Origin: Clostridium sp. BJN0013
GTDB taxonomy: Bacteria; Bacillota; Clostridia; Clostridiales; Clostridiaceae
DNA length: 64,000 nt
Assembly (NCBI RefSeq): GCF_040939125.1
Contig: NZ_CP162495.1
Location: 186,001 to 250,000, forward strand
Reading direction: 5' to 3'
Part shown: one piece after another, positions 1-64,000 of the stretch
Layout: each line of letters opens with the position of its first letter
Position numbering within the stretch: the stretch's first letter is position 1
Notes under the pieces: model-generated
What the model was told of the DNA's origin: nothing
The model's input: the letters and a program-made list of their open reading frames with translations, nothing else
Database searches by the model: none
Made by a program: the position numbers and the translations under genes

Positions 1-488
1 AACTTAAAAATGTAAATTCAGATCTGGGTGTCTATTTTGTATGTTCATGTCAGGAAGAAGTAGGGCATAGGGGAGCCAAAATGGTAAGTTATGATATTAA
101 ACCCGATATAGGTATAGCGCTTGATGTAACCTTCGACAGTGGAATGTTAGGAGATAGCAATAGAGAAAACAAGCTAGGGAAAGGGCCAGTTATATGCATA
201 GGACCTAATATACATACTAAAATTAGAAATAGATTAATACAAACAGCAGATAAGTACAATATCCCTTATCAGGTTGAAGTAGAACCAGGAAATACAGGAA
301 CAGATGCTTGGGATATTCAAACTTCCGTAGGTGGAATAGCTACAATTCTTATATCCATTCCTATAAGATATATGCATACTTCTGTAGAAGTAGTTAATTT
401 AGAAGATATAAGAAATACAGGAAGACTGTTAGCAAGATTTATTCAGGAATTAAAAGAGAGTGAATTGGAGGGACTATTTTGTTTTTAG
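1..488 (+). CDS. M42 family metallo-aminopeptidase, 5'-truncated by window edge
   Basis: The reading frame is open from position 3, so the gene begins before the window. The visible part carries the M42 catalytic motif QEEVGHRGA (about nt 51-77), where the Glu pair supplies the general base and a metal ligand, followed by the family core GIALDVTFD and the C-terminal stretch with PIRYMHT, whose His is a metal ligand. M42 enzymes are cytoplasmic dodecameric aminopeptidases with two metal ions. This copy keeps the active-site residues visible here, unlike the next two genes. Its stop overlaps the TTG start of the next gene by 10 nt, so the genes are co-transcribed and probably translationally coupled. 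The specificity (glutamyl, leucyl or lysyl aminopeptidase) cannot be read from the fragment. Confidence 0.9.
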   Translation, partial: LKNVNSDLGVYFVCSCQEEVGHRGAKMVSYDIKPDIGIALDVTFDSGMLGDSNRENKLGKGPVICIGPNIHTKIRNRLIQTADKYNIPYQVEVEPGNTGTDAWDIQTSVGGIATILISIPIRYMHTSVEVVNLEDIRNTGRLLARFIQELKESELEGLFCF

Positions 489-1495
489 AAAAACTTTGTA
501 ATTCTATAGGGCCTTCAGGATATGAAGATCAGATTAGAAATGTAATAAAAGATGAACTAAGTACTTTTAATGACAATATACTTGTAGATAGAATGGGAAA
601 TATTATAGTTAATAAGGATAAACAAGATAATTCTTCACCTAAAATAATGGTGATTTCTCATATGGATGAAGCAGGGCTTATAATAACTGCATATAATAAA
701 GATGGAACATTAAAATTTTCAACATTAGGAGATATAGATAAAAATTCACTTCCCTGTAAAACTGTTTTAATTGGAAATAAAAAAATACCTGGAGTTATTG
801 GAATAAAGCCAATACATGTTCAGAGTAAGAAGGAAAGAAATGAAGACATATCCTATGAAAGTATGTGTATAGATATAGGTGCTTTTTCTGAAGATGAATG
901 CAGGAAGGTTGTATCATTAGGTGATTTTGTAATATTTAATAGTGAATTTTCTAGTTTTGGAGATAATCTTTTAAAAGGAAAAGCTCTAGATAATAGAATA
1001 GGATGTTCTGTACTTTTAGAGTTATTAAAAGAAGATTTAAATTGTAATTTGTATGGTGTATTTAATGTTCAAGGAAATATAGATCAAAGAGGTATTTATG
1101 CAGCTGCTTACAATGTTGATCCAGATTTAGTTATAATTTTAGATACCATAAATAGTATAGATTATATGGAAATTCCTAGTTATTTCAGAACAAGTAAATT
1201 AAGAGAAGGTCCTGTGATACCTTTTAAAGGGGGACAATGTATATTTGATAGAGACATTGTAGAATCTATAAGGAATAAGGCAGATGATATAGGTATACCA
1301 TATCAAAAAATTGGGAATACCCAGGGAGAAGGAGAACTTAAAGCAGCTTATCTCACTACTAGTAATTGTAAAACAGCATCAATATTATTACCATGCAGAT
1401 ATATGAATTCTAATATTTCTGTATGTAGTTTAGCCGATTATGATAACACTTTAATCTTGTTAAAAAGTTATTTAGAGGACTATAGTATCAAGTAA
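479..1495 (+). CDS. M42 peptidase paralog with degenerate active site
   Basis: A 338-residue protein of normal M42 length, starting at TTG just after GGAGGG inside the end of the previous gene. The metal-binding motif HMDEAG (residues 61-66) and KALDNR (about 168-173) are intact. The catalytic Glu-Glu motif, normally QEEVGxRGA, reads QGNIDQRGI, so the general base and one metal ligand are missing. It also lacks the usual C-terminal PxRYMHS, reading PCRYMNS. The likely role is a non-catalytic subunit or modulator of a hetero-oligomer with the active upstream paralog, as pseudo-enzymes often are. That role is inference; the loss of residues is seen directly. The stop codon TAA lies in the conserved head (ATCAAGTAATTC) of a dispersed hairpin element. 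Confidence 0.8.
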   Translation: MFLEKLCNSIGPSGYEDQIRNVIKDELSTFNDNILVDRMGNIIVNKDKQDNSSPKIMVISHMDEAGLIITAYNKDGTLKFSTLGDIDKNSLPCKTVLIGNKKIPGVIGIKPIHVQSKKERNEDISYESMCIDIGAFSEDECRKVVSLGDFVIFNSEFSSFGDNLLKGKALDNRIGCSVLLELLKEDLNCNLYGVFNVQGNIDQRGIYAAAYNVDPDLVIILDTINSIDYMEIPSYFRTSKLREGPVIPFKGGQCIFDRDIVESIRNKADDIGIPYQKIGNTQGEGELKAAYLTTSNCKTASILLPCRYMNSNISVCSLADYDNTLILLKSYLEDYSIK

Positions 1496-1637
1496 TTCAG
1501 AGGTTCAGGAGGAGTTTGTTCATAAGGAATATTTTTCTTTATTTGAACCTTAGAAGAAATTATAAAGTGGAATAGATTCTCCACTTTGAAGAAGTTTGAA
1601 AAAGCTGGGGTTTAGCTGACTGTCTCCTTCGGACAAA
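1487..1637 (+). repeat. Dispersed hairpin element, short form, copy 1
   Basis: About 150 bp between two M42 paralogs. The head ATCAAGTAATTC contains the stop codon of the upstream gene. It is followed by the hairpin AGGTTCAGGAGGAG ... TTTATTTGAACCT, a CCACTTTGAAGAAG block and a tail ending GGACAAAT. It aligns along its length with copies at 11456, 21657, 28008, 37472, 39266 and 49860. In this list the strand is the one that reads from the ATCAAG head to the GGATAA tail. This copy lacks the extra 54-nt hairpin of the long form. Confidence 0.75.
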
Positions 1638-1665
1638 TATTTAGAATATATAAGGGGTGAAAATT

Positions 1666-2619
1666 ATGGATAAGCTTTTGTTAAAATTAATTAATTCTTT
1701 TGGGATTAGTGGCAAAGAAGATGAAATTAGACAAGTGATAAAAGAGAATTTAAAGGAATCTGATCATGATATACATGAAGATAATATAGGTAATATATTA
1801 GTGAAAGTGGGAACTGGTAAAAGTAAAGTTATGATATGTTCTAATATGGATTCAGTGGGATTTATAGTTAATGATATAGAAGAAAATGGAATGATAAAAG
1901 TAGATAATATAGGGGAGTTCAATGTTCAGGATATATCACATAGTTTTATAAGATTTCATAACGGCACATTAGGTAAAGTATGTACATGCTCAAAGGGTGT
2001 CTTTGTAGATATAGGTACAATTGATAGGGAAGATACATTAAAAAAAATAAAAGAGGGAGATATGGCATCTCTTGTAGGTCCTTATTTGAAAGTAGGAAAT
2101 AATAATATAATAAGTCCTCTACTTCATAATAAGGTAGGATGTTATATACTATTGAAACTTTTAGAAGAAATTAAAATAACAGATATGGAATTAAATTTTG
2201 TATTTGCTTCCCAAGGAGAAATTGGAGGAATAGGTGCAAGAATAGCTGCGAATACTATAAATCCTGATTATTGTATAGTAGTAGGTACTGAAAATACAAA
2301 AAACAAAGAGGAGACAAGAATAAATATAGGTAAGGGTCCGGTATTGAAAATTATGGATAGTTCTTTGATAATGCATAAAGATATAAAGGATTTATTAGAA
2401 AATGCCGCTGAAAGAGCTGATATAACACTTCAATATAGTATAAGCAAAGGTAAATCTCAAGGGGGATTGATACATAAAGAGAGAATAGGTATAAGGACTG
2501 GTGAGATTGCAGTACCATGTAGATATAAATATTCTACTTCTGAGATGGTATCTATTGATGATATAGAAAATACTATAAAGGTATTAAAGCAGTTAGAAAA
2601 TTTTAAGGAACTTATATAG
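1666..2619 (+). CDS. M42 peptidase paralog, second degenerate copy
   Basis: The third tandem M42-like gene, 317 residues. I chose ATG 1666 over an in-frame GTG nine bases earlier because that GTG is part of the ribosome-binding site AAGGGGTG. All three catalytic signatures are altered: HMDE reads NMDS, KALDNR reads PLLHNK, and QEEVG reads QGEIGGIG. Metal binding is therefore doubtful. The M42 fold is still recognisable from spacing, the GDMASL segment, the PDYCIVVGTE segment and the C-terminal PCRYKYSTSEMV. The gene looks maintained: the frame is intact and no stops occur, so it is a pseudo-enzyme rather than a pseudogene. It is separated from the preceding paralog by a hairpin element and followed 11 nt later by a VanZ-like gene. 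Confidence 0.75.
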   Translation: MDKLLLKLINSFGISGKEDEIRQVIKENLKESDHDIHEDNIGNILVKVGTGKSKVMICSNMDSVGFIVNDIEENGMIKVDNIGEFNVQDISHSFIRFHNGTLGKVCTCSKGVFVDIGTIDREDTLKKIKEGDMASLVGPYLKVGNNNIISPLLHNKVGCYILLKLLEEIKITDMELNFVFASQGEIGGIGARIAANTINPDYCIVVGTENTKNKEETRINIGKGPVLKIMDSSLIMHKDIKDLLENAAERADITLQYSISKGKSQGGLIHKERIGIRTGEIAVPCRYKYSTSEMVSIDDIENTIKVLKQLENFKELI

Positions 2620-2630
2620 GAAAGGCTGAT

Positions 2631-3068
2631 ATGAAGAAAATCAAATGGAGTCTAGTCATAATATGGATGGTAGTAATATTTATTTTTTCTAATGAAACAG
2701 CTACTATATCAAATGAAAAAAGTGGATTTTTCATATACCTAATTCAAGTTTTAGGTTTGGACTTAAATGCATCATTTGGAAAATTATCTAATTTTGTAAT
2801 TAGAAAAGTCTCTCATTTTCTTGAGTATTTTATACTGGCTATACTATTGTTTAATATTATAAAAGGTAAATTTAAAATAAAAAAAGTATTTATAATTTCC
2901 ATTATTATAGTATTTCTGTATGCTTGTTCAGATGAGATTCATCAAATATTTATACCTGGAAGAACAGCTAGAATAAAAGATATATTTATAGATACAGCAG
3001 GAGGCAGTGTAGGTCTATTAGTAGGTTATTTTATTAATAAAAAAAATTCTTATAGAAAGGAGAACTAA
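2631..3068 (+). CDS. VanZ-like membrane protein
   Basis: 145 residues with four hydrophobic segments (about 7-22, 60-80, 88-103, 118-135). The VanZ family signature is present: FSN near the N-terminus, VSHFLEYFIL after the second segment, then DEIHQIFIPGR followed by DIFIDTAGGSVG. VanZ-type proteins are small integral membrane proteins, one of which gives low-level teicoplanin resistance; most chromosomal members have no known function. It follows the M42 genes at 11 nt and is probably in their operon. Its stop overlaps the convergent uracil-DNA glycosylase gene by 4 nt, with no terminator between them. Confidence 0.85.
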   Translation: MKKIKWSLVIIWMVVIFIFSNETATISNEKSGFFIYLIQVLGLDLNASFGKLSNFVIRKVSHFLEYFILAILLFNIIKGKFKIKKVFIISIIIVFLYACSDEIHQIFIPGRTARIKDIFIDTAGGSVGLLVGYFINKKNSYRKEN

Positions 3069-3661
3069 AGATTATTTAGAACTCCTTTTAATTTTTTCCA
3101 GTCTTCTTCATACATAGATTGAAAATTTTCATTTCTATTATAGGTTAAGGCGGAAGGGTGGTACATAGGAAATATGTATTTTTTTAGATTCTCATTAAAA
3201 TAGATGGTGCCATGACATTTCCCTATGGAGTTGAATTCAGTAAAACTTTTTAGAGGTACATTTCCTAATGTTATAATTATTTTAGGATTCACAAGATCAA
3301 TTTCTTCATTTAATACTTCTTTAAATAATTTAATTTCTGATATTTTAGGAGTTCTGTTACTTATGGTCTTTTTACCATCTTTTGATATTTTAATTTTAAT
3401 TGGTCTAAAAAAACAAGTATTTGTAATTCTTACTTCTTCTCTTTCTAATCCTATGAAATTTAAATATTTTTCAAAGTTTTTTCCTGCCATACCCACAAAA
3501 GGTTTTCCTTGTATTATTTCTGTTTTTCCTGGGGCCTCTCCTATGAATAATATGGGACAAGGAATAGGTCCATTGCCAAAAATATGTCCTTCCGTAGGCG
3601 CATCTTTATAATTTTCACATATTTCTCTAATTTTCTCTTTGATTTTTTCTTCAACTTTCAT
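3065..3661 (-). CDS. Uracil-DNA glycosylase-like protein, divergent paralog
   Basis: About 198 residues from ATG 3661, which sits 8 nt after AAAGGA. An upstream in-frame ATG at 3709 has no ribosome-binding site. The UDG superfamily core is clear: FIGEAPG and GKPFVGMAG (nucleotide-binding loop), an NRTP motif after the central strand, LGNVPLK, and the C-terminal MYHPSAL with the catalytic-loop His. Compared with family 4 enzymes such as the protein at 41125, the paired N-terminal Cys (CxxC) that bind the Fe-S cluster are absent and the usual ED after GEAPG reads TEI. It is therefore a divergent member of uncertain substrate and probably without the normal 4Fe-4S cluster. Role in base-excision repair is by family only. 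Confidence 0.8.
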   Translation of the reverse strand: MKVEEKIKEKIREICENYKDAPTEGHIFGNGPIPCPILFIGEAPGKTEIIQGKPFVGMAGKNFEKYLNFIGLEREEVRITNTCFFRPIKIKISKDGKKTISNRTPKISEIKLFKEVLNEEIDLVNPKIIITLGNVPLKSFTEFNSIGKCHGTIYFNENLKKYIFPMYHPSALTYNRNENFQSMYEEDWKKLKGVLNNL

Positions 3662-3792
3662 AAAAGAATTCCTTTCTTTAATTAAATAAGTTTTTTTATA
3701 TTTTAACATAAGTATTAAATATAAAATTAATAGTGATAATTATTTTTTAAAAAAGTTTCTCACTTAAATATATATTTTCTTTCTTAATAATA

Positions 3793-3876
3793 ATTTATTC
3801 AAAGGCTACCATTGATAATATCCTTAGCTTTTTAAAAATCAAAGAATAATCACTGTTATGTCCTTGAGGATAATTA
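3793..3876 (-). repeat. Degenerate tail of dispersed hairpin element
   Basis: The 84-bp stretch with GGCTACCATTGATAAT, a TTTTTAAAAATCAAAG block and AATCACTGTTATG followed by GAGGATAA aligns with the tail half of the element copies at 28008 and 11456, which read GCTACCATTGCTAA ... CTTCTTCAAAGTGG ... AAGCACTGCTACG ... GGATAA. The head hairpin is absent. The match is partial, so confidence is moderate. The rest of the 300-base gap (3662-3962) is plain AT-rich sequence apart from the promoter noted below. Confidence 0.45.
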
Positions 3877-3922
3877 ATTTTTATCGAATTGTATTGATAC
3901 ATTTCATTTAAAAAAATGATAG

Positions 3923-3931
3923 TGTTATAAT
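3923..3931 (+). promoter_or_regulatory. Extended -10 promoter for aminotransferase gene
   Basis: TGTTATAAT gives an extended -10 (TG one base before TATAAT) 32 nt upstream of the start codon. No good -35 hexamer is visible at 17 bases, which fits an extended -10 promoter. Confidence 0.4.
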
Positions 3932-3962
3932 ACTACTAGAATTATTCAGAGAGGTGATTTTG

Positions 3963-5099
3963 TTGAAGGTTCCATATATATTGACACCAGGTCCTACAGA
4001 AGTTAGAGAAAATGTTAGATTTGCAAGGAGCATGAGATTTACTAATCCAGACTTGGATATACAATTTTATAATTTTTATAGAGATACCTGTAAAAATATA
4101 GGTCAATTATTAAAGACTAAAAATCAGATTAGAATATTAGGTGGAGAGGGTATGTTAGGATTGGAAGCAGCCTGTGCATCTCTTACAGAAGAGGGGGATA
4201 GGGTACTTGTAATTGATAATGGCATATTTGGAGAAGGATTTTCGGATTTAGTGAAGTTGTATGGGGGAAAGGTTGTATTTTTTAAGGGAAATAGGAAAAA
4301 AGATATAGATTTAAATGAATTAAAGGAATTTTTAAATAAAGATAGTAATTTTAAATATGCAACAATAGTACATTGTGATACTCCATCGGGAATATTAAAT
4401 GATGTATCAAAAATATGTCCTTTGCTTAAAGAAAAAGGTATATTAACTTTAGTAGATAGTGTTTCTGCAATGGGAGGAGAAAAATTAGAAGTTGATAATT
4501 GGAACATAGACATAGTGGTAGGAGCTTCACAAAAATGTATTTCGGCTCCACCAGGACTTACTTTGATTAGTATAAGTGATGAAGCTTTTAAGGTTATGAA
4601 AAATAGAAATCAGCCCATAAAGTCTTTTTACTGTAATTTATTAGTTTGGGAAAAATATTATGAAAATAGATGTTTTCCATATACTCTTCCAATAAGTGAT
4701 ATAATTGGACTTAAAGTAGCTATAGATAATATTTTAGAAGATAAGGATATCTTGGAAAGACATAGAATAATTGCCCAAAGTGTAAGAAAGACTATTATAG
4801 AAGCGGGTCTTAATCTATATATAGAAAAAGGTTATTCTAATACAGTTACTGTTATCGAGGTTCCAAAAGGCATAGAAGAAAAGCAAATTAGAAAATTTAT
4901 GTTAAATAATTTTAATGTTATGATAGCAGGTTCTTTTGGATATTTGGAAGGAAAAGTTTTAAGAATAGGTCATATGGGAGAAAATGCAAGAAAAGATTTG
5001 ATAAGTTATAGCCTTTATGCTCTTCAAGAAGCTTTAAAGTATTTGGGCTTTCAATGTAAATGTAATATGCCACAATTTTTTTTAAGACATTGCAGATGA
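3963..5099 (+). CDS. Class V PLP-dependent aminotransferase (alanine-glyoxylate type)
   Basis: About 378 residues. I chose TTG 3963, six bases after GAGGTG; the in-frame GTG at 3954 is part of that ribosome-binding site. The protein opens with YILTPGPTEV, the hallmark start of the serine-pyruvate / alanine-glyoxylate / ureidoglycine aminotransferase group. It has the PLP-phosphate loop GGEGMLGLEAA, the ring-stacking VDSVSAMGG (Asp binds the pyridine N), and GASQKC with the Schiff-base Lys. The C-terminal domain has the usual RIGHMG. The last 15 residues are Cys-rich (CKCNMPQFFLRHC) and extend past the usual family end. The exact substrate pair is not decidable. The gene stands alone between two unrelated transcription units. 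Confidence 0.85.
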   Translation: MKVPYILTPGPTEVRENVRFARSMRFTNPDLDIQFYNFYRDTCKNIGQLLKTKNQIRILGGEGMLGLEAACASLTEEGDRVLVIDNGIFGEGFSDLVKLYGGKVVFFKGNRKKDIDLNELKEFLNKDSNFKYATIVHCDTPSGILNDVSKICPLLKEKGILTLVDSVSAMGGEKLEVDNWNIDIVVGASQKCISAPPGLTLISISDEAFKVMKNRNQPIKSFYCNLLVWEKYYENRCFPYTLPISDIIGLKVAIDNILEDKDILERHRIIAQSVRKTIIEAGLNLYIEKGYSNTVTVIEVPKGIEEKQIRKFMLNNFNVMIAGSFGYLEGKVLRIGHMGENARKDLISYSLYALQEALKYLGFQCKCNMPQFFLRHCR

Positions 5100-5340
5100 A
5101 ATTTTAAGATATTATAGTCTTGAGATAAATAAACATAGCCTAGTGTATCAATATAAGTATATTATAGAAAATAAGAACTATATGCCTTATATAAAGGTTA
5201 TTCTTATATAGCTGGTATATTTTATAGAGACATTAGAATAAAATATGATAAAATATCACATGTTGCTGTAGAATACGGAATAGTAATTTTAGTAGCATGT
5301 GTATTTTGAAGATTTTAACCTTTGAAGGGCTAAAAAAGTA

Positions 5341-5369
5341 TTGACAAAGGGAAAATGAGATGATATACT
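5341..5369 (+). promoter_or_regulatory. rRNA operon promoter
   Basis: TTGACA (5341-5346), a 17-base spacer, then TATACT (5364-5369), 177 nt upstream of mature 16S. A near-perfect sigma-A promoter. The region 5100-5340 before it holds no gene; it has an imperfect hairpin around 5257-5300 that may end the aminotransferase transcript. Confidence 0.85.
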
Positions 5370-5410
5370 ATAAAAGCTGTCTGGGAAAACAGGCGGCAGT
5401 AAAGATTAGA

Positions 5411-5436
5411 TATGATCCTTGAAAATTAAACAGAAT
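5411..5436 (+). repeat. 16S processing stem, 5' arm
   Basis: This 26-base arm pairs with 7125-7150 (ATTCTGTTTAATTTTG then AGGGATCATA) with about two mismatches, bracketing 16S. This is the RNase III-type processing stem of the rRNA precursor. Confidence 0.85.
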
Positions 5437-5545
5437 GAAGAACATAGGTAAACTTATTTATTAAGAATAAACCAGCAATTCTTTTGAGCTGCCGAGAGCA
5501 GTAGAGGAAGTAATTTCGTAAAGTAAGAAATGAGTCAAAAACTTT

Positions 5546-10450
<4,905 letters not shown>

Positions 10451-10506
10451 AATATATTTACTGTGCAATTTTGAGGGGATAAAACTCCTGAACAAAAGAA
10501 TAGAAA

Positions 10507-10622
10507 TCTGGTGGCAATAACGTGGAGGCAACACCCCTTACCATTTCGAACAGGAAGGTTAAGTTCCACAGTGCCCATGGTACTGCAGGGGAGGCCCTGT
10601 GGGAGAGCAGGTCGCTGCCGGA
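10507..10622 (+). rRNA. rrf: 5S ribosomal RNA
   Basis: About 116 bases with TCTGGTGGCAATAACGTGG, the loop C segment CCATTTCGAACAGGAAGG and the end GGTCGCTGCCGGA pairing with the start. It lies 57 nt after 23S. RNase M5, which matures 5S in Firmicutes, is encoded at 46380. Confidence 0.95.
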
Positions 10623-10629
10623 TATGTTT

Positions 10630-10661
10630 AAAATAGAATGTCAGATAAGATATTCTATTTT
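10630..10661 (+). terminator. rRNA operon terminator
   Basis: AAAATAGAAT (10630-10639) pairs with ATTCTATTTT (10652-10661), ending in T-rich sequence, 8 nt after 5S. Confidence 0.7.
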
Positions 10662-10680
10662 TATTAGCTAAAATAAAGCA

Positions 10681-10717
10681 TTTTAAAAAGTATACTTTTA
10701 AAGTATACTTTTTAAAA
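10681..10717. terminator. Bidirectional palindrome overlapping sirtuin stop
   Basis: A perfect 17-bp inverted repeat, TTTTAAAAAGTATACTT, loop of 3 bases, AAGTATACTTTTTAAAA. It can terminate the minus-strand sirtuin operon and back up the rRNA terminator. The sirtuin stop codon lies inside it. Confidence 0.6.
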
Positions 10718-11423
10718 CTTTTCCTATACTGTCATGTATAACTATATTGGCTTTATTATCATAAGGAGTAGTAGATTTATTTATGAGAACTAAATTACTT
10801 CCATTAAAATAATCAACTAACCCAGCAGCTGGATATACTACTAGAGATGTACCTCCTACAATTAAAATATCTGCCTGACGTATATATTCAGTAGAGTTAT
10901 TTAACACATCCATATCCAAGTTTTCTTCATATAAAACTACATCTGGTTTAACTATCCCATTACACTTATCACATTTAGGAATAAGATCAGCACTTTGTAG
11001 CACATAATCCAAGTCAAAGAATTTATTACATCTAGTACAGTGGTTTCTATGGATTGAACCGTGTAATTCTAATACATTATGTGATCCTGCCATTTGATGA
11101 AGTCCGTCGATATTTTGGGTTATTACAGCTTTTAGCTTTCCCCTTTTTTCTAATTCTGCTAAAGCATAATGTGTGTCATTTGGCTTAGCATCTTTATATA
11201 TCATTTTTTTTCTGTAGAAGTCAAAGAAGTCTTCAGTATGATACATAAAAAATGTATGGCTTAGCATTATTTCAGGAGGATATGAATAATTATTTTTAGT
11301 CTTGTATATACCTGCTTCAGATCTAAAATCAGGTATATTTGATTCAGTAGAAACTCCGGCACCTCCTAAAAATACAACATTTTGGCTTGAGTCTACAACT
11401 GATTTTAAGTTTTCATAACTCAT
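10698..11423 (-). CDS. cobB: Sir2-family NAD-dependent protein deacylase
   Basis: 241 residues, typical of class U/III bacterial sirtuins. Motifs in order: GAGVSTESNIPDFR (NAD-binding, residues about 20-33), TQNIDGLHQMAG (about 118-129), ELHGS with the catalytic His, two CxxC pairs for zinc (CTRC, then CDKC), VVLYEE, and VGGTSLVVYPAAGL near the C-terminus. It removes acetyl or other acyl groups from lysines using NAD in the cytoplasm; targets are unknown. ATG at 11423 follows AGGTGATTTT. The gene is flanked downstream by a palindrome and upstream by a hairpin element. The symbol is by family, not by proven function. Confidence 0.92.
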   Translation of the reverse strand: MSYENLKSVVDSSQNVVFLGGAGVSTESNIPDFRSEAGIYKTKNNYSYPPEIMLSHTFFMYHTEDFFDFYRKKMIYKDAKPNDTHYALAELEKRGKLKAVITQNIDGLHQMAGSHNVLELHGSIHRNHCTRCNKFFDLDYVLQSADLIPKCDKCNGIVKPDVVLYEENLDMDVLNNSTEYIRQADILIVGGTSLVVYPAAGLVDYFNGSNLVLINKSTTPYDNKANIVIHDSIGKVLKSIL

Positions 11424-11455
11424 AAAATCACCTCTAATTTATATTGAATGTTATT

Positions 11456-11599
11456 TTATCCGAACGATACCATTGCTAACGTCCTAACTTCTTCAGGGGG
11501 GATAAGCACTGCTACGCGTCTGGATAAGTTCTTCTAGGTTCATATGGAGAAAAGTATTCTTTATGAGCAAACTCCACCTGAATCTAAGAATCACTTGAT
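11456..11599 (-). repeat. Dispersed hairpin element, short form, copy 2
   Basis: Reads on the minus strand from ATCAAGTGATTCTTAGATTC to a tail ending GGATAAAA. The head hairpin arms are TTCAGGTGGAG and CTCCATATGAA with a TTTGCTCATAAAGAATACTT loop. The head supplies the TGA stop of the parvulin gene (Ile-Lys-stop from ATC AAG TGA). The tail block contains CGCGTAGCAGTGCTTATCC and GTTAGCAATGGTA. Confidence 0.8.
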
Positions 11600-12334
11600 T
11601 TCAATTGGATATTTATCTTTTAAGTTATTAATGCATTTTGAGTATTCAAGATTTCTTTTTTCTTGTAATAGTCCATTTTTTATAGCATTTTTTACCTCGT
11701 CAAAACTTTTTATAGAGTCTTTTTCTTTTGTCTCCACTTTTATAAGATGATATCCAAATTGAGTTTTTACGGGTTTACTTACTGTACCTGTTTCCAATTG
11801 AAAAGCTACTGTTTCAAATTCGGGTACCATCTGTCCTCTAGTAAATTTACCTAAATTACCACCTTGAGCTTTGGAAGGACATGAAGAGTATTTTTTAGCT
11901 GCATCTTCAAAAGATAGACCTTCTTCTATTTCATTAGATATTTGGGCAGCTTTTTCAAATGAATCTACTAATATGTGTTTTGCAGTTACATTTTCGGGTT
12001 TTTTATACATAGATTTGTTATTGGTATAATAATTTTCTACTTCTTTATCAGTAACTCTAATATTTTCCATAATTTTGGATATTGTCTCTTGAATCAGTAA
12101 TTCTTTTTTAGTCATTTCTAACTTAACTAAATAATCTTTATCTTTTTCTAATTCAATTTCCCTACCATAATTATAAAAAAGTTCAAAAGAGATAAGTTCA
12201 TCTAACAACTGTTTTTTACCTTCATCTGTATTAAAATATTGTTGCCTTTCTGCAGGAAACCTCTTCACAACATTTTGAAGATCATTTTCAGTTATTTCTA
12301 CATTATTAACAATTGCTAATACATTATCTTGCAT
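11591..12334 (-). CDS. Parvulin-type peptidyl-prolyl isomerase (PpiC/PrsA-like), cytoplasmic
   Basis: 247 residues. The N-terminal half is a helical SurA/PrsA-type chaperone region; the parvulin domain covers about 110-215, with AKHILVDSFEKA, SSCPSKAQGGNLGKF, MVPEFETVAF and FGYHLIKV as the family blocks. No signal peptide or lipobox is present (it starts MQDNVLAIVNNVEIT), so it probably acts in the cytoplasm, unlike lipoprotein PrsA. It catalyses cis-trans isomerisation of X-Pro bonds and may act as a holdase. ATG follows AAGGAGAA. The last codons and stop (IEIK, TGA) coincide with the conserved head of a hairpin element. Confidence 0.85.
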   Translation of the reverse strand: MQDNVLAIVNNVEITENDLQNVVKRFPAERQQYFNTDEGKKQLLDELISFELFYNYGREIELEKDKDYLVKLEMTKKELLIQETISKIMENIRVTDKEVENYYTNNKSMYKKPENVTAKHILVDSFEKAAQISNEIEEGLSFEDAAKKYSSCPSKAQGGNLGKFTRGQMVPEFETVAFQLETGTVSKPVKTQFGYHLIKVETKEKDSIKSFDEVKNAIKNGLLQEKRNLEYSKCINNLKDKYPIEIK

Positions 12335-12460
12335 ATATTTTCTCCTTAAATATAATTTATAACTTATAATTAATTATTACATACTTTGCATAGTTTTTCT
12401 ATACAAAATAAAAATGTGGTAAAATATTCAACTATTTAAAGCTTTTTAATAATATAAAAT

Positions 12461-12517
12461 TTGGATGGAGGAAAGTATTTTATAGCAAAATCTACTTGAA
12501 TTTAAGAATCATTTGAT
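12461..12517 (-). repeat. Head fragment of dispersed hairpin element
   Basis: Only the head hairpin region survives: ATCAAATGATTCTTAAATTC, then AGTAGATTTTGCTATAAAATACTTTCCTCCA. It ends near 12461, where the element becomes unrelated AT-rich sequence. It supplies the TAA stop of the LD-carboxypeptidase gene. Confidence 0.6.
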
Positions 12518-13428
12518 TTTACTACAGGTTTTAATAAATGTATTTTACCATTTTTTAAATCTATTTCTACTTCTGCACCAATCGGAATAGTTATTTTAGG
12601 ATATGAATGACCGGATTGAAAATTAGTTAAAGTTGGTTTTCTAAGACTTAATATTCTATCTTCAAATATTTCAGATAAAGTTAAACTCTTTTCATATTGG
12701 GAGAACTCACAGTCTTTAAATTGACCTATAATGAAACCTCTACACTGTTGAAGGCTTCCACTTAGGGACAAATGAGTAAGCATTCTATCAATCTTATAAG
12801 GTTCTTCCTCCACCTCTTCTATAAATAATATTTTATCTTTAGTATTTATAGCATAAGGTGTGCCAAGTGTACTGCATATTAAGGACAAATTACCTCCTAC
12901 AAGCTCTCCTTTAACATATTCACCGTTGAAATAATTTGTAGGTATATTATTAGTATTTTCTATGGTAAAAGGATTATATCCAAACATCAATGTATTTAAA
13001 AAGCTTTTTAGTGTAGAGGAATCAAATTGAGAATTACACATAGGAGAGTGAAAGGTAATTAAATTACATCTTTGATATATGCTATTTAGTAGAGTAGTTA
13101 TATCACTGAATCCAGCAAATATTTTTGGGCTTTTTTCTATAATATCAAAATCTATAAGAGGAAGAAGTCTCATGGCACCATATCCACCTCTTATACACAG
13201 TATTATATCTACTTCTTTGTCTAAGAACATATCCATAAGATCTTGTACTCTATCTTTGTCCTTACCGGCTAGATAACCCCATCTATCGTAAATGTGTTTT
13301 CCACTTTTAACGTTAAAGCCCAAGCTCTCTAAAAATTTAATGCTTTCTTTTATTTTTTTAGGTTCTTCACTACTGGAAGGAGATACAATTCCTATAGTAT
13401 CTCCCTTTTCTAATTTTTTCCCTAACAA
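12502..13428 (-). CDS. Muramoyltetrapeptide (LD-)carboxypeptidase, S66 family
   Basis: 308 residues from TTG 13428, which lies six bases after AAGGTG; the earlier in-frame GTG is inside that ribosome-binding site. S66 landmarks: GIVSPSS at the N-terminus, ILCIRGGYGAMRLLPLID (about 76-93), the nucleophile elbow GFSDIT with the catalytic Ser, FIEEVEEEPYKIDRML with the Glu, and SGHSYPK with the His. The family includes LdcA, which removes the terminal D-Ala from murein tetrapeptides for recycling, and MccF, a microcin immunity peptidase. The absence of microcin genes favours the recycling role. Located between CorA and parvulin genes on the same strand. Confidence 0.85.
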   Translation of the reverse strand: MLGKKLEKGDTIGIVSPSSSEEPKKIKESIKFLESLGFNVKSGKHIYDRWGYLAGKDKDRVQDLMDMFLDKEVDIILCIRGGYGAMRLLPLIDFDIIEKSPKIFAGFSDITTLLNSIYQRCNLITFHSPMCNSQFDSSTLKSFLNTLMFGYNPFTIENTNNIPTNYFNGEYVKGELVGGNLSLICSTLGTPYAINTKDKILFIEEVEEEPYKIDRMLTHLSLSGSLQQCRGFIIGQFKDCEFSQYEKSLTLSEIFEDRILSLRKPTLTNFQSGHSYPKITIPIGAEVEIDLKNGKIHLLKPVVKSNDS

Positions 13429-13446
13429 AACTATCACCTTCCAAAA

Positions 13447-14388
13447 TTAAAATAAATCCTTTTTTTTAAGAAATATTATGGATATAACACAAATTAAAGC
13501 TGTAATTCCATATATAATCCAAAAAGCATTTGTATATTTTCCAAAAGGTATGCCGGATACATTCATACCAAAAGAACCAAATATTATATTTGGTATAGCC
13601 ATAACTATAGTTACAGATGCTAAAAGTTTCATGACTATATTCAAATTATTAGATACAACTGAAGCAAATGCATCCATAGTTCCCGCTAGAATATTGCTAT
13701 AGATATTGGTCATTTCTATAGCCTGTTTATTTTCGATAATAACATCTTCTAAGATATCCTGATCTTCAGGATATTTTTGTAAAAGCTCTAATTTTAACAT
13801 TTTTTCTAGGGTTATCTCATTTGCCTTTAAAGATGTAGAAAAATAAACTAGAGATTTTTCTAAAGATAAAAGTTGAATAAATTCTTTGTTTTTCATAGAT
13901 TTGTGAAGTCTCTGTTCAATCATCACACTTTTTTTATCTATTTGTCTTAAATAAAGTAGATAATAACTTGCTATCCTATAAAGTATTTGCAATATAAATC
14001 TAGAGCGTTTAAAGGTGTAGAAAGATTTCACTTTACCAGCTATGAAATCTGTAAGAATCTTACTATTTTTCAAACAAACAGTTATTAAAATAAATTCCGT
14101 GTGAATTATTGCCAGAGGATAAGAGTCATAAGTTAAAGAATTAACCTCCATTTCAGTAAAAGGAATATCAACTATTACAAGTAGATTATTATCTTCTGTA
14201 TCTATACGGGATGTTTCTTCTTCATCAAGGGCAGCTCTCAAAAAATCTAGTGAAACACCAGTTTTTTTTGATATTAAAAGTAAATCTTCATCAGAAGGTG
14301 CTATAATATTAATCCAACAGCCATGTTCTATAGTGTCTAAAGATTGTAACTTGTTTGATGTATCTATAGTTTTATAAATCGATATCAT
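13447..14388 (-). CDS. corA: CorA family magnesium/divalent cation transporter
   Basis: 313 residues, full length. A cytoplasmic alpha/beta N-terminal domain, a long stalk-helix region (about 150-245), and two C-terminal transmembrane helices (about 252-272 and 287-306). The signature GMN is present as FGMNVSGIP in place of the more common YGMN; the aromatic change is tolerated in many members. CorA forms homopentamers that carry Mg2+, Co2+ or Ni2+. It ends with a KKKDLF tail, matching the basic C-terminus of the family. It lies 19 nt upstream of the LD-carboxypeptidase start. Confidence 0.9.
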   Translation of the reverse strand: MISIYKTIDTSNKLQSLDTIEHGCWINIIAPSDEDLLLISKKTGVSLDFLRAALDEEETSRIDTEDNNLLVIVDIPFTEMEVNSLTYDSYPLAIIHTEFILITVCLKNSKILTDFIAGKVKSFYTFKRSRFILQILYRIASYYLLYLRQIDKKSVMIEQRLHKSMKNKEFIQLLSLEKSLVYFSTSLKANEITLEKMLKLELLQKYPEDQDILEDVIIENKQAIEMTNIYSNILAGTMDAFASVVSNNLNIVMKLLASVTIVMAIPNIIFGSFGMNVSGIPFGKYTNAFWIIYGITALICVISIIFLKKKDLF

Positions 14389-14694
14389 ATAATGTCCTCC
14401 TAAGTAAATATGGTATAATTATCATCTTTAGCTAAGTGATTGTTGATGGCTATTTACATTATAGCTTATGAAGTATACTTTTGAATATGATATTATTAAT
14501 ATCTACATAATAATACTATATTAAAATTTAAATTTATTTATGTGGACAAAATAAATTTAGGGATAAATTGAATATTATATAATATTAGGATAATAAAATA
14601 AAATTCAATTGAATATTATATGCATTAAAAGGCGAGAATCTAAATGATAAAATTAATTTATAATTCATAATTAGGACTTGCTAGGAGGATATGA

Positions 14695-14907
14695 ATGAAA
14701 AAAAAGTATTGTATAATATGTGGGAAGCCTTTAAGTAATGGTATAATAATATATGGTAGAGGAATATGTAGAAGTTGTGAAAAAAGATTATTAAAGTTAG
14801 AAAATAATGTGGATTTTTATGAGTATTATAAACAAAGAATAAAAAAAACTATAGTACGTTTTATTAAAAAAGGAGAGATAATCCATTGTCAGAATTACCG
14901 CTTTTAG
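14695..14907 (+). CDS. csfB: Sigma-G inhibitor Gin (CsfB)
   Basis: 70 residues with a treble-clef-like zinc motif CIICGKPL ... GRGICRSCEKRLL (Cys at about 6, 9, 25, 28), the signature of Gin/CsfB. In Bacillus this protein binds and inhibits sigma-G (and sigma-E) to prevent premature forespore transcription. Placement immediately before the YaaO-like gene and tmk matches the csfB neighbourhood in B. subtilis. ATG follows CTAGGAGGAT. It overlaps the next gene by 22 nt. Confidence 0.85.
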   Translation: MKKKYCIICGKPLSNGIIIYGRGICRSCEKRLLKLENNVDFYEYYKQRIKKTIVRFIKKGEIIHCQNYRF

Positions 14908-16325
14908 AGGGAGTTTTAAAATACATTGAAGAAAATAATATATCATTTTGTATGCCTGGACATAAAAATGGCAGGGGATTTTTTAATACTTCAATAGGAA
15001 GGAAGTTTATAGATAATATTTTAAAGTTTGATATTACAGAGGTAGATGGAGTAGACAATTTTCATAATCCTAAAAGTATAATATTAGATGCCAGTGAGCG
15101 TCTTAGAGATTTTTATGGAAGTAAAAAATCTTATTTTCTGGTTAATGGTAGCACCTCGGGAAATATGATAATGCTATTTAGCAGCTTTAATGAGGGGGAT
15201 AAAGTTTTAGTAGAAAGAAATTGTCATAGCTCTGTATTTAATGGAATAATTATGAGAAAGTTAAATCCCGTATATTTAAAAAATATTATAAGTACAAGAT
15301 TAAATGCTCCTGTTTGTATAAATTTGGAGCATTTTTTAAAAACCTTAGATGAAAATAAAGATGCAAAAGGAATAATTGTTACATATCCTAACTATTATGG
15401 TATATGTAGTAATTTGGAATTTATAATAGAAAAAGCTAGAGAATATAATATGAAAATTTTAGTGGATTGTGCCCATGGCGCTCATTTTGGAGTCCATGAA
15501 AGTTTACCTGAAAGTGCAGTTAAAATGGGAGCAGATATGGTAGTCACAAGTACACACAAGACACTTCCAAGTTTCACTCAAACTGCTTATTTACATATTA
15601 ATAATGAAGAGGATTTAGATAAAGTTGATTTTTATTCTAAGGTATTTTTAAGTACAAGTCCTTCTTATGTAGCACTTTGTTCTATGGATTATGCCAGATT
15701 TTATCTTGAAAAGTATGGATATAAAGATTATGAAAAACTTATTGAAATAAGTGAATATTATAGAGATAAAATAAATCTTATAAAAGGATTCAGTATAATT
15801 GGAAAAAAGGATATCTCTGTACATAATAAAAATTTACCATCAAGTGTGTGGGATATAGATTTGACCAGATATACTATAAATTTGGAAGAAGGCTACAGTG
15901 CAAATTTATTATTGGACTATTTAAGAAAATCAAGAATTCAAGCTGAAATGAGTGATAACTTTAATGTAGTATTAATTTTTTCTCCTTTTAATAAAAAAGA
16001 AGAATTTGAAAAATTGTATAGAGCATTAAAAAATTGTGATTTAAAAAATTTTACACATAAAAAAATAGATATTATGGAGTATGAAATACCTAAAATGGGC
16101 ATATTGCCTTATGAAATTATAAATTCAGAAACAGAGACAATAAATATAGAAAGTTCATTAGGAAGAATAGCAGCAATTAACGTAACACCGTATCCCCCAG
16201 GAATACCTTTATTATTGATGGGGGAGATAATAGATAGAAATATTTTAGAAATCATAAAGTATTATGTAAAATCTGGATTAGATATAATAGGTATAAGGGA
16301 TAATAAAATTCGAGTTGTAAAATAA
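14886..16325 (+). CDS. Orn/Lys/Arg decarboxylase-family PLP enzyme (YaaO-like)
   Basis: 479 residues starting at TTG 14886, after AAAGGAG in the Gin gene. An aminotransferase-fold large domain: the N-terminal MPGHKNGRGF, VNGSTSGN (PLP-phosphate loop), DCAHGAHFG (Asp to the pyridine N), and STHKTLPSFTQTAYL with the Schiff-base Lys. The C-terminal Orn/Lys/Arg decarboxylase domain has NVTPYPPGIPLLLMGE. It is shorter than inducible biosynthetic decarboxylases (about 700 residues), matching the YaaO/SpeA-like short group, for which arginine or lysine decarboxylation is reported. Substrate is not determinable here. Located between gin and tmk as in Bacillus. Confidence 0.85.
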   Translation: MSELPLLEGVLKYIEENNISFCMPGHKNGRGFFNTSIGRKFIDNILKFDITEVDGVDNFHNPKSIILDASERLRDFYGSKKSYFLVNGSTSGNMIMLFSSFNEGDKVLVERNCHSSVFNGIIMRKLNPVYLKNIISTRLNAPVCINLEHFLKTLDENKDAKGIIVTYPNYYGICSNLEFIIEKAREYNMKILVDCAHGAHFGVHESLPESAVKMGADMVVTSTHKTLPSFTQTAYLHINNEEDLDKVDFYSKVFLSTSPSYVALCSMDYARFYLEKYGYKDYEKLIEISEYYRDKINLIKGFSIIGKKDISVHNKNLPSSVWDIDLTRYTINLEEGYSANLLLDYLRKSRIQAEMSDNFNVVLIFSPFNKKEEFEKLYRALKNCDLKNFTHKKIDIMEYEIPKMGILPYEIINSETETINIESSLGRIAAINVTPYPPGIPLLLMGEIIDRNILEIIKYYVKSGLDIIGIRDNKIRVVK

Positions 16326-16343
16326 ATTTATGGGGGAAGTTAA

Positions 16344-17030
16344 ATGGAATCATTAAAAGGAAAACTTATAGTTGTAGAAGGATGTGATGGTAGTGGTAAA
16401 GCTACCCAAACAACAAAACTTTATAATAGACTTCTAAATGAAAAATACAATGTAAAAAAAGTAGAGTATCCTAATTACAGTAGTGAATCATCCGCCTTGG
16501 TAAAAATGTACTTAAATGGAGACTTTGGAGAAAATCCTGAAGATGTAAGTGCCTATGTTGCATCTACTTTTTATGGAGTAGATAGATTTGCTTCTTATAA
16601 AACTCAATGGAAAAAGTTTTATGAACAAGGAGGTATAATTTTAGCAGATAGATATACTACATCTAATATGATACATCAAGCTTCCAAAATTAATGATATA
16701 GAAGAAAAAGATAAGTTTTTAAAATGGTTGTGGGATTTTGAATTTAATATATTTAAGCTGCCAATACCTGACTGCATCATATTTTTAGATATGCCTCCTA
16801 AGTATAGTAAAAATCTCATGATTGAGAGAAATAATAAATTTACAGGTAATTCTAAGAAAGATATACATGAGAGTAATTATGAATATTTAATTAATTCATA
16901 TAATAATGCATTATATGTTGCAAGTAAATATAGATGGAGTAAAGTTTCCTGTGTGGGAAATAATAGAATAAATACAGTAAATGAAATTCATGAAAATATA
17001 TATAGTTTAGTAAAAAACATATTAATGTAA
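16344..17030 (+). CDS. tmk: Thymidylate kinase
   Basis: 228 residues. The P-loop reads EGCDGSGKATQT (residues 12-23), followed by VEYPNYSSESS and ILADRYTTSN (the DR-Y/H motif that binds dTMP). There is a lid region with LMIERNNK. It phosphorylates dTMP to dTDP in the cytoplasm. It is slightly longer than the usual 205-215 residues and has GKAT where many members have GKTT, a variant common in clostridia. ATG 16344 follows GGGGGAAGTTAA. Part of the yaaO-tmk-yaaQ-holB order. Confidence 0.9.
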   Translation: MESLKGKLIVVEGCDGSGKATQTTKLYNRLLNEKYNVKKVEYPNYSSESSALVKMYLNGDFGENPEDVSAYVASTFYGVDRFASYKTQWKKFYEQGGIILADRYTTSNMIHQASKINDIEEKDKFLKWLWDFEFNIFKLPIPDCIIFLDMPPKYSKNLMIERNNKFTGNSKKDIHESNYEYLINSYNNALYVASKYRWSKVSCVGNNRINTVNEIHENIYSLVKNILM

Positions 17031-17079
17031 TATATCCGTATTAAATAGTTTAATATAAGATTATACAATTAAGTAATTA

Positions 17080-17088
17080 TGCTATAAT
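17080..17088 (+). promoter_or_regulatory. Extended -10 promoter before darA
   Basis: TGCTATAAT is a perfect extended -10 element 63 nt upstream of the darA start, in the gap after tmk. Confidence 0.45.
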
Positions 17089-17151
17089 TATTATAAGTTA
17101 ATTTTAAAAATTCAGATAATTTTCAGATAAAATTAGAAGGAGAGATGCTTT

Positions 17152-17481
17152 GTGAAATTAATTATAGCTATTGTTCAGGATGATGATGCAGGAGATTTAT
17201 TAAAAATTCTAACGAAACATGAATTTAAAGTGACTAAGCTTGCTACTACAGGAGGATTTTTAAAAGCAGGTAATACAACTTTAATGATAGGAGTAGAAGA
17301 AGATGGTGTAGATAAAGTGATAGCTTATATTGAACAGGTCTGTAAAACTAGAAAACAAGTTGTAACTACTCCTTCTTCAGTTGCAAGTGCTACAGGGGTA
17401 TATATGCCTTATTCTATGGAGATAGAAGTTGGAGGTGCAAATATATTTGTAGTAGATGTGGATAAGTTTATTAAAATTTAG
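17152..17481 (+). CDS. darA: Cyclic-di-AMP-binding PII-like protein DarA (YaaQ)
   Basis: 109 residues with the PII-like fold of the YaaQ/PstA family: MKLIIAIVQDDDAGDLLKIL at the N-terminus, then the ATTGGFLKAGNTTLMIGVE block that forms the c-di-AMP pocket, and VEVGGA near the C-terminus. In Bacillus, Listeria and Staphylococcus the trimer binds c-di-AMP; its downstream effect is unclear. GTG start follows AAGGAGAGATGCTTT. It is 15 nt upstream of holB, as in Bacillus. Confidence 0.92.
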   Translation: MKLIIAIVQDDDAGDLLKILTKHEFKVTKLATTGGFLKAGNTTLMIGVEEDGVDKVIAYIEQVCKTRKQVVTTPSSVASATGVYMPYSMEIEVGGANIFVVDVDKFIKI

Positions 17482-17496
17482 GAGGTAAATTTAAGG

Positions 17497-18441
17497 GTGA
17501 GTTTTTATAGGATAATAGGTCATGACATGATAAAATCTCAGATAGAAAATTCCATAAAGCTGAATAGATTTTCTCATGCCAGTATTTTTGTAGGAGAAGA
17601 CGGATTAGGAAAGAGTTTGCTTGCTAAAGAACTAGCTATAAAAATATTAGGTAAAAATGAAATTAAACAATACGTAGATATAATAGAACTCAAGTTATTT
17701 AAAAATAAAAGATCTATTGGTATAGAAGAAATAAAATATATAATAGAAGAGATTAATAAAAAACCTTATGAAGGTGATAAAAAAGTAATAATATTATATA
17801 ATTCTGATAAAATTACGGAAACCGCTCAAAATGCACTGTTGAAGACTATAGAAGAACCACCCGAAGGGAGTTTTATTATACTATTGTGTGAAAAGTTGGA
17901 TGGAATTTTAGATACAGTAAAATCCAGATGTCAGATATATAAACTTAATAGATTAAATTCAAAAGATATGCAAATATTTTTGAATAATAAATTTCCAGCA
18001 TTGTCTAAACAGGAACTAAAGTCCATTATGGCTTTTAGTGATGGGATACCTGGAAGAGCAGAAAAATTTATTTCAAGTTCAGTTTTGAGGGAAATAAGGA
18101 ATATAACTATAAAAATATTTAGGAAATTATATGATGAAGATATAAATCTTACTTTGGAATTTTCTAATTATTTATTTAAAGAAAGAGATAATTGGGAAGA
18201 GATACTTACCTGTATGTTATCTTATGTACGTGATGTTCTCATATATAAGGAAACAGGTAATAGTGATTTAATTATAAATACTGACAAATTTCAAGATCTA
18301 AAAGCTATAGGAGAAATGTTTTCATTTAATGAGTTAAATGCTATTATTAATATTATAGAAAATGTTAGAGAAAAGCTAGATAGAAATGTAAATTCAACCT
18401 TGGTTTTTGATTCTATGTTGATGAAAATGCAGGAGGTATAG
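17497..18441 (+). CDS. holB: DNA polymerase III subunit delta'
   Basis: 314 residues. An AAA+ clamp-loader domain with P-loop GEDGLGKSLLAKEL (about 33-46), ITETAQNALLKTIEEPP (about 107-123, the Walker B/DExx-like and SRC-preceding block) and VKSRCQIYKL (sensor region). The zinc-binding Cys cluster usual between the P-loop and sensor in delta' proteins is reduced or absent here. It loads the beta clamp at the replication fork as part of the tau-delta-delta' complex. GTG start after GGAGGTAAATTTAAGG. Eight nt before ricT. Confidence 0.88.
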   Translation: MSFYRIIGHDMIKSQIENSIKLNRFSHASIFVGEDGLGKSLLAKELAIKILGKNEIKQYVDIIELKLFKNKRSIGIEEIKYIIEEINKKPYEGDKKVIILYNSDKITETAQNALLKTIEEPPEGSFIILLCEKLDGILDTVKSRCQIYKLNRLNSKDMQIFLNNKFPALSKQELKSIMAFSDGIPGRAEKFISSSVLREIRNITIKIFRKLYDEDINLTLEFSNYLFKERDNWEEILTCMLSYVRDVLIYKETGNSDLIINTDKFQDLKAIGEMFSFNELNAIINIIENVREKLDRNVNSTLVFDSMLMKMQEV

Positions 18442-18448
18442 ATAAAAT

Positions 18449-19354
18449 ATGGTAACAGTTGTAGGGGTACGATTTAAAAAAGCTGGAAAAATATATTATT
18501 TTTCGCCAGATAATTTAAGTATAAAAAAAGATGATAATATAATAGTTGAAACGGCTAGAGGTATAGAATTCGGCAGATGTGTTATAAATCCAAAAGCTAT
18601 AGATGAAAGTGATATAGTTTCACCACTTAAAAATGTATTAAGGATAGCCACAGAAGAAGATATAAAAAAACATAATGGAAATAAAAAAAAAGAAAGTGAA
18701 GCATTTAAAGTATGTATTGAAAAAATACAACAGCATGATTTGAAGATGAAACTTATAGATGTAGAATATACTTTTGATAATAATAAAGTTATATTTTATT
18801 TTACTGCAGATGGAAGAGTAGATTTTAGAGAATTGGTAAAAGATCTTGCTTCAATATTTAGAACTAGAATAGAACTTAGACAAATAGGAGTAAGGGATGA
18901 AGCTAAAATGGTGGGAGGACTTGGACCTTGTGGTAGAACCATGTGTTGCTCTACTTTCTTAGGGGATTTTGTACCTGTTTCTATTAAAATGGCTAAAGAA
19001 CAAAATTTGTCATTAAATCCTACAAAAATATCAGGTATGTGTGGAAGACTTATGTGCTGTTTAAATTATGAACAGGATACTTATGAAAAAATAAGAAAAA
19101 AATTGCCTAAAGTAGGTTCCATTGTAGATACATCTTATGGACAAGGAGAAGTTGTGAGTAATTCTGTAGTGAAAGAGATAGTTAAAGTGAAAATAAGAGT
19201 TAAAGATGGTGAAGATATGATGAAAGAAATATCTATAGATGATATTCATATGATATCTGGAGGGTTTGAAGGAAATATAAATGAAGATGAAATAAAGATT
19301 GATATAGAAGACGAAGATGAAGATATAATTAAACACTTATTTAATGAGAACTAG
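18449..19354 (+). CDS. ricT: RicT/YaaT, PSP1-domain protein of the Y-complex
   Basis: 301 residues. The PSP1 domain occupies the C-terminal half with the Cys-rich signature GGLGPCGRTMCCSTFLGDF and SGMCGRLMCCLNYE, followed by KLPKVGS. In B. subtilis RicT with RicA and RicF forms an Fe-S-containing complex that promotes RNase Y-dependent maturation of operon mRNAs and affects Spo0A phosphorylation. The Cys residues match those reported to bind the clusters. The extreme C-terminus is very acidic (EDEDEDIIKH). RicA and RicF are not in the window. Confidence 0.9.
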   Translation: MVTVVGVRFKKAGKIYYFSPDNLSIKKDDNIIVETARGIEFGRCVINPKAIDESDIVSPLKNVLRIATEEDIKKHNGNKKKESEAFKVCIEKIQQHDLKMKLIDVEYTFDNNKVIFYFTADGRVDFRELVKDLASIFRTRIELRQIGVRDEAKMVGGLGPCGRTMCCSTFLGDFVPVSIKMAKEQNLSLNPTKISGMCGRLMCCLNYEQDTYEKIRKKLPKVGSIVDTSYGQGEVVSNSVVKEIVKVKIRVKDGEDMMKEISIDDIHMISGGFEGNINEDEIKIDIEDEDEDIIKHLFNEN

Positions 19355-19366
19355 GGAGGTCAGTGT

Positions 19367-19570
19367 ATGAAATCTGTATTTAAGATTCCTAATATACGTA
19401 ATACTAGAGATGTAAATAATATAAGAAAAGCTATTTCTAATAATGAGGGAGTAATAGCATGTCAGATAAATACACAAAAATGTGAAGTTAGTATAGTATA
19501 TGATGATTATTTTATAACAGAAGATAAAATAATACAATGCCTTGAAGATGTAGGCTATGCGGTGTTTTAA
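19367..19570 (+). CDS. HMA-like ferredoxin-fold protein lacking the CxxC motif
   Basis: 67 residues beginning MKSVFKIPNIRNTRDVNNI and ending IIQCLEDVGYAVF. The length, beta-alpha-beta-beta-alpha-beta pattern and the final ALEDxGY-type motif match heavy-metal-associated (CopZ-like) domains. The metal-binding MxCxxC loop is missing: the position holds NIRNTRD. Two Cys remain in the core (GVIACQIN, TQKCEVS). So a copper role is unlikely; function unknown. It lies 12 nt after ricT with a GGGAGG site and is likely in the same operon. Confidence 0.65.
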   Translation: MKSVFKIPNIRNTRDVNNIRKAISNNEGVIACQINTQKCEVSIVYDDYFITEDKIIQCLEDVGYAVF

Positions 19571-19656
19571 AATTATCTTTAAAAATTTTAATAAGTGTGA
19601 TAAAATGTTATAGGATAATAGAAACATGTGATTTTAATTAAGGAGGTGTAGGATTA

Positions 19657-19830
19657 ATGTCATATAAAATTACAGATGCTTGTATGAATTGTGGAGCATG
19701 TGCTTCAGAATGTCCAGTTGAATGCATAAGTCAAGGAGATACTCAATTCTTAATAGATGAGGGTACATGTATAGAATGTGGAAACTGTGCTAATGTCTGT
19801 CCAGTAGGAGCACCAGTTCAAGCAGACTAA
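19657..19830 (+). CDS. 2[4Fe-4S] ferredoxin, clostridial type
   Basis: 57 residues, ATG 19657 after AAGGAGGTGTAGGATTA. Two cluster motifs: CMNCGACASECPVECI and CIECGNCANVCPVGAP, each CxxCxxCxxxCP. This is the classical small clostridial ferredoxin that carries electrons at low potential between hydrogenase, pyruvate:ferredoxin oxidoreductase and related enzymes. It stands as a single gene followed by a terminator. Confidence 0.92.
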   Translation: MSYKITDACMNCGACASECPVECISQGDTQFLIDEGTCIECGNCANVCPVGAPVQAD

Positions 19831-19853
19831 TGTAAATGATTAAAATTACTTTT

Positions 19854-19880
19854 AAAAAGGCTGCCTAGGGTAGTCTTTTT
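19854..19880 (+). terminator. Terminator after ferredoxin
   Basis: AAAAAGGCTGCC pairs with GGTAGTCTTTTT, including two G-T pairs, 23 nt after the stop. Confidence 0.75.
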
Positions 19881-20042
19881 AATTTTGGACAAGTTTCTTT
19901 TCTAAGGATCCTAATATTCTTATATTTATAAATACATAAAACATTGTATAAAGAGTAGATTATTTTGACCGATTAATAAAATATAGGTGAAAAGATTTAA
20001 ATAAGAGTTTTAGTAGCAAAATGCATTAAACGGAGGTATAAT

Positions 20043-20837
20043 ATGGATATATCTGTTATTTTATTCTTAATTTTTGGATTATTAGCCCTAGGTGGGGGAT
20101 TCATACTAGATGGAGGACATCTTTCAGCTCTTTTGGGGCCTACAGCAGCTATGATAGTATTTGGTGGAACAATTGGGGCTGTAGGGGTGTCTTTTCCTTT
20201 AGATTTATTGAAAAAAACTCCAAAGATGGTTAAAGTTATGATAAGTCCTCCAAAAACGGATTTGCCTTCTTTAATATCCTATTTTAAAGATGTATCTTAT
20301 AGAACCAGGAAAAATGGGCTTTTAAGTTTAGAAGGAGAAATATCTAATGATCCTAATTTAGATCCTTTTATAAAGAAAGGATTGCAGCTTGTGGTAGATG
20401 GAGTAGATCCTCAGGCAGTTAGGGGTATATTAGAGTTAGAATTAGAATCCACTTCAGAAAGGCATAGACAAGGAGCAGCTGTATTTCAAAGTGCTGGCGG
20501 ATATTCTCCTACTATGGGTATAGTAGGTACAGTTATGGGATTAGTTCATGTTTTGGGTAATTTAGAAGATCCGTCTACATTGGGACCTAAGATAGCAATA
20601 GCGTTTTTAGCAACATTATATGGTATCGGTGCAGCTAATCTTATATGGCTTCCAATAAGTAGTAGATTGAATGTACTTGATGATAAAGAAGTAAAAGAGA
20701 AGACTTTAATAATTGAAGGAATATTATACATACAAGAAGGAATAAATCCCAATACCATAGCAGAAAAATTAAAGAGTTTTCTAAATAAAGAAGAACTAGT
20801 TAAATTTGAAGAAATGGATGGTAGACAGCAGCTATGA
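20043..20837 (+). CDS. motA: Flagellar motor stator protein MotA
   Basis: 264 residues with four hydrophobic segments (about 5-22, 30-52, 150-175, 182-205). The family motifs are GGYSPTMGIVGTVMGLVHVL (the transmembrane proline and loop) and LYGIGAANLIWLPIS. The cytoplasmic loop has the conserved charged residues (ERHRQGA). MotA with MotB forms the 5:2 ion channel that drives flagellar rotation. ATG follows CGGAGGTATAAT. The stop overlaps the ATG of motB by 4 nt. No other flagellar genes are in the window. Confidence 0.92.
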   Translation: MDISVILFLIFGLLALGGGFILDGGHLSALLGPTAAMIVFGGTIGAVGVSFPLDLLKKTPKMVKVMISPPKTDLPSLISYFKDVSYRTRKNGLLSLEGEISNDPNLDPFIKKGLQLVVDGVDPQAVRGILELELESTSERHRQGAAVFQSAGGYSPTMGIVGTVMGLVHVLGNLEDPSTLGPKIAIAFLATLYGIGAANLIWLPISSRLNVLDDKEVKEKTLIIEGILYIQEGINPNTIAEKLKSFLNKEELVKFEEMDGRQQL

Positions 20838-21598
20838 AAAAGAAAAGAAAGCATTCAGAAGAAAATACAGAAAGATGGCTGCTTACTTATTCCGATTTAA
20901 TAACTTTACTTATGATATTTTTTGTTGTAATGTATTCTATGAGCAATATAAGTGCATCTAAATATAAGCAGGTGGCAGAATCTTTAAAGATGTCTATGGG
21001 TGGAGGGAAAAGTGTAATAGGAAGTGATGATACTTCAAGTATAAAAGAAACTATAGATCCTGAAGAAGTACATCAAACTGATACAGATGATCAGGAAAAA
21101 AAATTGTCTGAACTAAAGGCAGAGGTGGACAAATATCTGCAAAACAGTGAAATGAGCGGAAGTGTATCTACAAGTATAAATGAAAGAGGACTTATTGTAA
21201 GTATGAATGATACTTTGCTATTTGATACAGGAAGAGCCGATATAAAACCAGAGTTTCAACAAAAACTTGTAGAAATAGGTAAAATTTTAAATCAGCTTGG
21301 AAACTATATGAGGATAGAAGGGCATACAGATAATGTTCCCATTAGTAATAATCAATATTCTTCTAATTGGAAGTTATCCTGTGACAGGGCATCTAATGTT
21401 ACTGAGTTTCTTATAAAAAATGCTGGAATTGAACCAGAAAAGTTATCTGCAATTGGCTATGGGGAATACAGACCTGTAGGAGATAATTCCGTAGATGAAG
21501 GCAAAGCTAAGAATAGAAGGGTTGATATAGTTATATTGAACAGCAAATTTAATGCAGTAGAGGAAAATAGTGTTAACAATAGTTCCACTGAAAAATAA
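20834..21598 (+). CDS. motB: Flagellar motor protein MotB
   Basis: 254 residues. A single N-terminal transmembrane helix (about 16-38) begins LLTYSDLITLLMIFFVVMYS with the ion-binding Asp. A periplasmic linker (about 40-110) follows, then an OmpA-like peptidoglycan-binding domain (about 120-240) with LFDTGRADIKP, RIEGHTDN and GYGEYRPVGDN plus NRRVDI. It anchors the stator to the wall. Ion specificity (H+ or Na+) is not decided by the sequence seen. Overlaps motA by 4 nt, so translation is coupled. Confidence 0.92.
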   Translation: MKKKRKHSEENTERWLLTYSDLITLLMIFFVVMYSMSNISASKYKQVAESLKMSMGGGKSVIGSDDTSSIKETIDPEEVHQTDTDDQEKKLSELKAEVDKYLQNSEMSGSVSTSINERGLIVSMNDTLLFDTGRADIKPEFQQKLVEIGKILNQLGNYMRIEGHTDNVPISNNQYSSNWKLSCDRASNVTEFLIKNAGIEPEKLSAIGYGEYRPVGDNSVDEGKAKNRRVDIVILNSKFNAVEENSVNNSSTEK

Positions 21599-21618
21599 AA
21601 TAATATGGTATTTACATT

Positions 21619-21648
21619 TCCTAGGATTATGTATCCTGGGATTTTTTA
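21619..21648 (+). terminator. Terminator after motAB
   Basis: TCCTAGGAT pairs with ATCCTGGGA (with G-T pairs), then TTTTTTAT. Confidence 0.7.
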
Positions 21649-21656
21649 TATATGAA

Positions 21657-21858
21657 TTTATCCGAATGCTTCAATTAGCTAATACTCTCATTCTCTTCAA
21701 ATTAGGAGATAAACACTGCTATGCGCTTGGATAAGTTCTTCCCCTAAAGGATAACGTATTCTAAGTGCTAAAGACACTAAGAATACTGTTAATAAGGTTC
21801 AGATGGAAAAAAGCATTCCTCATGGGCAAACTCTACCTGAACTTAAGAATCACTTGAT
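21657..21858 (-). repeat. Dispersed hairpin element, long form, copy 3
   Basis: About 202 bp between the motB terminator and the trmN6-like gene, antisense to both. Head ATCAAGTGATTCTTAAGTTC at 21858, hairpin arms CAGGTAGA and TCCATCTG, and a tail ending GGATAAA. It carries the additional hairpin cassette (21741-21793: GTATTCTAAGTG pairing with CACTAAGAATAC). Confidence 0.8.
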
Positions 21859-21925
21859 GACTATTTGACAATGTAAAGTATTTAAATCATAATTAAAAAT
21901 ATCAATTTGAAAATGAGGTATTTAT

Positions 21926-22666
21926 GTGAATAATAATTTATTAAGAAATGATGAAACTTTAGATGACTTACAATTAAAAGGATTATATATTATACAAAAA
22001 AAAGATGCTTTTAGGTTTGGGGTAGATGCAGTGCTACTTGCCAATTTTGCTAGAGTAAAAAGAGGAGATAGGGTAATAGATTTGTGCAGTGGTACAGGAA
22101 TAGTTCCATTTATATTATCAGGAAAAACACCGGCAAGTAAAATAATAGGTATAGAAATACAGAAAGATATGGTGGAAATGTCCATAAGATCTGCAAAATT
22201 CAATAATATGGAAAATATTATAGAGTTTATTAATAAGGATTTAAAAGATTTAAATTATTTGAGGAATATCCCTAGAGTAGATGTGGTTACAGTTAATCCA
22301 CCTTACAAATTGAAAAACTCTGGAATCATAAATTTAAAAAATAAAAATGCCATTGCCAGGCATGAAATATGTTGTGAATTAGAGGATGTTATAAAGGCAG
22401 CTAAAGCGCTCCTGAAAGATAATGGCAAAATTTATATGATACATAGACCGGATAGAATGGCAGATATTATTTGTACTATGAGACAGTATAAGATAGAACC
22501 TAAATTCATAAGAATGGTTCAGCCTGATGTAAGTAAGGCTCCTAACATGGTACTTATAGAAGGACAAAATAATGGAGGACGATTTTTAAAATGGGGTGTG
22601 CCTGTATATGTACATGAGTTAGATGGAAGTTATACGGAAGAAATTAACAAAATATATGGAAGATAA
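21926..22666 (+). CDS. tRNA1(Val) (adenine(37)-N6)-methyltransferase family (TrmN6/YabB)
   Basis: 246 residues. Class I SAM-dependent methyltransferase: RFGVDAVLLANFA, DLCSGTGIVPFIL (SAM motif I), IGIEIQKDMVEMS (acidic ribose-binding residue), and the catalytic NPPY within VTVNPPYK. The protein matches the YabB/YfiC group that methylates A37 of tRNA. GTG 21926 is the start; ATG two bases earlier is out of frame. It lies 15 nt before rsmI, as in Bacillus (yabB-yazA-yabC), but without yazA. Confidence 0.88.
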   Translation: MNNNLLRNDETLDDLQLKGLYIIQKKDAFRFGVDAVLLANFARVKRGDRVIDLCSGTGIVPFILSGKTPASKIIGIEIQKDMVEMSIRSAKFNNMENIIEFINKDLKDLNYLRNIPRVDVVTVNPPYKLKNSGIINLKNKNAIARHEICCELEDVIKAAKALLKDNGKIYMIHRPDRMADIICTMRQYKIEPKFIRMVQPDVSKAPNMVLIEGQNNGGRFLKWGVPVYVHELDGSYTEEINKIYGR

Positions 22667-22681
22667 GAAGAGAGGTAAATC

Positions 22682-23521
22682 ATGGGTAAACTTTTTTTAG
22701 TGGCAACTCCTATAGGAAATTTAAAAGACATAACTTTAAGAGCTTTAGAAACACTAGAAAGTGTGGATTTAATAGCAGCAGAAGATACCAGACAGAGCTT
22801 AAAGTTATTAAATCATTTTAATATAAAAAAGCCTCTTATAAGCTATTATAAATATAATGAAAATGGTAAGAGTGAATTGTTAATAGAAAAACTAAGAGAT
22901 GGAAAAAGTATAGCATTGGTAAGTGATGCAGGTACCCCGGGGATATCAGATCCAGGAAGTGTTATTGTACGTAAGTGTATAGAAGAAGGGATAGATTTTG
23001 AAGTATTACCCGGTGCTAATGCTGTAACTACAGCATTAGTTTATTCGGGTATGGATACTTCTCAATTCATGTTTATGGGATTTTTACCCAGGGAAAATAA
23101 AGATAAAAAAATTTTTTTACAGAGTGTAAAGGATAGAAGGGAAACCCTTATAATGTATGAATCTCCACATAGATTAATACATACTTTAGAAGCTTTGAAA
23201 GATATTTTAGGTAATAGACATATAGCCATATGTAGGGAACTTACCAAAATTTATGAAGAAATATTAAGATTTACTATAGAAGAATCTATAAATTATTATT
23301 CTGGCAGAAATATAAAAGGAGAATTTGTTCTTGTAATAGAAGGTAAGGATAAAAAAGAACTTTTACAAGAGAAAAAGAAAAAATGGGAAGATTTATCTAT
23401 AGAAGATCATATAAAGATGTATATTGATAAGGGATTAGATAAAAAAGAGGCTGTAAAAAAAGTAGCCAAGGATAGAAATGTTTGTAAATCTAAAATTTAT
23501 AAATATTCTATTAATTTATAA
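22682..23521 (+). CDS. rsmI: 16S rRNA (cytidine(1402)-2'-O)-methyltransferase
   Basis: 279 residues, full length. Tetrapyrrole-methylase fold with LFLVATPIGNLKDITLRALE at the N-terminus, AEDTRQSLKLL, SDAGTPGISDPGS (SAM-binding loop) and PGANAVTTALVYSGMDT. A C-terminal RsmI helical domain includes LDKKEAVKKVAKDR. It methylates the 2'-hydroxyl of C1402 in the decoding centre. ATG after AGAGAGGTAAATC. Confidence 0.93.
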   Translation: MGKLFLVATPIGNLKDITLRALETLESVDLIAAEDTRQSLKLLNHFNIKKPLISYYKYNENGKSELLIEKLRDGKSIALVSDAGTPGISDPGSVIVRKCIEEGIDFEVLPGANAVTTALVYSGMDTSQFMFMGFLPRENKDKKIFLQSVKDRRETLIMYESPHRLIHTLEALKDILGNRHIAICRELTKIYEEILRFTIEESINYYSGRNIKGEFVLVIEGKDKKELLQEKKKKWEDLSIEDHIKMYIDKGLDKKEAVKKVAKDRNVCKSKIYKYSINL

Positions 23522-23869
23522 CAGTGGAATATAAAATTAAAATGAAATAATAAAAATAATAATGTGATAAAGTATTATCTTATTAGAAAATATAATAGAA
23601 AATAATCAATTTATCAATGAAGATTGTGGATTTACAGTAAAAATTTAATTTTTATTAAGAAGATTTTATATAAACGTTGAGAAGTATTCCAATTTAATGA
23701 TATAATATACACATGTTAAATTTAAAACTATACTTAAATCAATTAGGTATGGTTTTAAGTTTTGTTTAAAGGAGACTCTAAACCTGTAATTTAGAGTAAA
23801 ACATTTGCTCTTCTTAATTTATATTAAAGGAGAAAATTTGTTAAATATTTTACAAGGAGGTATGAAATA
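23522..23869 (+). other. Intergenic leader with a small hairpin before the NlpC/P60 gene
   Basis: 348 AT-rich bases. An 8-bp hairpin, ACTCTAAA (23775-23782), loop CCTGTAA, TTTAGAGT (23790-23797), sits in the probable 5' UTR. I considered a c-di-AMP riboswitch because such genes are often controlled that way, but I see no convincing ydaO core. Nothing else recognised. Confidence 0.4.
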
Positions 23870-24958
23870 TTGAATAAAAAAACTTTGTCTGTTGTAATTG
23901 CCCTAGCTATGTCATTGTCAATAGCTGGAAATGTATTAGCGGCACCTGGCAGTTCAAATTCATTAACTGAAGTTAAACAGGAAAAACAACAGTTAGAAAT
24001 TAAAGTTGAAAAATTAAACAGTGAAATAGTACAAGTTATACAGAAGATTGATGCCAATAAAAAGGACATCGCTAAAGTTTCAGATAATATGAAAAAGACC
24101 CAAGATAATATAGAGTCTACTGAGAAGGATATAGAAAGTCAACAGGAATTATTTAACAAGAGGGTAAAGGTCATGTATATAAATGGTATGGACAGTTATC
24201 TTGGTGTTATACTTGATGCAGATAGTTTAAATGATTTTATATCCAGAATAGATAATATAAAGAAGATAATGGGTTTTGATAAACAAGTTATAGGCAGTTT
24301 AACGGATAAAAAAGAACAGTTGGATGAGGACAAGCAAAAATTAGATAGTGAAAATAATAGACTCTTAGCATTAAAATCTGAAAATGAAGAAAAGTTGTCC
24401 AAGCTTAATAGTGATAAAGAGACTCAAACTAATTTAATAGCTGACTTAAATAAAAAAGAAGAGGCTCTTGAAGCAGTAGATACTACTACTTCACAAGTAA
24501 TAGCTACGGCATCAAATAATGTACAGCAGATTAGGGAGTCTGCGCCAAGAATTACTAACTCCGATGGAAGTTCAAGCATAAGTGTTTCAAGAGGTGGACA
24601 ACAATTAGTATCTTCCAGTGCAGTGGTTGCATATGCTTCTAATTTTTTAGGTGTTCCCTATGTGTGGGGAGGAACATCTCCTTCAGGTTTTGATTGTTCG
24701 GGTTTAGTCCAGTATGTATATGCACATTTTGGAGTTAATCTTCCAAGAGTTTCACAAGATCAGCAAAAGTCAGGTACAGCTGTATCTAGAAGTGAACTTG
24801 AACCAGGAGATTTAGTATTTTTTGGTTATCCTGCATATCATGTTGGCATATATGTAGGTAATGGAGCTTTTATTAATGCACCTAAAACAGGAGATGTAGT
24901 CAAGATAGCATCTTTGGATGCCAGATCTGATTTTAGTGGAGGAAGACGAGTTAAATAA
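23870..24958 (+). CDS. Secreted NlpC/P60 peptidoglycan endopeptidase with coiled-coil domain
   Basis: 362 residues, TTG 23870 after ACAAGGAGG. Signal peptide: MNKKTLSVVIALAMSLSIAG, cleaved near VLA-APG. Residues about 30-200 form a long coiled coil, like CwlO/PcsB. The C-terminal NlpC/P60 domain (about 250-360) has YVWGGTSPSGFDCSGLVQYV with the nucleophile Cys, and YHVGIYVGNG with the His; the third position, often His, reads Asn in FINAP. It cleaves D-Glu-diamino acid bonds in the stem peptide. Coiled-coil versions are usually kept inactive and activated by FtsEX; that partnership is inference. Confidence 0.9.
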   Translation: MNKKTLSVVIALAMSLSIAGNVLAAPGSSNSLTEVKQEKQQLEIKVEKLNSEIVQVIQKIDANKKDIAKVSDNMKKTQDNIESTEKDIESQQELFNKRVKVMYINGMDSYLGVILDADSLNDFISRIDNIKKIMGFDKQVIGSLTDKKEQLDEDKQKLDSENNRLLALKSENEEKLSKLNSDKETQTNLIADLNKKEEALEAVDTTTSQVIATASNNVQQIRESAPRITNSDGSSSISVSRGGQQLVSSSAVVAYASNFLGVPYVWGGTSPSGFDCSGLVQYVYAHFGVNLPRVSQDQQKSGTAVSRSELEPGDLVFFGYPAYHVGIYVGNGAFINAPKTGDVVKIASLDARSDFSGGRRVK

Positions 24959-25068
24959 CATAATAATAGACATAGACTAAAAAGACATATATACATAGTT
25001 AGCTTTATTTTAACTACAAAGAGTTTAGCTGTGATGTTTTACAAGTATATTAATAATTAGGAATAAAT

Positions 25069-25104
25069 AAAAAACTGACATCGAAATTTCGATGTCAGTT
25101 TTTT
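25069..25104. terminator. Bidirectional terminator between NlpC/P60 and abrB
   Basis: A perfect 18-bp palindrome, AAAAAACTGACATCGAAA and its complement, flanked by A and T runs. It serves both convergent genes. Confidence 0.9.
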
Positions 25105-25113
25105 ATGTAATTG

Positions 25114-25359
25114 TTATTTTCCTTCTTTTAATTCATTTAGACAGCTTTTGCAGATATTTTTGCCTCTATAGTTTACTACATCTCGTGCATCACCACAAAA
25201 AATACATGCAGGTTCATATTTCTTTAATATGATTTGTTCGCCATCTACATATATTTCTAAGGCATCCTTTTCAGCGATGTCTAGAGTTCTTCTTAATTCT
25301 ATAGGAATAACAATTCTTCCTAGCTCGTCTACTCTTCTTACAACACCTGTCGATTTCAT
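25114..25359 (-). CDS. abrB: AbrB-family transition-state regulator
   Basis: 81 residues from ATG 25359, eight bases after GGGGG; an upstream in-frame ATG at 25392 has no such site. N-terminal AbrB swapped-hairpin DNA-binding domain MKSTGVVRRVDELGRIVIPI-ELRRTL. The C-terminal part has CIFCGDARDV and ICKSCLNEL, a CxxC...CxxC pair typical of clostridial AbrB and likely zinc-binding. It probably represses or tunes transition-state genes. Has its own strong promoter (25405-25433). Confidence 0.92.
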   Translation of the reverse strand: MKSTGVVRRVDELGRIVIPIELRRTLDIAEKDALEIYVDGEQIILKKYEPACIFCGDARDVVNYRGKNICKSCLNELKEGK

Positions 25360-25404
25360 TTGTTTTCCCCCTTTGATTCCATAATTCGACATAGATACAA
25401 TTAA

Positions 25405-25433
25405 ATAATAGCAAAAATTACATTAAAAGTCAA
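25405..25433 (-). promoter_or_regulatory. abrB promoter
   Basis: On the minus strand TTGACT (25428-25433), 17-base spacer, TATTAT (25405-25410). The rest of the 390-base gap to 25752 is very AT-rich with no further signal I can support. Confidence 0.75.
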
Positions 25434-25751
25434 CACATTTTGATAAGATATTTTACAAATTTCTTATCAAATTCCATCTAAAGTTAATATACTACCAAAA
25501 TATACAAAAGTCAATAATAATTACAATTTTGTAATGGTTTAATCTTGGGATTAATGATAAAATAAAAGAAAAAATTAGATAACTTTTCAAATATATATAT
25601 AAGAAAAAAGTAACTAAATGGATAATTCATATTATATGTCGAAATTCCAAATGAACTATTCAGATTATATTAATTTTAAAATAAGGAAGTTTTATCTGTA
25701 GAAATTCAGTATTCTTGTATGATAAAATAAATAGGGGAGTAGGTGATAAAT

Positions 25752-27146
25752 TTGAATTATATAAAAAAATTTATTTATGATGTAAAAGATATAATTAATG
25801 AAGTAGAAGGAGAACTTTATTTAGTAGGAGGATATATAAGAAATAAGTTAATAAATATAGTCTCTCAGCCTAAAGATGCAGATTTTGTGTTTAATGGAGA
25901 TATTCATGAACTTATAAATAAACTTCAAAATAAAGGATATAAATTTTTCCCTATAAAAAAAAGTGTATCTATATATAGATGTGTAAAAGATCAAAGTAAA
26001 ATAGACGTATCTCTTATGAAAGGAAATTCCATTGAAGAAGATTTGGGAAATAGAGATTTTACAATTAATGCCATAGCCTTAAGACTTGGCGATAATAAAA
26101 TAATAGATCCTTTTTATGGAAGAAGGGCAATTCAGAGTAGGATAATAAAAAATGTTACTGATAGAAGTCTAGAATATGATCCTTGTAGAATATTAAGGGG
26201 TATTAGATTTTGTATAAGTTTAGGGATGCATTTTAATTTAGAAACTGAGAATAATATTGAAAAATTCAAAGGTAAAATAGTGGATCTACCCAAGGAAAGA
26301 ATTTTCAACGAACTTATGCTTATAATAGAAAGTGATAAATATGGAAGAGCCTTTGAAATTCTTGATAATTATAGAATACTAAGGTATATAATTCCTTATA
26401 TAGAAGAATCTAAAACTATAGGAAAATGTAAATATCATGTTGAAGATGTATTTACTCATTTAAATTTAACTTATGGAATATTTAAAGATATTTTAAATGG
26501 CAGTATAAATTTTGAAAATTTAGATATCAATAAATTAAATACTAAAATGGGTGAATTTAAATTAAAAGAATATTTAGCTTTGGCCTGCTTTTTACATGAT
26601 ATAGGCAAATATGAAGCGTATAAAAAAGTAGGAGATAAAGTAAGTTTTTACAAACATGAAATAAAGGGAGCTGCTATATGTAGAAATTTTTGCAATTATA
26701 TGAAATTATCTAAAAAGGCAACAAAATATATAGAAAATATAGTAGAAGGACATATGTATCCACTGAGCATTTTTACAAATAAAACTATAAATAGAAAAAA
26801 GGCTTTTTATAAATTTTTTAATAAATATGATGGATATGTAGTAGAAATAATTATTACTGCGTTTTGTGATAATTGTGCTACCAAAATGTTATTAGAGATA
26901 AAAGATAAAAATTCAGGGTTTAAAGAATTTATTGAGGAGATGTTAAAAGAATATAAATTATATTGTAGTATACGAGATAATAAAATTCTAAGTGGAGAAG
27001 AGGTTGTTGAAGTATTGGTTAAATCAGGACCTCAGGTAAAAACTGCAATTGAAAGTATTCGTAGGCTCAGATATTTAGGCGAAATAATTACTAGAGAAGA
27101 TGCATTAAATTATTTAAAATCACAGACTTCTAAAATTTATATTTAA
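25752..27146 (+). CDS. tRNA nucleotidyltransferase / poly(A) polymerase with HD domain
   Basis: About 464 residues from TTG 25752 (six bases after AGGTG). Class II nucleotidyltransferase head: ELYLVGGYIRNKLI, DADFV (catalytic carboxylates), RDFTINAIAL, DPCRILRGIRFC. A central ACLFHDIGK-type HD motif (LACFLHDIGKYEAYKK), then KHEIKGA. It adds or repairs the CCA end of tRNAs. The HD domain in this group may act as a phosphohydrolase. It is longer than bacterial CCA-only enzymes and might be either a CCA-adding or an A-adding enzyme. Confidence 0.85.
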   Translation: MNYIKKFIYDVKDIINEVEGELYLVGGYIRNKLINIVSQPKDADFVFNGDIHELINKLQNKGYKFFPIKKSVSIYRCVKDQSKIDVSLMKGNSIEEDLGNRDFTINAIALRLGDNKIIDPFYGRRAIQSRIIKNVTDRSLEYDPCRILRGIRFCISLGMHFNLETENNIEKFKGKIVDLPKERIFNELMLIIESDKYGRAFEILDNYRILRYIIPYIEESKTIGKCKYHVEDVFTHLNLTYGIFKDILNGSINFENLDINKLNTKMGEFKLKEYLALACFLHDIGKYEAYKKVGDKVSFYKHEIKGAAICRNFCNYMKLSKKATKYIENIVEGHMYPLSIFTNKTINRKKAFYKFFNKYDGYVVEIIITAFCDNCATKMLLEIKDKNSGFKEFIEEMLKEYKLYCSIRDNKILSGEEVVEVLVKSGPQVKTAIESIRRLRYLGEIITREDALNYLKSQTSKIYI

Positions 27147-27199
27147 CTTAATTAAAAGAATACCCGTTTACGATATAAATAAGTATTTATATTGATTAC

Positions 27200-27251
27200 A
27201 AAAGGAGTGCTGCAAAACTACCTTTTAAAGTAGTTTTGCAGCACTCCTTTT
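27200..27251. terminator. Bidirectional terminator between nucleotidyltransferase and rubrerythrin
   Basis: A perfect 22-bp stem: AAAAGGAGTGCTGCAAAACT then AC, loop CTTTTAAA, and the complement. Very strong; serves both convergent genes. Confidence 0.92.
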
Positions 27252-27258
27252 GAAGTTA

Positions 27259-27843
27259 CTAATAGTTTTCTATAAATATTTCAAAATATGATTGAGGATG
27301 TGCACAGGAAGGACAAACTTCAGGAGCAAATACTCCTTCATAAATATATCCGCAGTTAATACATTTCCATTTGTGTACTTTTTGCTTTTTAAATACGGTA
27401 TTGTTTTCTATATTTTTAAGTAAAGCTAAATATCTTTCTTCATGATGTTTTTCAACTTCAGCTATTTTTCTAAAAACCTCTGCTATATCAGAAAAACCTT
27501 CTTTATCAGCTATGTCAGCAAATTCTGGATAAAGTTTCGACCATTCTTCATTCTCACCTTTTGCAGCTGCTTTAAGAATTGTTTTGGTATCTCCCAGAGC
27601 AACTGGATAAGAAGCATTTATTTCTACAGATTCTCCTAATAAATCTTCATTTAAAAATTTAAAAAATCTTTTGGCATGTTCTTTCTCATTTTCAGCAGTT
27701 TCTAAAAATATGTTAGAAATTTGAACATAACCTTCCTTTTTAGCAGTAGATGAATAATAAGTGTATCTATTTCTTGCTTGAGATTCTCCTGCAAAAGCCT
27801 TCATTAAATTTTCAGCAGTTTTTGTACCTTTTAAAGATGCCAT
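27259..27843 (-). CDS. rbr: Rubrerythrin
   Basis: 194 residues. An N-terminal four-helix diiron domain with EXXH-type ligands: [40 protein letters not shown]-terminal rubredoxin domain has [10 protein letters not shown] and CPSCAHP. The protein reduces hydrogen peroxide in anaerobes. ATG follows AGGAGGTAATTTCT. It neighbours the desulfoferrodoxin gene, forming an oxygen-defence pair separated by a hairpin element. Confidence 0.95.
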
Positions 27844-28007
27844 AGAAATTACCTCCTAAAAATAAATTAATATTTTGTTTTATAATTTAAAAATAAGTAT
27901 TTTTTAATACATTTATAAGTAACTTGATTGATAATTTTTAATGACTATTTATCAAATAGATTAATAGTCTTCTCAGTTTATTTAGGAGACTATCATAAAA
28001 CATAAGT

Positions 28008-28210
28008 TTTTATCCGAACGCTACCATTGCTAATACTCTCATCTTCTTCAAAGTGGGAAATAAGCACTGCTACGCGCCTGGATAAGTTCTTCCCCTAAAG
28101 GATAACGTATTCTAAGTGCTAAAGACACTAAGAATACTGTTAATAAGGTTCATGATGGAAATAAGCAGTTCTCTACAGTAAACTCCACCTGAACCTAAGA
28201 ATAACTTGAT
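28008..28210 (-). repeat. Dispersed hairpin element, long form, copy 4
   Basis: About 203 bp, sense relative to the dfx gene; it begins one base past the dfx stop (ATCAAGTTATTCTTAGGTTC). The head arm CAGGTGGA is followed by TCCATCATGAACCT. The additional cassette lies at 28092-28145. The tail ends CGTTCGGATAAA at 28008. Located between dfx and rbr, so it could be part of the dfx 3' UTR. The remaining 27844-28007 holds the probable rbr promoter region, with no clear hexamers. Confidence 0.8.
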
Positions 28211-28584
28211 TATTTTTTCCAGAGTCCATGTAAATTACAATATTCTCGTGCCATTACTAATTTTTCATCTAATTTAAATGTAGCTTCTGGTTTTTCTCCT
28301 GGTTTCAAATACTTTCTATAAATTTTATTTTCAGTATGAACCTCAATCCATTGAATATAATGTTCTGGCAGCATTGGATGTTCAACTGATCCAACTTTAA
28401 CTACTACTCCTCCATCTATTTCTTCGATTACGGGTACATGCTTTTCAGAAGCTGCATCTACAGTATTTTCTTCAATAAGCTTCATTGGTTGACCACAGCA
28501 AGCCAAAGTGCCTCCTCCATTATAAAGAACCTCCACTATGTTTCCACAGACTTCACATTTATATACTTGCTTAATTTCTATCAT
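28210..28584 (-). CDS. dfx: Desulfoferrodoxin / superoxide reductase
   Basis: 124 residues. The N-terminal desulforedoxin domain has CEVCGN (residues 10-13) and LACCGQP (29-30), binding Fe(SCys)4. The neelaredoxin domain carries the His ligands EKHVPVIE and [13 protein letters not shown], plus CNLHG supplying the Cys and His of the catalytic Fe(His)4Cys site. It reduces superoxide to peroxide, which rubrerythrin next door can remove. Ends at a TAA immediately before the hairpin element head. ATG after TTAAGGAGGAATAATT. Confidence 0.95.
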
Positions 28585-28630
28585 AATTATTCCTCCTTAA
28601 TATTTATAACTGAAAAATATTTTTTTATAT

Positions 28631-28650
28631 TGACCTAAGAATCACTTGAT
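28631..28650 (-). repeat. Short head fragment of the dispersed hairpin element
   Basis: ATCAAGTGATTCTTAGGTCA matches the element head for about 19 bases, then ends. It follows the stop of the small zinc-ribbon gene by 4 bases, mirroring the placement of full copies after other genes. Short matches can arise by chance, but position and exact match support it. Confidence 0.5.
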
Positions 28651-28654
28651 AATA

Positions 28655-28825
28655 TTAAATTTTTTCAAATTCTATACGATGGCACCTAGGACAACGATGT
28701 AAAAAATCTGTATCCTTTCCAAGAACTACTATTTCACCATATGTAGTACATTTATAGTTACCTTTACCTGGTTTATTACCTATACAAAATTTAACATGTA
28801 AGTAATGCCTCCTCTCATTACACAT
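28655..28825 (-). CDS. Small zinc-ribbon protein, possibly degenerate
   Basis: 56 residues if ATG 28825 is used. The conserved-looking core starts VKFCIGNKPGKGNYKC and ends HRCPRCHRIEFEKI. The second zinc knuckle CPRC is intact, but the first reads CTTY, one Cys being replaced by Tyr. The strong GAGGAGG site lies downstream of ATG 28825 and points to ATG 28797, which is out of frame and hits a stop after five codons. So the start signal and the protein frame disagree. Either an unusual start is used or a frameshift has occurred. It sits next to dfx and rbr and could be a rubredoxin-like partner. Confidence 0.5.
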   Translation of the reverse strand: MCNERRHYLHVKFCIGNKPGKGNYKCTTYGEIVVLGKDTDFLHRCPRCHRIEFEKI

Positions 28826-29021
28826 ATTAGTTTATTTTTTAGCCTAAGTACTAAATTGAATTTACTCTTTAATTATACCCTAAAAAAATTAAATATTCAA
28901 TAGTTATTATAGTTTTTTAATAAATAGTTTTAAATAATAATAATTTAAAATTATTTATATAGTTGTAAAGACATTATTTTAAGAGAGTTCTTATTCGTTA
29001 TATAATTAGCTTAATTAAGAG

Positions 29022-29110
29022 CAACTGTACAGGATTATGAAGGTAGGTTTAAGGGAATTAGACGAATGCGAGATAATAAAATTGCTTGCAGCCTGTATCA
29101 AGTACAGTTG
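29022..29110. repeat. Inverted repeat bracketing 71 bases
   Basis: CAACTGTAC (29022-29030) and GTACAGTTG (29102-29110) form a perfect 9-bp stem, extended by AGG and CCTG inside. The enclosed sequence is more G-rich than its surroundings (AGGTAGGTTTAAGGG, GCTTGCAGCC). It could be a small structured RNA or a relic. The rest of 28826-29124 is AT-rich. Confidence 0.4.
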
Positions 29111-29124
29111 ACATCTTAAAAGTG

Positions 29125-29976
29125 TTATTGTAAAGCAGTCTTTTCAATATTTGAGGAAAGTCTTTTTATGCCAAGATACATTATCAAAAGTCCAATGATA
29201 GATAATAGGGCTATAATAAGAATATTTGAGCTAATTAGCAATAAAAACTGTGGATAGCATTGAAGTAAAATGCTTGTAATTACATTATAGAGTATATCGC
29301 CAATTATACATAAATATAATGAATAAGTTTTTATATAAAGGTAACCTAATAAGATTCCAAGTATAAAAGCGCACATAAATGCTGCAGGGCTAAAGGTAGA
29401 TATTCCAAACAGCAGTGAGGATATCAATATTGCTTTTAGATTGGAATATTTTTTGGAAAGTCCGCCGACAATAATACCTCTAAATACAAACTCTGTTAAT
29501 AAAGGTCCAATGACATATGAGTATCCAATAAAAAATACAGGATTTTTATTAATAAGTTGTATGCTTTTCATAACTAAGCTAAATCCCGGAAGAATTTTAT
29601 CTATTGGCATCAAAAGTGAATCGAAAAACAGCAGATAACCTAAAACAATCAGTATTAGAAGCAATGAATTAATTAAAGTAAATTTTTTTACCGGTCTCAC
29701 TTTAATTTTATCTTTACTAAGATTAGTAATGTAATATCCATAGAATACTGCAGTAACTGCGAAAAAAGTAACTCCTAATATAAAAATAGACAATGACAAT
29801 TTTAATATGATATTGTTGAATAGGCTAATCACATGGAAACTGATGCCTAAAGAAAAATACAATATCAATATATAAGAAATTGCAGCAAGTACTGCATCTG
29901 TAATACTCAGCTTTTTAACCTCTGATTTTTCATTTTCAAGATTTGATAAAATTTTAAAAGAATTTAAATTAGACAT
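29125..29976 (-). CDS. CPBP-family intramembrane protease-like protein, altered active site
   Basis: 283 residues with eight or so hydrophobic segments. The CPBP (Rce1/Abi) signature motif EExxxR reads TEFVFRG, so the first Glu is Thr. The second motif FxxxH reads FGISTFS, lacking the His. The third (H/N) region reads GDILYNV. These changes make proteolysis doubtful. It is the last gene of a PadR-permease-prefix-CPBP operon. In related operons such proteins are tied to bacteriocin self-immunity or membrane stress, but no bacteriocin gene is visible. Function unknown. Confidence 0.7.
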   Translation of the reverse strand: MSNLNSFKILSNLENEKSEVKKLSITDAVLAAISYILILYFSLGISFHVISLFNNIILKLSLSIFILGVTFFAVTAVFYGYYITNLSKDKIKVRPVKKFTLINSLLLILIVLGYLLFFDSLLMPIDKILPGFSLVMKSIQLINKNPVFFIGYSYVIGPLLTEFVFRGIIVGGLSKKYSNLKAILISSLLFGISTFSPAAFMCAFILGILLGYLYIKTYSLYLCIIGDILYNVITSILLQCYPQFLLLISSNILIIALLSIIGLLIMYLGIKRLSSNIEKTALQ

Positions 29977-30024
29977 AATTAAACCTCCCCATAAAAATTA
30001 AATTTTTATTATTTCATTTTACTT

Positions 30025-30618
30025 TTATTTTTGATTTTGAAGTTTATTCTTAATGAAATATACCTTCATAATTAAAACTGTAATTAATATAATGCCAGAT
30101 ATAATGATTAAAGTTTCTTTTACGTGATTTGGAAAAAGTATAAAGGAAACAAAAAATACACTAAAGATGATATCGCATAGGGCTATTAGATATAAAAATA
30201 CGCTTTTGTTTTCAATATTGATATGTTGGTAGAAAGCAATGCACCCGATAATCCAAGAAATACTAAAAAGTAAAGAAGTAAGATTTTGAAAAGTAAGACT
30301 GCCATTATTAAAAAGAATATGAATGATGAACAAGATACAACCAGTTATAAAAATGGCAATTGCTGTTTTTACAATTTTCAAAGTAAACTCGCTTTTTCTT
30401 GTCCATATGCTGTTCATTTCTGAAATAACATTGTTTTCTTCACCAAAATTCTTCAAGGTAATTTTTATACTTTCTTCCTCGCTGAAACCTTGATCTTGCA
30501 GCTCTAATACCTCATCATGAAGGTTTGATTTCAGTTCTTCTCTAAGTATTTGGATATCCTTGTCAGATTCATTGAACTTGCTGCAAATACGGTCTACATA
30601 CAGGTCAATTTTATTCAT
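30025..30618 (-). CDS. Permease-prefix-domain membrane protein (PadR partner)
   Basis: 197 residues. The N-terminal 60 residues are soluble and helical: YVDRICSKFNESDKDIQILR then EELKSNLHDEVLEL and EEESIKITLKNFG, matching the permease-prefix / DUF1700-like domain often encoded after PadR regulators. Four hydrophobic segments follow (about 82-100, 108-125, 132-150, 160-182). It overlaps the PadR gene by 8 nt, so they are translationally coupled. Molecular role unknown; likely an anti-sigma-like or transporter-associated adaptor. Confidence 0.65.
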   Translation of the reverse strand: MNKIDLYVDRICSKFNESDKDIQILREELKSNLHDEVLELQDQGFSEEESIKITLKNFGEENNVISEMNSIWTRKSEFTLKIVKTAIAIFITGCILFIIHILFNNGSLTFQNLTSLLFSISWIIGCIAFYQHINIENKSVFLYLIALCDIIFSVFFVSFILFPNHVKETLIIISGIILITVLIMKVYFIKNKLQNQK

Positions 30619-30952
30619 TAATGTTCACCTCCAAAAAATGATCTAATAGTTCCCTAAGAACCACCCATTCCTGAACTTTTTCTTTAAAAAAATTCAAACC
30701 TTCTTGTGTAATCCTATAATAACGTCTTCTCCCGCCACCAGTATTTTCATCGTCATTCCAGTATCCTTCCAAATAATTTCTCTTTTCCAGTCTCTTTAAA
30801 GATACATATAAGGTTGCTTCCTTCATCTCAAAGTTTTTATTTGTTTGTTTTATGGTTTTTCCAACTTCATAACCATACATATCTTTATGTTTTAAGATTG
30901 ATAAAACGATTATATCAATATAGCCTTTTAATAATTCCTTTTCGAATTCCAC
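30611..30952 (-). CDS. PadR family transcriptional regulator
   Basis: 113 residues. Winged-helix domain: IDIIVLSILKHKDMYGYEVG, ATLYVSLKRLEKRNYLEGYW and the wing GGRRRYYRITQEG, all typical of PadR. A C-terminal helix for dimerisation follows. It probably represses its own operon through the long palindrome at 30995-31033. The signal it responds to is unknown. Confidence 0.9.
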   Translation of the reverse strand: MEFEKELLKGYIDIIVLSILKHKDMYGYEVGKTIKQTNKNFEMKEATLYVSLKRLEKRNYLEGYWNDDENTGGGRRRYYRITQEGLNFFKEKVQEWVVLRELLDHFLEVNINE

Positions 30953-30994
30953 TACAACAGCACTCCTAACTAAATTAGTTCATCGTATAAAGTA

Positions 30995-31033
30995 TTCTAA
31001 TATAATATAGTTCTTTACTATATTATATTAGAA
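30995..31033. promoter_or_regulatory. Long palindrome upstream of padR, possible operator
   Basis: TTCTAATATAATATAGT and its exact complement, 17 bp each, around a 5-base loop, 43 nt before the padR start. A second small palindrome AACTAAATTAGTT lies at about 30968-30980. PadR proteins bind palindromes near their own promoter. The TATAAT-like sequence inside also makes it a promoter candidate. The rest of the gap to 31370 shows no gene. Confidence 0.55.
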
Positions 31034-31370
31034 AGTACTTGATAATATCAATTACTTTCGTAAAATAATTAGGTTTATTACATAATGTTGAAAATGTTGC
31101 CGGAATTATGGTATAGGGATGGAATGAGATGAACTGTAACATTCTAACAAGATCACATTAAAACAGTAATACTCAAGAATAAATGTCAATATCATAATAC
31201 GACAAATTATAATATAATTTAAGACAATAGACTACATTTATATTTTCTTGAAATATATGAGCTTTTTTCGAAAAAGTGGACACTTTAGAGTTAGAAATTC
31301 TCTTAATGTCGCATAATTATTATTCTTGCCATTGATTATAATATTCCATATAAAATTAGCTATGATGCCA

Positions 31371-31808
31371 TTAAAATCTTAAATTTTTTTCTGAATTGAG
31401 CATGCTGCATGTTATTTTATTCCTTCGAACACAATCTTTTACAGTTGCAAGGTATAGCCAGCCTTCATGTATACCAATATAACTGATATCAGTTACCCAC
31501 ACAGAATTTGAACTTTCAACTTTAAAATCTTGGTTTAAAAGATTCTCAGCTACTGGAAGTTTATGATCGGAGTATGTAGTTGCCTTGAATTTTCTTTTCC
31601 CTATGGAGTAAAGTTTATTTCCACTTTGTATCCTGTAAAGTCTCTGCCTGCTGCAGTGTGGAAATTTTTCTCTTACATCACAAAGAAGCTTGTCAAGCCC
31701 GCAAATCCCATGGCTTTTAAAATAACTGGACCGTACTATTTTAAGTATCTGCTTGTTTTCAGCTTTTATCTTACTTTTTAACGGCTTATTCAGTAACATC
31801 CACTGCAT
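31371..31808 (-). pseudogene. Truncated IS3 transposase orfB
   Basis: 145 residues. Contains the HTH_21-like KSHGICGLDKLLCDVREKFP, the IS3 block SRQRLYRIQ, and WVTDISYIGIHEGWLYLATV-KD with the first catalytic Asp. After KDCVRRNKI, where DLYSRKIVGW is expected, the frame ends with NSEKNLRF. The second Asp and Glu of the DDE triad are therefore missing. The N-terminal part that normally precedes the HTH is also missing. Confidence 0.75.
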
Positions 31809-32013
31809 GACACATTAAATAATTTGCACATCTTTGTAACCGAATGTATGGCCACGCTGACGTCTCATTTTTGCTATTTACCCAATTTCTCAAGGTCTGG
31901 TCATTTATACCCAAATCTTTTGCTGCGCTGTTCACAAACCTTCTTTTTTCCAGTACAAGTTTTATGGCATCTGATCTAAATTCTGCATTATACCTCTTAC
32001 CATTACCTGACAT
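31786..32013 (-). pseudogene. IS3 transposase orfA, 3' end diverged
   Basis: 75 residues. MSGNGKRYNAEFRSDAIKLV and AAKDLGINDQTLRNWVNSKN form the IS3 orfA helix-turn-helix. The region after residue 50 (SAWPYIRLQRCANYLMC) does not match the leucine-zipper part expected, so the 3' half has been replaced or frameshifted. ATG follows GGAGGAGATAATAA. Confidence 0.65.
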
Positions 32014-32263
32014 TTATTATCTCCTCCATATAATTATTATATCTAACTCATATGTGTTCATCAATTCGAGTACAGGTCACTACGGTTCTATGATCCAAGA
32101 TATAATCTTCCAAAATGAAATATATAATATTTATATTCTACATAAAAACTCAAAATCATTTTTGTCCAAAACAAAAAACTACTGACAGAATATGTTTGTC
32201 AGCAGTCTGAACACCTATTTACAATATAAATAAGTATTCTTTTAATTTTGATGTAGTATGCAT

Positions 32264-32310
32264 AAGTTATCCACAGAAATTGTTGATAACTTTGTGTTTT
32301 CTGTGGACAA
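32264..32310. promoter_or_regulatory. Inverted pair of DnaA-box-like sequences
   Basis: TTATCCACA (32267-32275), a perfect DnaA-box consensus, faces TGTGGACAA (32302-32310), a one-mismatch box on the other strand. Between them, AAGTTATC and GATAACTT make an 8-bp inverted repeat. Located in the 319-base gap between the IS remnant and the Cys-rich gene, which also holds a hairpin CTGACA ... TGTCAG at 32182-32202. Confidence 0.5.
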
Positions 32311-32332
32311 ATATTTTGAATTGACAATATAT

Positions 32333-32986
32333 TTATTCTTCTATGGACTGAAAAGTTGAAATTATAAAGTCAAATTCTTCAGCATTTGATATTTCTCCAT
32401 AACTATCCTCAGAAATTCCAGGATAATAATATAATATAAACTTTTCTTTTAAGGCAATATTTTCAATAATTATATATTTTTTATTTAATTGTACATCTTG
32501 AAGTGTTGAAAGCACAGTATACCTATTACTTTCACCAGTTTTATTATTAGTTAAGTCTACAAAGAAAGTATCATATTTTGAAGCATTTATTCTTTTCCTA
32601 TCACAATGTACAATTTTAGAACCAGATTTACATCCAAGACAACTATCAAAACTACAAGGAGCTGTACAATTTAAACATTGACAACTAGAACATTTTTCAA
32701 GTTGCAGTAAGGATTGATAATTATCATTTTTATAGTCTTTTATTAGAGATATATATTTATTTCCTTTTAATCTATTTAAAAGGCTTATATTTTTAAATTC
32801 CTTTTCTACTTCTTCAATTAAATCTATATACTTTTTTAAAATTGATATTTTAGCTACATACTTTCTTATACTTAAAGTATCCTTGTCCAAAAAAGGAGAA
32901 ACAGAACTTATGGCATAATTTATATCTACAAATATTTTTCCGTATTTATCCTTTTCTGCTTTTATAAACTGATCTGTTTTTCCCAT
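32333..32986 (-). CDS. Cys-rich hypothetical protein of the PspA operon
   Basis: 217 residues; I do not recognise it. The N-terminal half is helical and charged. The centre (about 96-130) has nine Cys in a knuckle-like cluster: EKCSSCQCLNCTAPCSFDSC and LGCKSGSKIVHCD, which suggests zinc or iron-sulfur binding. The C-terminal part is beta-rich with YYYPG. ATG follows AGGTGATACC. The start is 8 nt after the pspA stop, so the two are co-transcribed. No signal peptide or membrane segment; cytoplasmic. A partner of PspA at the membrane is a guess from position alone. Confidence 0.7.
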   Translation of the reverse strand: MGKTDQFIKAEKDKYGKIFVDINYAISSVSPFLDKDTLSIRKYVAKISILKKYIDLIEEVEKEFKNISLLNRLKGNKYISLIKDYKNDNYQSLLQLEKCSSCQCLNCTAPCSFDSCLGCKSGSKIVHCDRKRINASKYDTFFVDLTNNKTGESNRYTVLSTLQDVQLNKKYIIIENIALKEKFILYYYPGISEDSYGEISNAEEFDFIISTFQSIEE

Positions 32987-32994
32987 GGTATCAC

Positions 32995-33645
32995 CTAATT
33001 TTGCTTATATTTTTTTAATTCTTCATCTATGTTGATTTCATTTAATTTTTCAAATTCTTTTTCTAACGAGTCCTCCTGTCTTAAATCACCAAGGCCTTCA
33101 GCTAAAGCTTCCTTGTTCTGAATTTTTCTTTCAATGTCATCTATATTTATTTTGTTTCCACCTGTTTCTACGTTGGCTAATATTTCATTTACTTTTTTAG
33201 AGGCCTCAGCATTATTAAATCTTGCAGCAGCTTCATCTCTATATGTTCTAGTTTTTCTAATTTCTTCTTCTAATTCTTTTAATTTAGTTTTTATTGCCTC
33301 AGCTTTTTCACAGGCATCTTTATAACTTGATTCTAAAGAAGCATAGGTTTTATCAGCCTCTAATTTTCGTTCTAAAGCTTTTTTAGCAAGATCTTCATTG
33401 TTTTTACTCAAAGCAAGTTTAACTTTTTCATCAAATTCTAAAGATATTCTCTTTGAGTCTTCCATTTTCTTCTTAATTTCATGTACATTACCTAGTATTT
33501 GTGCAGAAGATAATTTAGCTTTATTTAAACTATCCTCCATATCTTTAAGTTTTTGATCCAGCAATTCAATAGGGTTTTCCATCCCATCTAAAGTGTTATT
33601 TACTTTTGCTCTGAAAATATTAGATATTCTTTTTAATACTCCCAT
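32995..33645 (-). CDS. pspA: PspA/IM30 family envelope-stress protein
   Basis: 216 residues from ATG 33645, six bases after GAGGAGG; the upstream in-frame codon lies before the ribosome-binding site. Begins MGVLKRISNIFRAKVNNTLD, the amphipathic helix that binds membranes in PspA/Vipp1. The remaining protein is almost all coiled coil, with the family's PIELLDQKLKDMEDSL and conserved RNLEADKTY-like middle region. PspA forms ESCRT-III-like rods and rings that maintain membrane integrity. It lies between the Ser-rich membrane protein and the Cys-rich protein. Confidence 0.9.
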   Translation of the reverse strand: MGVLKRISNIFRAKVNNTLDGMENPIELLDQKLKDMEDSLNKAKLSSAQILGNVHEIKKKMEDSKRISLEFDEKVKLALSKNNEDLAKKALERKLEADKTYASLESSYKDACEKAEAIKTKLKELEEEIRKTRTYRDEAAARFNNAEASKKVNEILANVETGGNKINIDDIERKIQNKEALAEGLGDLRQEDSLEKEFEKLNEINIDEELKKYKQN

Positions 33646-33661
33646 AAAAATCCTCCTCAAA

Positions 33662-34315
33662 TTATTTTTTATTTCTCTTATATTTTTTTATCATATTAAT
33701 AATAAATATCAATACAATAATAAATATTATAAATTTAACAAAACCCCAGAAGAAACTTGCTAAAAGACTACTGCTGTTACCTGTATAGTGGTTATTTCCC
33801 CAAAATATAGGGATGGGTATCGGTAAAATAGAACGTTTTTTTTCATTGGTATAGCCTTTACTAGATTGTGAATTAGTATTAGTAGATGTATTAGAACTAT
33901 CGGGAGTTTTAGAAAAACTACCAGATTTAAAATCTCCACTAGAACTATTGCTGGAATTAGAGCTATTATTAGTATTAGAAGCATTACTGGAGTTAGGCGA
34001 AGAAAAACTACCGGATTTAAAATCTCCACTAGAACTACTTTTGGAACTAGAATTAGTATTATTTTTAGAACTACTATTATTACTAGATTTAGGTGAAGAA
34101 AAGCTGCCAGATTTAAAACTATTTCCAGAAGATTTTGAAGTACTTCCAGTTGAAGAAGAACTTCTGGATTTTGAGCTTTTAGCATGTACAGTAATGGAAT
34201 CTGTAGTTGTTTTTAAAGTAATTAATTGTGGAGTGACAGCATGTACCCATAAAAATAAAAAAGTAAGTAACAGGGATATGATAAAATATTTTTTATTTAA
34301 TTTGATTTTACACAC
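33662..34315 (-). CDS. Ser/Asn-rich repeat membrane protein upstream of pspA
   Basis: 217 residues. N-terminal signal or anchor helix (about 10-26: FIISLLLTFLFLWVHA). Residues about 45-160 are extremely Ser/Asn/Thr-rich and contain three copies of a FKSGSFS(S/K) unit (FKSGSFSSPKSS, FKSGSFSSPNSS, FKSGSFSKTPDSS), spaced about 33-35 residues. A second hydrophobic helix (about 188-208) precedes a basic tail KKYKRNKK. So it is a membrane protein with an extended extracytoplasmic low-complexity region between two helices. The only visible start is GTG 34315, which overlaps the strong GGGGAGG site, so the true start may be a few codons later or non-canonical. Function unknown. Confidence 0.65.
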   Translation of the reverse strand: MCKIKLNKKYFIISLLLTFLFLWVHAVTPQLITLKTTTDSITVHAKSSKSRSSSSTGSTSKSSGNSFKSGSFSSPKSSNNSSSKNNTNSSSKSSSSGDFKSGSFSSPNSSNASNTNNSSNSSNSSSGDFKSGSFSKTPDSSNTSTNTNSQSSKGYTNEKKRSILPIPIPIFWGNNHYTGNSSSLLASFFWGFVKFIIFIIVLIFIINMIKKYKRNKK

Positions 34316-34620
34316 CTCCCCTTAGGCACCTTTTGATTGATATTTAGATACCTAAAATAATATATGTTTTCCACTATAATAGTAACATAATATGTTTATC
34401 AATGTATACAACTTATTATACGGTATATAATAACATATAACAAGTATAATATTAACTCATTTAAAGTATATTAATACGGTTTATCTAAGATATTCTAATG
34501 AAATCTTATATTTTTATAGGATGTTTGATTTGTAAACAATATGTCTATGCAATATAATATAGATATGATTTAATGTTTTAAATTTTTTTTAGAAATACAT
34601 TGGTTTGGAGGATGTTAATA

Positions 34621-35214
34621 TTGGATGAACGTAGATTTGGAATAGAATATATAAATAAGATTGCTAAAAACATATCAGATAATAATATAATACCTTATGA
34701 AGACTTGCCAAGATATGATCTATTTTTATCTCAGGTAACAGATTATTTAAATGATAAATTTAAAGGAGAAAAGTATACTAATAATATAGTGCAAAATTAT
34801 ATAAAGAATGAAGTTATATCTAGACCAGAAGACGGAAAAAAAAGAGGTTATACCAAAGTTCATTTAGTTCAGCTTATTTTATTAAGTTATATGAGGCCTA
34901 TATTAACTACAGAGGAGATAAAAAAAGTATTTAGGTTAGCTTTTAATGAAATAAATAATGGAGAAGACGATATAATATCTTGGGAAAACGCCTATAAGAT
35001 ATTTTCTGACTTACAGCAAGATAGCTTTAAAAACTTAATCGAAAAAGAATATCTTAATGAAAGTAAATTTCAAAATATGGTAAAAGATATGAATTTAAAA
35101 ATTCATGAAGAAGAAAAAATAATGGTTTTTTTTATGGTCATGTCTTTAATTTGTCAGGCAAGTGCAATTAAAAAGTTGGTTCAAAATATAGTAAATAATT
35201 ATGAAGAAAAATAA
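34621..35214 (+). CDS. DUF1836 domain protein
   Basis: 197 residues from TTG 34621, nine bases after GGAGG; two earlier in-frame codons lie before or against that site. The DUF1836 hallmarks: LFLSQVTDYLN, NIVQNYIKNEVI, the KKRGYTKVHLVQLILLSYMR block and LTTEEIKKVF. The domain resembles a winged-helix or MerR-like DNA-binding unit in other members, but the family has no established role. Single-gene unit with its own terminator. The 305-base gap upstream is extremely AT-rich and shared with the PspA operon promoter region. Confidence 0.75.
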   Translation: MDERRFGIEYINKIAKNISDNNIIPYEDLPRYDLFLSQVTDYLNDKFKGEKYTNNIVQNYIKNEVISRPEDGKKRGYTKVHLVQLILLSYMRPILTTEEIKKVFRLAFNEINNGEDDIISWENAYKIFSDLQQDSFKNLIEKEYLNESKFQNMVKDMNLKIHEEEKIMVFFMVMSLICQASAIKKLVQNIVNNYEEK

Positions 35215-35224
35215 AAAAATTATT

Positions 35225-35275
35225 AAAAACTTCCTTGCGACTTTTATTAGAGTCTATAATAATAAGGAAGTTTTT
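35225..35275 (+). terminator. Terminator after DUF1836 gene
   Basis: AAAAACTTCCTT pairs with AAGGAAGTTTTT around a 27-base loop, then more T. Confidence 0.75.
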
Positions 35276-35300
35276 TGACAATATATAAAATTAGAATAAA

Positions 35301-35795
35301 TTAAAAATCTATAGTTTGTTTTGAATTATTATATAATAAGCATATGCTTTGAGCAGCTATTCCCTTTTTTTTACCTGTAAATCCCAGACCTTCCTCAGTA
35401 GTAGCTTTTACACTTATTATAGATATATCTACTTTTAAAGTTTTAGCTATATTTAGTCTCATTTCAGGTATATAAGGAGATAATTTGGGCTCTTCAGCTA
35501 TTATAGTGGAATCTATATTGCCTATAGAATATCCTTTGTTTCTTATTAGATTTGATACGTAATGTAATAATTTAAGGCTGGAGATATTTTTGTATTTCAT
35601 ATCACTATCGGGAAAATGTTTTCCTATATCTCCTAAAGATGTAGCTCCTAATAGAGCATCCATTATTGCATGAACAAGTACATCAGCATCAGAATGTCCA
35701 ACTAATCCCTTATTAAAAGAAATATTTACACCACCTAATATAAGAGGTATGTTATAAGCTAGTTTATGTACGTCATAGCCAAGTCCAATTCTCAT
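35301..35795 (-). CDS. ispF: 2-C-methyl-D-erythritol 2,4-cyclodiphosphate synthase
   Basis: 164 residues, full length. [12 protein letters not shown] (Asp-x-His metal ligands), [29 protein letters not shown] (conserved His and Asp), [11 protein letters not shown], and the C-terminal [17 protein letters not shown]. The MEP-pathway enzyme converts CDP-ME 2-phosphate to MEcPP, for isoprenoid synthesis. Stands alone on the minus strand; ATG after GGAGGATTTACT. Confidence 0.95.
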
Positions 35796-35841
35796 AGTAA
35801 ATCCTCCATAAATTTTTATTATATTTTATCATATATGAAAT

Positions 35842-35866
35842 AAAAAGGTGCATTGATTAAGCACCT
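35842..35866 (-). terminator. Terminator of the small 54-residue gene
   Basis: On the minus strand AGGTGC, loop TTAATCAAT, GCACCT, then TTTTTATTT. Confidence 0.75.
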
Positions 35867-36029
35867 AGGATATATAACGAGAATATGGAATTATTTTATT
35901 ATCTTCTTTATGAGTTTTATTTTTAGAACTAAAAAGATTTATAAAAAATTTTTTTAGTGAAAGAAATAATGTCATTTTTTCATTTTTTTTATTTTTTGAG
36001 AAATCTACTTTGGTAACGTTATCTTTCAT
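35865..36029 (-). CDS. Small basic hypothetical protein
   Basis: 54 residues from ATG 36029, preceded by AAGGTGGGG at good distance; the frame upstream of it lacks a site. The sequence is Lys/Asn/Ser-rich (MKDNVTKVDFSKNKKNEK) with one moderately hydrophobic amphipathic stretch (FLSLKKFFINLFSS). It might bind membranes. Good translation signals and a dedicated terminator support it as real. No family recognised. Confidence 0.6.
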   Translation of the reverse strand: MKDNVTKVDFSKNKKNEKMTLFLSLKKFFINLFSSKNKTHKEDNKIIPYSRYIS

Positions 36030-36371
36030 ACAATAACCCCACCTTTCATAAAATATTTTCTTATTTAAATAATAACATAAGTTCAAACAAATGTTAATAA
36101 AATTGTAAAAAGTGCAAAAATTATTTTAAAAGAAATCTTATTCAAAGTTAGTAAAGTAAAGAAATTAAGAGGAAAGGTGATCCTCTTAATTTTTTGAGAT
36201 AAAAAGGTATATTTTTTGTATGAGGAAATGTTAGTTATAATATATGAGCTTTGTAACTATGTGGGTATTAATATTATATGGTCATGGATCTAATTTAGTT
36301 ACTATTATTTTAAATAAATGTATAATGTTTAGTGAATAATATTCATAGCTTTGTGTATACTTAATTAAATT

Positions 36372-36400
36372 TAGACAAATTAATAATTTTTTAGTATAAT
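36372..36400 (+). promoter_or_regulatory. Promoter for the deacetylase gene
   Basis: TAGACA (36372-36377), 17-base spacer, TATAAT (36395-36400), 155 nt upstream of the start. The gap 36030-36554 is otherwise AT-rich, with the DnaA-box pair noted next. Confidence 0.6.
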
Positions 36401-36480
36401 TTACATTGAATGAGGAATTTATACTAATAGTGTATATGTATACAAAATTTTAGAAGTTATGGCAATTGTAAAATGGCAAG

Positions 36481-36504
36481 TTGTCCACAGCTATTTGTGG
36501 ATAA
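36481..36504. promoter_or_regulatory. Second inverted pair of DnaA-box-like sequences
   Basis: TTGTCCACA (36481-36489), six bases, TGTGGATAA (36496-36504), the latter a perfect DnaA-box consensus on the minus strand. It lies downstream of the -10 element and upstream of the deacetylase ATG. As RNA it would form a hairpin of 6-7 bp. Confidence 0.5.
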
Positions 36505-36554
36505 TGTGTATAATTCATAAAATATTAAGTATATTTTAACAGGGAAGTGAAAAA

Positions 36555-37464
36555 ATGAAAAATAATATTATAAAAATTTTAGTTAAATTAATGATAATAT
36601 TATTTATTTTATCTGGAATATTTGTGATTTATAAAACCAGATTTTTATTTACAGATGAAAAAAAAAAGTAACATAACTGAGAATTTAAATTCTAAACAGA
36701 TTGAAAATGACAAGAAAAAACAATATACTAATGAAGTTGTTGATGAAGATAACCAATCTATAGAGGGGAATTTAATATATAACTCACAATCTATCCCTGT
36801 ATTGTATTATCATTCTATAGATTATGAAGAAGGAAATGAACTGAGAATCCCGAAAGAAAAATTTAAGCAGCAAATGCAGTATTTAAAGGACAATAAATAT
36901 ACTACCCTTACTTTAGATGAATTTTATAGCTTTTTAGTTAATAATAATCCAGTACCTAATAAGTCTGTAATTATAACTTTTGATGATGGATATAGGGATA
37001 ACTATAAAAATGCCTTTCCCATATTAAAAGAGTTAGGTTTTAAGGCTACTATATTTATAATCACAAGTACTATAGACAAAGAAAAAGATTTTTTGACTTC
37101 TAATGAATTAAAAGAGATGTCAAACTATGGATTAGATATTGAAAGTCATACCGTAAATCATGATAATTTAAGTGATTTGGATTATGATGCTCAAATAAAG
37201 ACTCTTAAAGATTCAAAAGAATTTTTAGAAAAAATCTTGAATAAAGAGGTAAAGTATATTGCATATCCCTATGGAAAATGGAATGAAGATACTTTAAGAG
37301 CTGTGAAATCAGTAGGATATAATATGGCTTTTACTGCTATAGGAGGATGGTCTAATAAAAATCAGGGATTATACATGTTAAATAGAGTGTATATAAGTTC
37401 TAATCATGATATGAATGAATTTAAAAGAAGATTGACAAATAGTCAATATGAAGTTTCGAACTAG
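36555..37464 (+). CDS. Membrane-anchored polysaccharide deacetylase, split by an A10 tract
   Basis: ATG 36555 after AGGGAAGTG opens a frame with a transmembrane segment (KILVKLMIILFILSGIFVIY) and runs to a stop at 36669-36671, just after ten consecutive A (36658-36667). The NodB domain is in another frame, open from ATG 36655 in the same A tract. If the tract had nine A, the two would join as one protein of about 302 residues. NodB motifs: TFDDGYRDNY (metal Asp), ESHTVNHDNL (His-x3-His), and IAYPYGKWNE. It deacetylates N-acetylglucosamine residues in wall polymers. The downstream frame has no ribosome-binding site of its own, supporting that the anchor and domain belong together. Confidence 0.8.
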
Positions 37465-37471
37465 GTAAAAT

Positions 37472-37621
37472 TTTATCCAAAGGTGGCAATTAAGCTAAAT
37501 TCCCAACTTCTTCAAAGTGGAGGATAAGTACTGTTGTGCGCCTGGATAAGTTTTTTTAAGATTCAGTTGGAGAAAAGCGGTGATTATGAGCAAACTCCGC
37601 TGAATCTAAGAATTACTTGAT
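37472..37621 (-). repeat. Dispersed hairpin element, short form, copy 5
   Basis: Head ATCAAGTAATTCTTAGATTC, stem arms AGATTCAGCGGAG and CTCCAACTGAATCT, whose compensated change (G-C to A-T at the third pair) supports structure. Tail contains GGCGCACAACAGTACTTATCC and ends GGATAAAA. It lies in the 5' leader of the glucosaminidase gene, antisense to it. Confidence 0.8.
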
Positions 37622-37647
37622 AATCAATATTTTTAGGAGGTGTAAAT

Positions 37648-39141
37648 TTGAATAAAAGAGTGAAAGCAGCCATTTTATCGGTACTATTTTTAATGACATT
37701 TTCTCAATTTAAGGTATATGCAAGTTCTTTTATACCAACACCTAAGGTAAATATTAATACTAATAAAGAGTGGACTGTTAAATTCAATATTGAATTAAAA
37801 TCAACTACTGTAAATAACACTAATATAAAAGTTATGGACAAGAGTAATGTTGAGGTACCTGTGGTAGTAACACAGGGAAGTGATCTAAGTACTGTAGTAA
37901 TAAGTCCTAAGGTATCAGGATATAATCCTGGTGAGACATATAATTTAATTATAGGAACAGGACTTGAATCAATTTCAGGCAAAAAACTATCAAGTCCAGT
38001 AAGCTTACAATTTACAACAATAAATGAGTATTCAGATGGTACTAGTTATTCAGGTCTTCCTAAGATAACTTCCAGTAGATTTGAGTATACTCCTTTATTG
38101 TCATCTCAATATCAAGGATTTTTTGTAAATTCTGATTCATCCAATGTTCAATACAGAGTTTTTATAAATAGGCAGTCAGGTGAAAGTGGAGTTTATACAG
38201 AACTTACTAAAGGATATACTACTGTAGTAGATGGTAAAATAACAGCGTTGAATACATTAAGTTCAGGAACTAATGGAGAAAAATATAAAGTAATTATATA
38301 TGTAAAGAGACAGGGGATAACAGGAGCTCATAGAGATGTAAATACAGATTATGATAATTATATTGTAGATTACTTTAGATGTGTTGATAGTATAAATGAT
38401 GAAAATAACCAATATGTAGAATATGACATAACCTTGGATAAAATGGTAGACACCCAGTTTAATTCATATAGCAAGCCAGTTTTTGTTGAGACTAGTATAA
38501 TGGACAATGCAGCAACTAAAAATCAGATAAAATACTATGTTAATCCAGATAACTTTCTTGATAGTTATGGAAAATATCAATTTTTAAAGCTTACATATTC
38601 AGAGGGAATTACGGTAGATAATTTAAATAGTTTTTTGAAGGGAAAAGGAATTTTTGAAGGAATGGGACAAGCATTTTTGGATGCAGCCAAGGAAAATAAT
38701 ATAAGTGTAGCTTATTTAGTATCTCATGCAATGCTTGAGACAGGATATGGAACTTCAAAATTGGCTACAGGAGGGGCTGTTGATGATAGCGGCAGTTATA
38801 TATATGGAAAACCGGTATATAATTTCTTTGGTATAGGAGCCACAGATGATAATTCTTTAATTAATGGAACTAAGACAGCATATGACAATGAATGGTTTAC
38901 TCCAGAAGAAGCTATTTTTGGGGGGACAGCTTGGATAGCAAGTCAATATATAAATAACCCTACAAAAAATCAAAATACACTTTATAAGATGAGATGGAAT
39001 CCTGACAATCCAGGAGAACATCAATATGCTACGGATATAGCTTGGGCATATAAACAAATTCCTAATATAATGAAAGGAATACAAGATATATCCTCAAATT
39101 CTAATACTATATTAAAATTTGAAATACCTAAATTAAAGTAA
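37648..39141 (+). CDS. Secreted N-acetylglucosaminidase (LytD type) with N-terminal Ig-like domain
   Basis: 497 residues, TTG 37648 after AGGAGGTGTAAAT. Signal peptide MNKRVKAAILSVLFLMTFSQ, cleaved near VYA-SSF. An SbsA-type Ig-like domain (about 28-130: WTVKFNIELKSTTVNNTNIK, YNLIIGTGLESISGKKL) follows. The C-terminal glucosaminidase domain (about 330-490) has AYLVSHAMLETGYGTSKLA with the catalytic Glu, YNFFGIGATDD and EEAIFGGTAWIASQYI. It cleaves glycan chains of peptidoglycan. The same Ig-like domain occurs in the amidase at 55962. Confidence 0.9.
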   Translation: MNKRVKAAILSVLFLMTFSQFKVYASSFIPTPKVNINTNKEWTVKFNIELKSTTVNNTNIKVMDKSNVEVPVVVTQGSDLSTVVISPKVSGYNPGETYNLIIGTGLESISGKKLSSPVSLQFTTINEYSDGTSYSGLPKITSSRFEYTPLLSSQYQGFFVNSDSSNVQYRVFINRQSGESGVYTELTKGYTTVVDGKITALNTLSSGTNGEKYKVIIYVKRQGITGAHRDVNTDYDNYIVDYFRCVDSINDENNQYVEYDITLDKMVDTQFNSYSKPVFVETSIMDNAATKNQIKYYVNPDNFLDSYGKYQFLKLTYSEGITVDNLNSFLKGKGIFEGMGQAFLDAAKENNISVAYLVSHAMLETGYGTSKLATGGAVDDSGSYIYGKPVYNFFGIGATDDNSLINGTKTAYDNEWFTPEEAIFGGTAWIASQYINNPTKNQNTLYKMRWNPDNPGEHQYATDIAWAYKQIPNIMKGIQDISSNSNTILKFEIPKLK

Positions 39142-39155
39142 AATTTTAGTAATAT

Positions 39156-39266
39156 AAAAGCCTCTATGAAATTAAAATTAAGATGTATCTCAGAAAGTAG
39201 ACAATAGAAAAGGCTGCTCTATAGGGTATATTTTAAAGTAACTAAACTTCATAAGGGCTTTTTTAT
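39156..39266 (+). terminator. Long-range stem after glucosaminidase gene, terminator candidate
   Basis: AAAAGCCTCTATGAA (39156-39170) pairs with TTCATAAGGGCTTTT (39248-39262) around about 78 bases, followed by a T run. The arms are close to perfect, but the enclosed segment is long for a simple intrinsic terminator. It runs into the tail of the next hairpin element. Confidence 0.5.
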
Positions 39267-39471
39267 TTATCCGAAAACAGCAACTAGAACTTAACTACCT
39301 CCAACTTCTTCAAAGTAGGGGAATAAGTACGGCTATGCCCTTTATAAGTTTTTCCCCTAAAGGATAACGTATTCTAAGTGCTAAAGACACTAAGAATACT
39401 GTTAATAAGGTTCAAATGGAGAAAAGCATTCCTTATGAGCAAACTCCACTTGAACCTAACAATCACTTGAT
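39266..39471 (-). repeat. Dispersed hairpin element, long form, copy 6
   Basis: Head ATCAAGTGATTGTTAGGTTC, arms AAGTGGAG and CTCCATTT, where the C-G pair of other copies becomes T-A, a compensated change. The additional cassette lies at 39354-39408, identical to those at 21741 and 28092. Tail ends GGATAAA. The element starts 18 nt after the stop of the 39489 gene, in sense with it. Confidence 0.8.
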
Positions 39472-39488
39472 ATATTAAATATATTATT

Positions 39489-39731
39489 TTAATTTAATAT
39501 GGCTTTTATATTTATCGGGAGATCCTCTTTTATAAAAGGCGCACAAAATTGAAAGACTTTTTCATAACCGCAGTTTGAACATATACAATGGCATATATCA
39601 TAAGGAATATCATCAATTAAAATTTCATTTGAACATTTAATTATATAATTTCCACCACATACTTTACACGGGGTATAATTTATAATTGAATATTCACTTT
39701 CTATGTATTTCATTATATCTTTAATTATCAT
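39489..39731 (-). CDS. Small Cys-rich zinc-ribbon protein
   Basis: 80 residues. CKVCGGNYIIKC (about 22-33) and CHCICSNCG (about 47-55) suggest a zinc ribbon with two knuckles. Good ribosome-binding site GGGAGGCTAACA. No enzyme or DNA-binding domain seen. Function unknown; clostridia carry many such proteins. Confidence 0.6.
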   Translation of the reverse strand: MIIKDIMKYIESEYSIINYTPCKVCGGNYIIKCSNEILIDDIPYDICHCICSNCGYEKVFQFCAPFIKEDLPINIKAILN

Positions 39732-39911
39732 TGTTAGCCTCCCTATAAAAATATCATATCACAAATGGTAACACTCCTGAAAAATATTTTCAATATAAAT
39801 TTTATATATTTTAATTAGTAATTTTATATATGATAACTGTCATATATTAATTATGTAAAAGTAAAATAATTACTTTTTATAAAAATTTTAAGATTAGAAA
39901 GTGAGTCAATT

Positions 39912-40487
39912 ATGATCAATATTATATGGTTTTTTATTTTGGTTTTTGGAATAATATTTGGTATTATCTGTGGTAGAGGAGAAGAGGTATCTAAATCTAT
40001 TATAGCTTCTTCAGATTCAACGGTAAAACTTATAATAAATCTTGTAGGAATAATGTGCCTTTGGTGTGGAGTAATGAAAATAGCAGAAAGAAGTGGACTT
40101 ACGTATAAAATAGCCAAGCTTATGAAGCCAATATTGAAATTATTGTTTAAAAAAGCTGCTAAAGATGAAAAAGCCATGGGGGCAATAGTTATGAATATTA
40201 CTGCCAACATGATGGGATTATCCAATGCAGCTACTCCTTTTGGAATAAAAGCCATGAAGGAATTAAGTCGTTTAAATAATGAAAAAGAAGAAGCCAGTGA
40301 TGATATGGTTCTTTTTCTGATACTAAATGCAGCATGTATACAATTTTTACCTACTACGGTTATTTCCATTAGAGCTGCCATGGGTTCGAGAAATCCTGCA
40401 GAAACAATAATACCAGCGGTAATTAGTACTGCTATAGCTGCAATAGTTGGATTAATATGTTGTAGAATAATGGAAAAATATTTTTGA
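39912..40487 (+). CDS. spmA: Spore maturation protein A
   Basis: 191 residues, five or so membrane segments, with the family motifs ICGRGEEVSKSII, CLWCGVMKIAE, MNITANMMGLSNAATPFGIKAMKEL and NAACIQFLPTTVISIRAA. The nucleoside-recognition/Gate domain fold. With SpmB it helps dehydrate the spore core. The ATG overlaps GTGAGTCAATT. It overlaps the reading frame before spmB. Confidence 0.92.
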   Translation: MINIIWFFILVFGIIFGIICGRGEEVSKSIIASSDSTVKLIINLVGIMCLWCGVMKIAERSGLTYKIAKLMKPILKLLFKKAAKDEKAMGAIVMNITANMMGLSNAATPFGIKAMKELSRLNNEKEEASDDMVLFLILNAACIQFLPTTVISIRAAMGSRNPAETIIPAVISTAIAAIVGLICCRIMEKYF

Positions 40488-40516
40488 TTGGTTTTATAAT
40501 AAAAGGAGGAAAAATT

Positions 40517-41035
40517 TTGAGTTACATAATAAAGAGTATAATACCCATAATTATAGTGTCTGTAGTTACCTATGGAATAATAAAAGAAGTTAAAGTATAT
40601 GAATGTTTTGTAGAAGGTGCTAAAGAAGGTATTGGTATATGTATTAGGATATTTCCATATTTACTGGCAATGCTATTAGCGGTAGGGGTGTTTAGAGAAT
40701 CTAAAGCTTTAGATTATTTCATAGGATTTATAAAACCAATAGTAAACTTTATAGGTATTCCAGCAGAAGTAGTACCGCTTGTATTTATAAAACCTCTATC
40801 AGGAAATGGTGCTCTTGGCGTATTTAGTGAAATACTAAGTAATTTTGGGGCCGATAGTTATATAGGCAGGGTAGCTTCTGTAATTATGGGTTCCACAGAA
40901 ACTATATTTTATACATTAACAGTTTATTTTGGAGCAGTAGGTATAAAAAAAATAAGACATGCCCTTTGGGCAGCTATAATGGCAGATTTGGTTTCAGTAA
41001 TAATGGCAGTAACAGTGGTAAAAATTATGTTTTAA
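40517..41035 (+). CDS. spmB: Spore maturation protein B
   Basis: 172 residues from TTG 40517, seven bases after GGAGG; an earlier in-frame codon at 40484 lies inside spmA without a site. Motifs FVEGAKEGIGICIRIFPYLL, GVFRESKALDYF and LVFIKPLSGNGALGVFSEIL with GSTETIFYTLTVYFGAVGIKK. Gate-domain membrane protein, partner of SpmA. Expressed in the mother cell in related organisms, but no sporulation promoter was identified here. Confidence 0.92.
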   Translation: MSYIIKSIIPIIIVSVVTYGIIKEVKVYECFVEGAKEGIGICIRIFPYLLAMLLAVGVFRESKALDYFIGFIKPIVNFIGIPAEVVPLVFIKPLSGNGALGVFSEILSNFGADSYIGRVASVIMGSTETIFYTLTVYFGAVGIKKIRHALWAAIMADLVSVIMAVTVVKIMF

Positions 41036-41124
41036 TGAGATTTTTTCTATAAAAATATTATGTTTATTTTAAGTCATTAGTTGTATAATATAATTGATAA
41101 TGGTATTTTGAGGTGAGATTGGAA

Positions 41125-41703
41125 TTGTTGAAGTGGAGAGAATTATACGAAGAATGTATAAATTGTAAGAAGTGTGGTTTAGGTGATAATAGAATAAATA
41201 TGGTTTTTGGAGATGGAAATCCTAAGGCAGGTATGGTGTTTATAGGAGAAGCACCTGGAGCAGATGAGGATAGGATAGGATTACCTTTTGTAGGAAGAGC
41301 AGGAAAACTTTTGACTAAAGCTCTTGAAGCACTGGATCTATACAGAAAGAGAGATTATTACATATGTAATATTTGTAAATGCAGACCTAAAAATAATAGA
41401 ACTCCTTATGAAGATGAAGAAAAGACATGTCTTCCTTATTTAAGAAATCAAGTAGCACTTATAAAGCCTAAAATAATAGTTTGTCTTGGGGCTACCGCAA
41501 TGGGCTGTATATTAGGGAAGGATTGGAGAATTACACGAGATAGGGGAAAGTGGGTTGAAAGAAAAGGATTTTATATAACTACTACTTTTCATCCTTCCGC
41601 TATATTGAGAGATGAGAATAAAAAACCTTTATTTTGGCAAGACTTAAAAAATATAAGAAAAAAATATGAAGAAGTATTTCAAGTAAAAAATGTTGACACA
41701 TAA
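41125..41703 (+). CDS. Family 4 uracil-DNA glycosylase, Fe-S type
   Basis: About 192 residues. Several TTG and a GTG compete as start; TTG 41125, eight bases after AGGTGA, is preferred. The four Fe-S Cys are in place: CINCKKC (about 12-18) and the later CKCRP plus EKTC (about 90-110). GEAPGADEDRIGLPFVGRAG binds the DNA base pocket, NNRTP follows, and FHPSAIL carries the catalytic loop His. Removes uracil from DNA. Canonical counterpart of the divergent paralog at 3065. Confidence 0.9.
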   Translation: MLKWRELYEECINCKKCGLGDNRINMVFGDGNPKAGMVFIGEAPGADEDRIGLPFVGRAGKLLTKALEALDLYRKRDYYICNICKCRPKNNRTPYEDEEKTCLPYLRNQVALIKPKIIVCLGATAMGCILGKDWRITRDRGKWVERKGFYITTTFHPSAILRDENKKPLFWQDLKNIRKKYEEVFQVKNVDT

Positions 41704-41721
41704 AAGTATATAACATATTAT
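41693..41721 (+). promoter_or_regulatory. metG promoter
   Basis: TTGACA (41693-41698), 17-base spacer, TATTAT (41716-41721), overlapping the end of the uracil-DNA glycosylase gene. Confidence 0.85.
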
Positions 41722-42000
41722 AGTGTTAAATACCATGAAGGAAAGAGTAGTAAATTAATTTTGTACAAAGAGAGTCGACAATTTGGTGAAAGTCGAAAGC
41801 AAAATAGTTTATGAATATGGCTCTGGAGTATACCATTTGAAGTAGTGAAATTAATATTAGGATGGTACGGCATCAACCGTTATATTGAAAGGTAATATTA
41901 TTTACTTACAAATGTCTTTATTGTGAGATAAAGATGAAATAGAGTGGTAAAGCGTATTCTACGCCTCTATATGAAGAAAGTTTTCATATAGAGGTTTTTA
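41722..42000 (+). promoter_or_regulatory. T-box riboswitch, Met specifier, before metG
   Basis: Stem I elements AGAGAGTCGAC and GGTGAAAGTCGA, then the specifier loop with TGAATATGGCTCTGGAG containing ATG, matching the downstream methionyl-tRNA synthetase. The T-box core reads AGAGTGGTAAAGCG (41941-41954), a variant of the AGGGTGGTACCGCG consensus. The terminator stem is CCTCTATATGAA / TTTCATATAGAGG followed by TTTTTA (41964-42000). Uncharged tRNA-Met is expected to favour antitermination. Confidence 0.88.
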
Positions 42001-42038
42001 TTTTTAATATAAATTATAAGAGAAAGGAAGAAATAAAC

Positions 42039-43973
42039 ATGACTAAAGGAACATATTACATTACTACACCTATTTATTATCCATCGGCAAATCTTCATAT
42101 AGGTAATACATATACTACTGTTGCAGCAGATGCCCTTGCTAGATTTAAAAGGATTACTGGTTATGATGTAATGCTTTTAACGGGTACAGATGAACATGGA
42201 CAAAAGATTCAAAGACTGGCAGAGGCTAAGGGAGTTACTCCTAAAGAGTATGTAGATGAAATAGTGGCTGGAATTAAAGAATTGTGGGAAATAATGAATA
42301 TAAAGTATGATAAATTTATAAGAACTACAGAAAAATATCATATAACGGCAGTTCAAAAAATATTTAAAAAATTATATGATCAAGGAGATATATACAAGGG
42401 AAATTATGAAGGATGGTATTGTACACCTTGTGAATCGTTTTGGACTGAAACTCAATTGATAGACGGAAAATGTCCTGATTGTGGCAGAGCAGTTGAAAAA
42501 GCTAAAGAGGAAGCGTATTTCTTTAAAATGTCAAAATATGCACCTAATCTTATAAAACATATTGAAACTCATCCTGAATTTATACAACCTGAGTCCAGAA
42601 AAAATGAAATGTTAAATAACTTCTTGAAACCAGGGCTTCAGGATCTTTGTGTTTCAAGAACTTCTTTTGACTGGGGAATACCTGTAACCTTTGATAACAA
42701 GCATGTAATATATGTATGGATAGATGCACTAGCAAATTATATAACAGCTCTAGGATATGGTAGTGAAGATGACAAGTTGTATAAAAAATATTGGCCGGCA
42801 AATGTACATTTGGTAGGTAAAGATATATTAAGATTTCATACAATTTATTGGCCTATAATGCTTATGGCTTTAGGAGAAGAAGTACCGGAAAAGGTATTTG
42901 GACATGGTTGGCTTCTAGTAGATGGAGGGAAAATGTCAAAATCTAAGGGAAATGTAGTAGATCCTGTAGTTTTAGTAAATCATTTTGGTACGGATGCAGT
43001 TAGATATTATTTGCTCAGAGAAATTCCTTTTGGTGCTGATGGACTGTTTAATAATGAGATATTCATAAAGAAAATTAACTCAGATTTAGCAAATGATTTA
43101 GGAAATTTATTATCAAGGACCTGTACTATGATAGAAAAATATTTTGATGGCATTATGCCAGCACCAAAAGAAAAGGAAGATATAGATGACGAACTTATAA
43201 GTTTAGCTTTGGATACACCTATAAAAATAGAGAAACATATGGATCATTTAAGAATACCCGAGGCATTAGACAACATATGGGAACTTATATCAAGAACTAA
43301 TAAATATATAGATGAAACTACTCCATGGATATTAGCCAAAGATGAAAGTAAAAAGGATAGATTGGGAACGGTACTTTACAATCTTTCAGAATCATTAAGG
43401 ATAATATCTGTATGCCTTTGTGCATTTCTTCCTGAAACCAGTGAAAAAATCTATAAACAGCTTAATGTAGAGGTTACATCTTGGGACAGCATAGCTTCTT
43501 TTGATGGAACTAGGTCAGGAACTAAAGTAAATAAAGGAGATATATTATTTCCTAGAATAGATGTGGATAAAAAGATAGAAGAGTTAAATAGTCTAAAAGA
43601 AGAAAAAAGTGCCCAGCAGAATTTTAAAGTAGAACCTATAAAAGAAGAAATAACCATAGATGACTTTGAAAAATTAGATCTTAGGGTTGCAAGAGTATTG
43701 GAATGTGAGGCCATAAAAGGCTCTAAAAAGTTACTTAAACTGCAGCTTGAATTAGGGCAGGAAAAAAGGCAGGTAATATCAGGTATATCTAAATATTATA
43801 AACCAGAAGAACTTTTAGGAAAGTATGTGGTGGTTGTAGCAAATTTAAAGCCAGTAAGATTAAAGGGAGAGCTCTCAGAAGGAATGATATTATGTGCAGC
43901 TTCAAATGATGACAGTAAATTATTTACAGTATCTATTCAAGGAGAACTTCCTACTGGGAGTATAGTAAAATAA
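42039..43973 (+). CDS. metG: Methionyl-tRNA synthetase
   Basis: 644 residues. HIGH motif as NLHIGNTYTT, a zinc knuckle with CTPCESFW and CPDCGR (four-Cys type), WIDALANYITALGYG, and KMSKSKGNVVDP. A C-terminal tRNA-binding (EMAP II-like) domain (about 540-644) has DLRVARVLECEAIKGSKKLL and LKPVRLKGELSEGMIL. Full-length bacterial type with its own tRNA-binding domain. Controlled by the T-box directly upstream. AGAAAGGAAGAAATAAAC precedes ATG. Confidence 0.95.
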   Translation: MTKGTYYITTPIYYPSANLHIGNTYTTVAADALARFKRITGYDVMLLTGTDEHGQKIQRLAEAKGVTPKEYVDEIVAGIKELWEIMNIKYDKFIRTTEKYHITAVQKIFKKLYDQGDIYKGNYEGWYCTPCESFWTETQLIDGKCPDCGRAVEKAKEEAYFFKMSKYAPNLIKHIETHPEFIQPESRKNEMLNNFLKPGLQDLCVSRTSFDWGIPVTFDNKHVIYVWIDALANYITALGYGSEDDKLYKKYWPANVHLVGKDILRFHTIYWPIMLMALGEEVPEKVFGHGWLLVDGGKMSKSKGNVVDPVVLVNHFGTDAVRYYLLREIPFGADGLFNNEIFIKKINSDLANDLGNLLSRTCTMIEKYFDGIMPAPKEKEDIDDELISLALDTPIKIEKHMDHLRIPEALDNIWELISRTNKYIDETTPWILAKDESKKDRLGTVLYNLSESLRIISVCLCAFLPETSEKIYKQLNVEVTSWDSIASFDGTRSGTKVNKGDILFPRIDVDKKIEELNSLKEEKSAQQNFKVEPIKEEITIDDFEKLDLRVARVLECEAIKGSKKLLKLQLELGQEKRQVISGISKYYKPEELLGKYVVVVANLKPVRLKGELSEGMILCAASNDDSKLFTVSIQGELPTGSIVK

Positions 43974-43999
43974 ATATAGAATTTCTAACTTGAATAAAG

Positions 44000-44077
44000 G
44001 TTAATTGAGAATTAAGAGAGAATAATTCAAGATTGTAGATTATTTTTTACAATTTGAAACTTTAATTCTTAATTAAC
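44000..44077. repeat. Long imperfect hairpin between metG and tatD
   Basis: GTTAATTGAGAATTAAG at 44000 pairs with CTTTAATTCTTAATTAAC ending 44077, and inside it TTCAAGATTGTA pairs with TTACAATTTGAA. About 78 bases fold into a nearly continuous AT-rich hairpin. It could be a MITE-like element or a terminator for metG. It has a TTGA-rich style similar to part of the rRNA spacer. Confidence 0.55.
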
Positions 44078-44124
44078 AATATATCTATAGGAAGAATTTA
44101 ATTTTAAAATGGAGAGGAGTCAAT

Positions 44125-44898
44125 ATGAAATTAAATATATTTGATGCCCATGCACATTATGATGATGAACAATTTGACGGGGATAGGAATATAGTGATAA
44201 ATGAATTGAGAAAAAATAATATAGTTGGAGTATTAAATTGTGGATCTTCTATAGAGGGAGCCAGAACTTCTGTTAAACTAGCAAATGAACAGGATATATT
44301 TTATGCAGCAGTAGGCATACATCCAGAATATGCAGATAGATTTGCCTACAATACAGAAAATGAGTTAAAAATTATGGCTCAAAATGAAAAAGTAAGGGCC
44401 ATTGGAGAAATAGGTCTTGATTATTATTATAAAGAAAATCCACCTAAAGAAATACAAAAATCTATATTTATAAGACAAATGGAATTAGCAAAAGAGTTAG
44501 ACCTTCCTGTGATCATACATGATAGAGAAGCACACAAAGATGTTTTAGATATAATAAAACAATTTAAAGGTGTTGTTGGAGAGATACATTGTTTTTCAGG
44601 AAGTGTGGAATTTGCAAAAGAATGTATAGACCTAGGTTATTATATAGGATTTACTGGGGTAGTGACTTTTAAAAATGCAAAAAAGTCATTGGATGTAGTA
44701 AGGGAAATACCTATTGATAGAATTTTAGTGGAAACTGATTGTCCTTATATGGCTCCTGTACCTTTTAGGGGAAAGAGGAATAGATCAGAATATATAAAGT
44801 TTATTATATCAAAAATAGCGGAAATAAGAGGAATTACAGAAGAAGAAATGAGTAAAATAACAATTTCTAATATTAAACATCTTCTTAACCTAACATAA
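44125..44898 (+). CDS. tatD: TatD-family metal-dependent deoxyribonuclease
   Basis: 257 residues. FDAHAHYDDEQF (HxH metal site), AIGEIGLDYYY, IIHDREAHKDV, IHCFSGSVEFA and VETDCPYMAPVPFRGKRN, all conserved in the TatD TIM-barrel family. Likely a 3'-5' exonuclease or D-aminoacyl-tRNA deacylase-like enzyme, depending on the subfamily. Follows metG as yabD follows metS in Bacillus. ATG after GGAGAGGAGTCAAT. Confidence 0.92.
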   Translation: MKLNIFDAHAHYDDEQFDGDRNIVINELRKNNIVGVLNCGSSIEGARTSVKLANEQDIFYAAVGIHPEYADRFAYNTENELKIMAQNEKVRAIGEIGLDYYYKENPPKEIQKSIFIRQMELAKELDLPVIIHDREAHKDVLDIIKQFKGVVGEIHCFSGSVEFAKECIDLGYYIGFTGVVTFKNAKKSLDVVREIPIDRILVETDCPYMAPVPFRGKRNRSEYIKFIISKIAEIRGITEEEMSKITISNIKHLLNLT

Positions 44899-45201
44899 TA
44901 TTTATAAATAGGAATATACTATAATTGTATCCATTAGTTACCTCATAAGTAATTTAAAATATATTTATAACATAAGATGTAATAAAACTATAATAATACC
45001 ACCTGAAAAATAACATAAATTGTAATTTTAAAATATAATTTAGCTTTGTAATTAGGCATAAATTATTTATTTACCTAAATTTAGGTATAAATTTACACTG
45101 TATTAATTAATAATATTGGTATCATAAATAAATATTTTTTATTTATAGTTTATGCACAAAGCTGCATTTAGAATTTTTTTACAATTTATCCTGGGCGATA
45201 T

Positions 45202-45230
45202 TTGACATAAATTTAAGATCCGTTTATAAT
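45202..45230 (+). promoter_or_regulatory. Promoter of the 3D-domain protein gene
   Basis: TTGACA (45202-45207), 17-base spacer, TATAAT (45225-45230), 36 nt before the start. Flanked by CTGGGC (45191) and GCCCAG (45246), an inverted repeat that might be regulatory. The preceding gap from 44899 is AT-rich with no gene. Confidence 0.8.
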
Positions 45231-45265
45231 GAGGTATGTCGCTCTTGCCCAGAGGAGGTATTTTT

Positions 45266-46321
45266 ATGATGGAAAAGTTTAAAACTTACTTAAAGAAATA
45301 TTTTTCCGACGGTCCCAAGGTAGAATCTATTATAGTTATAAGTTTAACAATAAGTTTAGTAGTTATAAGTTTAACAATATTTTATATGATAAAAACGATA
45401 ACTATTTCAGTAGATGGCAGTGACAAAAAAATTGCCACGTTTGGTGGTACTTACAAAGAAGTTTTGGATAATAATGGAATTAAATTGGGATCAAAGGATA
45501 AGGTAAAGCCTAGTCTAGACAGTAGAGTGAAAGATAAAAGTAAATTATCAATTATAAGGGCAGTACCAATTGAAGTAAAAGTGGATGGTAAAAAATTAAA
45601 TATAGAGTCTGCTGAACATAATGTTAAAGATATGTTACGGGCAGAAAAAATTCAACTTTCAAATCTTGATAAAGTATATCCATCTAAAGATTATGCAATT
45701 AAAAAAGGATTAAAAGTAGTAGTGACTAGGGTGAAGACTAAAGACGTAAAAGAGATTACAAATATAGACTATGATATAGTTATAAAAAATGATAGTGAAA
45801 TTGAAAGTGGGGCCAAGAAGGTTCTACAAGAGGGGCAAAATGGAGAAAAACAAACTATTACCAGAATAATATATGAGGATGATAAAGAAGTTTCTAGAAA
45901 GGTTATCAGTGAAATTGTAGAAAAAGAACCAGTGCAGCAGATAGTAGCTGTAGGAACATTAAATAGTGACTATACCCTTTCTAGAGGGGGAAATTTTAGT
46001 TATGCTAAATTCTTGCAAATGAAAGCAACTGCATATACTGCGGACTATGAAAGTACAGGCAAAGGACCTGGGCATCCGGATTTTGGCATAACAGCCTCAG
46101 GAACTGTAGCTCGAAGAAGCAGTGGAGGCTACAGCTCTGTAGCAGTTGATCCTAGAGTGATACCGCTTGGTACCAAACTTTATATAGAAGGTTATGGATA
46201 TGCCATAGCTGAAGATACAGGAGGTGCCATTAAAGGTAATAGGGTAGATTTGTTTTTTAATTCTGCTTCTGAAGCAAATAACTGGGGCGTGCGATGGATT
46301 AATGTTTATGTTATGGATTAG
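45266..46321 (+). CDS. YabE-like membrane-anchored 3D-domain protein (DUF348/G5/3D)
   Basis: 351 residues from ATG 45266, seven bases after GGAGG. An N-terminal transmembrane anchor (about 20-45) precedes two DUF348 repeats (about 48-150), a G5-like domain (about 160-240) and a C-terminal 3D domain (about 265-350) with MKATAYTADYESTGKGPGHP, GYSSVAVDPRVIPLGTKLYI, GYAIAEDTGGAIKGNRVDLF. The three Asp of the 3D motif are conserved, as in Rpf-like cell-wall lytic transglycosylases such as YabE and Stps. In Bacillus yabE lies next to rnmV as here. Confidence 0.9.
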   Translation: MMEKFKTYLKKYFSDGPKVESIIVISLTISLVVISLTIFYMIKTITISVDGSDKKIATFGGTYKEVLDNNGIKLGSKDKVKPSLDSRVKDKSKLSIIRAVPIEVKVDGKKLNIESAEHNVKDMLRAEKIQLSNLDKVYPSKDYAIKKGLKVVVTRVKTKDVKEITNIDYDIVIKNDSEIESGAKKVLQEGQNGEKQTITRIIYEDDKEVSRKVISEIVEKEPVQQIVAVGTLNSDYTLSRGGNFSYAKFLQMKATAYTADYESTGKGPGHPDFGITASGTVARRSSGGYSSVAVDPRVIPLGTKLYIEGYGYAIAEDTGGAIKGNRVDLFFNSASEANNWGVRWINVYVMD

Positions 46322-46343
46322 GGGCATGTGCTCCTCTTTTTTC
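46320..46343 (+). terminator. Terminator after 3D-domain protein gene
   Basis: AGGGGC, loop ATGT, GCTCCT, then CTTTTTTC; starts inside the stop codon. Confidence 0.6.
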
Positions 46344-46379
46344 TTTTAATAGGAAAATTAAATATTAATGGGGGAAAAT

Positions 46380-46940
46380 ATGATTAAAGAAGTAATAGTT
46401 GTTGAAGGAAAGGACGATATATCTGCAGTTAAAAGAGCCGTAGATGCAGAATTGATAGCTGTAGGTGGTTTTGGAATAAATAGAAAGGTTATTGATGAAA
46501 TAAAAGAAGCTCAAAATAGACAGGGTGTAATAGTTATGACAGATCCGGACTTTGCAGGAGAAAAAATAAGGAAAATCATATCTAAAAGAGTTAAAGGTAT
46601 AAAGCATGCCTATATATCTCAAGAAGATGGGATAAAAAACGGTAATATTGGTATTGAAAACGCATTACCAGAAACTATAATAAATGCTTTGAAAAATGCT
46701 AAGTGTGAATTGAAAGAGAAGAGAAAAGAATTTAAAGTAGAAGATATGGTATTTTTTCAGCTTACAGGAGGTGCAAAATCTAAAATGAAAAGAGATATGC
46801 TTGGTAAAGAGTTAGGTATAGGATATTGTAATTCATCCCAATTTCTAAAAAGACTAAATAATTATGGCATAGCAAGAGAGGAGTTTGAAAAAGCTATAGA
46901 TAAAGTAAGTAATCTAATAAAGGAGAAAGAAAATGAATAA
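46380..46940 (+). CDS. rnmV: Ribonuclease M5 (5S rRNA maturase)
   Basis: 186 residues from ATG 46380, five bases after GGGGG; the ATG at 46368 is part of the ribosome-binding site region. Toprim domain: [13 protein letters not shown] (catalytic Glu) and [15 protein letters not shown] (DxD). It cleaves 5S precursor ends in low-G+C bacteria. Overlaps rsmA by 8 nt. Confidence 0.92.
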
Positions 46941-47778
46941 TTTATCTACTAGAGAAATAGTGGAAAAATATAATTTTAGATTTTCGAAAAATTTAGGACA
47001 AAATTTTTTAATAGATAATTCTGTATTACATGACATATTGGAAGGCACGGATATAAATAAAAATGATTTTATTATAGAAATAGGACCAGGAGTAGGCACG
47101 TTAACAAAAGAACTTTTAAAAAGGGCTAAAAAAGTTTGTGCTATAGAACTGGATTCAGATTTAATTGCCATACTAAAAGAAGAATTAAAATATTATCCTA
47201 ATTTTGAATTAATACATAAAGATGTACTAAAGATAAATTTTAACAAAATAATAAAGGATGAATCAAGTGTAAAAATTGTGGCTAATCTTCCATATTATAT
47301 TACTACTCCTATTATTTCAAAACTTTTAAATAATCATTATAATTTCAAAACTTTAACTATAATGATTCAAAGAGAAGTAGGTGAAAGAATAGTATCAGAG
47401 CCTAATTGTAAGCAATATGGGGCACTTTCTTTATTGGTTCAGTATTATTGTAGTGTAGAAATACTTAGAAAAGTTAGTCCCTATGCATTTATTCCATCAC
47501 CTAAAGTTGATTCTATAGTTATAAAATTAACTAAGTTAAAAAGTCCTAAAGTTAAAATTAAAAGTGAAGATTTATTTTTTAGGGTAATAAGATGTTCTTT
47601 TAATATGAGAAGAAAAACTTTATGGAATGCCTTAAAAACCTTAAAGCTATCTAAGGAATATATGGAAAAAGCATTTAATAAAGCTGGAATAGATCCCAAG
47701 AGACGGGGAGAGACTCTTTCTATAGAGGAATTTGGCGTATTGTCAGATTGTATATATGAATTAACATACAGGGTATAA
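46933..47778 (+). CDS. rsmA: 16S rRNA (adenine(1518)-N6/adenine(1519)-N6)-dimethyltransferase
   Basis: 281 residues. [31 protein letters not shown] (SAM motif), [17 protein letters not shown] (NLPY catalytic motif) and QREVGERI. Dimethylates A1518 and A1519 of 16S; loss gives kasugamycin resistance. Coupled to rnmV by overlap, the same order as in Bacillus. Confidence 0.95.
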
Positions 47779-47869
47779 CATGTTTTCTAACTGAGGATAA
47801 AACTATTTGTTCACTTTTTGAGAGTTATCTCATATATTATAATGAAGATAATATATGGAGGTATAGAAG

Positions 47870-49168
47870 TTGGCACAAAAAAAGAGTTATAGTAGATACT
47901 TTATAATATTACAAGAAGATGAAAAAGGATACTCTTTAGCTTCTGACAAGATTGCTTCAGGATATGCAAAATTGGAAACAAAAAATGATAAGTGTAAAAT
48001 ATCTTACTATGTACAGAATTTAAAGAAAGAAAAAACCCCTTATTATATGATGCTAATATGTAATAAAAAAGGTATAAAAAATATAATTAAAATTGGTGAA
48101 ATGAACATAGATGATTATGGAAGAGCAGATACATGTTATGAATATCCCATAAATGATGTAGCAGGAAGTGGCATAGCTATGGATAAGGTATCAGGAGCTG
48201 CTATAGTTAGGATATTGGATAATAATATAATACCTGTAATGAGTGGGTTCTCAAGTACTGAAATACCGAATTGGAGATCTTTTACAGTAATAGAAGACAG
48301 GGGTGATGAAGCAAAGGACGATATAAAAGAAGATGAAAGTAAAATAAGTGAAAATGAAATAGTAGAACAAGAAGTGGAAAAGAAAGAAAAAAGCATATTT
48401 GATAAATATGAAGACAGTATAGAAAAAGCTAAAAGTGATAGAGAAAAAACTGAAGTTGAAAAAGATAATGAAGAAGACAAGCAATTTATAGAGGAAATAG
48501 AGAATGAACAAAGTCAGGAAGATGACCAAAAAAGTAAAGAAGTTTTTGTAGATAAAAAAGAAGAACCAATATCAGATGATGTATTTGAATCAAAAATTAG
48601 AGAAGATCTTCAGGAGGAGAATGTAACTCTAGAAGAAGAACTAGAAGAAGAGGATTCTCTCTATATAGATAATTTTGCAGAAAAGCACTGTGAAAAGTCA
48701 AAAGCAAGTGATCATAAGTGTGAGGATAGATGTATGAATGGAAATTATCGAAGAAACTCACAGGGGAATTTTTTTAATAAACTTGTGTATGGCTTTAAGG
48801 AGATAAAGAATTTAAATAAGGAATTAAAAAGATGCAAATGGTATAAGGTACCTGCAAATTCTATAGAAGACATGTATAATATGGATGATTATAGTAGATA
48901 TGCCTTAGTTTACTATCCTATGATAGGATACTATCCTTATATAAAGAAACATCTTCATTATTTGACGGGATATAAATTTGATAAGAATAATAAAGTAAAA
49001 TATTTAATATATGGTATACCAGGCACTAACAGTAAGAAGGATCAGCCATATGGAGGTAAGTCAGGATTTGTTACATGGATACCTAAGGAAGGTAAAGATA
49101 AAATGGGATACTGGTTAATGTTCTATGATTTTAAGACAAATACCATAGTCATACCAGTGAAAAAGTGA
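47870..49168 (+). CDS. Uncharacterised clostridial protein with long acidic middle region
   Basis: 432 residues, TTG 47870 after ATGGAGGTATAGAAG. Residues about 1-145 form a beta-rich globular domain (YSRYFIILQEDEKGYSLASD, GYAKLETKNDKCKI). Residues about 155-280 are a low-complexity, highly acidic Glu/Lys/Asp-rich segment. The C-terminus (about 310-432) is another globular domain with WYKVPANSIEDMY and YLIYGIPGTNSKKDQPYGG. I do not recognise the family with certainty; the fold pattern recalls clostridial spore-associated proteins, but that is inference. Four nt precede the next gene, so they form an operon. Confidence 0.6.
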   Translation: MAQKKSYSRYFIILQEDEKGYSLASDKIASGYAKLETKNDKCKISYYVQNLKKEKTPYYMMLICNKKGIKNIIKIGEMNIDDYGRADTCYEYPINDVAGSGIAMDKVSGAAIVRILDNNIIPVMSGFSSTEIPNWRSFTVIEDRGDEAKDDIKEDESKISENEIVEQEVEKKEKSIFDKYEDSIEKAKSDREKTEVEKDNEEDKQFIEEIENEQSQEDDQKSKEVFVDKKEEPISDDVFESKIREDLQEENVTLEEELEEEDSLYIDNFAEKHCEKSKASDHKCEDRCMNGNYRRNSQGNFFNKLVYGFKEIKNLNKELKRCKWYKVPANSIEDMYNMDDYSRYALVYYPMIGYYPYIKKHLHYLTGYKFDKNNKVKYLIYGIPGTNSKKDQPYGGKSGFVTWIPKEGKDKMGYWLMFYDFKTNTIVIPVKK

Positions 49169-49172
49169 AATT

Positions 49173-49769
49173 ATGACACCTATTATTAAATCAATAGTAA
49201 TAAATAAGAGAAAACTTGGAGTTACCATAATTATAATAGGTCTTATGATAATACTTTTAGGACTTGAAAAAAATTTTGATATGAAATTAAAATTTACAGC
49301 TCTTATGCAAAATAATATAAAATATTTAACTCAGTATGAAGGAATGGAAAGTAAATTAAAGTATAAACTGCCTTCCAAGTGGTCTTCTAAGAATCAAGAT
49401 ATATTTGGAAATGAAATATTATACCATAGTGATTTTAAAAGTGAAGATAATAAAATAAGAGGATTTGTTGAAGTATGGAATTTAGATGGAAGCTTAAAAT
49501 CATTTTTACAAAATAGTAAAATTATATCTCAAAAACAGAATTTATATAAGAAGTATCACATAAATGAGATTGAGATTAACGGAAGTAGTGGATACTTAGT
49601 TGAATATACTATTACAAAAGAAGTAGGAGATAGTTATAAAGGTATGGAGTATTTTTTAAAAAAAGGAACTCAATTTTGTAGATTTTCTTTTTTTGTAAAT
49701 GAATCAGATTTTAAAGAGAATATGCCAACTATATTTGAAACTATTGTTAAAACATTAGAGTATAAATAG
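49173..49769 (+). CDS. Membrane-anchored hypothetical protein, PsbP/DcrB-like
   Basis: 198 residues with an N-terminal anchor (about 15-30, LGVTIIIIGLMIILLGL) and a beta-rich extracytoplasmic domain. The motif pattern KLPSKWSSK ... FVEVWNLDGSL ... GYLVEYTITK ... FSFFVNESDF resembles PsbP/DcrB-like lipoproteins in clostridia. Function unknown. Operon with the preceding gene; ends at a terminator. Confidence 0.55.
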   Translation: MTPIIKSIVINKRKLGVTIIIIGLMIILLGLEKNFDMKLKFTALMQNNIKYLTQYEGMESKLKYKLPSKWSSKNQDIFGNEILYHSDFKSEDNKIRGFVEVWNLDGSLKSFLQNSKIISQKQNLYKKYHINEIEINGSSGYLVEYTITKEVGDSYKGMEYFLKKGTQFCRFSFFVNESDFKENMPTIFETIVKTLEYK

Positions 49770-49787
49770 AGATGTGTATAATTTCTT

Positions 49788-49825
49788 CCCTTTCAGTTTA
49801 TCATTATGGAAGGGGATTTTTTATA
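49788..49825 (+). terminator. Terminator after membrane protein gene
   Basis: CCCTTTC pairs with GGAAGGG, followed by GATTTTTT. Confidence 0.7.
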
Positions 49826-49859
49826 TTTAAATATGATATAATTATTTAGAGACTTTTTA

Positions 49860-50009
49860 ATTAAGTGATTCTTATATTCAGATGGAGTTTGTTATAGAGA
49901 GATGCTTTTCTCCATCTGAACCTTAGAAGAACTTATAAAGGCGTGTAGCAGTGTTTATACCTTACTTTGAAAAAATGGAGGTGTTAGCTAATTGCCGTAT
50001 TGGGATAAA
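49860..50009 (+). repeat. Dispersed hairpin element, short form, copy 7
   Basis: Head ATTAAGTGATTCTTATATTC, arms AGATGGAG and CTCCATCT with a TTTGTTATAGAGAGATGCTTT loop, then CTTAGAAGAACTTATAAAGG, GTGTAGCAGTGTTTATACC and GTTAGCTAATTGCC, ending GGGATAAA. It lies after a terminator and before the lipoprotein gene, sense with both. Confidence 0.8.
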
Positions 50010-50092
50010 TAAGGAGAAAAAATTATAACTGTGTAAATAAAAATTAGTTTATGGAATGGATTTATAACGTTGTTATATAGTAGGTGAAGGTA

Positions 50093-50932
50093 ATGGATGG
50101 GGTTATAAAAAAAAGAATCAATATATTTTTTATATTAATTGTTTTAATAGGAGTATTTCTATTGTGTGGATGTAATAAATTAGATGAGTTAAAGGTTAAA
50201 ACGGGGTTAAAGAATTCTGATTTTGAATATATAAAGCAAGGTAAAGTAGAAGAAATAATTATTCAAAGTACCAGAGATCAAGGATTTAAATTTGTAGTTA
50301 CTGACCAAGATACTATTAAGGATCTATATGATATGTTGGCTTCAGCTAAAAAAGTATCTAAAAAATCTTCTCTGCAACCAGATTATACATTAGAAATAAA
50401 GGAAACGAATAATAAGGTTCATAAATTTTCTTATATAGCAGGACTTGATAAGGATGAAGCAGGAAATCTCTATAATGGAAAACAAATATACATAGTATCA
50501 AAGAGAATAGATAATGATATGATAAACAGTTTTTGGAATATAAGAATGCCTCCGAGTAATTTTAAAGAGGTATATTATGGAGCTATAATAGAAACATTAA
50601 ATAAATATTTTAAGGATAAGGATAAAAAAATTGGAATAAACTTTAATGATGATATAGATGCAGCAAGATTTATATTGTCTACAGACTTAGAGGAATTTAA
50701 ATCCGAGCTTATTGATGAATTTAAGAATGCTAATATTGGAAATAATGATAAGGAAAAATATGATATATGGGTTACAGTAAAAACTGAAGGATATAAGACT
50801 ACGTTGTATAAAGCTACTGTTAAATTTTGGGATGTAAAAAAGAGAAGTGAGAAAATTTACTATATAAAGGATGTTTATGAAAATGGAAGATGGAATGTTA
50901 CCATATCTGAAGATAAACTAGAAGGATTTTAA
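50093..50932 (+). CDS. Lipoprotein of unknown function
   Basis: 279 residues from ATG 50093 (AGGTGAAGG upstream); an in-frame GTG nine bases earlier lies within the ribosome-binding site. A lipobox LLCGC follows the signal helix IFFILIVLIGVFL, so it is lipid-anchored outside the membrane. The mature part is mixed alpha/beta with no recognised domain. Terminal WNVTISEDKLEGF. No neighbours explain its role. Confidence 0.65.
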   Translation: MDGVIKKRINIFFILIVLIGVFLLCGCNKLDELKVKTGLKNSDFEYIKQGKVEEIIIQSTRDQGFKFVVTDQDTIKDLYDMLASAKKVSKKSSLQPDYTLEIKETNNKVHKFSYIAGLDKDEAGNLYNGKQIYIVSKRIDNDMINSFWNIRMPPSNFKEVYYGAIIETLNKYFKDKDKKIGINFNDDIDAARFILSTDLEEFKSELIDEFKNANIGNNDKEKYDIWVTVKTEGYKTTLYKATVKFWDVKKRSEKIYYIKDVYENGRWNVTISEDKLEGF

Positions 50933-51094
50933 AATAATTTTAATTCATCTATAATAAATCATGTTTTTGAGAATACTAAAATAGGCTTTCTTAGATATAG
51001 AAAGTATAATTTATAATTCCATGATTATGGATGAAAGGGGTGAAAATCCCATTATATATTGATTGTATTATAATTAATGTATAGGGATAATATT

Positions 51095-51283
51095 ATGAAA
51101 GCAGCAGTTGATAAAGGTACCTGTATAAGTTGTGGATTATGTCCAGAGGTATGTCCAGATGTATTTGATATGGATGGTGATGGGAAAGCAGTAGCTACAG
51201 TAAATGAAGTACCGAAAACATCTCAGGATTCTGCTAAAGAAGCGGCAGATGGCTGTCCTGTTTCTGCTATTACAGTAGAATAA
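51095..51283 (+). CDS. Single-cluster [4Fe-4S] ferredoxin
   Basis: 62 residues from ATG 51095 (AGGGATAATATT upstream). CISCGLCPEVCPDVF and DGCPVSAI give CxxCxxCx3CP plus a distant Cys, the monocluster type found in Thermotoga and many clostridia. Electron carrier; partner unknown. Confidence 0.9.
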   Translation: MKAAVDKGTCISCGLCPEVCPDVFDMDGDGKAVATVNEVPKTSQDSAKEAADGCPVSAITVE

Positions 51284-51399
51284 GTTATTGTAAAATTAAA
51301 TAATAGACTGTGTATAAATTTATTAAAGAATATTTAAATTAGTATTTTTTAAGATAGTTTGTGCACAGTTTTTTGTTGTTTCCTATTTTTATAATATAT

Positions 51400-51585
51400 T
51401 CATAGGATAGGATATATATCATTTAGTTTATCACCCAAAGTAGGTGAGGAATTAGGAGTTATGTTTACTCTATCACCTATTTTTGAATTTGAAGGTAGAT
51501 GAGTAATGTTTACATCTTTAGTAGTTCCATCTTGAAAACTTACAAGAGCATGAGAAATATTCATATCAATTATTTCTCCAATCAT
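51400..51585 (-). CDS. Small conserved-looking protein
   Basis: 61 residues from ATG 51585, after GAGGAGGAAATATTTT; an in-frame TTG at 51603 lies before that site. The sequence reads MIGEIIDMNISHALVSFQDG then TTKDVNITHLPSNSKIGDRV, a compact beta-barrel-like pattern (S1/OB-like or SH3-like). Function unknown. Confidence 0.55.
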   Translation of the reverse strand: MIGEIIDMNISHALVSFQDGTTKDVNITHLPSNSKIGDRVNITPNSSPTLGDKLNDIYPIL

Positions 51586-51775
51586 AAAATATTTCCTCCT
51601 CAAAATTTAATTTATATATTCTATTTAATGTTAACTATATATTTAATTATTATTCATATTTTACTATATGATACATAATAAAATATCAAGTACCATTTAG
51701 GGATAATAATTAAAAGAAATGGAAGAAATATAACTTAGAGAGTTTGTTAAATTGTGATAAAGCTAAATTCTAAAA

Positions 51776-51833
51776 TTGATATTTTAAATTTTACATAGTA
51801 TAATAAACAAGATATATACACAATATATAGTAG
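51776..51833 (+). promoter_or_regulatory. nrdD promoter with possible NrdR box
   Basis: TTGATA (51776-51781), 17-base spacer, TATAAT (51799-51804). ACACAATATATAGTAG (51818-51833) resembles the NrdR box ACACTATATATAGTGT with three differences and lies at the start of the transcript. A second box at the usual spacing was not found. Confidence 0.6.
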
Positions 51834-51849
51834 TTGGGAGGTATAGTGT

Positions 51850-53955
51850 ATGCTACATGTTGTGAAAAGGGATGGTAGAAAAGTAGGATTTAATTCTATA
51901 AAAATAACTAATGCCATAAAAAGTGCATCAGAAGAAATTGGTTATGAATTAAAAGAGAGTGACTTTATAGATTTGACTCAAAAAGTAATAAAGGAAATAG
52001 AAAAGCTTAATGTAAAAGAAATAGAAGTAGAAGAAATACAAAATATAGTTGAAAAAATTCTTTTAAAAAATGGCCATAGAGAAATAGGATTGGTATATTC
52101 AAATTATAGGAATGAAAGAACTAAAATAAGAGATATAAAATCAGATCTTATGAAAGTTATTGATAAGATAGGTATAGAGACAGATAGAGACAATGCTAAT
52201 GTAGGAAATAATTTTAGTTCTAAACTACTTAGAATAGCCAGTGAATCAAACAAATGGCATAATTTAGGTGCTATGCCAAAATACTTAGCAAAAGCTCATG
52301 AAAATGGAGACATATACTATCATGACTTAGATAGTTATAATCTAACTATTAACTGCCTTCATATACCAACTAAAGAGATGCTTTTACATGGATTCAATAC
52401 AGGGTATGGTAATATTAGAACTCCAAAGAGAATAGAATCTGCAGCGGAACTTTCCTGTATATTATTGCAATCATCTCAAAATGATATGTTTGGTGGACAG
52501 TCTCATCCCGATTTTGATAATGATATGGCTGTTTTTGTGGAACCTACAAGAAAGGAAATAATACAGTATCTCAGGGAAGTAGGGGTAGAAGAGCATAGGC
52601 TAAAGGAGATTTCGGAAAAAAGATTAAGAAAAAATGTAGAGCAGGCTATGCAGGGAATAATTTATAATTTAAATACTATGCATTCAAGAGCAGGTTCACA
52701 AGTGCCTTTTAGTTCAATAAATTTAGGCATACCAAGATCTAAAGATGCAGCTTTAGTATGTGAGGTATTTTTAACTGAATATGAAAAAGGATTGGGAAAA
52801 GGAGAACAGCCTATATTTCCCAACATAATATTTAGAGTTAAAAAGGGAGTAAATAAAGATCAGTATGATCCTTATTATTATCTGTTTAAAATTGCATGTA
52901 GGGTAGCTTCAAAGAGAATGAATCCTACTTTTATGAATTTGGATGCTGATTTTAATAAGATGTATTATGATAAAGGTGTAATACCAGCTACTATGGGATG
53001 TAGAACTTATGTTTGTTCAAATGTAAATGGAGAACCAGGAACAAAAGGAAGAGGAAATATAGCACCGGTAACAATCAATTTACCTCGATTGGGGATTATG
53101 GCTAAAAAAAATGTGGATAGGTTTTTTGAGTTATTAGATAATAAGTTGAATTTAGCTAAAGAATCTTTAATGCACAGATATGATATTTTAAAAAGGTTAA
53201 AAGTTAAGGACTTACCTTTTGTAGTAGGTCAGGGGCTTATGAAAGGTTCTGAAGATTTAAAATTAGATGATTCTATAGAGCCTGTATTGAAGCAGGGTAC
53301 CTGGGCTATAGGATTTATCGGACTTGCAGAGACGTTAATTGCACTAACGGGAAAACATCATGGTGAGGATGAAAATTCAAGAGAACTTGGGGTAAAGATA
53401 ATTTCTTATATCAGGAAATATACAGACAAATTTATAGAACAAACTCATTTGAACTGGAGTTGTTATGCTACACCTGCAGAGGGTTTAAGTGGGAAGTTCA
53501 TATTACAGGATAAAAAAATATTTGGAGAAATACCAGGTGTAACAGATAAAGATTATTACACTAATTCTTATCATATACCTGTAGGATTTCCAATATCTAT
53601 AAAAGATAAGATAGATATTGAAGCTCCTTATCATAAAATTTGTAATGGTGGACATATAAGTTATATAGAAATAGATGATTATCCATCGGAAGAAATTATT
53701 AGGGATATAATCAATTATGCCTATGATAATACAAATATATCCTATATGGGAATAAATTTTCATATAAGATATTGCAGGGAATGTGGTACTTATTTACATG
53801 GGGAAAATAGATGTCCTCACTGTGGTAGTAGTAACATACAGGGCATATCTAGGGTAACTGGATATTTATCCTTAGATGAAAGATTTGGGGAAGGAAAAAC
53901 GGCAGAAAGAAAGGACAGAATAGCACAAGGTAGTAATAAAATAGTATATTATTAA
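51850..53955 (+). CDS. nrdD: Anaerobic ribonucleoside-triphosphate reductase
   Basis: 701 residues. N-terminal ATP-cone (about 1-90: VVKRDGRKVGFNSIKITNAI). The barrel contains NPTFMNLDADFNKMYYDKG, MGCRTYVCSN and GRGNIAPVTINLPRLG. Near the C-terminus, CRECGTYLHGENRCPHCGSS binds zinc, and ISRVTGYLS carries the glycyl-radical Gly. Reduces NTPs to dNTPs anaerobically, activated by NrdG downstream. Starts at ATG after GGGAGGTATAGTGT. Confidence 0.95.
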   Translation: MLHVVKRDGRKVGFNSIKITNAIKSASEEIGYELKESDFIDLTQKVIKEIEKLNVKEIEVEEIQNIVEKILLKNGHREIGLVYSNYRNERTKIRDIKSDLMKVIDKIGIETDRDNANVGNNFSSKLLRIASESNKWHNLGAMPKYLAKAHENGDIYYHDLDSYNLTINCLHIPTKEMLLHGFNTGYGNIRTPKRIESAAELSCILLQSSQNDMFGGQSHPDFDNDMAVFVEPTRKEIIQYLREVGVEEHRLKEISEKRLRKNVEQAMQGIIYNLNTMHSRAGSQVPFSSINLGIPRSKDAALVCEVFLTEYEKGLGKGEQPIFPNIIFRVKKGVNKDQYDPYYYLFKIACRVASKRMNPTFMNLDADFNKMYYDKGVIPATMGCRTYVCSNVNGEPGTKGRGNIAPVTINLPRLGIMAKKNVDRFFELLDNKLNLAKESLMHRYDILKRLKVKDLPFVVGQGLMKGSEDLKLDDSIEPVLKQGTWAIGFIGLAETLIALTGKHHGEDENSRELGVKIISYIRKYTDKFIEQTHLNWSCYATPAEGLSGKFILQDKKIFGEIPGVTDKDYYTNSYHIPVGFPISIKDKIDIEAPYHKICNGGHISYIEIDDYPSEEIIRDIINYAYDNTNISYMGINFHIRYCRECGTYLHGENRCPHCGSSNIQGISRVTGYLSLDERFGEGKTAERKDRIAQGSNKIVYY

Positions 53956-53981
53956 ATCAATATATTGGAAAAGATAAATTT

Positions 53982-54048
53982 GTCTATTTTACGTAATGAT
54001 TTTTACAGGAAATTCTGTGTATATGTAAAAACATTAAGTAAAATAGAC
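53982..54048. repeat. Long hairpin between nrdD and nrdG
   Basis: GTCTATTTTACGTAATGATT-TTTACA pairs with TGTAAAAAC-ATTAAGTAAAATAGAC, about 26 bp with one or two mismatches and a 15-base loop. Sits 27 nt after nrdD and 64 nt before nrdG. Confidence 0.7.
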
Positions 54049-54111
54049 CGGGTTTTAGTTCATTATTTACTTAATTTATTTAATATATTTTAATAAGGAA
54101 GTGGAATAATA

Positions 54112-54636
54112 ATGAATAATAAGGTTAGATTAGCAGGTATTGCCTATGAAAGTCTTGTAAATGGACCTGGCATGAGGAGAGTATTTTTTGCACAAGGATG
54201 CAGACATAACTGCAAGGGATGTTTTAATCCATCTACCCATTGTTTTAATGGAGGAGAATTAAAAGATATAAATGTTTTAATCCATGATGTGAAGGTTAAT
54301 CCTCTTATAAAGGGAGTTACCTTCTCGGGTGGTGATCCTTTTGAACAGGCAGAAGCTTTTGCATATATGGCCCATAAGATTAAAAAATTAAATTTAAATA
54401 TATGGTGTTATACAGGATATACATTTGAATATATATTAAATAGTAAAGGTAACAAGTCATGGCAAGAGCTATTAAGAAATATAGATGTATTGGTAGATGG
54501 AAAATTTGAAGAAGATAAAAAAGATGATAGATTGAAATTTAAGGGTTCTAAAAATCAAAGAATTATTGATGTGAAGAAAAGTTTACAATATGGCAATACT
54601 ATAATTAAGAACTTTAAGTTGAAAGATTATAGATAA
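54112..54636 (+). CDS. nrdG: Anaerobic ribonucleotide reductase-activating protein
   Basis: 174 residues. Radical-SAM cluster motif CRHNCKGCF (CxxxCxxC) within FFAQGCRHNCKGCFNPSTH, the GVTFSGGDPFEQ motif binding SAM, and NIWCYTGYTFEYI. It installs the glycyl radical on NrdD. ATG after AAGGAAGTGGAATAATA. Confidence 0.95.
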   Translation: MNNKVRLAGIAYESLVNGPGMRRVFFAQGCRHNCKGCFNPSTHCFNGGELKDINVLIHDVKVNPLIKGVTFSGGDPFEQAEAFAYMAHKIKKLNLNIWCYTGYTFEYILNSKGNKSWQELLRNIDVLVDGKFEEDKKDDRLKFKGSKNQRIIDVKKSLQYGNTIIKNFKLKDYR

Positions 54637-54670
54637 ATATAATATAATATTTCATAATGAGGTGGTATTT

Positions 54671-55036
54671 TTGAAGGATGATTTGAAGATTGAAGTTTGT
54701 TCCTGCACTGAAATTAATAAACAAAATATAGAATATGTGAAAGAAAATATGTTAAGTGAAAAAACTTTTATGAAATTATCAGAGCTTTTTAAAATATTAG
54801 GTGATTATACAAGGATTAAAATAATATATTCTTTATTTAAAAAAGAGCTATGTGTATGTGATATAGCAGAAGTAGTTCAAATGAGTCAATCTGCTATATC
54901 ACATCAATTGAGAATTTTAAAAGCTGCCAGGCTGGTTAAGTTTAGAAGAGAAGGAAAATCTGTTTATTATTCTTTGGATGATGAACATATAGATAGATTA
55001 TTTAATGCAGGACTAGAACATGTGGAACACAATTAA
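54671..55036 (+). CDS. ArsR/SmtB-family metalloregulator
   Basis: 121 residues from TTG 54671, six bases after GAGGTG; the GTG nine bases earlier lies within that site. Winged helix: LSELFKILGDYTRIKIIYSL, ELCVCDIAEVVQMSQSAISH, the wing RREGKSVYYSLDDEHI. ELCVCD is the metal-sensing alpha-3 motif of the CadC/ArsR type and CSC lies near the N-terminus, suggesting a CadC-like Cd/Pb/Zn sensor. No transporter gene is adjacent. Confidence 0.9.
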   Translation: MKDDLKIEVCSCTEINKQNIEYVKENMLSEKTFMKLSELFKILGDYTRIKIIYSLFKKELCVCDIAEVVQMSQSAISHQLRILKAARLVKFRREGKSVYYSLDDEHIDRLFNAGLEHVEHN

Positions 55037-55071
55037 GATTTCTAAAGATTTAAAATAATTTTTAGAAATCT
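55036..55071. terminator. Terminator after the ArsR gene
   Basis: AGATTTCTAAA (55036-55046) pairs with TTTAGAAATCT (55061-55071), then TTTC. Confidence 0.75.
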
Positions 55072-55102
55072 TTTCATTTAAAATATAGATATGTTTTGTA
55101 TT

Positions 55103-55735
55103 TTAAATGAAATCAAGTACAGTAACCACATTATAATGAGATAATTTATTTTCTATAATTAAGGTATTACTTTTAATTCTCTTTCCGTTTTTCATATATT
55201 TAAGAAATTGATCTAATCCTTCCAACTCAAAGGTTAAATGAGAGGTTTTATAATGCATGGGAATTACTATGTGGCTGTTGATAGCTTTAGCTAACTTGGC
55301 AGCTTCCCTGCCGTCTATAGTAAAATTACCTCCTATAGGAATTAGAAGTACATCAACATTACCTAATTCTTTTAATTCATTCTCAGTCAATATATAACCT
55401 ATATCTCCCAAGTGACATATTCTATAACCATCCATTTCTATAATGAATATTATATTCTTTCCTCTTTTAGCACCCTGTACTTTGTCATGATAAGAAGGTA
55501 TACCTGTAATATTTACTCCAAATAAATTATAGGAACCTACACTATTTATAAGATGTTTATATTTTATTTTTTCAGTATAGCAGTGATCAAAATGATTGTG
55601 ACTTGTAGTAATTATATCAACTTTCCCTTGAAAAGTATTATATCCAACAGTTTCGTCGAAGGGATCTGTCAAAAGTTTGTTTCCTTTTGAATCTTTTAAT
55701 AAAAAACAAGAATGGGCTATCCATTTTATTTCCAT
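55103..55735 (-). CDS. MBL-fold metal-dependent hydrolase (UPF0173-like)
   Basis: 210 residues. WIAHSCFLL, TSHNHFDHCYTEKI (HxHxDH metal motif), GIPSYHD, ICHLGDIGYILTENEL and HIVIPMHYKT, all diagnostic of the L-ascorbate-6-phosphate lactonase-like/UPF0173 metallo-hydrolase group. Substrate unknown. Single gene. Confidence 0.88.
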   Translation of the reverse strand: MEIKWIAHSCFLLKDSKGNKLLTDPFDETVGYNTFQGKVDIITTSHNHFDHCYTEKIKYKHLINSVGSYNLFGVNITGIPSYHDKVQGAKRGKNIIFIIEMDGYRICHLGDIGYILTENELKELGNVDVLLIPIGGNFTIDGREAAKLAKAINSHIVIPMHYKTSHLTFELEGLDQFLKYMKNGKRIKSNTLIIENKLSHYNVVTVLDFI

Positions 55736-55961
55736 GAGAGTATTTCCTTTCTTTATATATATTTTTCCTGAAGAGGAATTATGGCAATTAGTGTAAAAAA
55801 TAAACCACTAAAGTTAATATTTAAATATAGTTAACTTTATTTATAAAAATCTATAAAATTAACCTTTTTTATATTATAATAGTATATGTTACATGTAAAA
55901 TTTTATAGATGTAAGTTTTTAAATTTTATTATCTAGAAATTTATGATAAGGAGGTGATTAT

Positions 55962-57761
55962 TTGAAAGATACAAAAGTTTATAAAATTATGTTGATAAGT
56001 TTTATATTTATGTTTATGGCTTTTGTAAAAATCGATATTGTTCATGCTTCTGCATATGATGGAACGGTTATAGGAAAAGATGTAGAAATTAATAAGTCAT
56101 GGAAAATAAAGTTTAATATGCAATTGGATAAAAATACAGTAAATGATTCAAATATAGTAGTTATAGATAGTGATGGGAATTCTGTTCCAATATCTGTGCA
56201 ATTGCAGGATAATGGAAGTGATTTGGTAGTTGCACCTAAAACTCAGTATACCTATGGTAAAACTTATAATTTAATTGTGAAAAGTGGATTGAAGTCTATA
56301 AGTGGCAAAAGCTATGGTGAATCTAAAATGCAATTTAGTGTAAAATCAAATCCAACTTCTAGTGCAAAATATACAGTTACTATTGATGCAGGTCATGGAG
56401 GAAATGATAAAGGAAATATTAGTGGATCAGGTTTAAATGAGAAAGATGTGAATCTATCTGTAGCGTTAAAAGCAGGAAATATATTAGAGCAAAATGGAAT
56501 AAATGTAGTGTACACTAGAAAAGATGATAATATTTCCTGGGATAGTAGCTCAGATTTAAAATCTCGTTTTGATATAGCAAATAATGCAAAGTCAGATATG
56601 TTTGTTACTATACATTGTAATTCTTATGCTGAAAATTCAGCAGTAAATGGTATAGAAACTTATTATGCAGGTTATAGTGATGAAGCTAAAAATATTGCTC
56701 AAAAAATCCAAAATGAAATGGTAAGCTATACTGGACGTGTGGATAGGGGTGTTAAAGAAGGACAGCTCCAGCATGAAATACTTAGGGGAACCTTATCACC
56801 GGCTGTTATGGTAGAGTTAGGGTTTATGACTAATTCTGAGGAAAGTAGTTTACTTGGAAGTGACGATTATCAAAATAAAAGTGCAGCTGCTATTGCAAAT
56901 GGAGTTTTGGAATCCTTAAGTTCCTTAAATGAAAATAAAGAACTAACGGTAAGTTCCATATCAGATCTAGCCAATCAGATAACTGAGGGGGATGAGTACT
57001 CTCTTCCAATTAGTGTACAAGCTACTATGAGCAATGGAACTACTCAAAAAATAGGTGTCATATGGGATTCAAAGGAAGTGGATTCGTCTAAAATTGGTAC
57101 ATTTACATATAAAGGCACTGCGGCAGGATATGATAAAGAAGTGACTCTTACTTTATCTATAGTTGCGAAGGCCCAACAAACACCACCTTCAAATACGGCT
57201 CCTATAATAGTTATAGATCCAGGACATGGAATGGGAAGTGATGTTGGTGCTACTGGAATAAATGGACTTCAAGAAGATGATATTACACTGTCAGTAGGTT
57301 TGAAAACAGGTAAAATACTTGAGGAGCATGGAATAAATGTAGTATATACAAGAACAACAGATATGCGTTCTACTTCAATGAGTGTTTCAGAAAGTCTTCA
57401 AAAACGTTGTGACACATCAAATAGTGTCAATGCTAAATATTTTGTATGTATTCATACTAATTCTTTTGATAGTTCTTCAGCTAATGGTACGGAGACTTTA
57501 TATTATACAGGAAATGAAGAGGGTAGAAAGTTAGCCACATATATACAAAATAGCATTGTAGAAGAAGTAGGAACTTATAATAGAGGCTTAAAAGATGGAA
57601 GTTGGCTTTATATTGCAAGGAATACAACTGCACCGGCAGTATTGACAGAATTAGGTTTTGTAACAAATCCTGAGGATGCTGCAAAATTAAGCAGTGATGA
57701 ATATAGAACAAAATTTGCACAAGCTATAGCTGATGGAATACTGAAAGCACTTGGGTACTAA
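55962..57761 (+). CDS. Secreted N-acetylmuramoyl-L-alanine amidase with two catalytic domains
   Basis: 599 residues, TTG 55962 after AAGGAGGTGATTAT. A signal peptide (about 1-30, IVHA-SAY) precedes an SbsA-type Ig-like domain (about 32-128). Amidase_3 domain 1 (about 142-330): TIDAGHGGNDKGNISGSG, SRFDIANNAKSDMFVTIHCN, MVELGFMTNSEES. A Big_4-like Ig domain (about 335-410: SSISDLANQITEGDEYSLPI) separates it from amidase_3 domain 2 (about 420-599): VIDPGHGMGSDVGATG, FVCIHTNSFDS, LTELGFVTNPEDA. Both domains keep zinc His, Glu and the catalytic Glu. Two active copies in one polypeptide is unusual. Confidence 0.92.
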   Translation: MKDTKVYKIMLISFIFMFMAFVKIDIVHASAYDGTVIGKDVEINKSWKIKFNMQLDKNTVNDSNIVVIDSDGNSVPISVQLQDNGSDLVVAPKTQYTYGKTYNLIVKSGLKSISGKSYGESKMQFSVKSNPTSSAKYTVTIDAGHGGNDKGNISGSGLNEKDVNLSVALKAGNILEQNGINVVYTRKDDNISWDSSSDLKSRFDIANNAKSDMFVTIHCNSYAENSAVNGIETYYAGYSDEAKNIAQKIQNEMVSYTGRVDRGVKEGQLQHEILRGTLSPAVMVELGFMTNSEESSLLGSDDYQNKSAAAIANGVLESLSSLNENKELTVSSISDLANQITEGDEYSLPISVQATMSNGTTQKIGVIWDSKEVDSSKIGTFTYKGTAAGYDKEVTLTLSIVAKAQQTPPSNTAPIIVIDPGHGMGSDVGATGINGLQEDDITLSVGLKTGKILEEHGINVVYTRTTDMRSTSMSVSESLQKRCDTSNSVNAKYFVCIHTNSFDSSSANGTETLYYTGNEEGRKLATYIQNSIVEEVGTYNRGLKDGSWLYIARNTTAPAVLTELGFVTNPEDAAKLSSDEYRTKFAQAIADGILKALGY

Positions 57762-57788
57762 GAGTTTAAAAATTTTCTTGCAAATAAA

Positions 57789-57817
57789 TTGACAAGAAAA
57801 TTTTCATATAATATAAT
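57789..57817 (+). promoter_or_regulatory. ileS promoter
   Basis: TTGACA (57789-57794), 17-base spacer, TATAAT (57812-57817). Confidence 0.85.
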
Positions 57818-57839
57818 AGAGAAAAATTCAATAGTAAAC

Positions 57840-58083
57840 ATTTTAAAAACTTTGAACAGGAAAAGTATTTAGGTTTATATCATTTACAGAGAGCGGCCAA
57901 TGGTGAGAATCCGTAGGATAATTTAAAGAAAATCACCTGGGAGTTTGAGGATTGAAAAGTAGTTAAATATCTGAGTAAATTTTTACGTAATTCTGCGTTA
58001 GAGAATACCATGTTAGTGTTTTAAAAATTACCATAGGTGGTATAACGAATTTAACTTCGTCCTATTTGGATGAAGTTTTTTTA
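57840..58083 (+). promoter_or_regulatory. T-box riboswitch, Ile specifier, before ileS
   Basis: Stem I with CAGAGAGCGGCCAATGGTG and GAATCCGTA; the specifier loop GAAAATCACCTGGGAG contains ATC, an Ile codon matching the downstream synthetase. The T-box core reads ATAGGTGGTATAACGAATT (around 58033-58051), and a terminator AACTTCGTCC / GGATGAAGTTTTTTT lies at 58053-58083. Confidence 0.88.
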
Positions 58084-58231
58084 TTGTAAATAATCTACAT
58101 AGAGATTAATTTAAATAACAATGTTTTAAATATGAATATAACTGTATGCATTTTAAATAGCATATTTAAGCTATGTATAAAACAAAATAAGTAGTAAAAA
58201 ATTAACAATAAAGATGAAAGGAGTTCAATTT

Positions 58232-61200
58232 ATGTATAAAAAAATTGATAATAATAAAAGTTTTGTACAGATGGAAAAAGATATTTTGAAATTATGGCAG
58301 GATAAAAAAGTAGTAGAAAAAAGTTTTAGTTCCAATAAGCAGGGAGAGTATTTCACTTTTTATGATGGTCCTCCAACTGCCAATGGAAAACCTCATATAG
58401 GACACGTTTTGACTAGAGTTATAAAGGATCTTATACCTAGATATAAATCTATGAAGGGATATAGGGTCTTAAGAAAAGCCGGTTGGGATACCCATGGGCT
58501 TCCTGTTGAACTAGAGGTTGAAAAAAGTCTTGGAATCTCAGGGAAACCTCAAATTGAAAAATATGGTGTAGAGGAGTTTATAAAAAAGTGTAAAGATAGT
58601 GTATTTACTTATGTAAATCAATGGAGAAAGATGTCTGATAGAATAGGCTTTTGGGTAGATATGGATGACCCATATGTAACTTATCACAATGATTATATAG
58701 AGTCAGAATGGTGGGCTTTGAAACAAATATGGGATAAAAATCTTTTATATAAAGGACATAAAATAGTACCTTATTGTCCTAGGTGTGGTACTGCTCTCTC
58801 TTCACATGAAGTTTCACAAGGGTATAAGGATGTAAAAGAAACATCAGTATATGTCAAATTTAAAATTAAAAATGAAAATAAATATATTCTTGCATGGACT
58901 ACAACTCCATGGACATTACCCAATAACATGGCTTTGACAATAAATAAAAGTTATGATTATGTAGAAGTAATCAATGATGGAGAGTGCCTGATATTAGCGG
59001 AAGGACTTCTTGAAAAGTTAGAAGGGGAATATGAAGTTGTAAAGAAATTTAAAGGTGAAGAAATGCTGGGAATAGAGTATGAACCTATGTTTAATTTTAC
59101 ACCTTTTGAGGGGAAAGCCCATTATGTTGTTCATGGTGATTATGTAACCCTGACAGACGGTACTGGAATCGTGCATACAGCACCTGCATTTGGTGAAGAT
59201 GATAGTATTACATGTAAAAAGTACGATATACCTATGATAAATTCTGTAACTACACAGGGAAAATTTAAAGAAGAAGTTACTCCGTGGAAGGGACTCTTTG
59301 TAAAAGATGCGGATCCCCAAATAATAGCATACTTAAAGGAAAAAAATATATTATATAAGGCAGAGAAATTTACTCACTCTTATCCATTCTGCTGGAGATG
59401 TGATACACCACTTCTATATTATCCAAGAGATACCTGGTTCATTAGAATGTCAGCTATGAGGGATAAACTTATTAAGAATACTAATGATACAAACTGGTAT
59501 CCGGACAATATAAGGACAGGAAGATTTGGAAAATTTGTTGAAGGGGTAATAGATTGGGGACTTAGTAGAGAAAGATATTGGGGTACACCGCTGCCTATAT
59601 GGGAATGTGAGTGTGGTCATAGGGAATGTATAGGAAGTATTGCAGAATTAAAGGAAAAGGGAATTGATGTACCAGATGACATAGAGCTTCATAAGCCATA
59701 CATAGATGAAGTTAAATTAAAATGTGATAAATGCCAGAAGGAAATGGAAAGGGTACCAGAAGTAATTGATTGTTGGTTTGACTCAGGATCTATGCCTTTT
59801 GCACAGCATCATTATCCATTTGAAAATAAGGAGCTTTTTGAAAAAAATTTTCCAGCTCAGTTTATATCTGAAGCTGTAGATCAGACTAGAGGATGGTTTT
59901 ACACTCTTATGGCAATATCTACAGTATTATTTGATAAAAGTTCCTTTGAAAATTGTCTGGTTTTAGGACACGTATTGGATAAACATGGTCTTAAGATGTC
60001 AAAGCACAAGGGAAATGTATTGAGTCCTGAAGTGGTACTAGAGAATGAAGGAGCAGATGCTACTAGGTGGTATTTTTATACAGAAAGTGCGCCATGGCTT
60101 CCATCTAGATTCTATGAAGAAGCAGTTCAAGATAGTCAGAGAAAGTTTTTAGGTACACTTTGGAATGTATATTCCTTTTATGTACTTTATGCAGATTTGG
60201 ATAAATTTAATCCTTTAAAATATCCAGATTTTGTAAGTAAAAATGTAATGGATAAATGGGTTATTTCAAGGTTGAATTCACTAATAAAAAAGACAGAGGA
60301 AAATTTGGATAACTATAGAATTACACAGGCTGCAGAAAACATTGGAAATTTTGTAGATGAACTTTCAAATTGGTATGTAAGAAGAAATAGAACCAGATTT
60401 TGGAATGAAAAATTAACAGAGGATAAAATAGGGGCTTATGTAACTTTATATAATGTATTAAATACGTTATGTCTAATTACAGCACCTTTCGTACCATTTA
60501 TGACAGAAGAAATTTATCAAAATCTCATTTTAAGTTTAAATAAGGATGTACCGGAAAGTATACATTTATGTAAATGGCCGGAGTATAATTTAAGTTTAGT
60601 AGATAATGATTTAGAAATAAATATGGAAGAATGCTATAAAATAGTAAAATTAGGAAGAAGTGCTAGAAATGCGGCCAATATAAAAAATAGGCAGCCATTA
60701 TCTGAAATGCTCATAAGTGCAAAAACACTTCCTGAATACTATGGGGATATAATAAAAAGTGAGTTAAACATTAAAAATATAGTATTTAATGCAGATCTAT
60801 CAAAATATGTTAATTTTAATATAAAGCCTAATCTTCCTGTATTGGGAAAGAAATATGGAAGGATGATACCTAAAATAAAACAAAGTATATCTTCCATGAG
60901 TCAAATGAACTTGGCCAGTAAAATAAATAATAATGAAATGGTAAAAATACAAATAGATGAAACTGAAATAGAATTGAACTCAGAAAATTTACTTATTACT
61001 ATGGAAGGATTAGAAGGCTTTGCTTTTGCTGGAGAAGGGAGTACAGGAATAGTTCTAGAAACTACAATTACAGAAGAACTTAAGGAAGAAGGAAATTTGA
61101 GGGAAGTATTAAGTAAAATACAAAATATGAGAAAAGAAAGTGGATTTGAAGTTGCTGATAAAATAAAATTATATGTTTCAGACAATGAAAAGCTTGAAGG

Positions 61201-61336
61201 AGTAGTGAAAAAATTTGAAGCTCAAATTAAAAAGGAGACTCTTGCGGTAGAAGTCGTTTATAATGAAAATAGAGAATATAGTAGTTGCAACATTAATGGA
61301 GAGAAACTTAATATTGCAGTAGAAGTATTAAAATAA
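58232..61336 (+). CDS. ileS: Isoleucyl-tRNA synthetase
   Basis: 1034 residues from ATG 58232 (AAAGGAG upstream); an earlier in-frame ATG lies before that site. [15 protein letters not shown] (HIGH), [25 protein letters not shown] (editing domain), [11 protein letters not shown] (KMSKS). Zinc knuckles CECGHREC and CDKCQKEM interrupt the catalytic domain. The 'eukaryotic-like' length of about 1035 residues and the C-terminal [15 protein letters not shown] domain match the type 2 IleRS group (mupirocin-tolerant in many species). Tolerance itself is only inferred. Confidence 0.95.
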
Positions 61337-61354
61337 CAAATTATCTTGTAATAA

Positions 61355-62401
<1,047 letters not shown>

Positions 62402-62539
62402 TATACAAAATTAAGTGTAGTTGGTTTTGATAAACTTAGTACTAACACTGTTTATAGAAAATTAATACAAAAATTCCGGGATATAATATATAATAGAGTA
62501 TAAATAAAATACATATTTTTCGTGGGAAAGGAACGTATG

Positions 62540-63148
62540 ATGATAGAAAGAATAATTGATGTAGTTATTTTTGTCCTGGACAAAACAGGTTATGTAGGTA
62601 CATTCATAGCTATGGCCTTAGAAAGTGCCTGTATACCTATCCCAAGTGAAGCTATATTACCTTTTGGGGGATATTTAAGCTTTACAGGAAGATTAAATTT
62701 AACTCTTGTTATAATTTTTGGAACGCTTGGAGGAACAGCAGGTTCCATAGGGGCGTATTATATTGGTAAAATAGGGGGAAGACCTTTAGTTGAAAAATAT
62801 GCTGATAAGCTTAGGCTATCGAAGTCCCATATTGAAAAAAGTGATTATTACTTTAATAAATATGGAGAAAAAATAGTATTTTATTCCAGGCTTTTACCTA
62901 TAATTAGAACATTTATTTCTCTTCCTGCAGGTATAAGTAAAATGGATGTTAAAAAATTTACCATATATACTTTATTAGGATCGACTATATGGAGTATAAT
63001 TTTAGGATACGCTGGTTATAAAATGGGAGAAAATTGGACTATTATACGTGAATGGTTTCACTTTGCAGATATAGCCTTAGTGATTTTAATAGTTGCATTT
63101 ATTCTTTATAAGTTTATATCTAAAAAGGTGCAGACAGAAAATTCATAG
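62540..63148 (+). CDS. DedA-family membrane protein
   Basis: 203 residues from ATG 62540 (AAAGGA seven bases upstream). Motifs ESACIPIPSEAILPFGGYL, GGTAGSIGAYYIGKIGGRPL, FYSRLLPIIRTFISLPAGIS and WSIILGYAGYKMG, all typical of DedA. Family members act as flippases or in undecaprenyl phosphate recycling and membrane homeostasis. Exact substrate unknown. Confidence 0.9.
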   Translation: MIERIIDVVIFVLDKTGYVGTFIAMALESACIPIPSEAILPFGGYLSFTGRLNLTLVIIFGTLGGTAGSIGAYYIGKIGGRPLVEKYADKLRLSKSHIEKSDYYFNKYGEKIVFYSRLLPIIRTFISLPAGISKMDVKKFTIYTLLGSTIWSIILGYAGYKMGENWTIIREWFHFADIALVILIVAFILYKFISKKVQTENS

Positions 63149-63171
63149 GCATGTGTCTAAATATCATTTGA

Positions 63172-63285
63172 TTAAAAAAATATTAATGTTACTTTGAAAG
63201 ACCAGCAATTAATTTGCTGGTCTTTCAAAGTAATATATGAATAAGGCATGAAATTCGTATTTAAAGCTTTCTTACCTCTTTTCAT
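63172..63285 (-). CDS. Possible 37-residue ORF overlapping the DedA terminator
   Basis: ATG 63285 preceded by AAGGGAGG with good spacing; the product begins MKRGKKALNTNFMPYSYI. The second half reads through the palindrome at 63189-63233. It follows the PEP-synthase-type gene by 41 nt in the same operon direction. It could be the truncated start of a lost downstream gene; the signal is mainly the ribosome-binding site. Confidence 0.3.
   Translation of the reverse strand: MKRGKKALNTNFMPYSYITLKDQQINCWSFKVTLIFF
63189..63233. terminator. Bidirectional terminator between DedA and the PEP-synthase-type gene
   Basis: A perfect 20-bp stem TTACTTTGAAAGACCAGCAA around a 5-base loop, with T-rich flanks. 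Confidence 0.9.
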
Positions 63286-63326
63286 AAGGCCGTCCTCCCT
63301 TAGCATTTCATATTTTAACTTGTTCA

Positions 63327-64000
<674 letters not shown>

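Follow-up and report, generated by a model that had tools for sequence, protein, structure and literature searches.

The dispersed repeats in a 64,000-nucleotide stretch of the Clostridium sp. BJN0013 genome (hereafter the window) probably represent a gene-free, non-autonomous mobile element of about 130 to 150 nt, which is built of two imperfect hairpins, inserts at ATAAA and would be recognized in trans through its folded strand. Direct observation covers the many copies, their insertion at ATAAA, their presence in one close species and absence from another, and a fold maintained by compensatory change across the phylum.

Copies in the window and the long form

All seven full copies of the original prediction, and its three fragments as well, were present where it had placed them, as judged from head and block matches, repeat families and the sequence itself (Table 1). 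Allowing up to 3 mismatches, the window contained 9 matches to the head ATCAAGTGATTCTTAGGTTC, compared to 0.03 expected from shuffling, and the CGCGTAGCAGTGCTTATCC block occurred four times with none expected. A short-form copy consists of the two imperfect hairpins side by side. The TTATCC/GGATAA pairing that had been pointed out earlier forms the base of hairpin 2. Copy a is without most of the CGCGTAGCAGTGC block and is thus full-length in outline only; it also overlaps the stop codon of the open reading frame at 479-1495.

Table 1. Copies, fragments and modules of the element in the window
Feature	Positions	Strand	Evidence
Copy a, short form, second hairpin degenerate	1487..1637	+	nhmmer E 1.3e-31; orthologous site empty in L077 and L081
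Degenerate tail fragment (second hairpin), approximate end	3793..3867	-	repeat family D9 and sequence
Copy b, short form	11455..11599	-	R1 133.9 bits
Head fragment (decayed first hairpin), left limit from the original prediction	12461..12517	-	head match 12498-12517
Copy c, long form	21657..21858	-	R1 88.3 bits; empty site in L078 and L082
51-nt module within copy c	21742..21792	-	repeat D6 and alignment
Copy d, long form	28009..28210	-	R1 109 bits; empty site in L078 and L082
51-nt module within copy d	28093..28143	-	repeat and alignment
Head fragment, about 17-20 nt	28631..28650	-	head match
Copy f, short form	37472..37621	-	R1 114.1 bits; absent in L078 and L082
Copy g, long form	39266..39471	-	nhmmer E 3.2e-35; absent in L079 and L083
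51-nt module within copy g	39355..39405	-	repeat and alignment
Copy h, short form	49860..50009	+	R1 113.2 bits

An extra 51-nt module is present in three of the seven full copies (21657, 28008 and 39266), always at the same point in the 3' arm of hairpin 1. This position held in 44 of 44 counted places and one partial one, and four cases that a script had set apart also proved on reading to lie there; the first query itself contained the module, which biases the sample. We rejected the module as an independently inserting element, since it was seen at a single place inside the element only. Both the module and the genome-wide spread of the family had been missed at first. The family is dispersed as claimed, yet larger than described, with at least 150 full-length copies among the covariance-model matches listed for the 4.1-Mb genome (E ≤ 2.2e-13).

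Insertion site and ends

Comparison with two relatives, which are 88 to 94% identical to the window in this region, placed the insertions at ATAAA (TTTAT on the opposite strand) with no longer duplication. At most 2 bp (AT) was shared at the junctions, where a 2-bp AT overlap would be indistinguishable. Six of the seven full copies were missing from both relatives, the target remained in both where copies a, c, d, f and g were absent, and three copies of the relatives had no counterpart in the window. These comparisons show insertion polymorphism, and the original interpretation is upheld in part. Target letters had drifted in two of the nine comparisons (copy f and L077 12528). The left flank of copy g had diverged at the empty place in L079 and L083, and copy h was absent from L083 without a clean junction, with an oppositely oriented copy nearby in L079. 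The sole full copy common to both relatives was copy b, which has the long form there (L077 5755-5962, L081 5611-5808) and is more diverged than its flanks (91.4% versus 96.5% identity, G011 versus G004).

The ends were examined across the wider family. Among 86 copies matched up to the final position of the model, taken without preselecting end letters, the right end read GGATAAA in 79 and ATAAA in 83; this count replaces a right-end logo whose ends had been preselected as CGGATAA, one change being allowed. Left ends began with AT in 99% of 95 copies, and there was no conservation outside. In 40 diverged copies, whose end letters lean on the model, the left end read AT[ACT]AA in 33 and the right end exactly ATAAA in 29, so that in most of them each end bears an ATAAA-like pentamer, the two being directly oriented. 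One copy was nested in the hairpin-1 loop of another (L058). A head-to-tail pair in L151 has a single ATAAA common to both members, as read at the junction, and in two further pairs among those listed (G356:C111 and G933:C63) the overlap is exactly 5 bases. In the mechanism that we propose, the ATAAA of the right end would be supplied by the target, with no longer duplication. An enzyme acting in trans, putatively a recombinase or transposase that recognizes the hairpins, would act on a single folded strand, most likely that spelled ATCAAG...GGATAAA.

Fold, strand and spread of the family

The original prediction had read covarying hairpin arms as a sign of selection on a folded single strand. 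In the window, the paired changes AGGTTCAG/CTGAACCT, AGGTTCAA/TTGAACCT and AGATTCAG/CTGAATCT were all present, but the copy at 11456 sets AGATTCAG against ATGAACC, which breaks the pairing. Across the family, selection on the fold was strongly supported. Two-sided change occurred in 37 of 48 pairs of an alignment fitted to the structure, with a covariation score of 0.272 compared to 0.111 when shuffled (0 of 500) and at most 0.077 when slid. In a structure-blind alignment of 28 copies, which we chose out of the 40 diverged ones, 22 of 30 RNAalifold pairs showed compensatory change. Recognition of the hairpins by the mobilizing enzyme may be what selects this fold.

Two copies folded with z scores of -5.8 and -8.1, and the antisense strand of L038 also folded better than its shuffles (z -4.1). 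The sense strand was the more stable in 51 of 58 comparisons with RNA parameters and 54 of 58 with DNA parameters. Over all pairs, G-U outnumbered C-A by 174 to 83, favoring the sense strand; without the three pairs in which G-U was commonest, there were 62 G-U versus 81 C-A cells. Because G-U did not exceed C-A outside those three pairs, decay shows no strand preference, and this test is weak support for the sense strand.

Covariance models found the fold in 81 of 206 genomes of the host's taxonomic family, in 27 of 391 genomes of its class and in 39 of 398 of its phylum. By these models, the family has a conserved structure and occurs in many Firmicutes, the window element forming one of its branches. 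A search of Rfam, which had been proposed along with the original prediction, returned no family matching the element at gathering score. Copy d was not found in the phage and plasmid collections, nor three diverged copies in the plasmids, nor an exact 20-mer of the element in IMG/VR, collections that may each omit near records. A relative was present on one IMG/VR contig (L197, R2 45.5 bits), and a Pseudalkalibacillus plasmid carried two copies (R2 E 2.1e-11 and 4.9e-11).

Candidate enzymes and similar repeats

An IS200/IS605-type element had been among the first candidates. Here a Y1 HUH transposase would excise a single strand and insert it 3' of TTTAT, with hairpin 2 on the left and hairpin 1 on the right of the complementary strand. 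We consider this possible but doubtful. The target anatomy fits, with a fixed pentamer on one flank and no longer duplication, similar end pentamers (TTTAT and TTGAT, TTTAT or TTAAT), and hairpins near each end; enzyme co-occurrence and the best-folding strand do not. Of 30 element-rich genomes, 26 have Y1_Tnp, often including a 180-240 aa class, and the other four (G003, G004, G015 and G173), two of which are in 1 or 2 contigs, lack it, although past loss is possible. The strand that folds better is the opposite one. At 20 Y1 loci, mostly of 180-240 aa genes but including L210 from an element-free genome and L219 with a longer gene, four elements lay in three loci, where a density of 150 per 4.1 Mb would predict about 2.2, which is no clear excess. 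Replication-strand bias was at most weak (Fisher p 0.076 for the 150 copies listed, with the contig start taken as origin). The hairpins of the genome's own IS200 copies were unrelated to the element, and 50 Y1 loci, which were without a strong element match (best, 27.6 bits), revealed no autonomous element sharing its ends. Y1 was rejected as the driver on its absence from those four genomes, the unrelated IS200 ends and the lack of clear excess near RAYT-like genes. IS200/IS605-derived elements and REPINs share near-end hairpins, a fixed short target and no longer duplication with the window element, which, unlike them, has neither matching transposase ends nor dependable transposase co-occurrence.

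We consider it likewise possible but doubtful that a tyrosine or serine recombinase moves the element by site-specific recombination at TTTAT repeats, as the literature proposes for bcr-type repeats. The direct ATAAA-like pentamers of most diverged copies would fit, as would the one pentamer that remains in empty sites and the one common to head-to-tail pairs; the covariation of the stems is not explained by recombination alone. It is unlikely that the element is a retro-element; copying of its RNA would start at a nick following TTTAT, where the 3' DNA end pairs with the terminal AUAAA of the RNA. The more stable strand does end in AUAAA and could pair with TTTAT, but a search of 16 element-bearing genomes showed no RVT_1 in five (G003, G007, G015, G131 and G155), for which reason we rejected reverse transcriptase as the driver, for a group II intron as for any other retro-element. 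Nor is truncation mainly at the 5' side: of the window's three fragments, two are heads.

Still another of the first candidates, a 3'-UTR regulatory RNA, was not supported by gene context. None of 63 copies from the own genome lay inside an open reading frame of at least 90 aa. By mechanical open reading frame calls, their flanking genes were both forward in 20 cases, both reversed in 19, divergent in 15, convergent in 7 and undetermined on one side in 2. With no preference for gene orientation in these copies, we rejected a 3'-UTR or terminator role. That it is a host RNA (terminator, stabilizer or 3'-UTR element) multiplied for its usefulness in mRNAs is very improbable. Its strong RNA-like fold and the intergenic position of all 63 copies would suit such a role, and PMC3446304 gives 51% and 40% of bcr1-bcr18 copies as transcribed in two B. 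cereus strains; besides the indifference to orientation, the copies missing from close relatives and the excess divergence of copy b stand against it. A MITE of an insertion sequence with inverted ends does not fit: the alignments show no terminal inverted repeats, and at most 2 bp of AT are shared in place of a target duplication. A relict RNA-guided nuclease RNA found no support in the Rfam search: no family matches the element, and Rfam includes HEARO.

The gene-free mobile element is probably related to bcr1, a Bacillus cereus repeat with which it may share ancestry. Insertion polymorphism is known for bcr1, and the window element shows it as well. A rep-PCR primer pair for the B. cereus group presumably spells ATAAAGTGAAACTTTAATCAGTGGGG, on which basis we use the name bcr1. 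This sequence resembles the heads of L149, L162 and L174. Exact matches to a 25-mer of it were present in 10 IMG/VR contigs, of which nine share one flank. The 25-mer starts a 158-nt element ending GGGATAAA in L187 and L192; the other contigs have a shorter or cut element. For this bcr1-like element, R2 gave 23.2 bits in both L187 and L192, at E 0.002, and 17.9 bits in L189, with no match listed in the other seven. A copy on the Pseudalkalibacillus plasmid forms a tentative bridge (R2 E 2.1e-11; in blastn, 73.5% across 80% of the query at E 8e-12), the label bcr1 depending on the primer sequence. The two are unlike in the letters of the stems, in the second hairpin and in their hosts: bcr1 is reportedly specific to the B. 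cereus group, by the title of a 2004 paper, whereas the fold of the window element spans the phylum. The two are alike in TTTAT ends, size of about 150 bp, hairpins, high copy number and intergenic location. A table in PMC2267715 gives bcr1 as 147 or 167 bp, and PMC6542083 and PMC3446304 describe it as MITE-like, with up to 130 copies and TTTAT repetitions tied to mobility.

Two other repeats were compared by description. Efa-1 of Enterococcus faecalis, listed in PMC2267715 with 163 bp, 65 copies, an intergenic location and two adjacent stem-loops, resembles the window element in size, place and paired stem-loops. The window element is also like a second repeat in dispersal, structure and optional module. 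That repeat is the pneumococcal BOX, which is dispersed and structured and has an optional inner module. In the accessible parts of the literature, including PMC6542083, PMC3446304, PMC2267715, PMC10969869 and PMC4022347, we recognized no account of the element in clostridia; PMC2267715 does list C. perfringens and C. tetani repeats.

Tentatively, and with less than even confidence by far, one could go further and see a phylum-wide superfamily of gene-free two-hairpin elements. Their folded strand would be the substrate for moves at TTTAT by an enzyme that is neither Y1 nor a reverse transcriptase, through an undescribed route. In that case the superfamily would include bcr1, and perhaps Efa-1, as local branches, and the long form would hold the nested, shrunken hairpin of another branch at a fixed site. 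Such repeats have so far been described per host group, and the covariance model, which finds the two-hairpin fold in many host families, would join them in one testable superfamily. The element offers a precise target rule, a testable structure and the question of which enzyme moves gene-free DNA. For gas-fermenting clostridia, it is an abundant possible source of genome change.

Insertion sites and copies

The element in the window is a mobile two-hairpin element. We compared the window with the syntenic DNA of two relatives, G011 and G004 (88 to 94% identity across the main blocks). Both relatives lacked copies a, c, d, f, and g and retained the target. For copy c, the empty and filled sites read CTCATAAATT and GTCAT[CAAG...CGGAT]AAATT, respectively. 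The target letters of copy f had drifted, and the left flank of copy g had diverged. Copy h was missing from G004, with a junction that was not clean, and an opposite-oriented copy lies close by in G011. The sole window copy shared with both relatives was copy b, which is short in the window and long (carrying a 51-nt module) in G011 and G004; between these two it is 91.4% identical, with its 600-base flanks at 96.5%. Three copies of the relatives were missing from the window.

Ends were counted on 100 nhmmer hits (E ≤ 1e-15) in the sequences examined, 86 of which reach the last model position. These right ends carry GGATAAA in 79 cases and ATAAA in 83, and conservation ends outside the last model position. 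On the left side, AT alone was kept (95 left ends). Because of the empty sites and these end counts, we count ATAAA as part of the target. Read on the complementary strand, the element lies 3' of TTTAT. The two element ends share AT at most. When we read the junction of a head-to-tail pair (L151), a single ATAAA was common to both copies, and two more listed pairs (G356:C111 and G933:C63) overlap by exactly five bases.

The copies of the original prediction were present at their places, and its observation of a dispersed family was confirmed. The window is bases 186001 to 250000 of a single-contig genome of 4,101,691 bases, in which R1, a covariance model made from 40 short copies, found at least 150 full-length matches (all E ≤ 2.2e-13). 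The R1 matches listed include five window copies; the other two, a and g, are both clear by nhmmer. By mechanical ORF calls, none of 63 own-genome copies lay inside an ORF of at least 90 aa, and these 63 showed no orientation preference relative to neighboring genes. Orientation along the genome had a weak bias at most among the matches listed. A 48-nt consensus pattern had exact matches in the named genomes of C. ragsdalei P11, C. ljungdahlii ERI-2, and C. carboxidivorans P7.

Other features are collected in the table; no tRNA genes were found in the window. The sequence adjoining copy d is a second insertion or deletion at that place, and the inverted repeat pair may bound an inserted segment.

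Coordinates of element copies and other features
Feature	Sequence	Position	Remark
Copy a	Window	1487-1637	
Copy b	Window	11455-11599	
Copy c	Window	21657-21858	
Copy d	Window	28009-28210	
Copy f	Window	37472-37621	
Copy g	Window	39266-39471	
Copy h	Window	49860-50009	
rRNA operon	Window	5546-10623	
Sequence adjoining copy d	Window	27859-28008	~150 bases, missing from both relatives along with copy d
Inverted repeat pair	Window	27150-27202/32195-32247	53 nt, 74% complementary, ~5 kb apart
Unaligned stretch	Window	28964-32140	No aligned block >400 bases in G004
T-box leader	Window	41726-41971	
T-box leader	Window	57843-58067	
Copy with different loop hairpin	L074 (G015)	305-492	Hairpin of ~40 nt fills hairpin-1 loop
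Cobalamin riboswitch and Clostridiales-2 RNA	L161	791-989, 1311-1392	Flank an element copy
R2 match	L197 (IMG/VR metagenome contig)	7100-7223	45.5 bits, E 9.2e-9
Copy overlapping or within ~100 bp of RAYT-like Y1 gene	L201 (G007)	1077-1836	
Same	L214 (G044)	1199-1963	
Same	L216 (G192)	5586-6393	

Two hairpins and a nested module

A short copy (about 150 nt in the window, 114 to 142 nt in the diverged copies fetched) consists of two imperfect hairpins lying next to each other. In hairpin 1, AAGT is followed by a GA/GA internal loop, TTCT, a U-U mismatch, and finally AGGTTCAGGTGGAG and its partner arm. Hairpin 2 starts with TTATCC and ends with GGATAA. Predicted folding energies were far under those of dinucleotide shuffles (z of -5.8 for L038 and -8.1 for L073); z was -4.1 for L038 antisense and -3.7 for part of copy d.

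Long forms (three of the seven window copies) are 51 nt longer, the additional stretch lying between CCTTA and GAAGAAC. In the sequences examined, this module was seen solely at that one place. BLAST gave 44 such places and a further partial one; of the 44, 40 were scored automatically and the remaining 4 by eye. With the preceding A included, the first 18 nt of the module are identical to the head of L157, a diverged element from another family (ATTAACAGTATTCTTAGT), and because of this identity the module looks like a reduced form of another branch's first hairpin, nested at a fixed position. Among 40 long copies, nearly all of which came from a module-bearing query, identity was 97.7% in the module and 83% and 74% in the outer parts. 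The different hairpin in L074 implies that hairpin-1 loops accept other inserts. In L058, a copy has another, full copy inserted in its hairpin-1 loop.

Conservation of the fold and host range

R1 detected the element in 81 of the 206 family genomes, representing 23 of 46 genera, and in 27 of 391 genomes of the class; at E ≤ 1e-6, it gave no match in the genus members G001, G002, G008, and G012. With a second model, R2, matches came from 39 of the 398 phylum genomes, and 37 of these 39 belong to other classes. The element was not covered by any Rfam family. The R2 match on L197 suggests that relatives of the element can sit on DNA called viral.

Nine pairs varied on both sides in the first 40 copies. 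We fetched 40 diverged copies (20 from the class and family searches, 20 from other classes), and inspected folds showed the two-hairpin plan in all of them, imperfect in some. When 58 copies were aligned to the model, which leans the alignment towards structure, 37 of 48 pairs changed on both sides. In a structure-free MAFFT alignment of 28 of the 40 diverged copies (our choice, with 12 left out), RNAalifold predicted 30 pairs, 22 with compensatory change. The covariation score of the 58 copies was 0.272; shuffling gave 0.111 (0/500), and sliding gave no more than 0.077. Selection on the structure of the element is strongly supported.

The written strand folds better in 51 (RNA parameters) or 54 (DNA parameters) of the 58 aligned copies and in 36 of the 40 diverged ones. 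At one pair, 54 of the 58 copies have G-U and 3 have A-U. However, apart from three G-U-major pairs, C-A cells (81) outnumber G-U cells (62); therefore, ordinary decay shows no strand preference.

Mobilization and relation to known repeats

With no longer duplication, a fixed pentamer, and hairpins at both ends, the element recalls IS200/IS605-type movement by a Y1 transposase. However, Y1_Tnp was not found in 4 of the 30 genomes with at least 15 scored R1 matches, and 50 Y1 loci held no strong element match. The source genome's own IS200 ends are also unrelated to the element: nine nearly identical IS200-type copies (L109, L123-L130) have ACCACCTGC hairpin ends, and in two of the nine the transposase frame is interrupted by a stop. 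Around longer Y1 genes (20 loci, mostly of a 180- to 240-aa RAYT-like class), 4 elements fell in 3 loci versus about 2.2 expected, a figure calculated by hand from the listed density of the source genome (at least 150 matches) that may not fit other genomes; elements near RAYT-like genes showed no clear excess over expected density. RVT_1 was not found in 5 of 16 element-bearing genomes searched. There may have been a past mobilizing enzyme, since lost.

For bcr1, a repeat of the Bacillus cereus group, we took the rep-PCR primer pair of that group as the sequence; a literature search did not find the primer pair sequence in print. The joined primer sequence resembles element heads (e.g., L149 and L174). 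Its 25-mer was exact in 10 IMG/VR contigs, nine sharing one flank, and starts a 158-nt element ending GGGATAAA in two of the 10, with a shorter or cut element in the rest. R2 matched this bcr1-like element weakly (E of 0.002 in L187 and L192, 0.037 in L189), with no match listed in the other seven contigs. A plasmid copy of Pseudalkalibacillus hwajinpoensis (Bacilli) matched both the bcr1-like query (blastn, 73.5%, E 8e-12) and R2 (E 2.1e-11), and at the sequence level it links the bcr1-like and clostridial elements. The primer pattern with two changes found a copy in G1024 (1 of 73 genomes; R2, 42.7 bits). The primer-derived likeness, the plasmid copy matched from both sides, and the G1024 copy make common descent with bcr1 likely rather than proven.

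In PMC3446304, bcr1-3 are called MITE-like, and transcription was reported for 51% and 40% of bcr copies in two strains. Efa-1, a repeat of Enterococcus faecalis, is likewise described as a pair of adjacent stem-loops (PMC2267715). Overall, we regard the element as a new branch, spread much more widely, of a repeat type that is probably already known.
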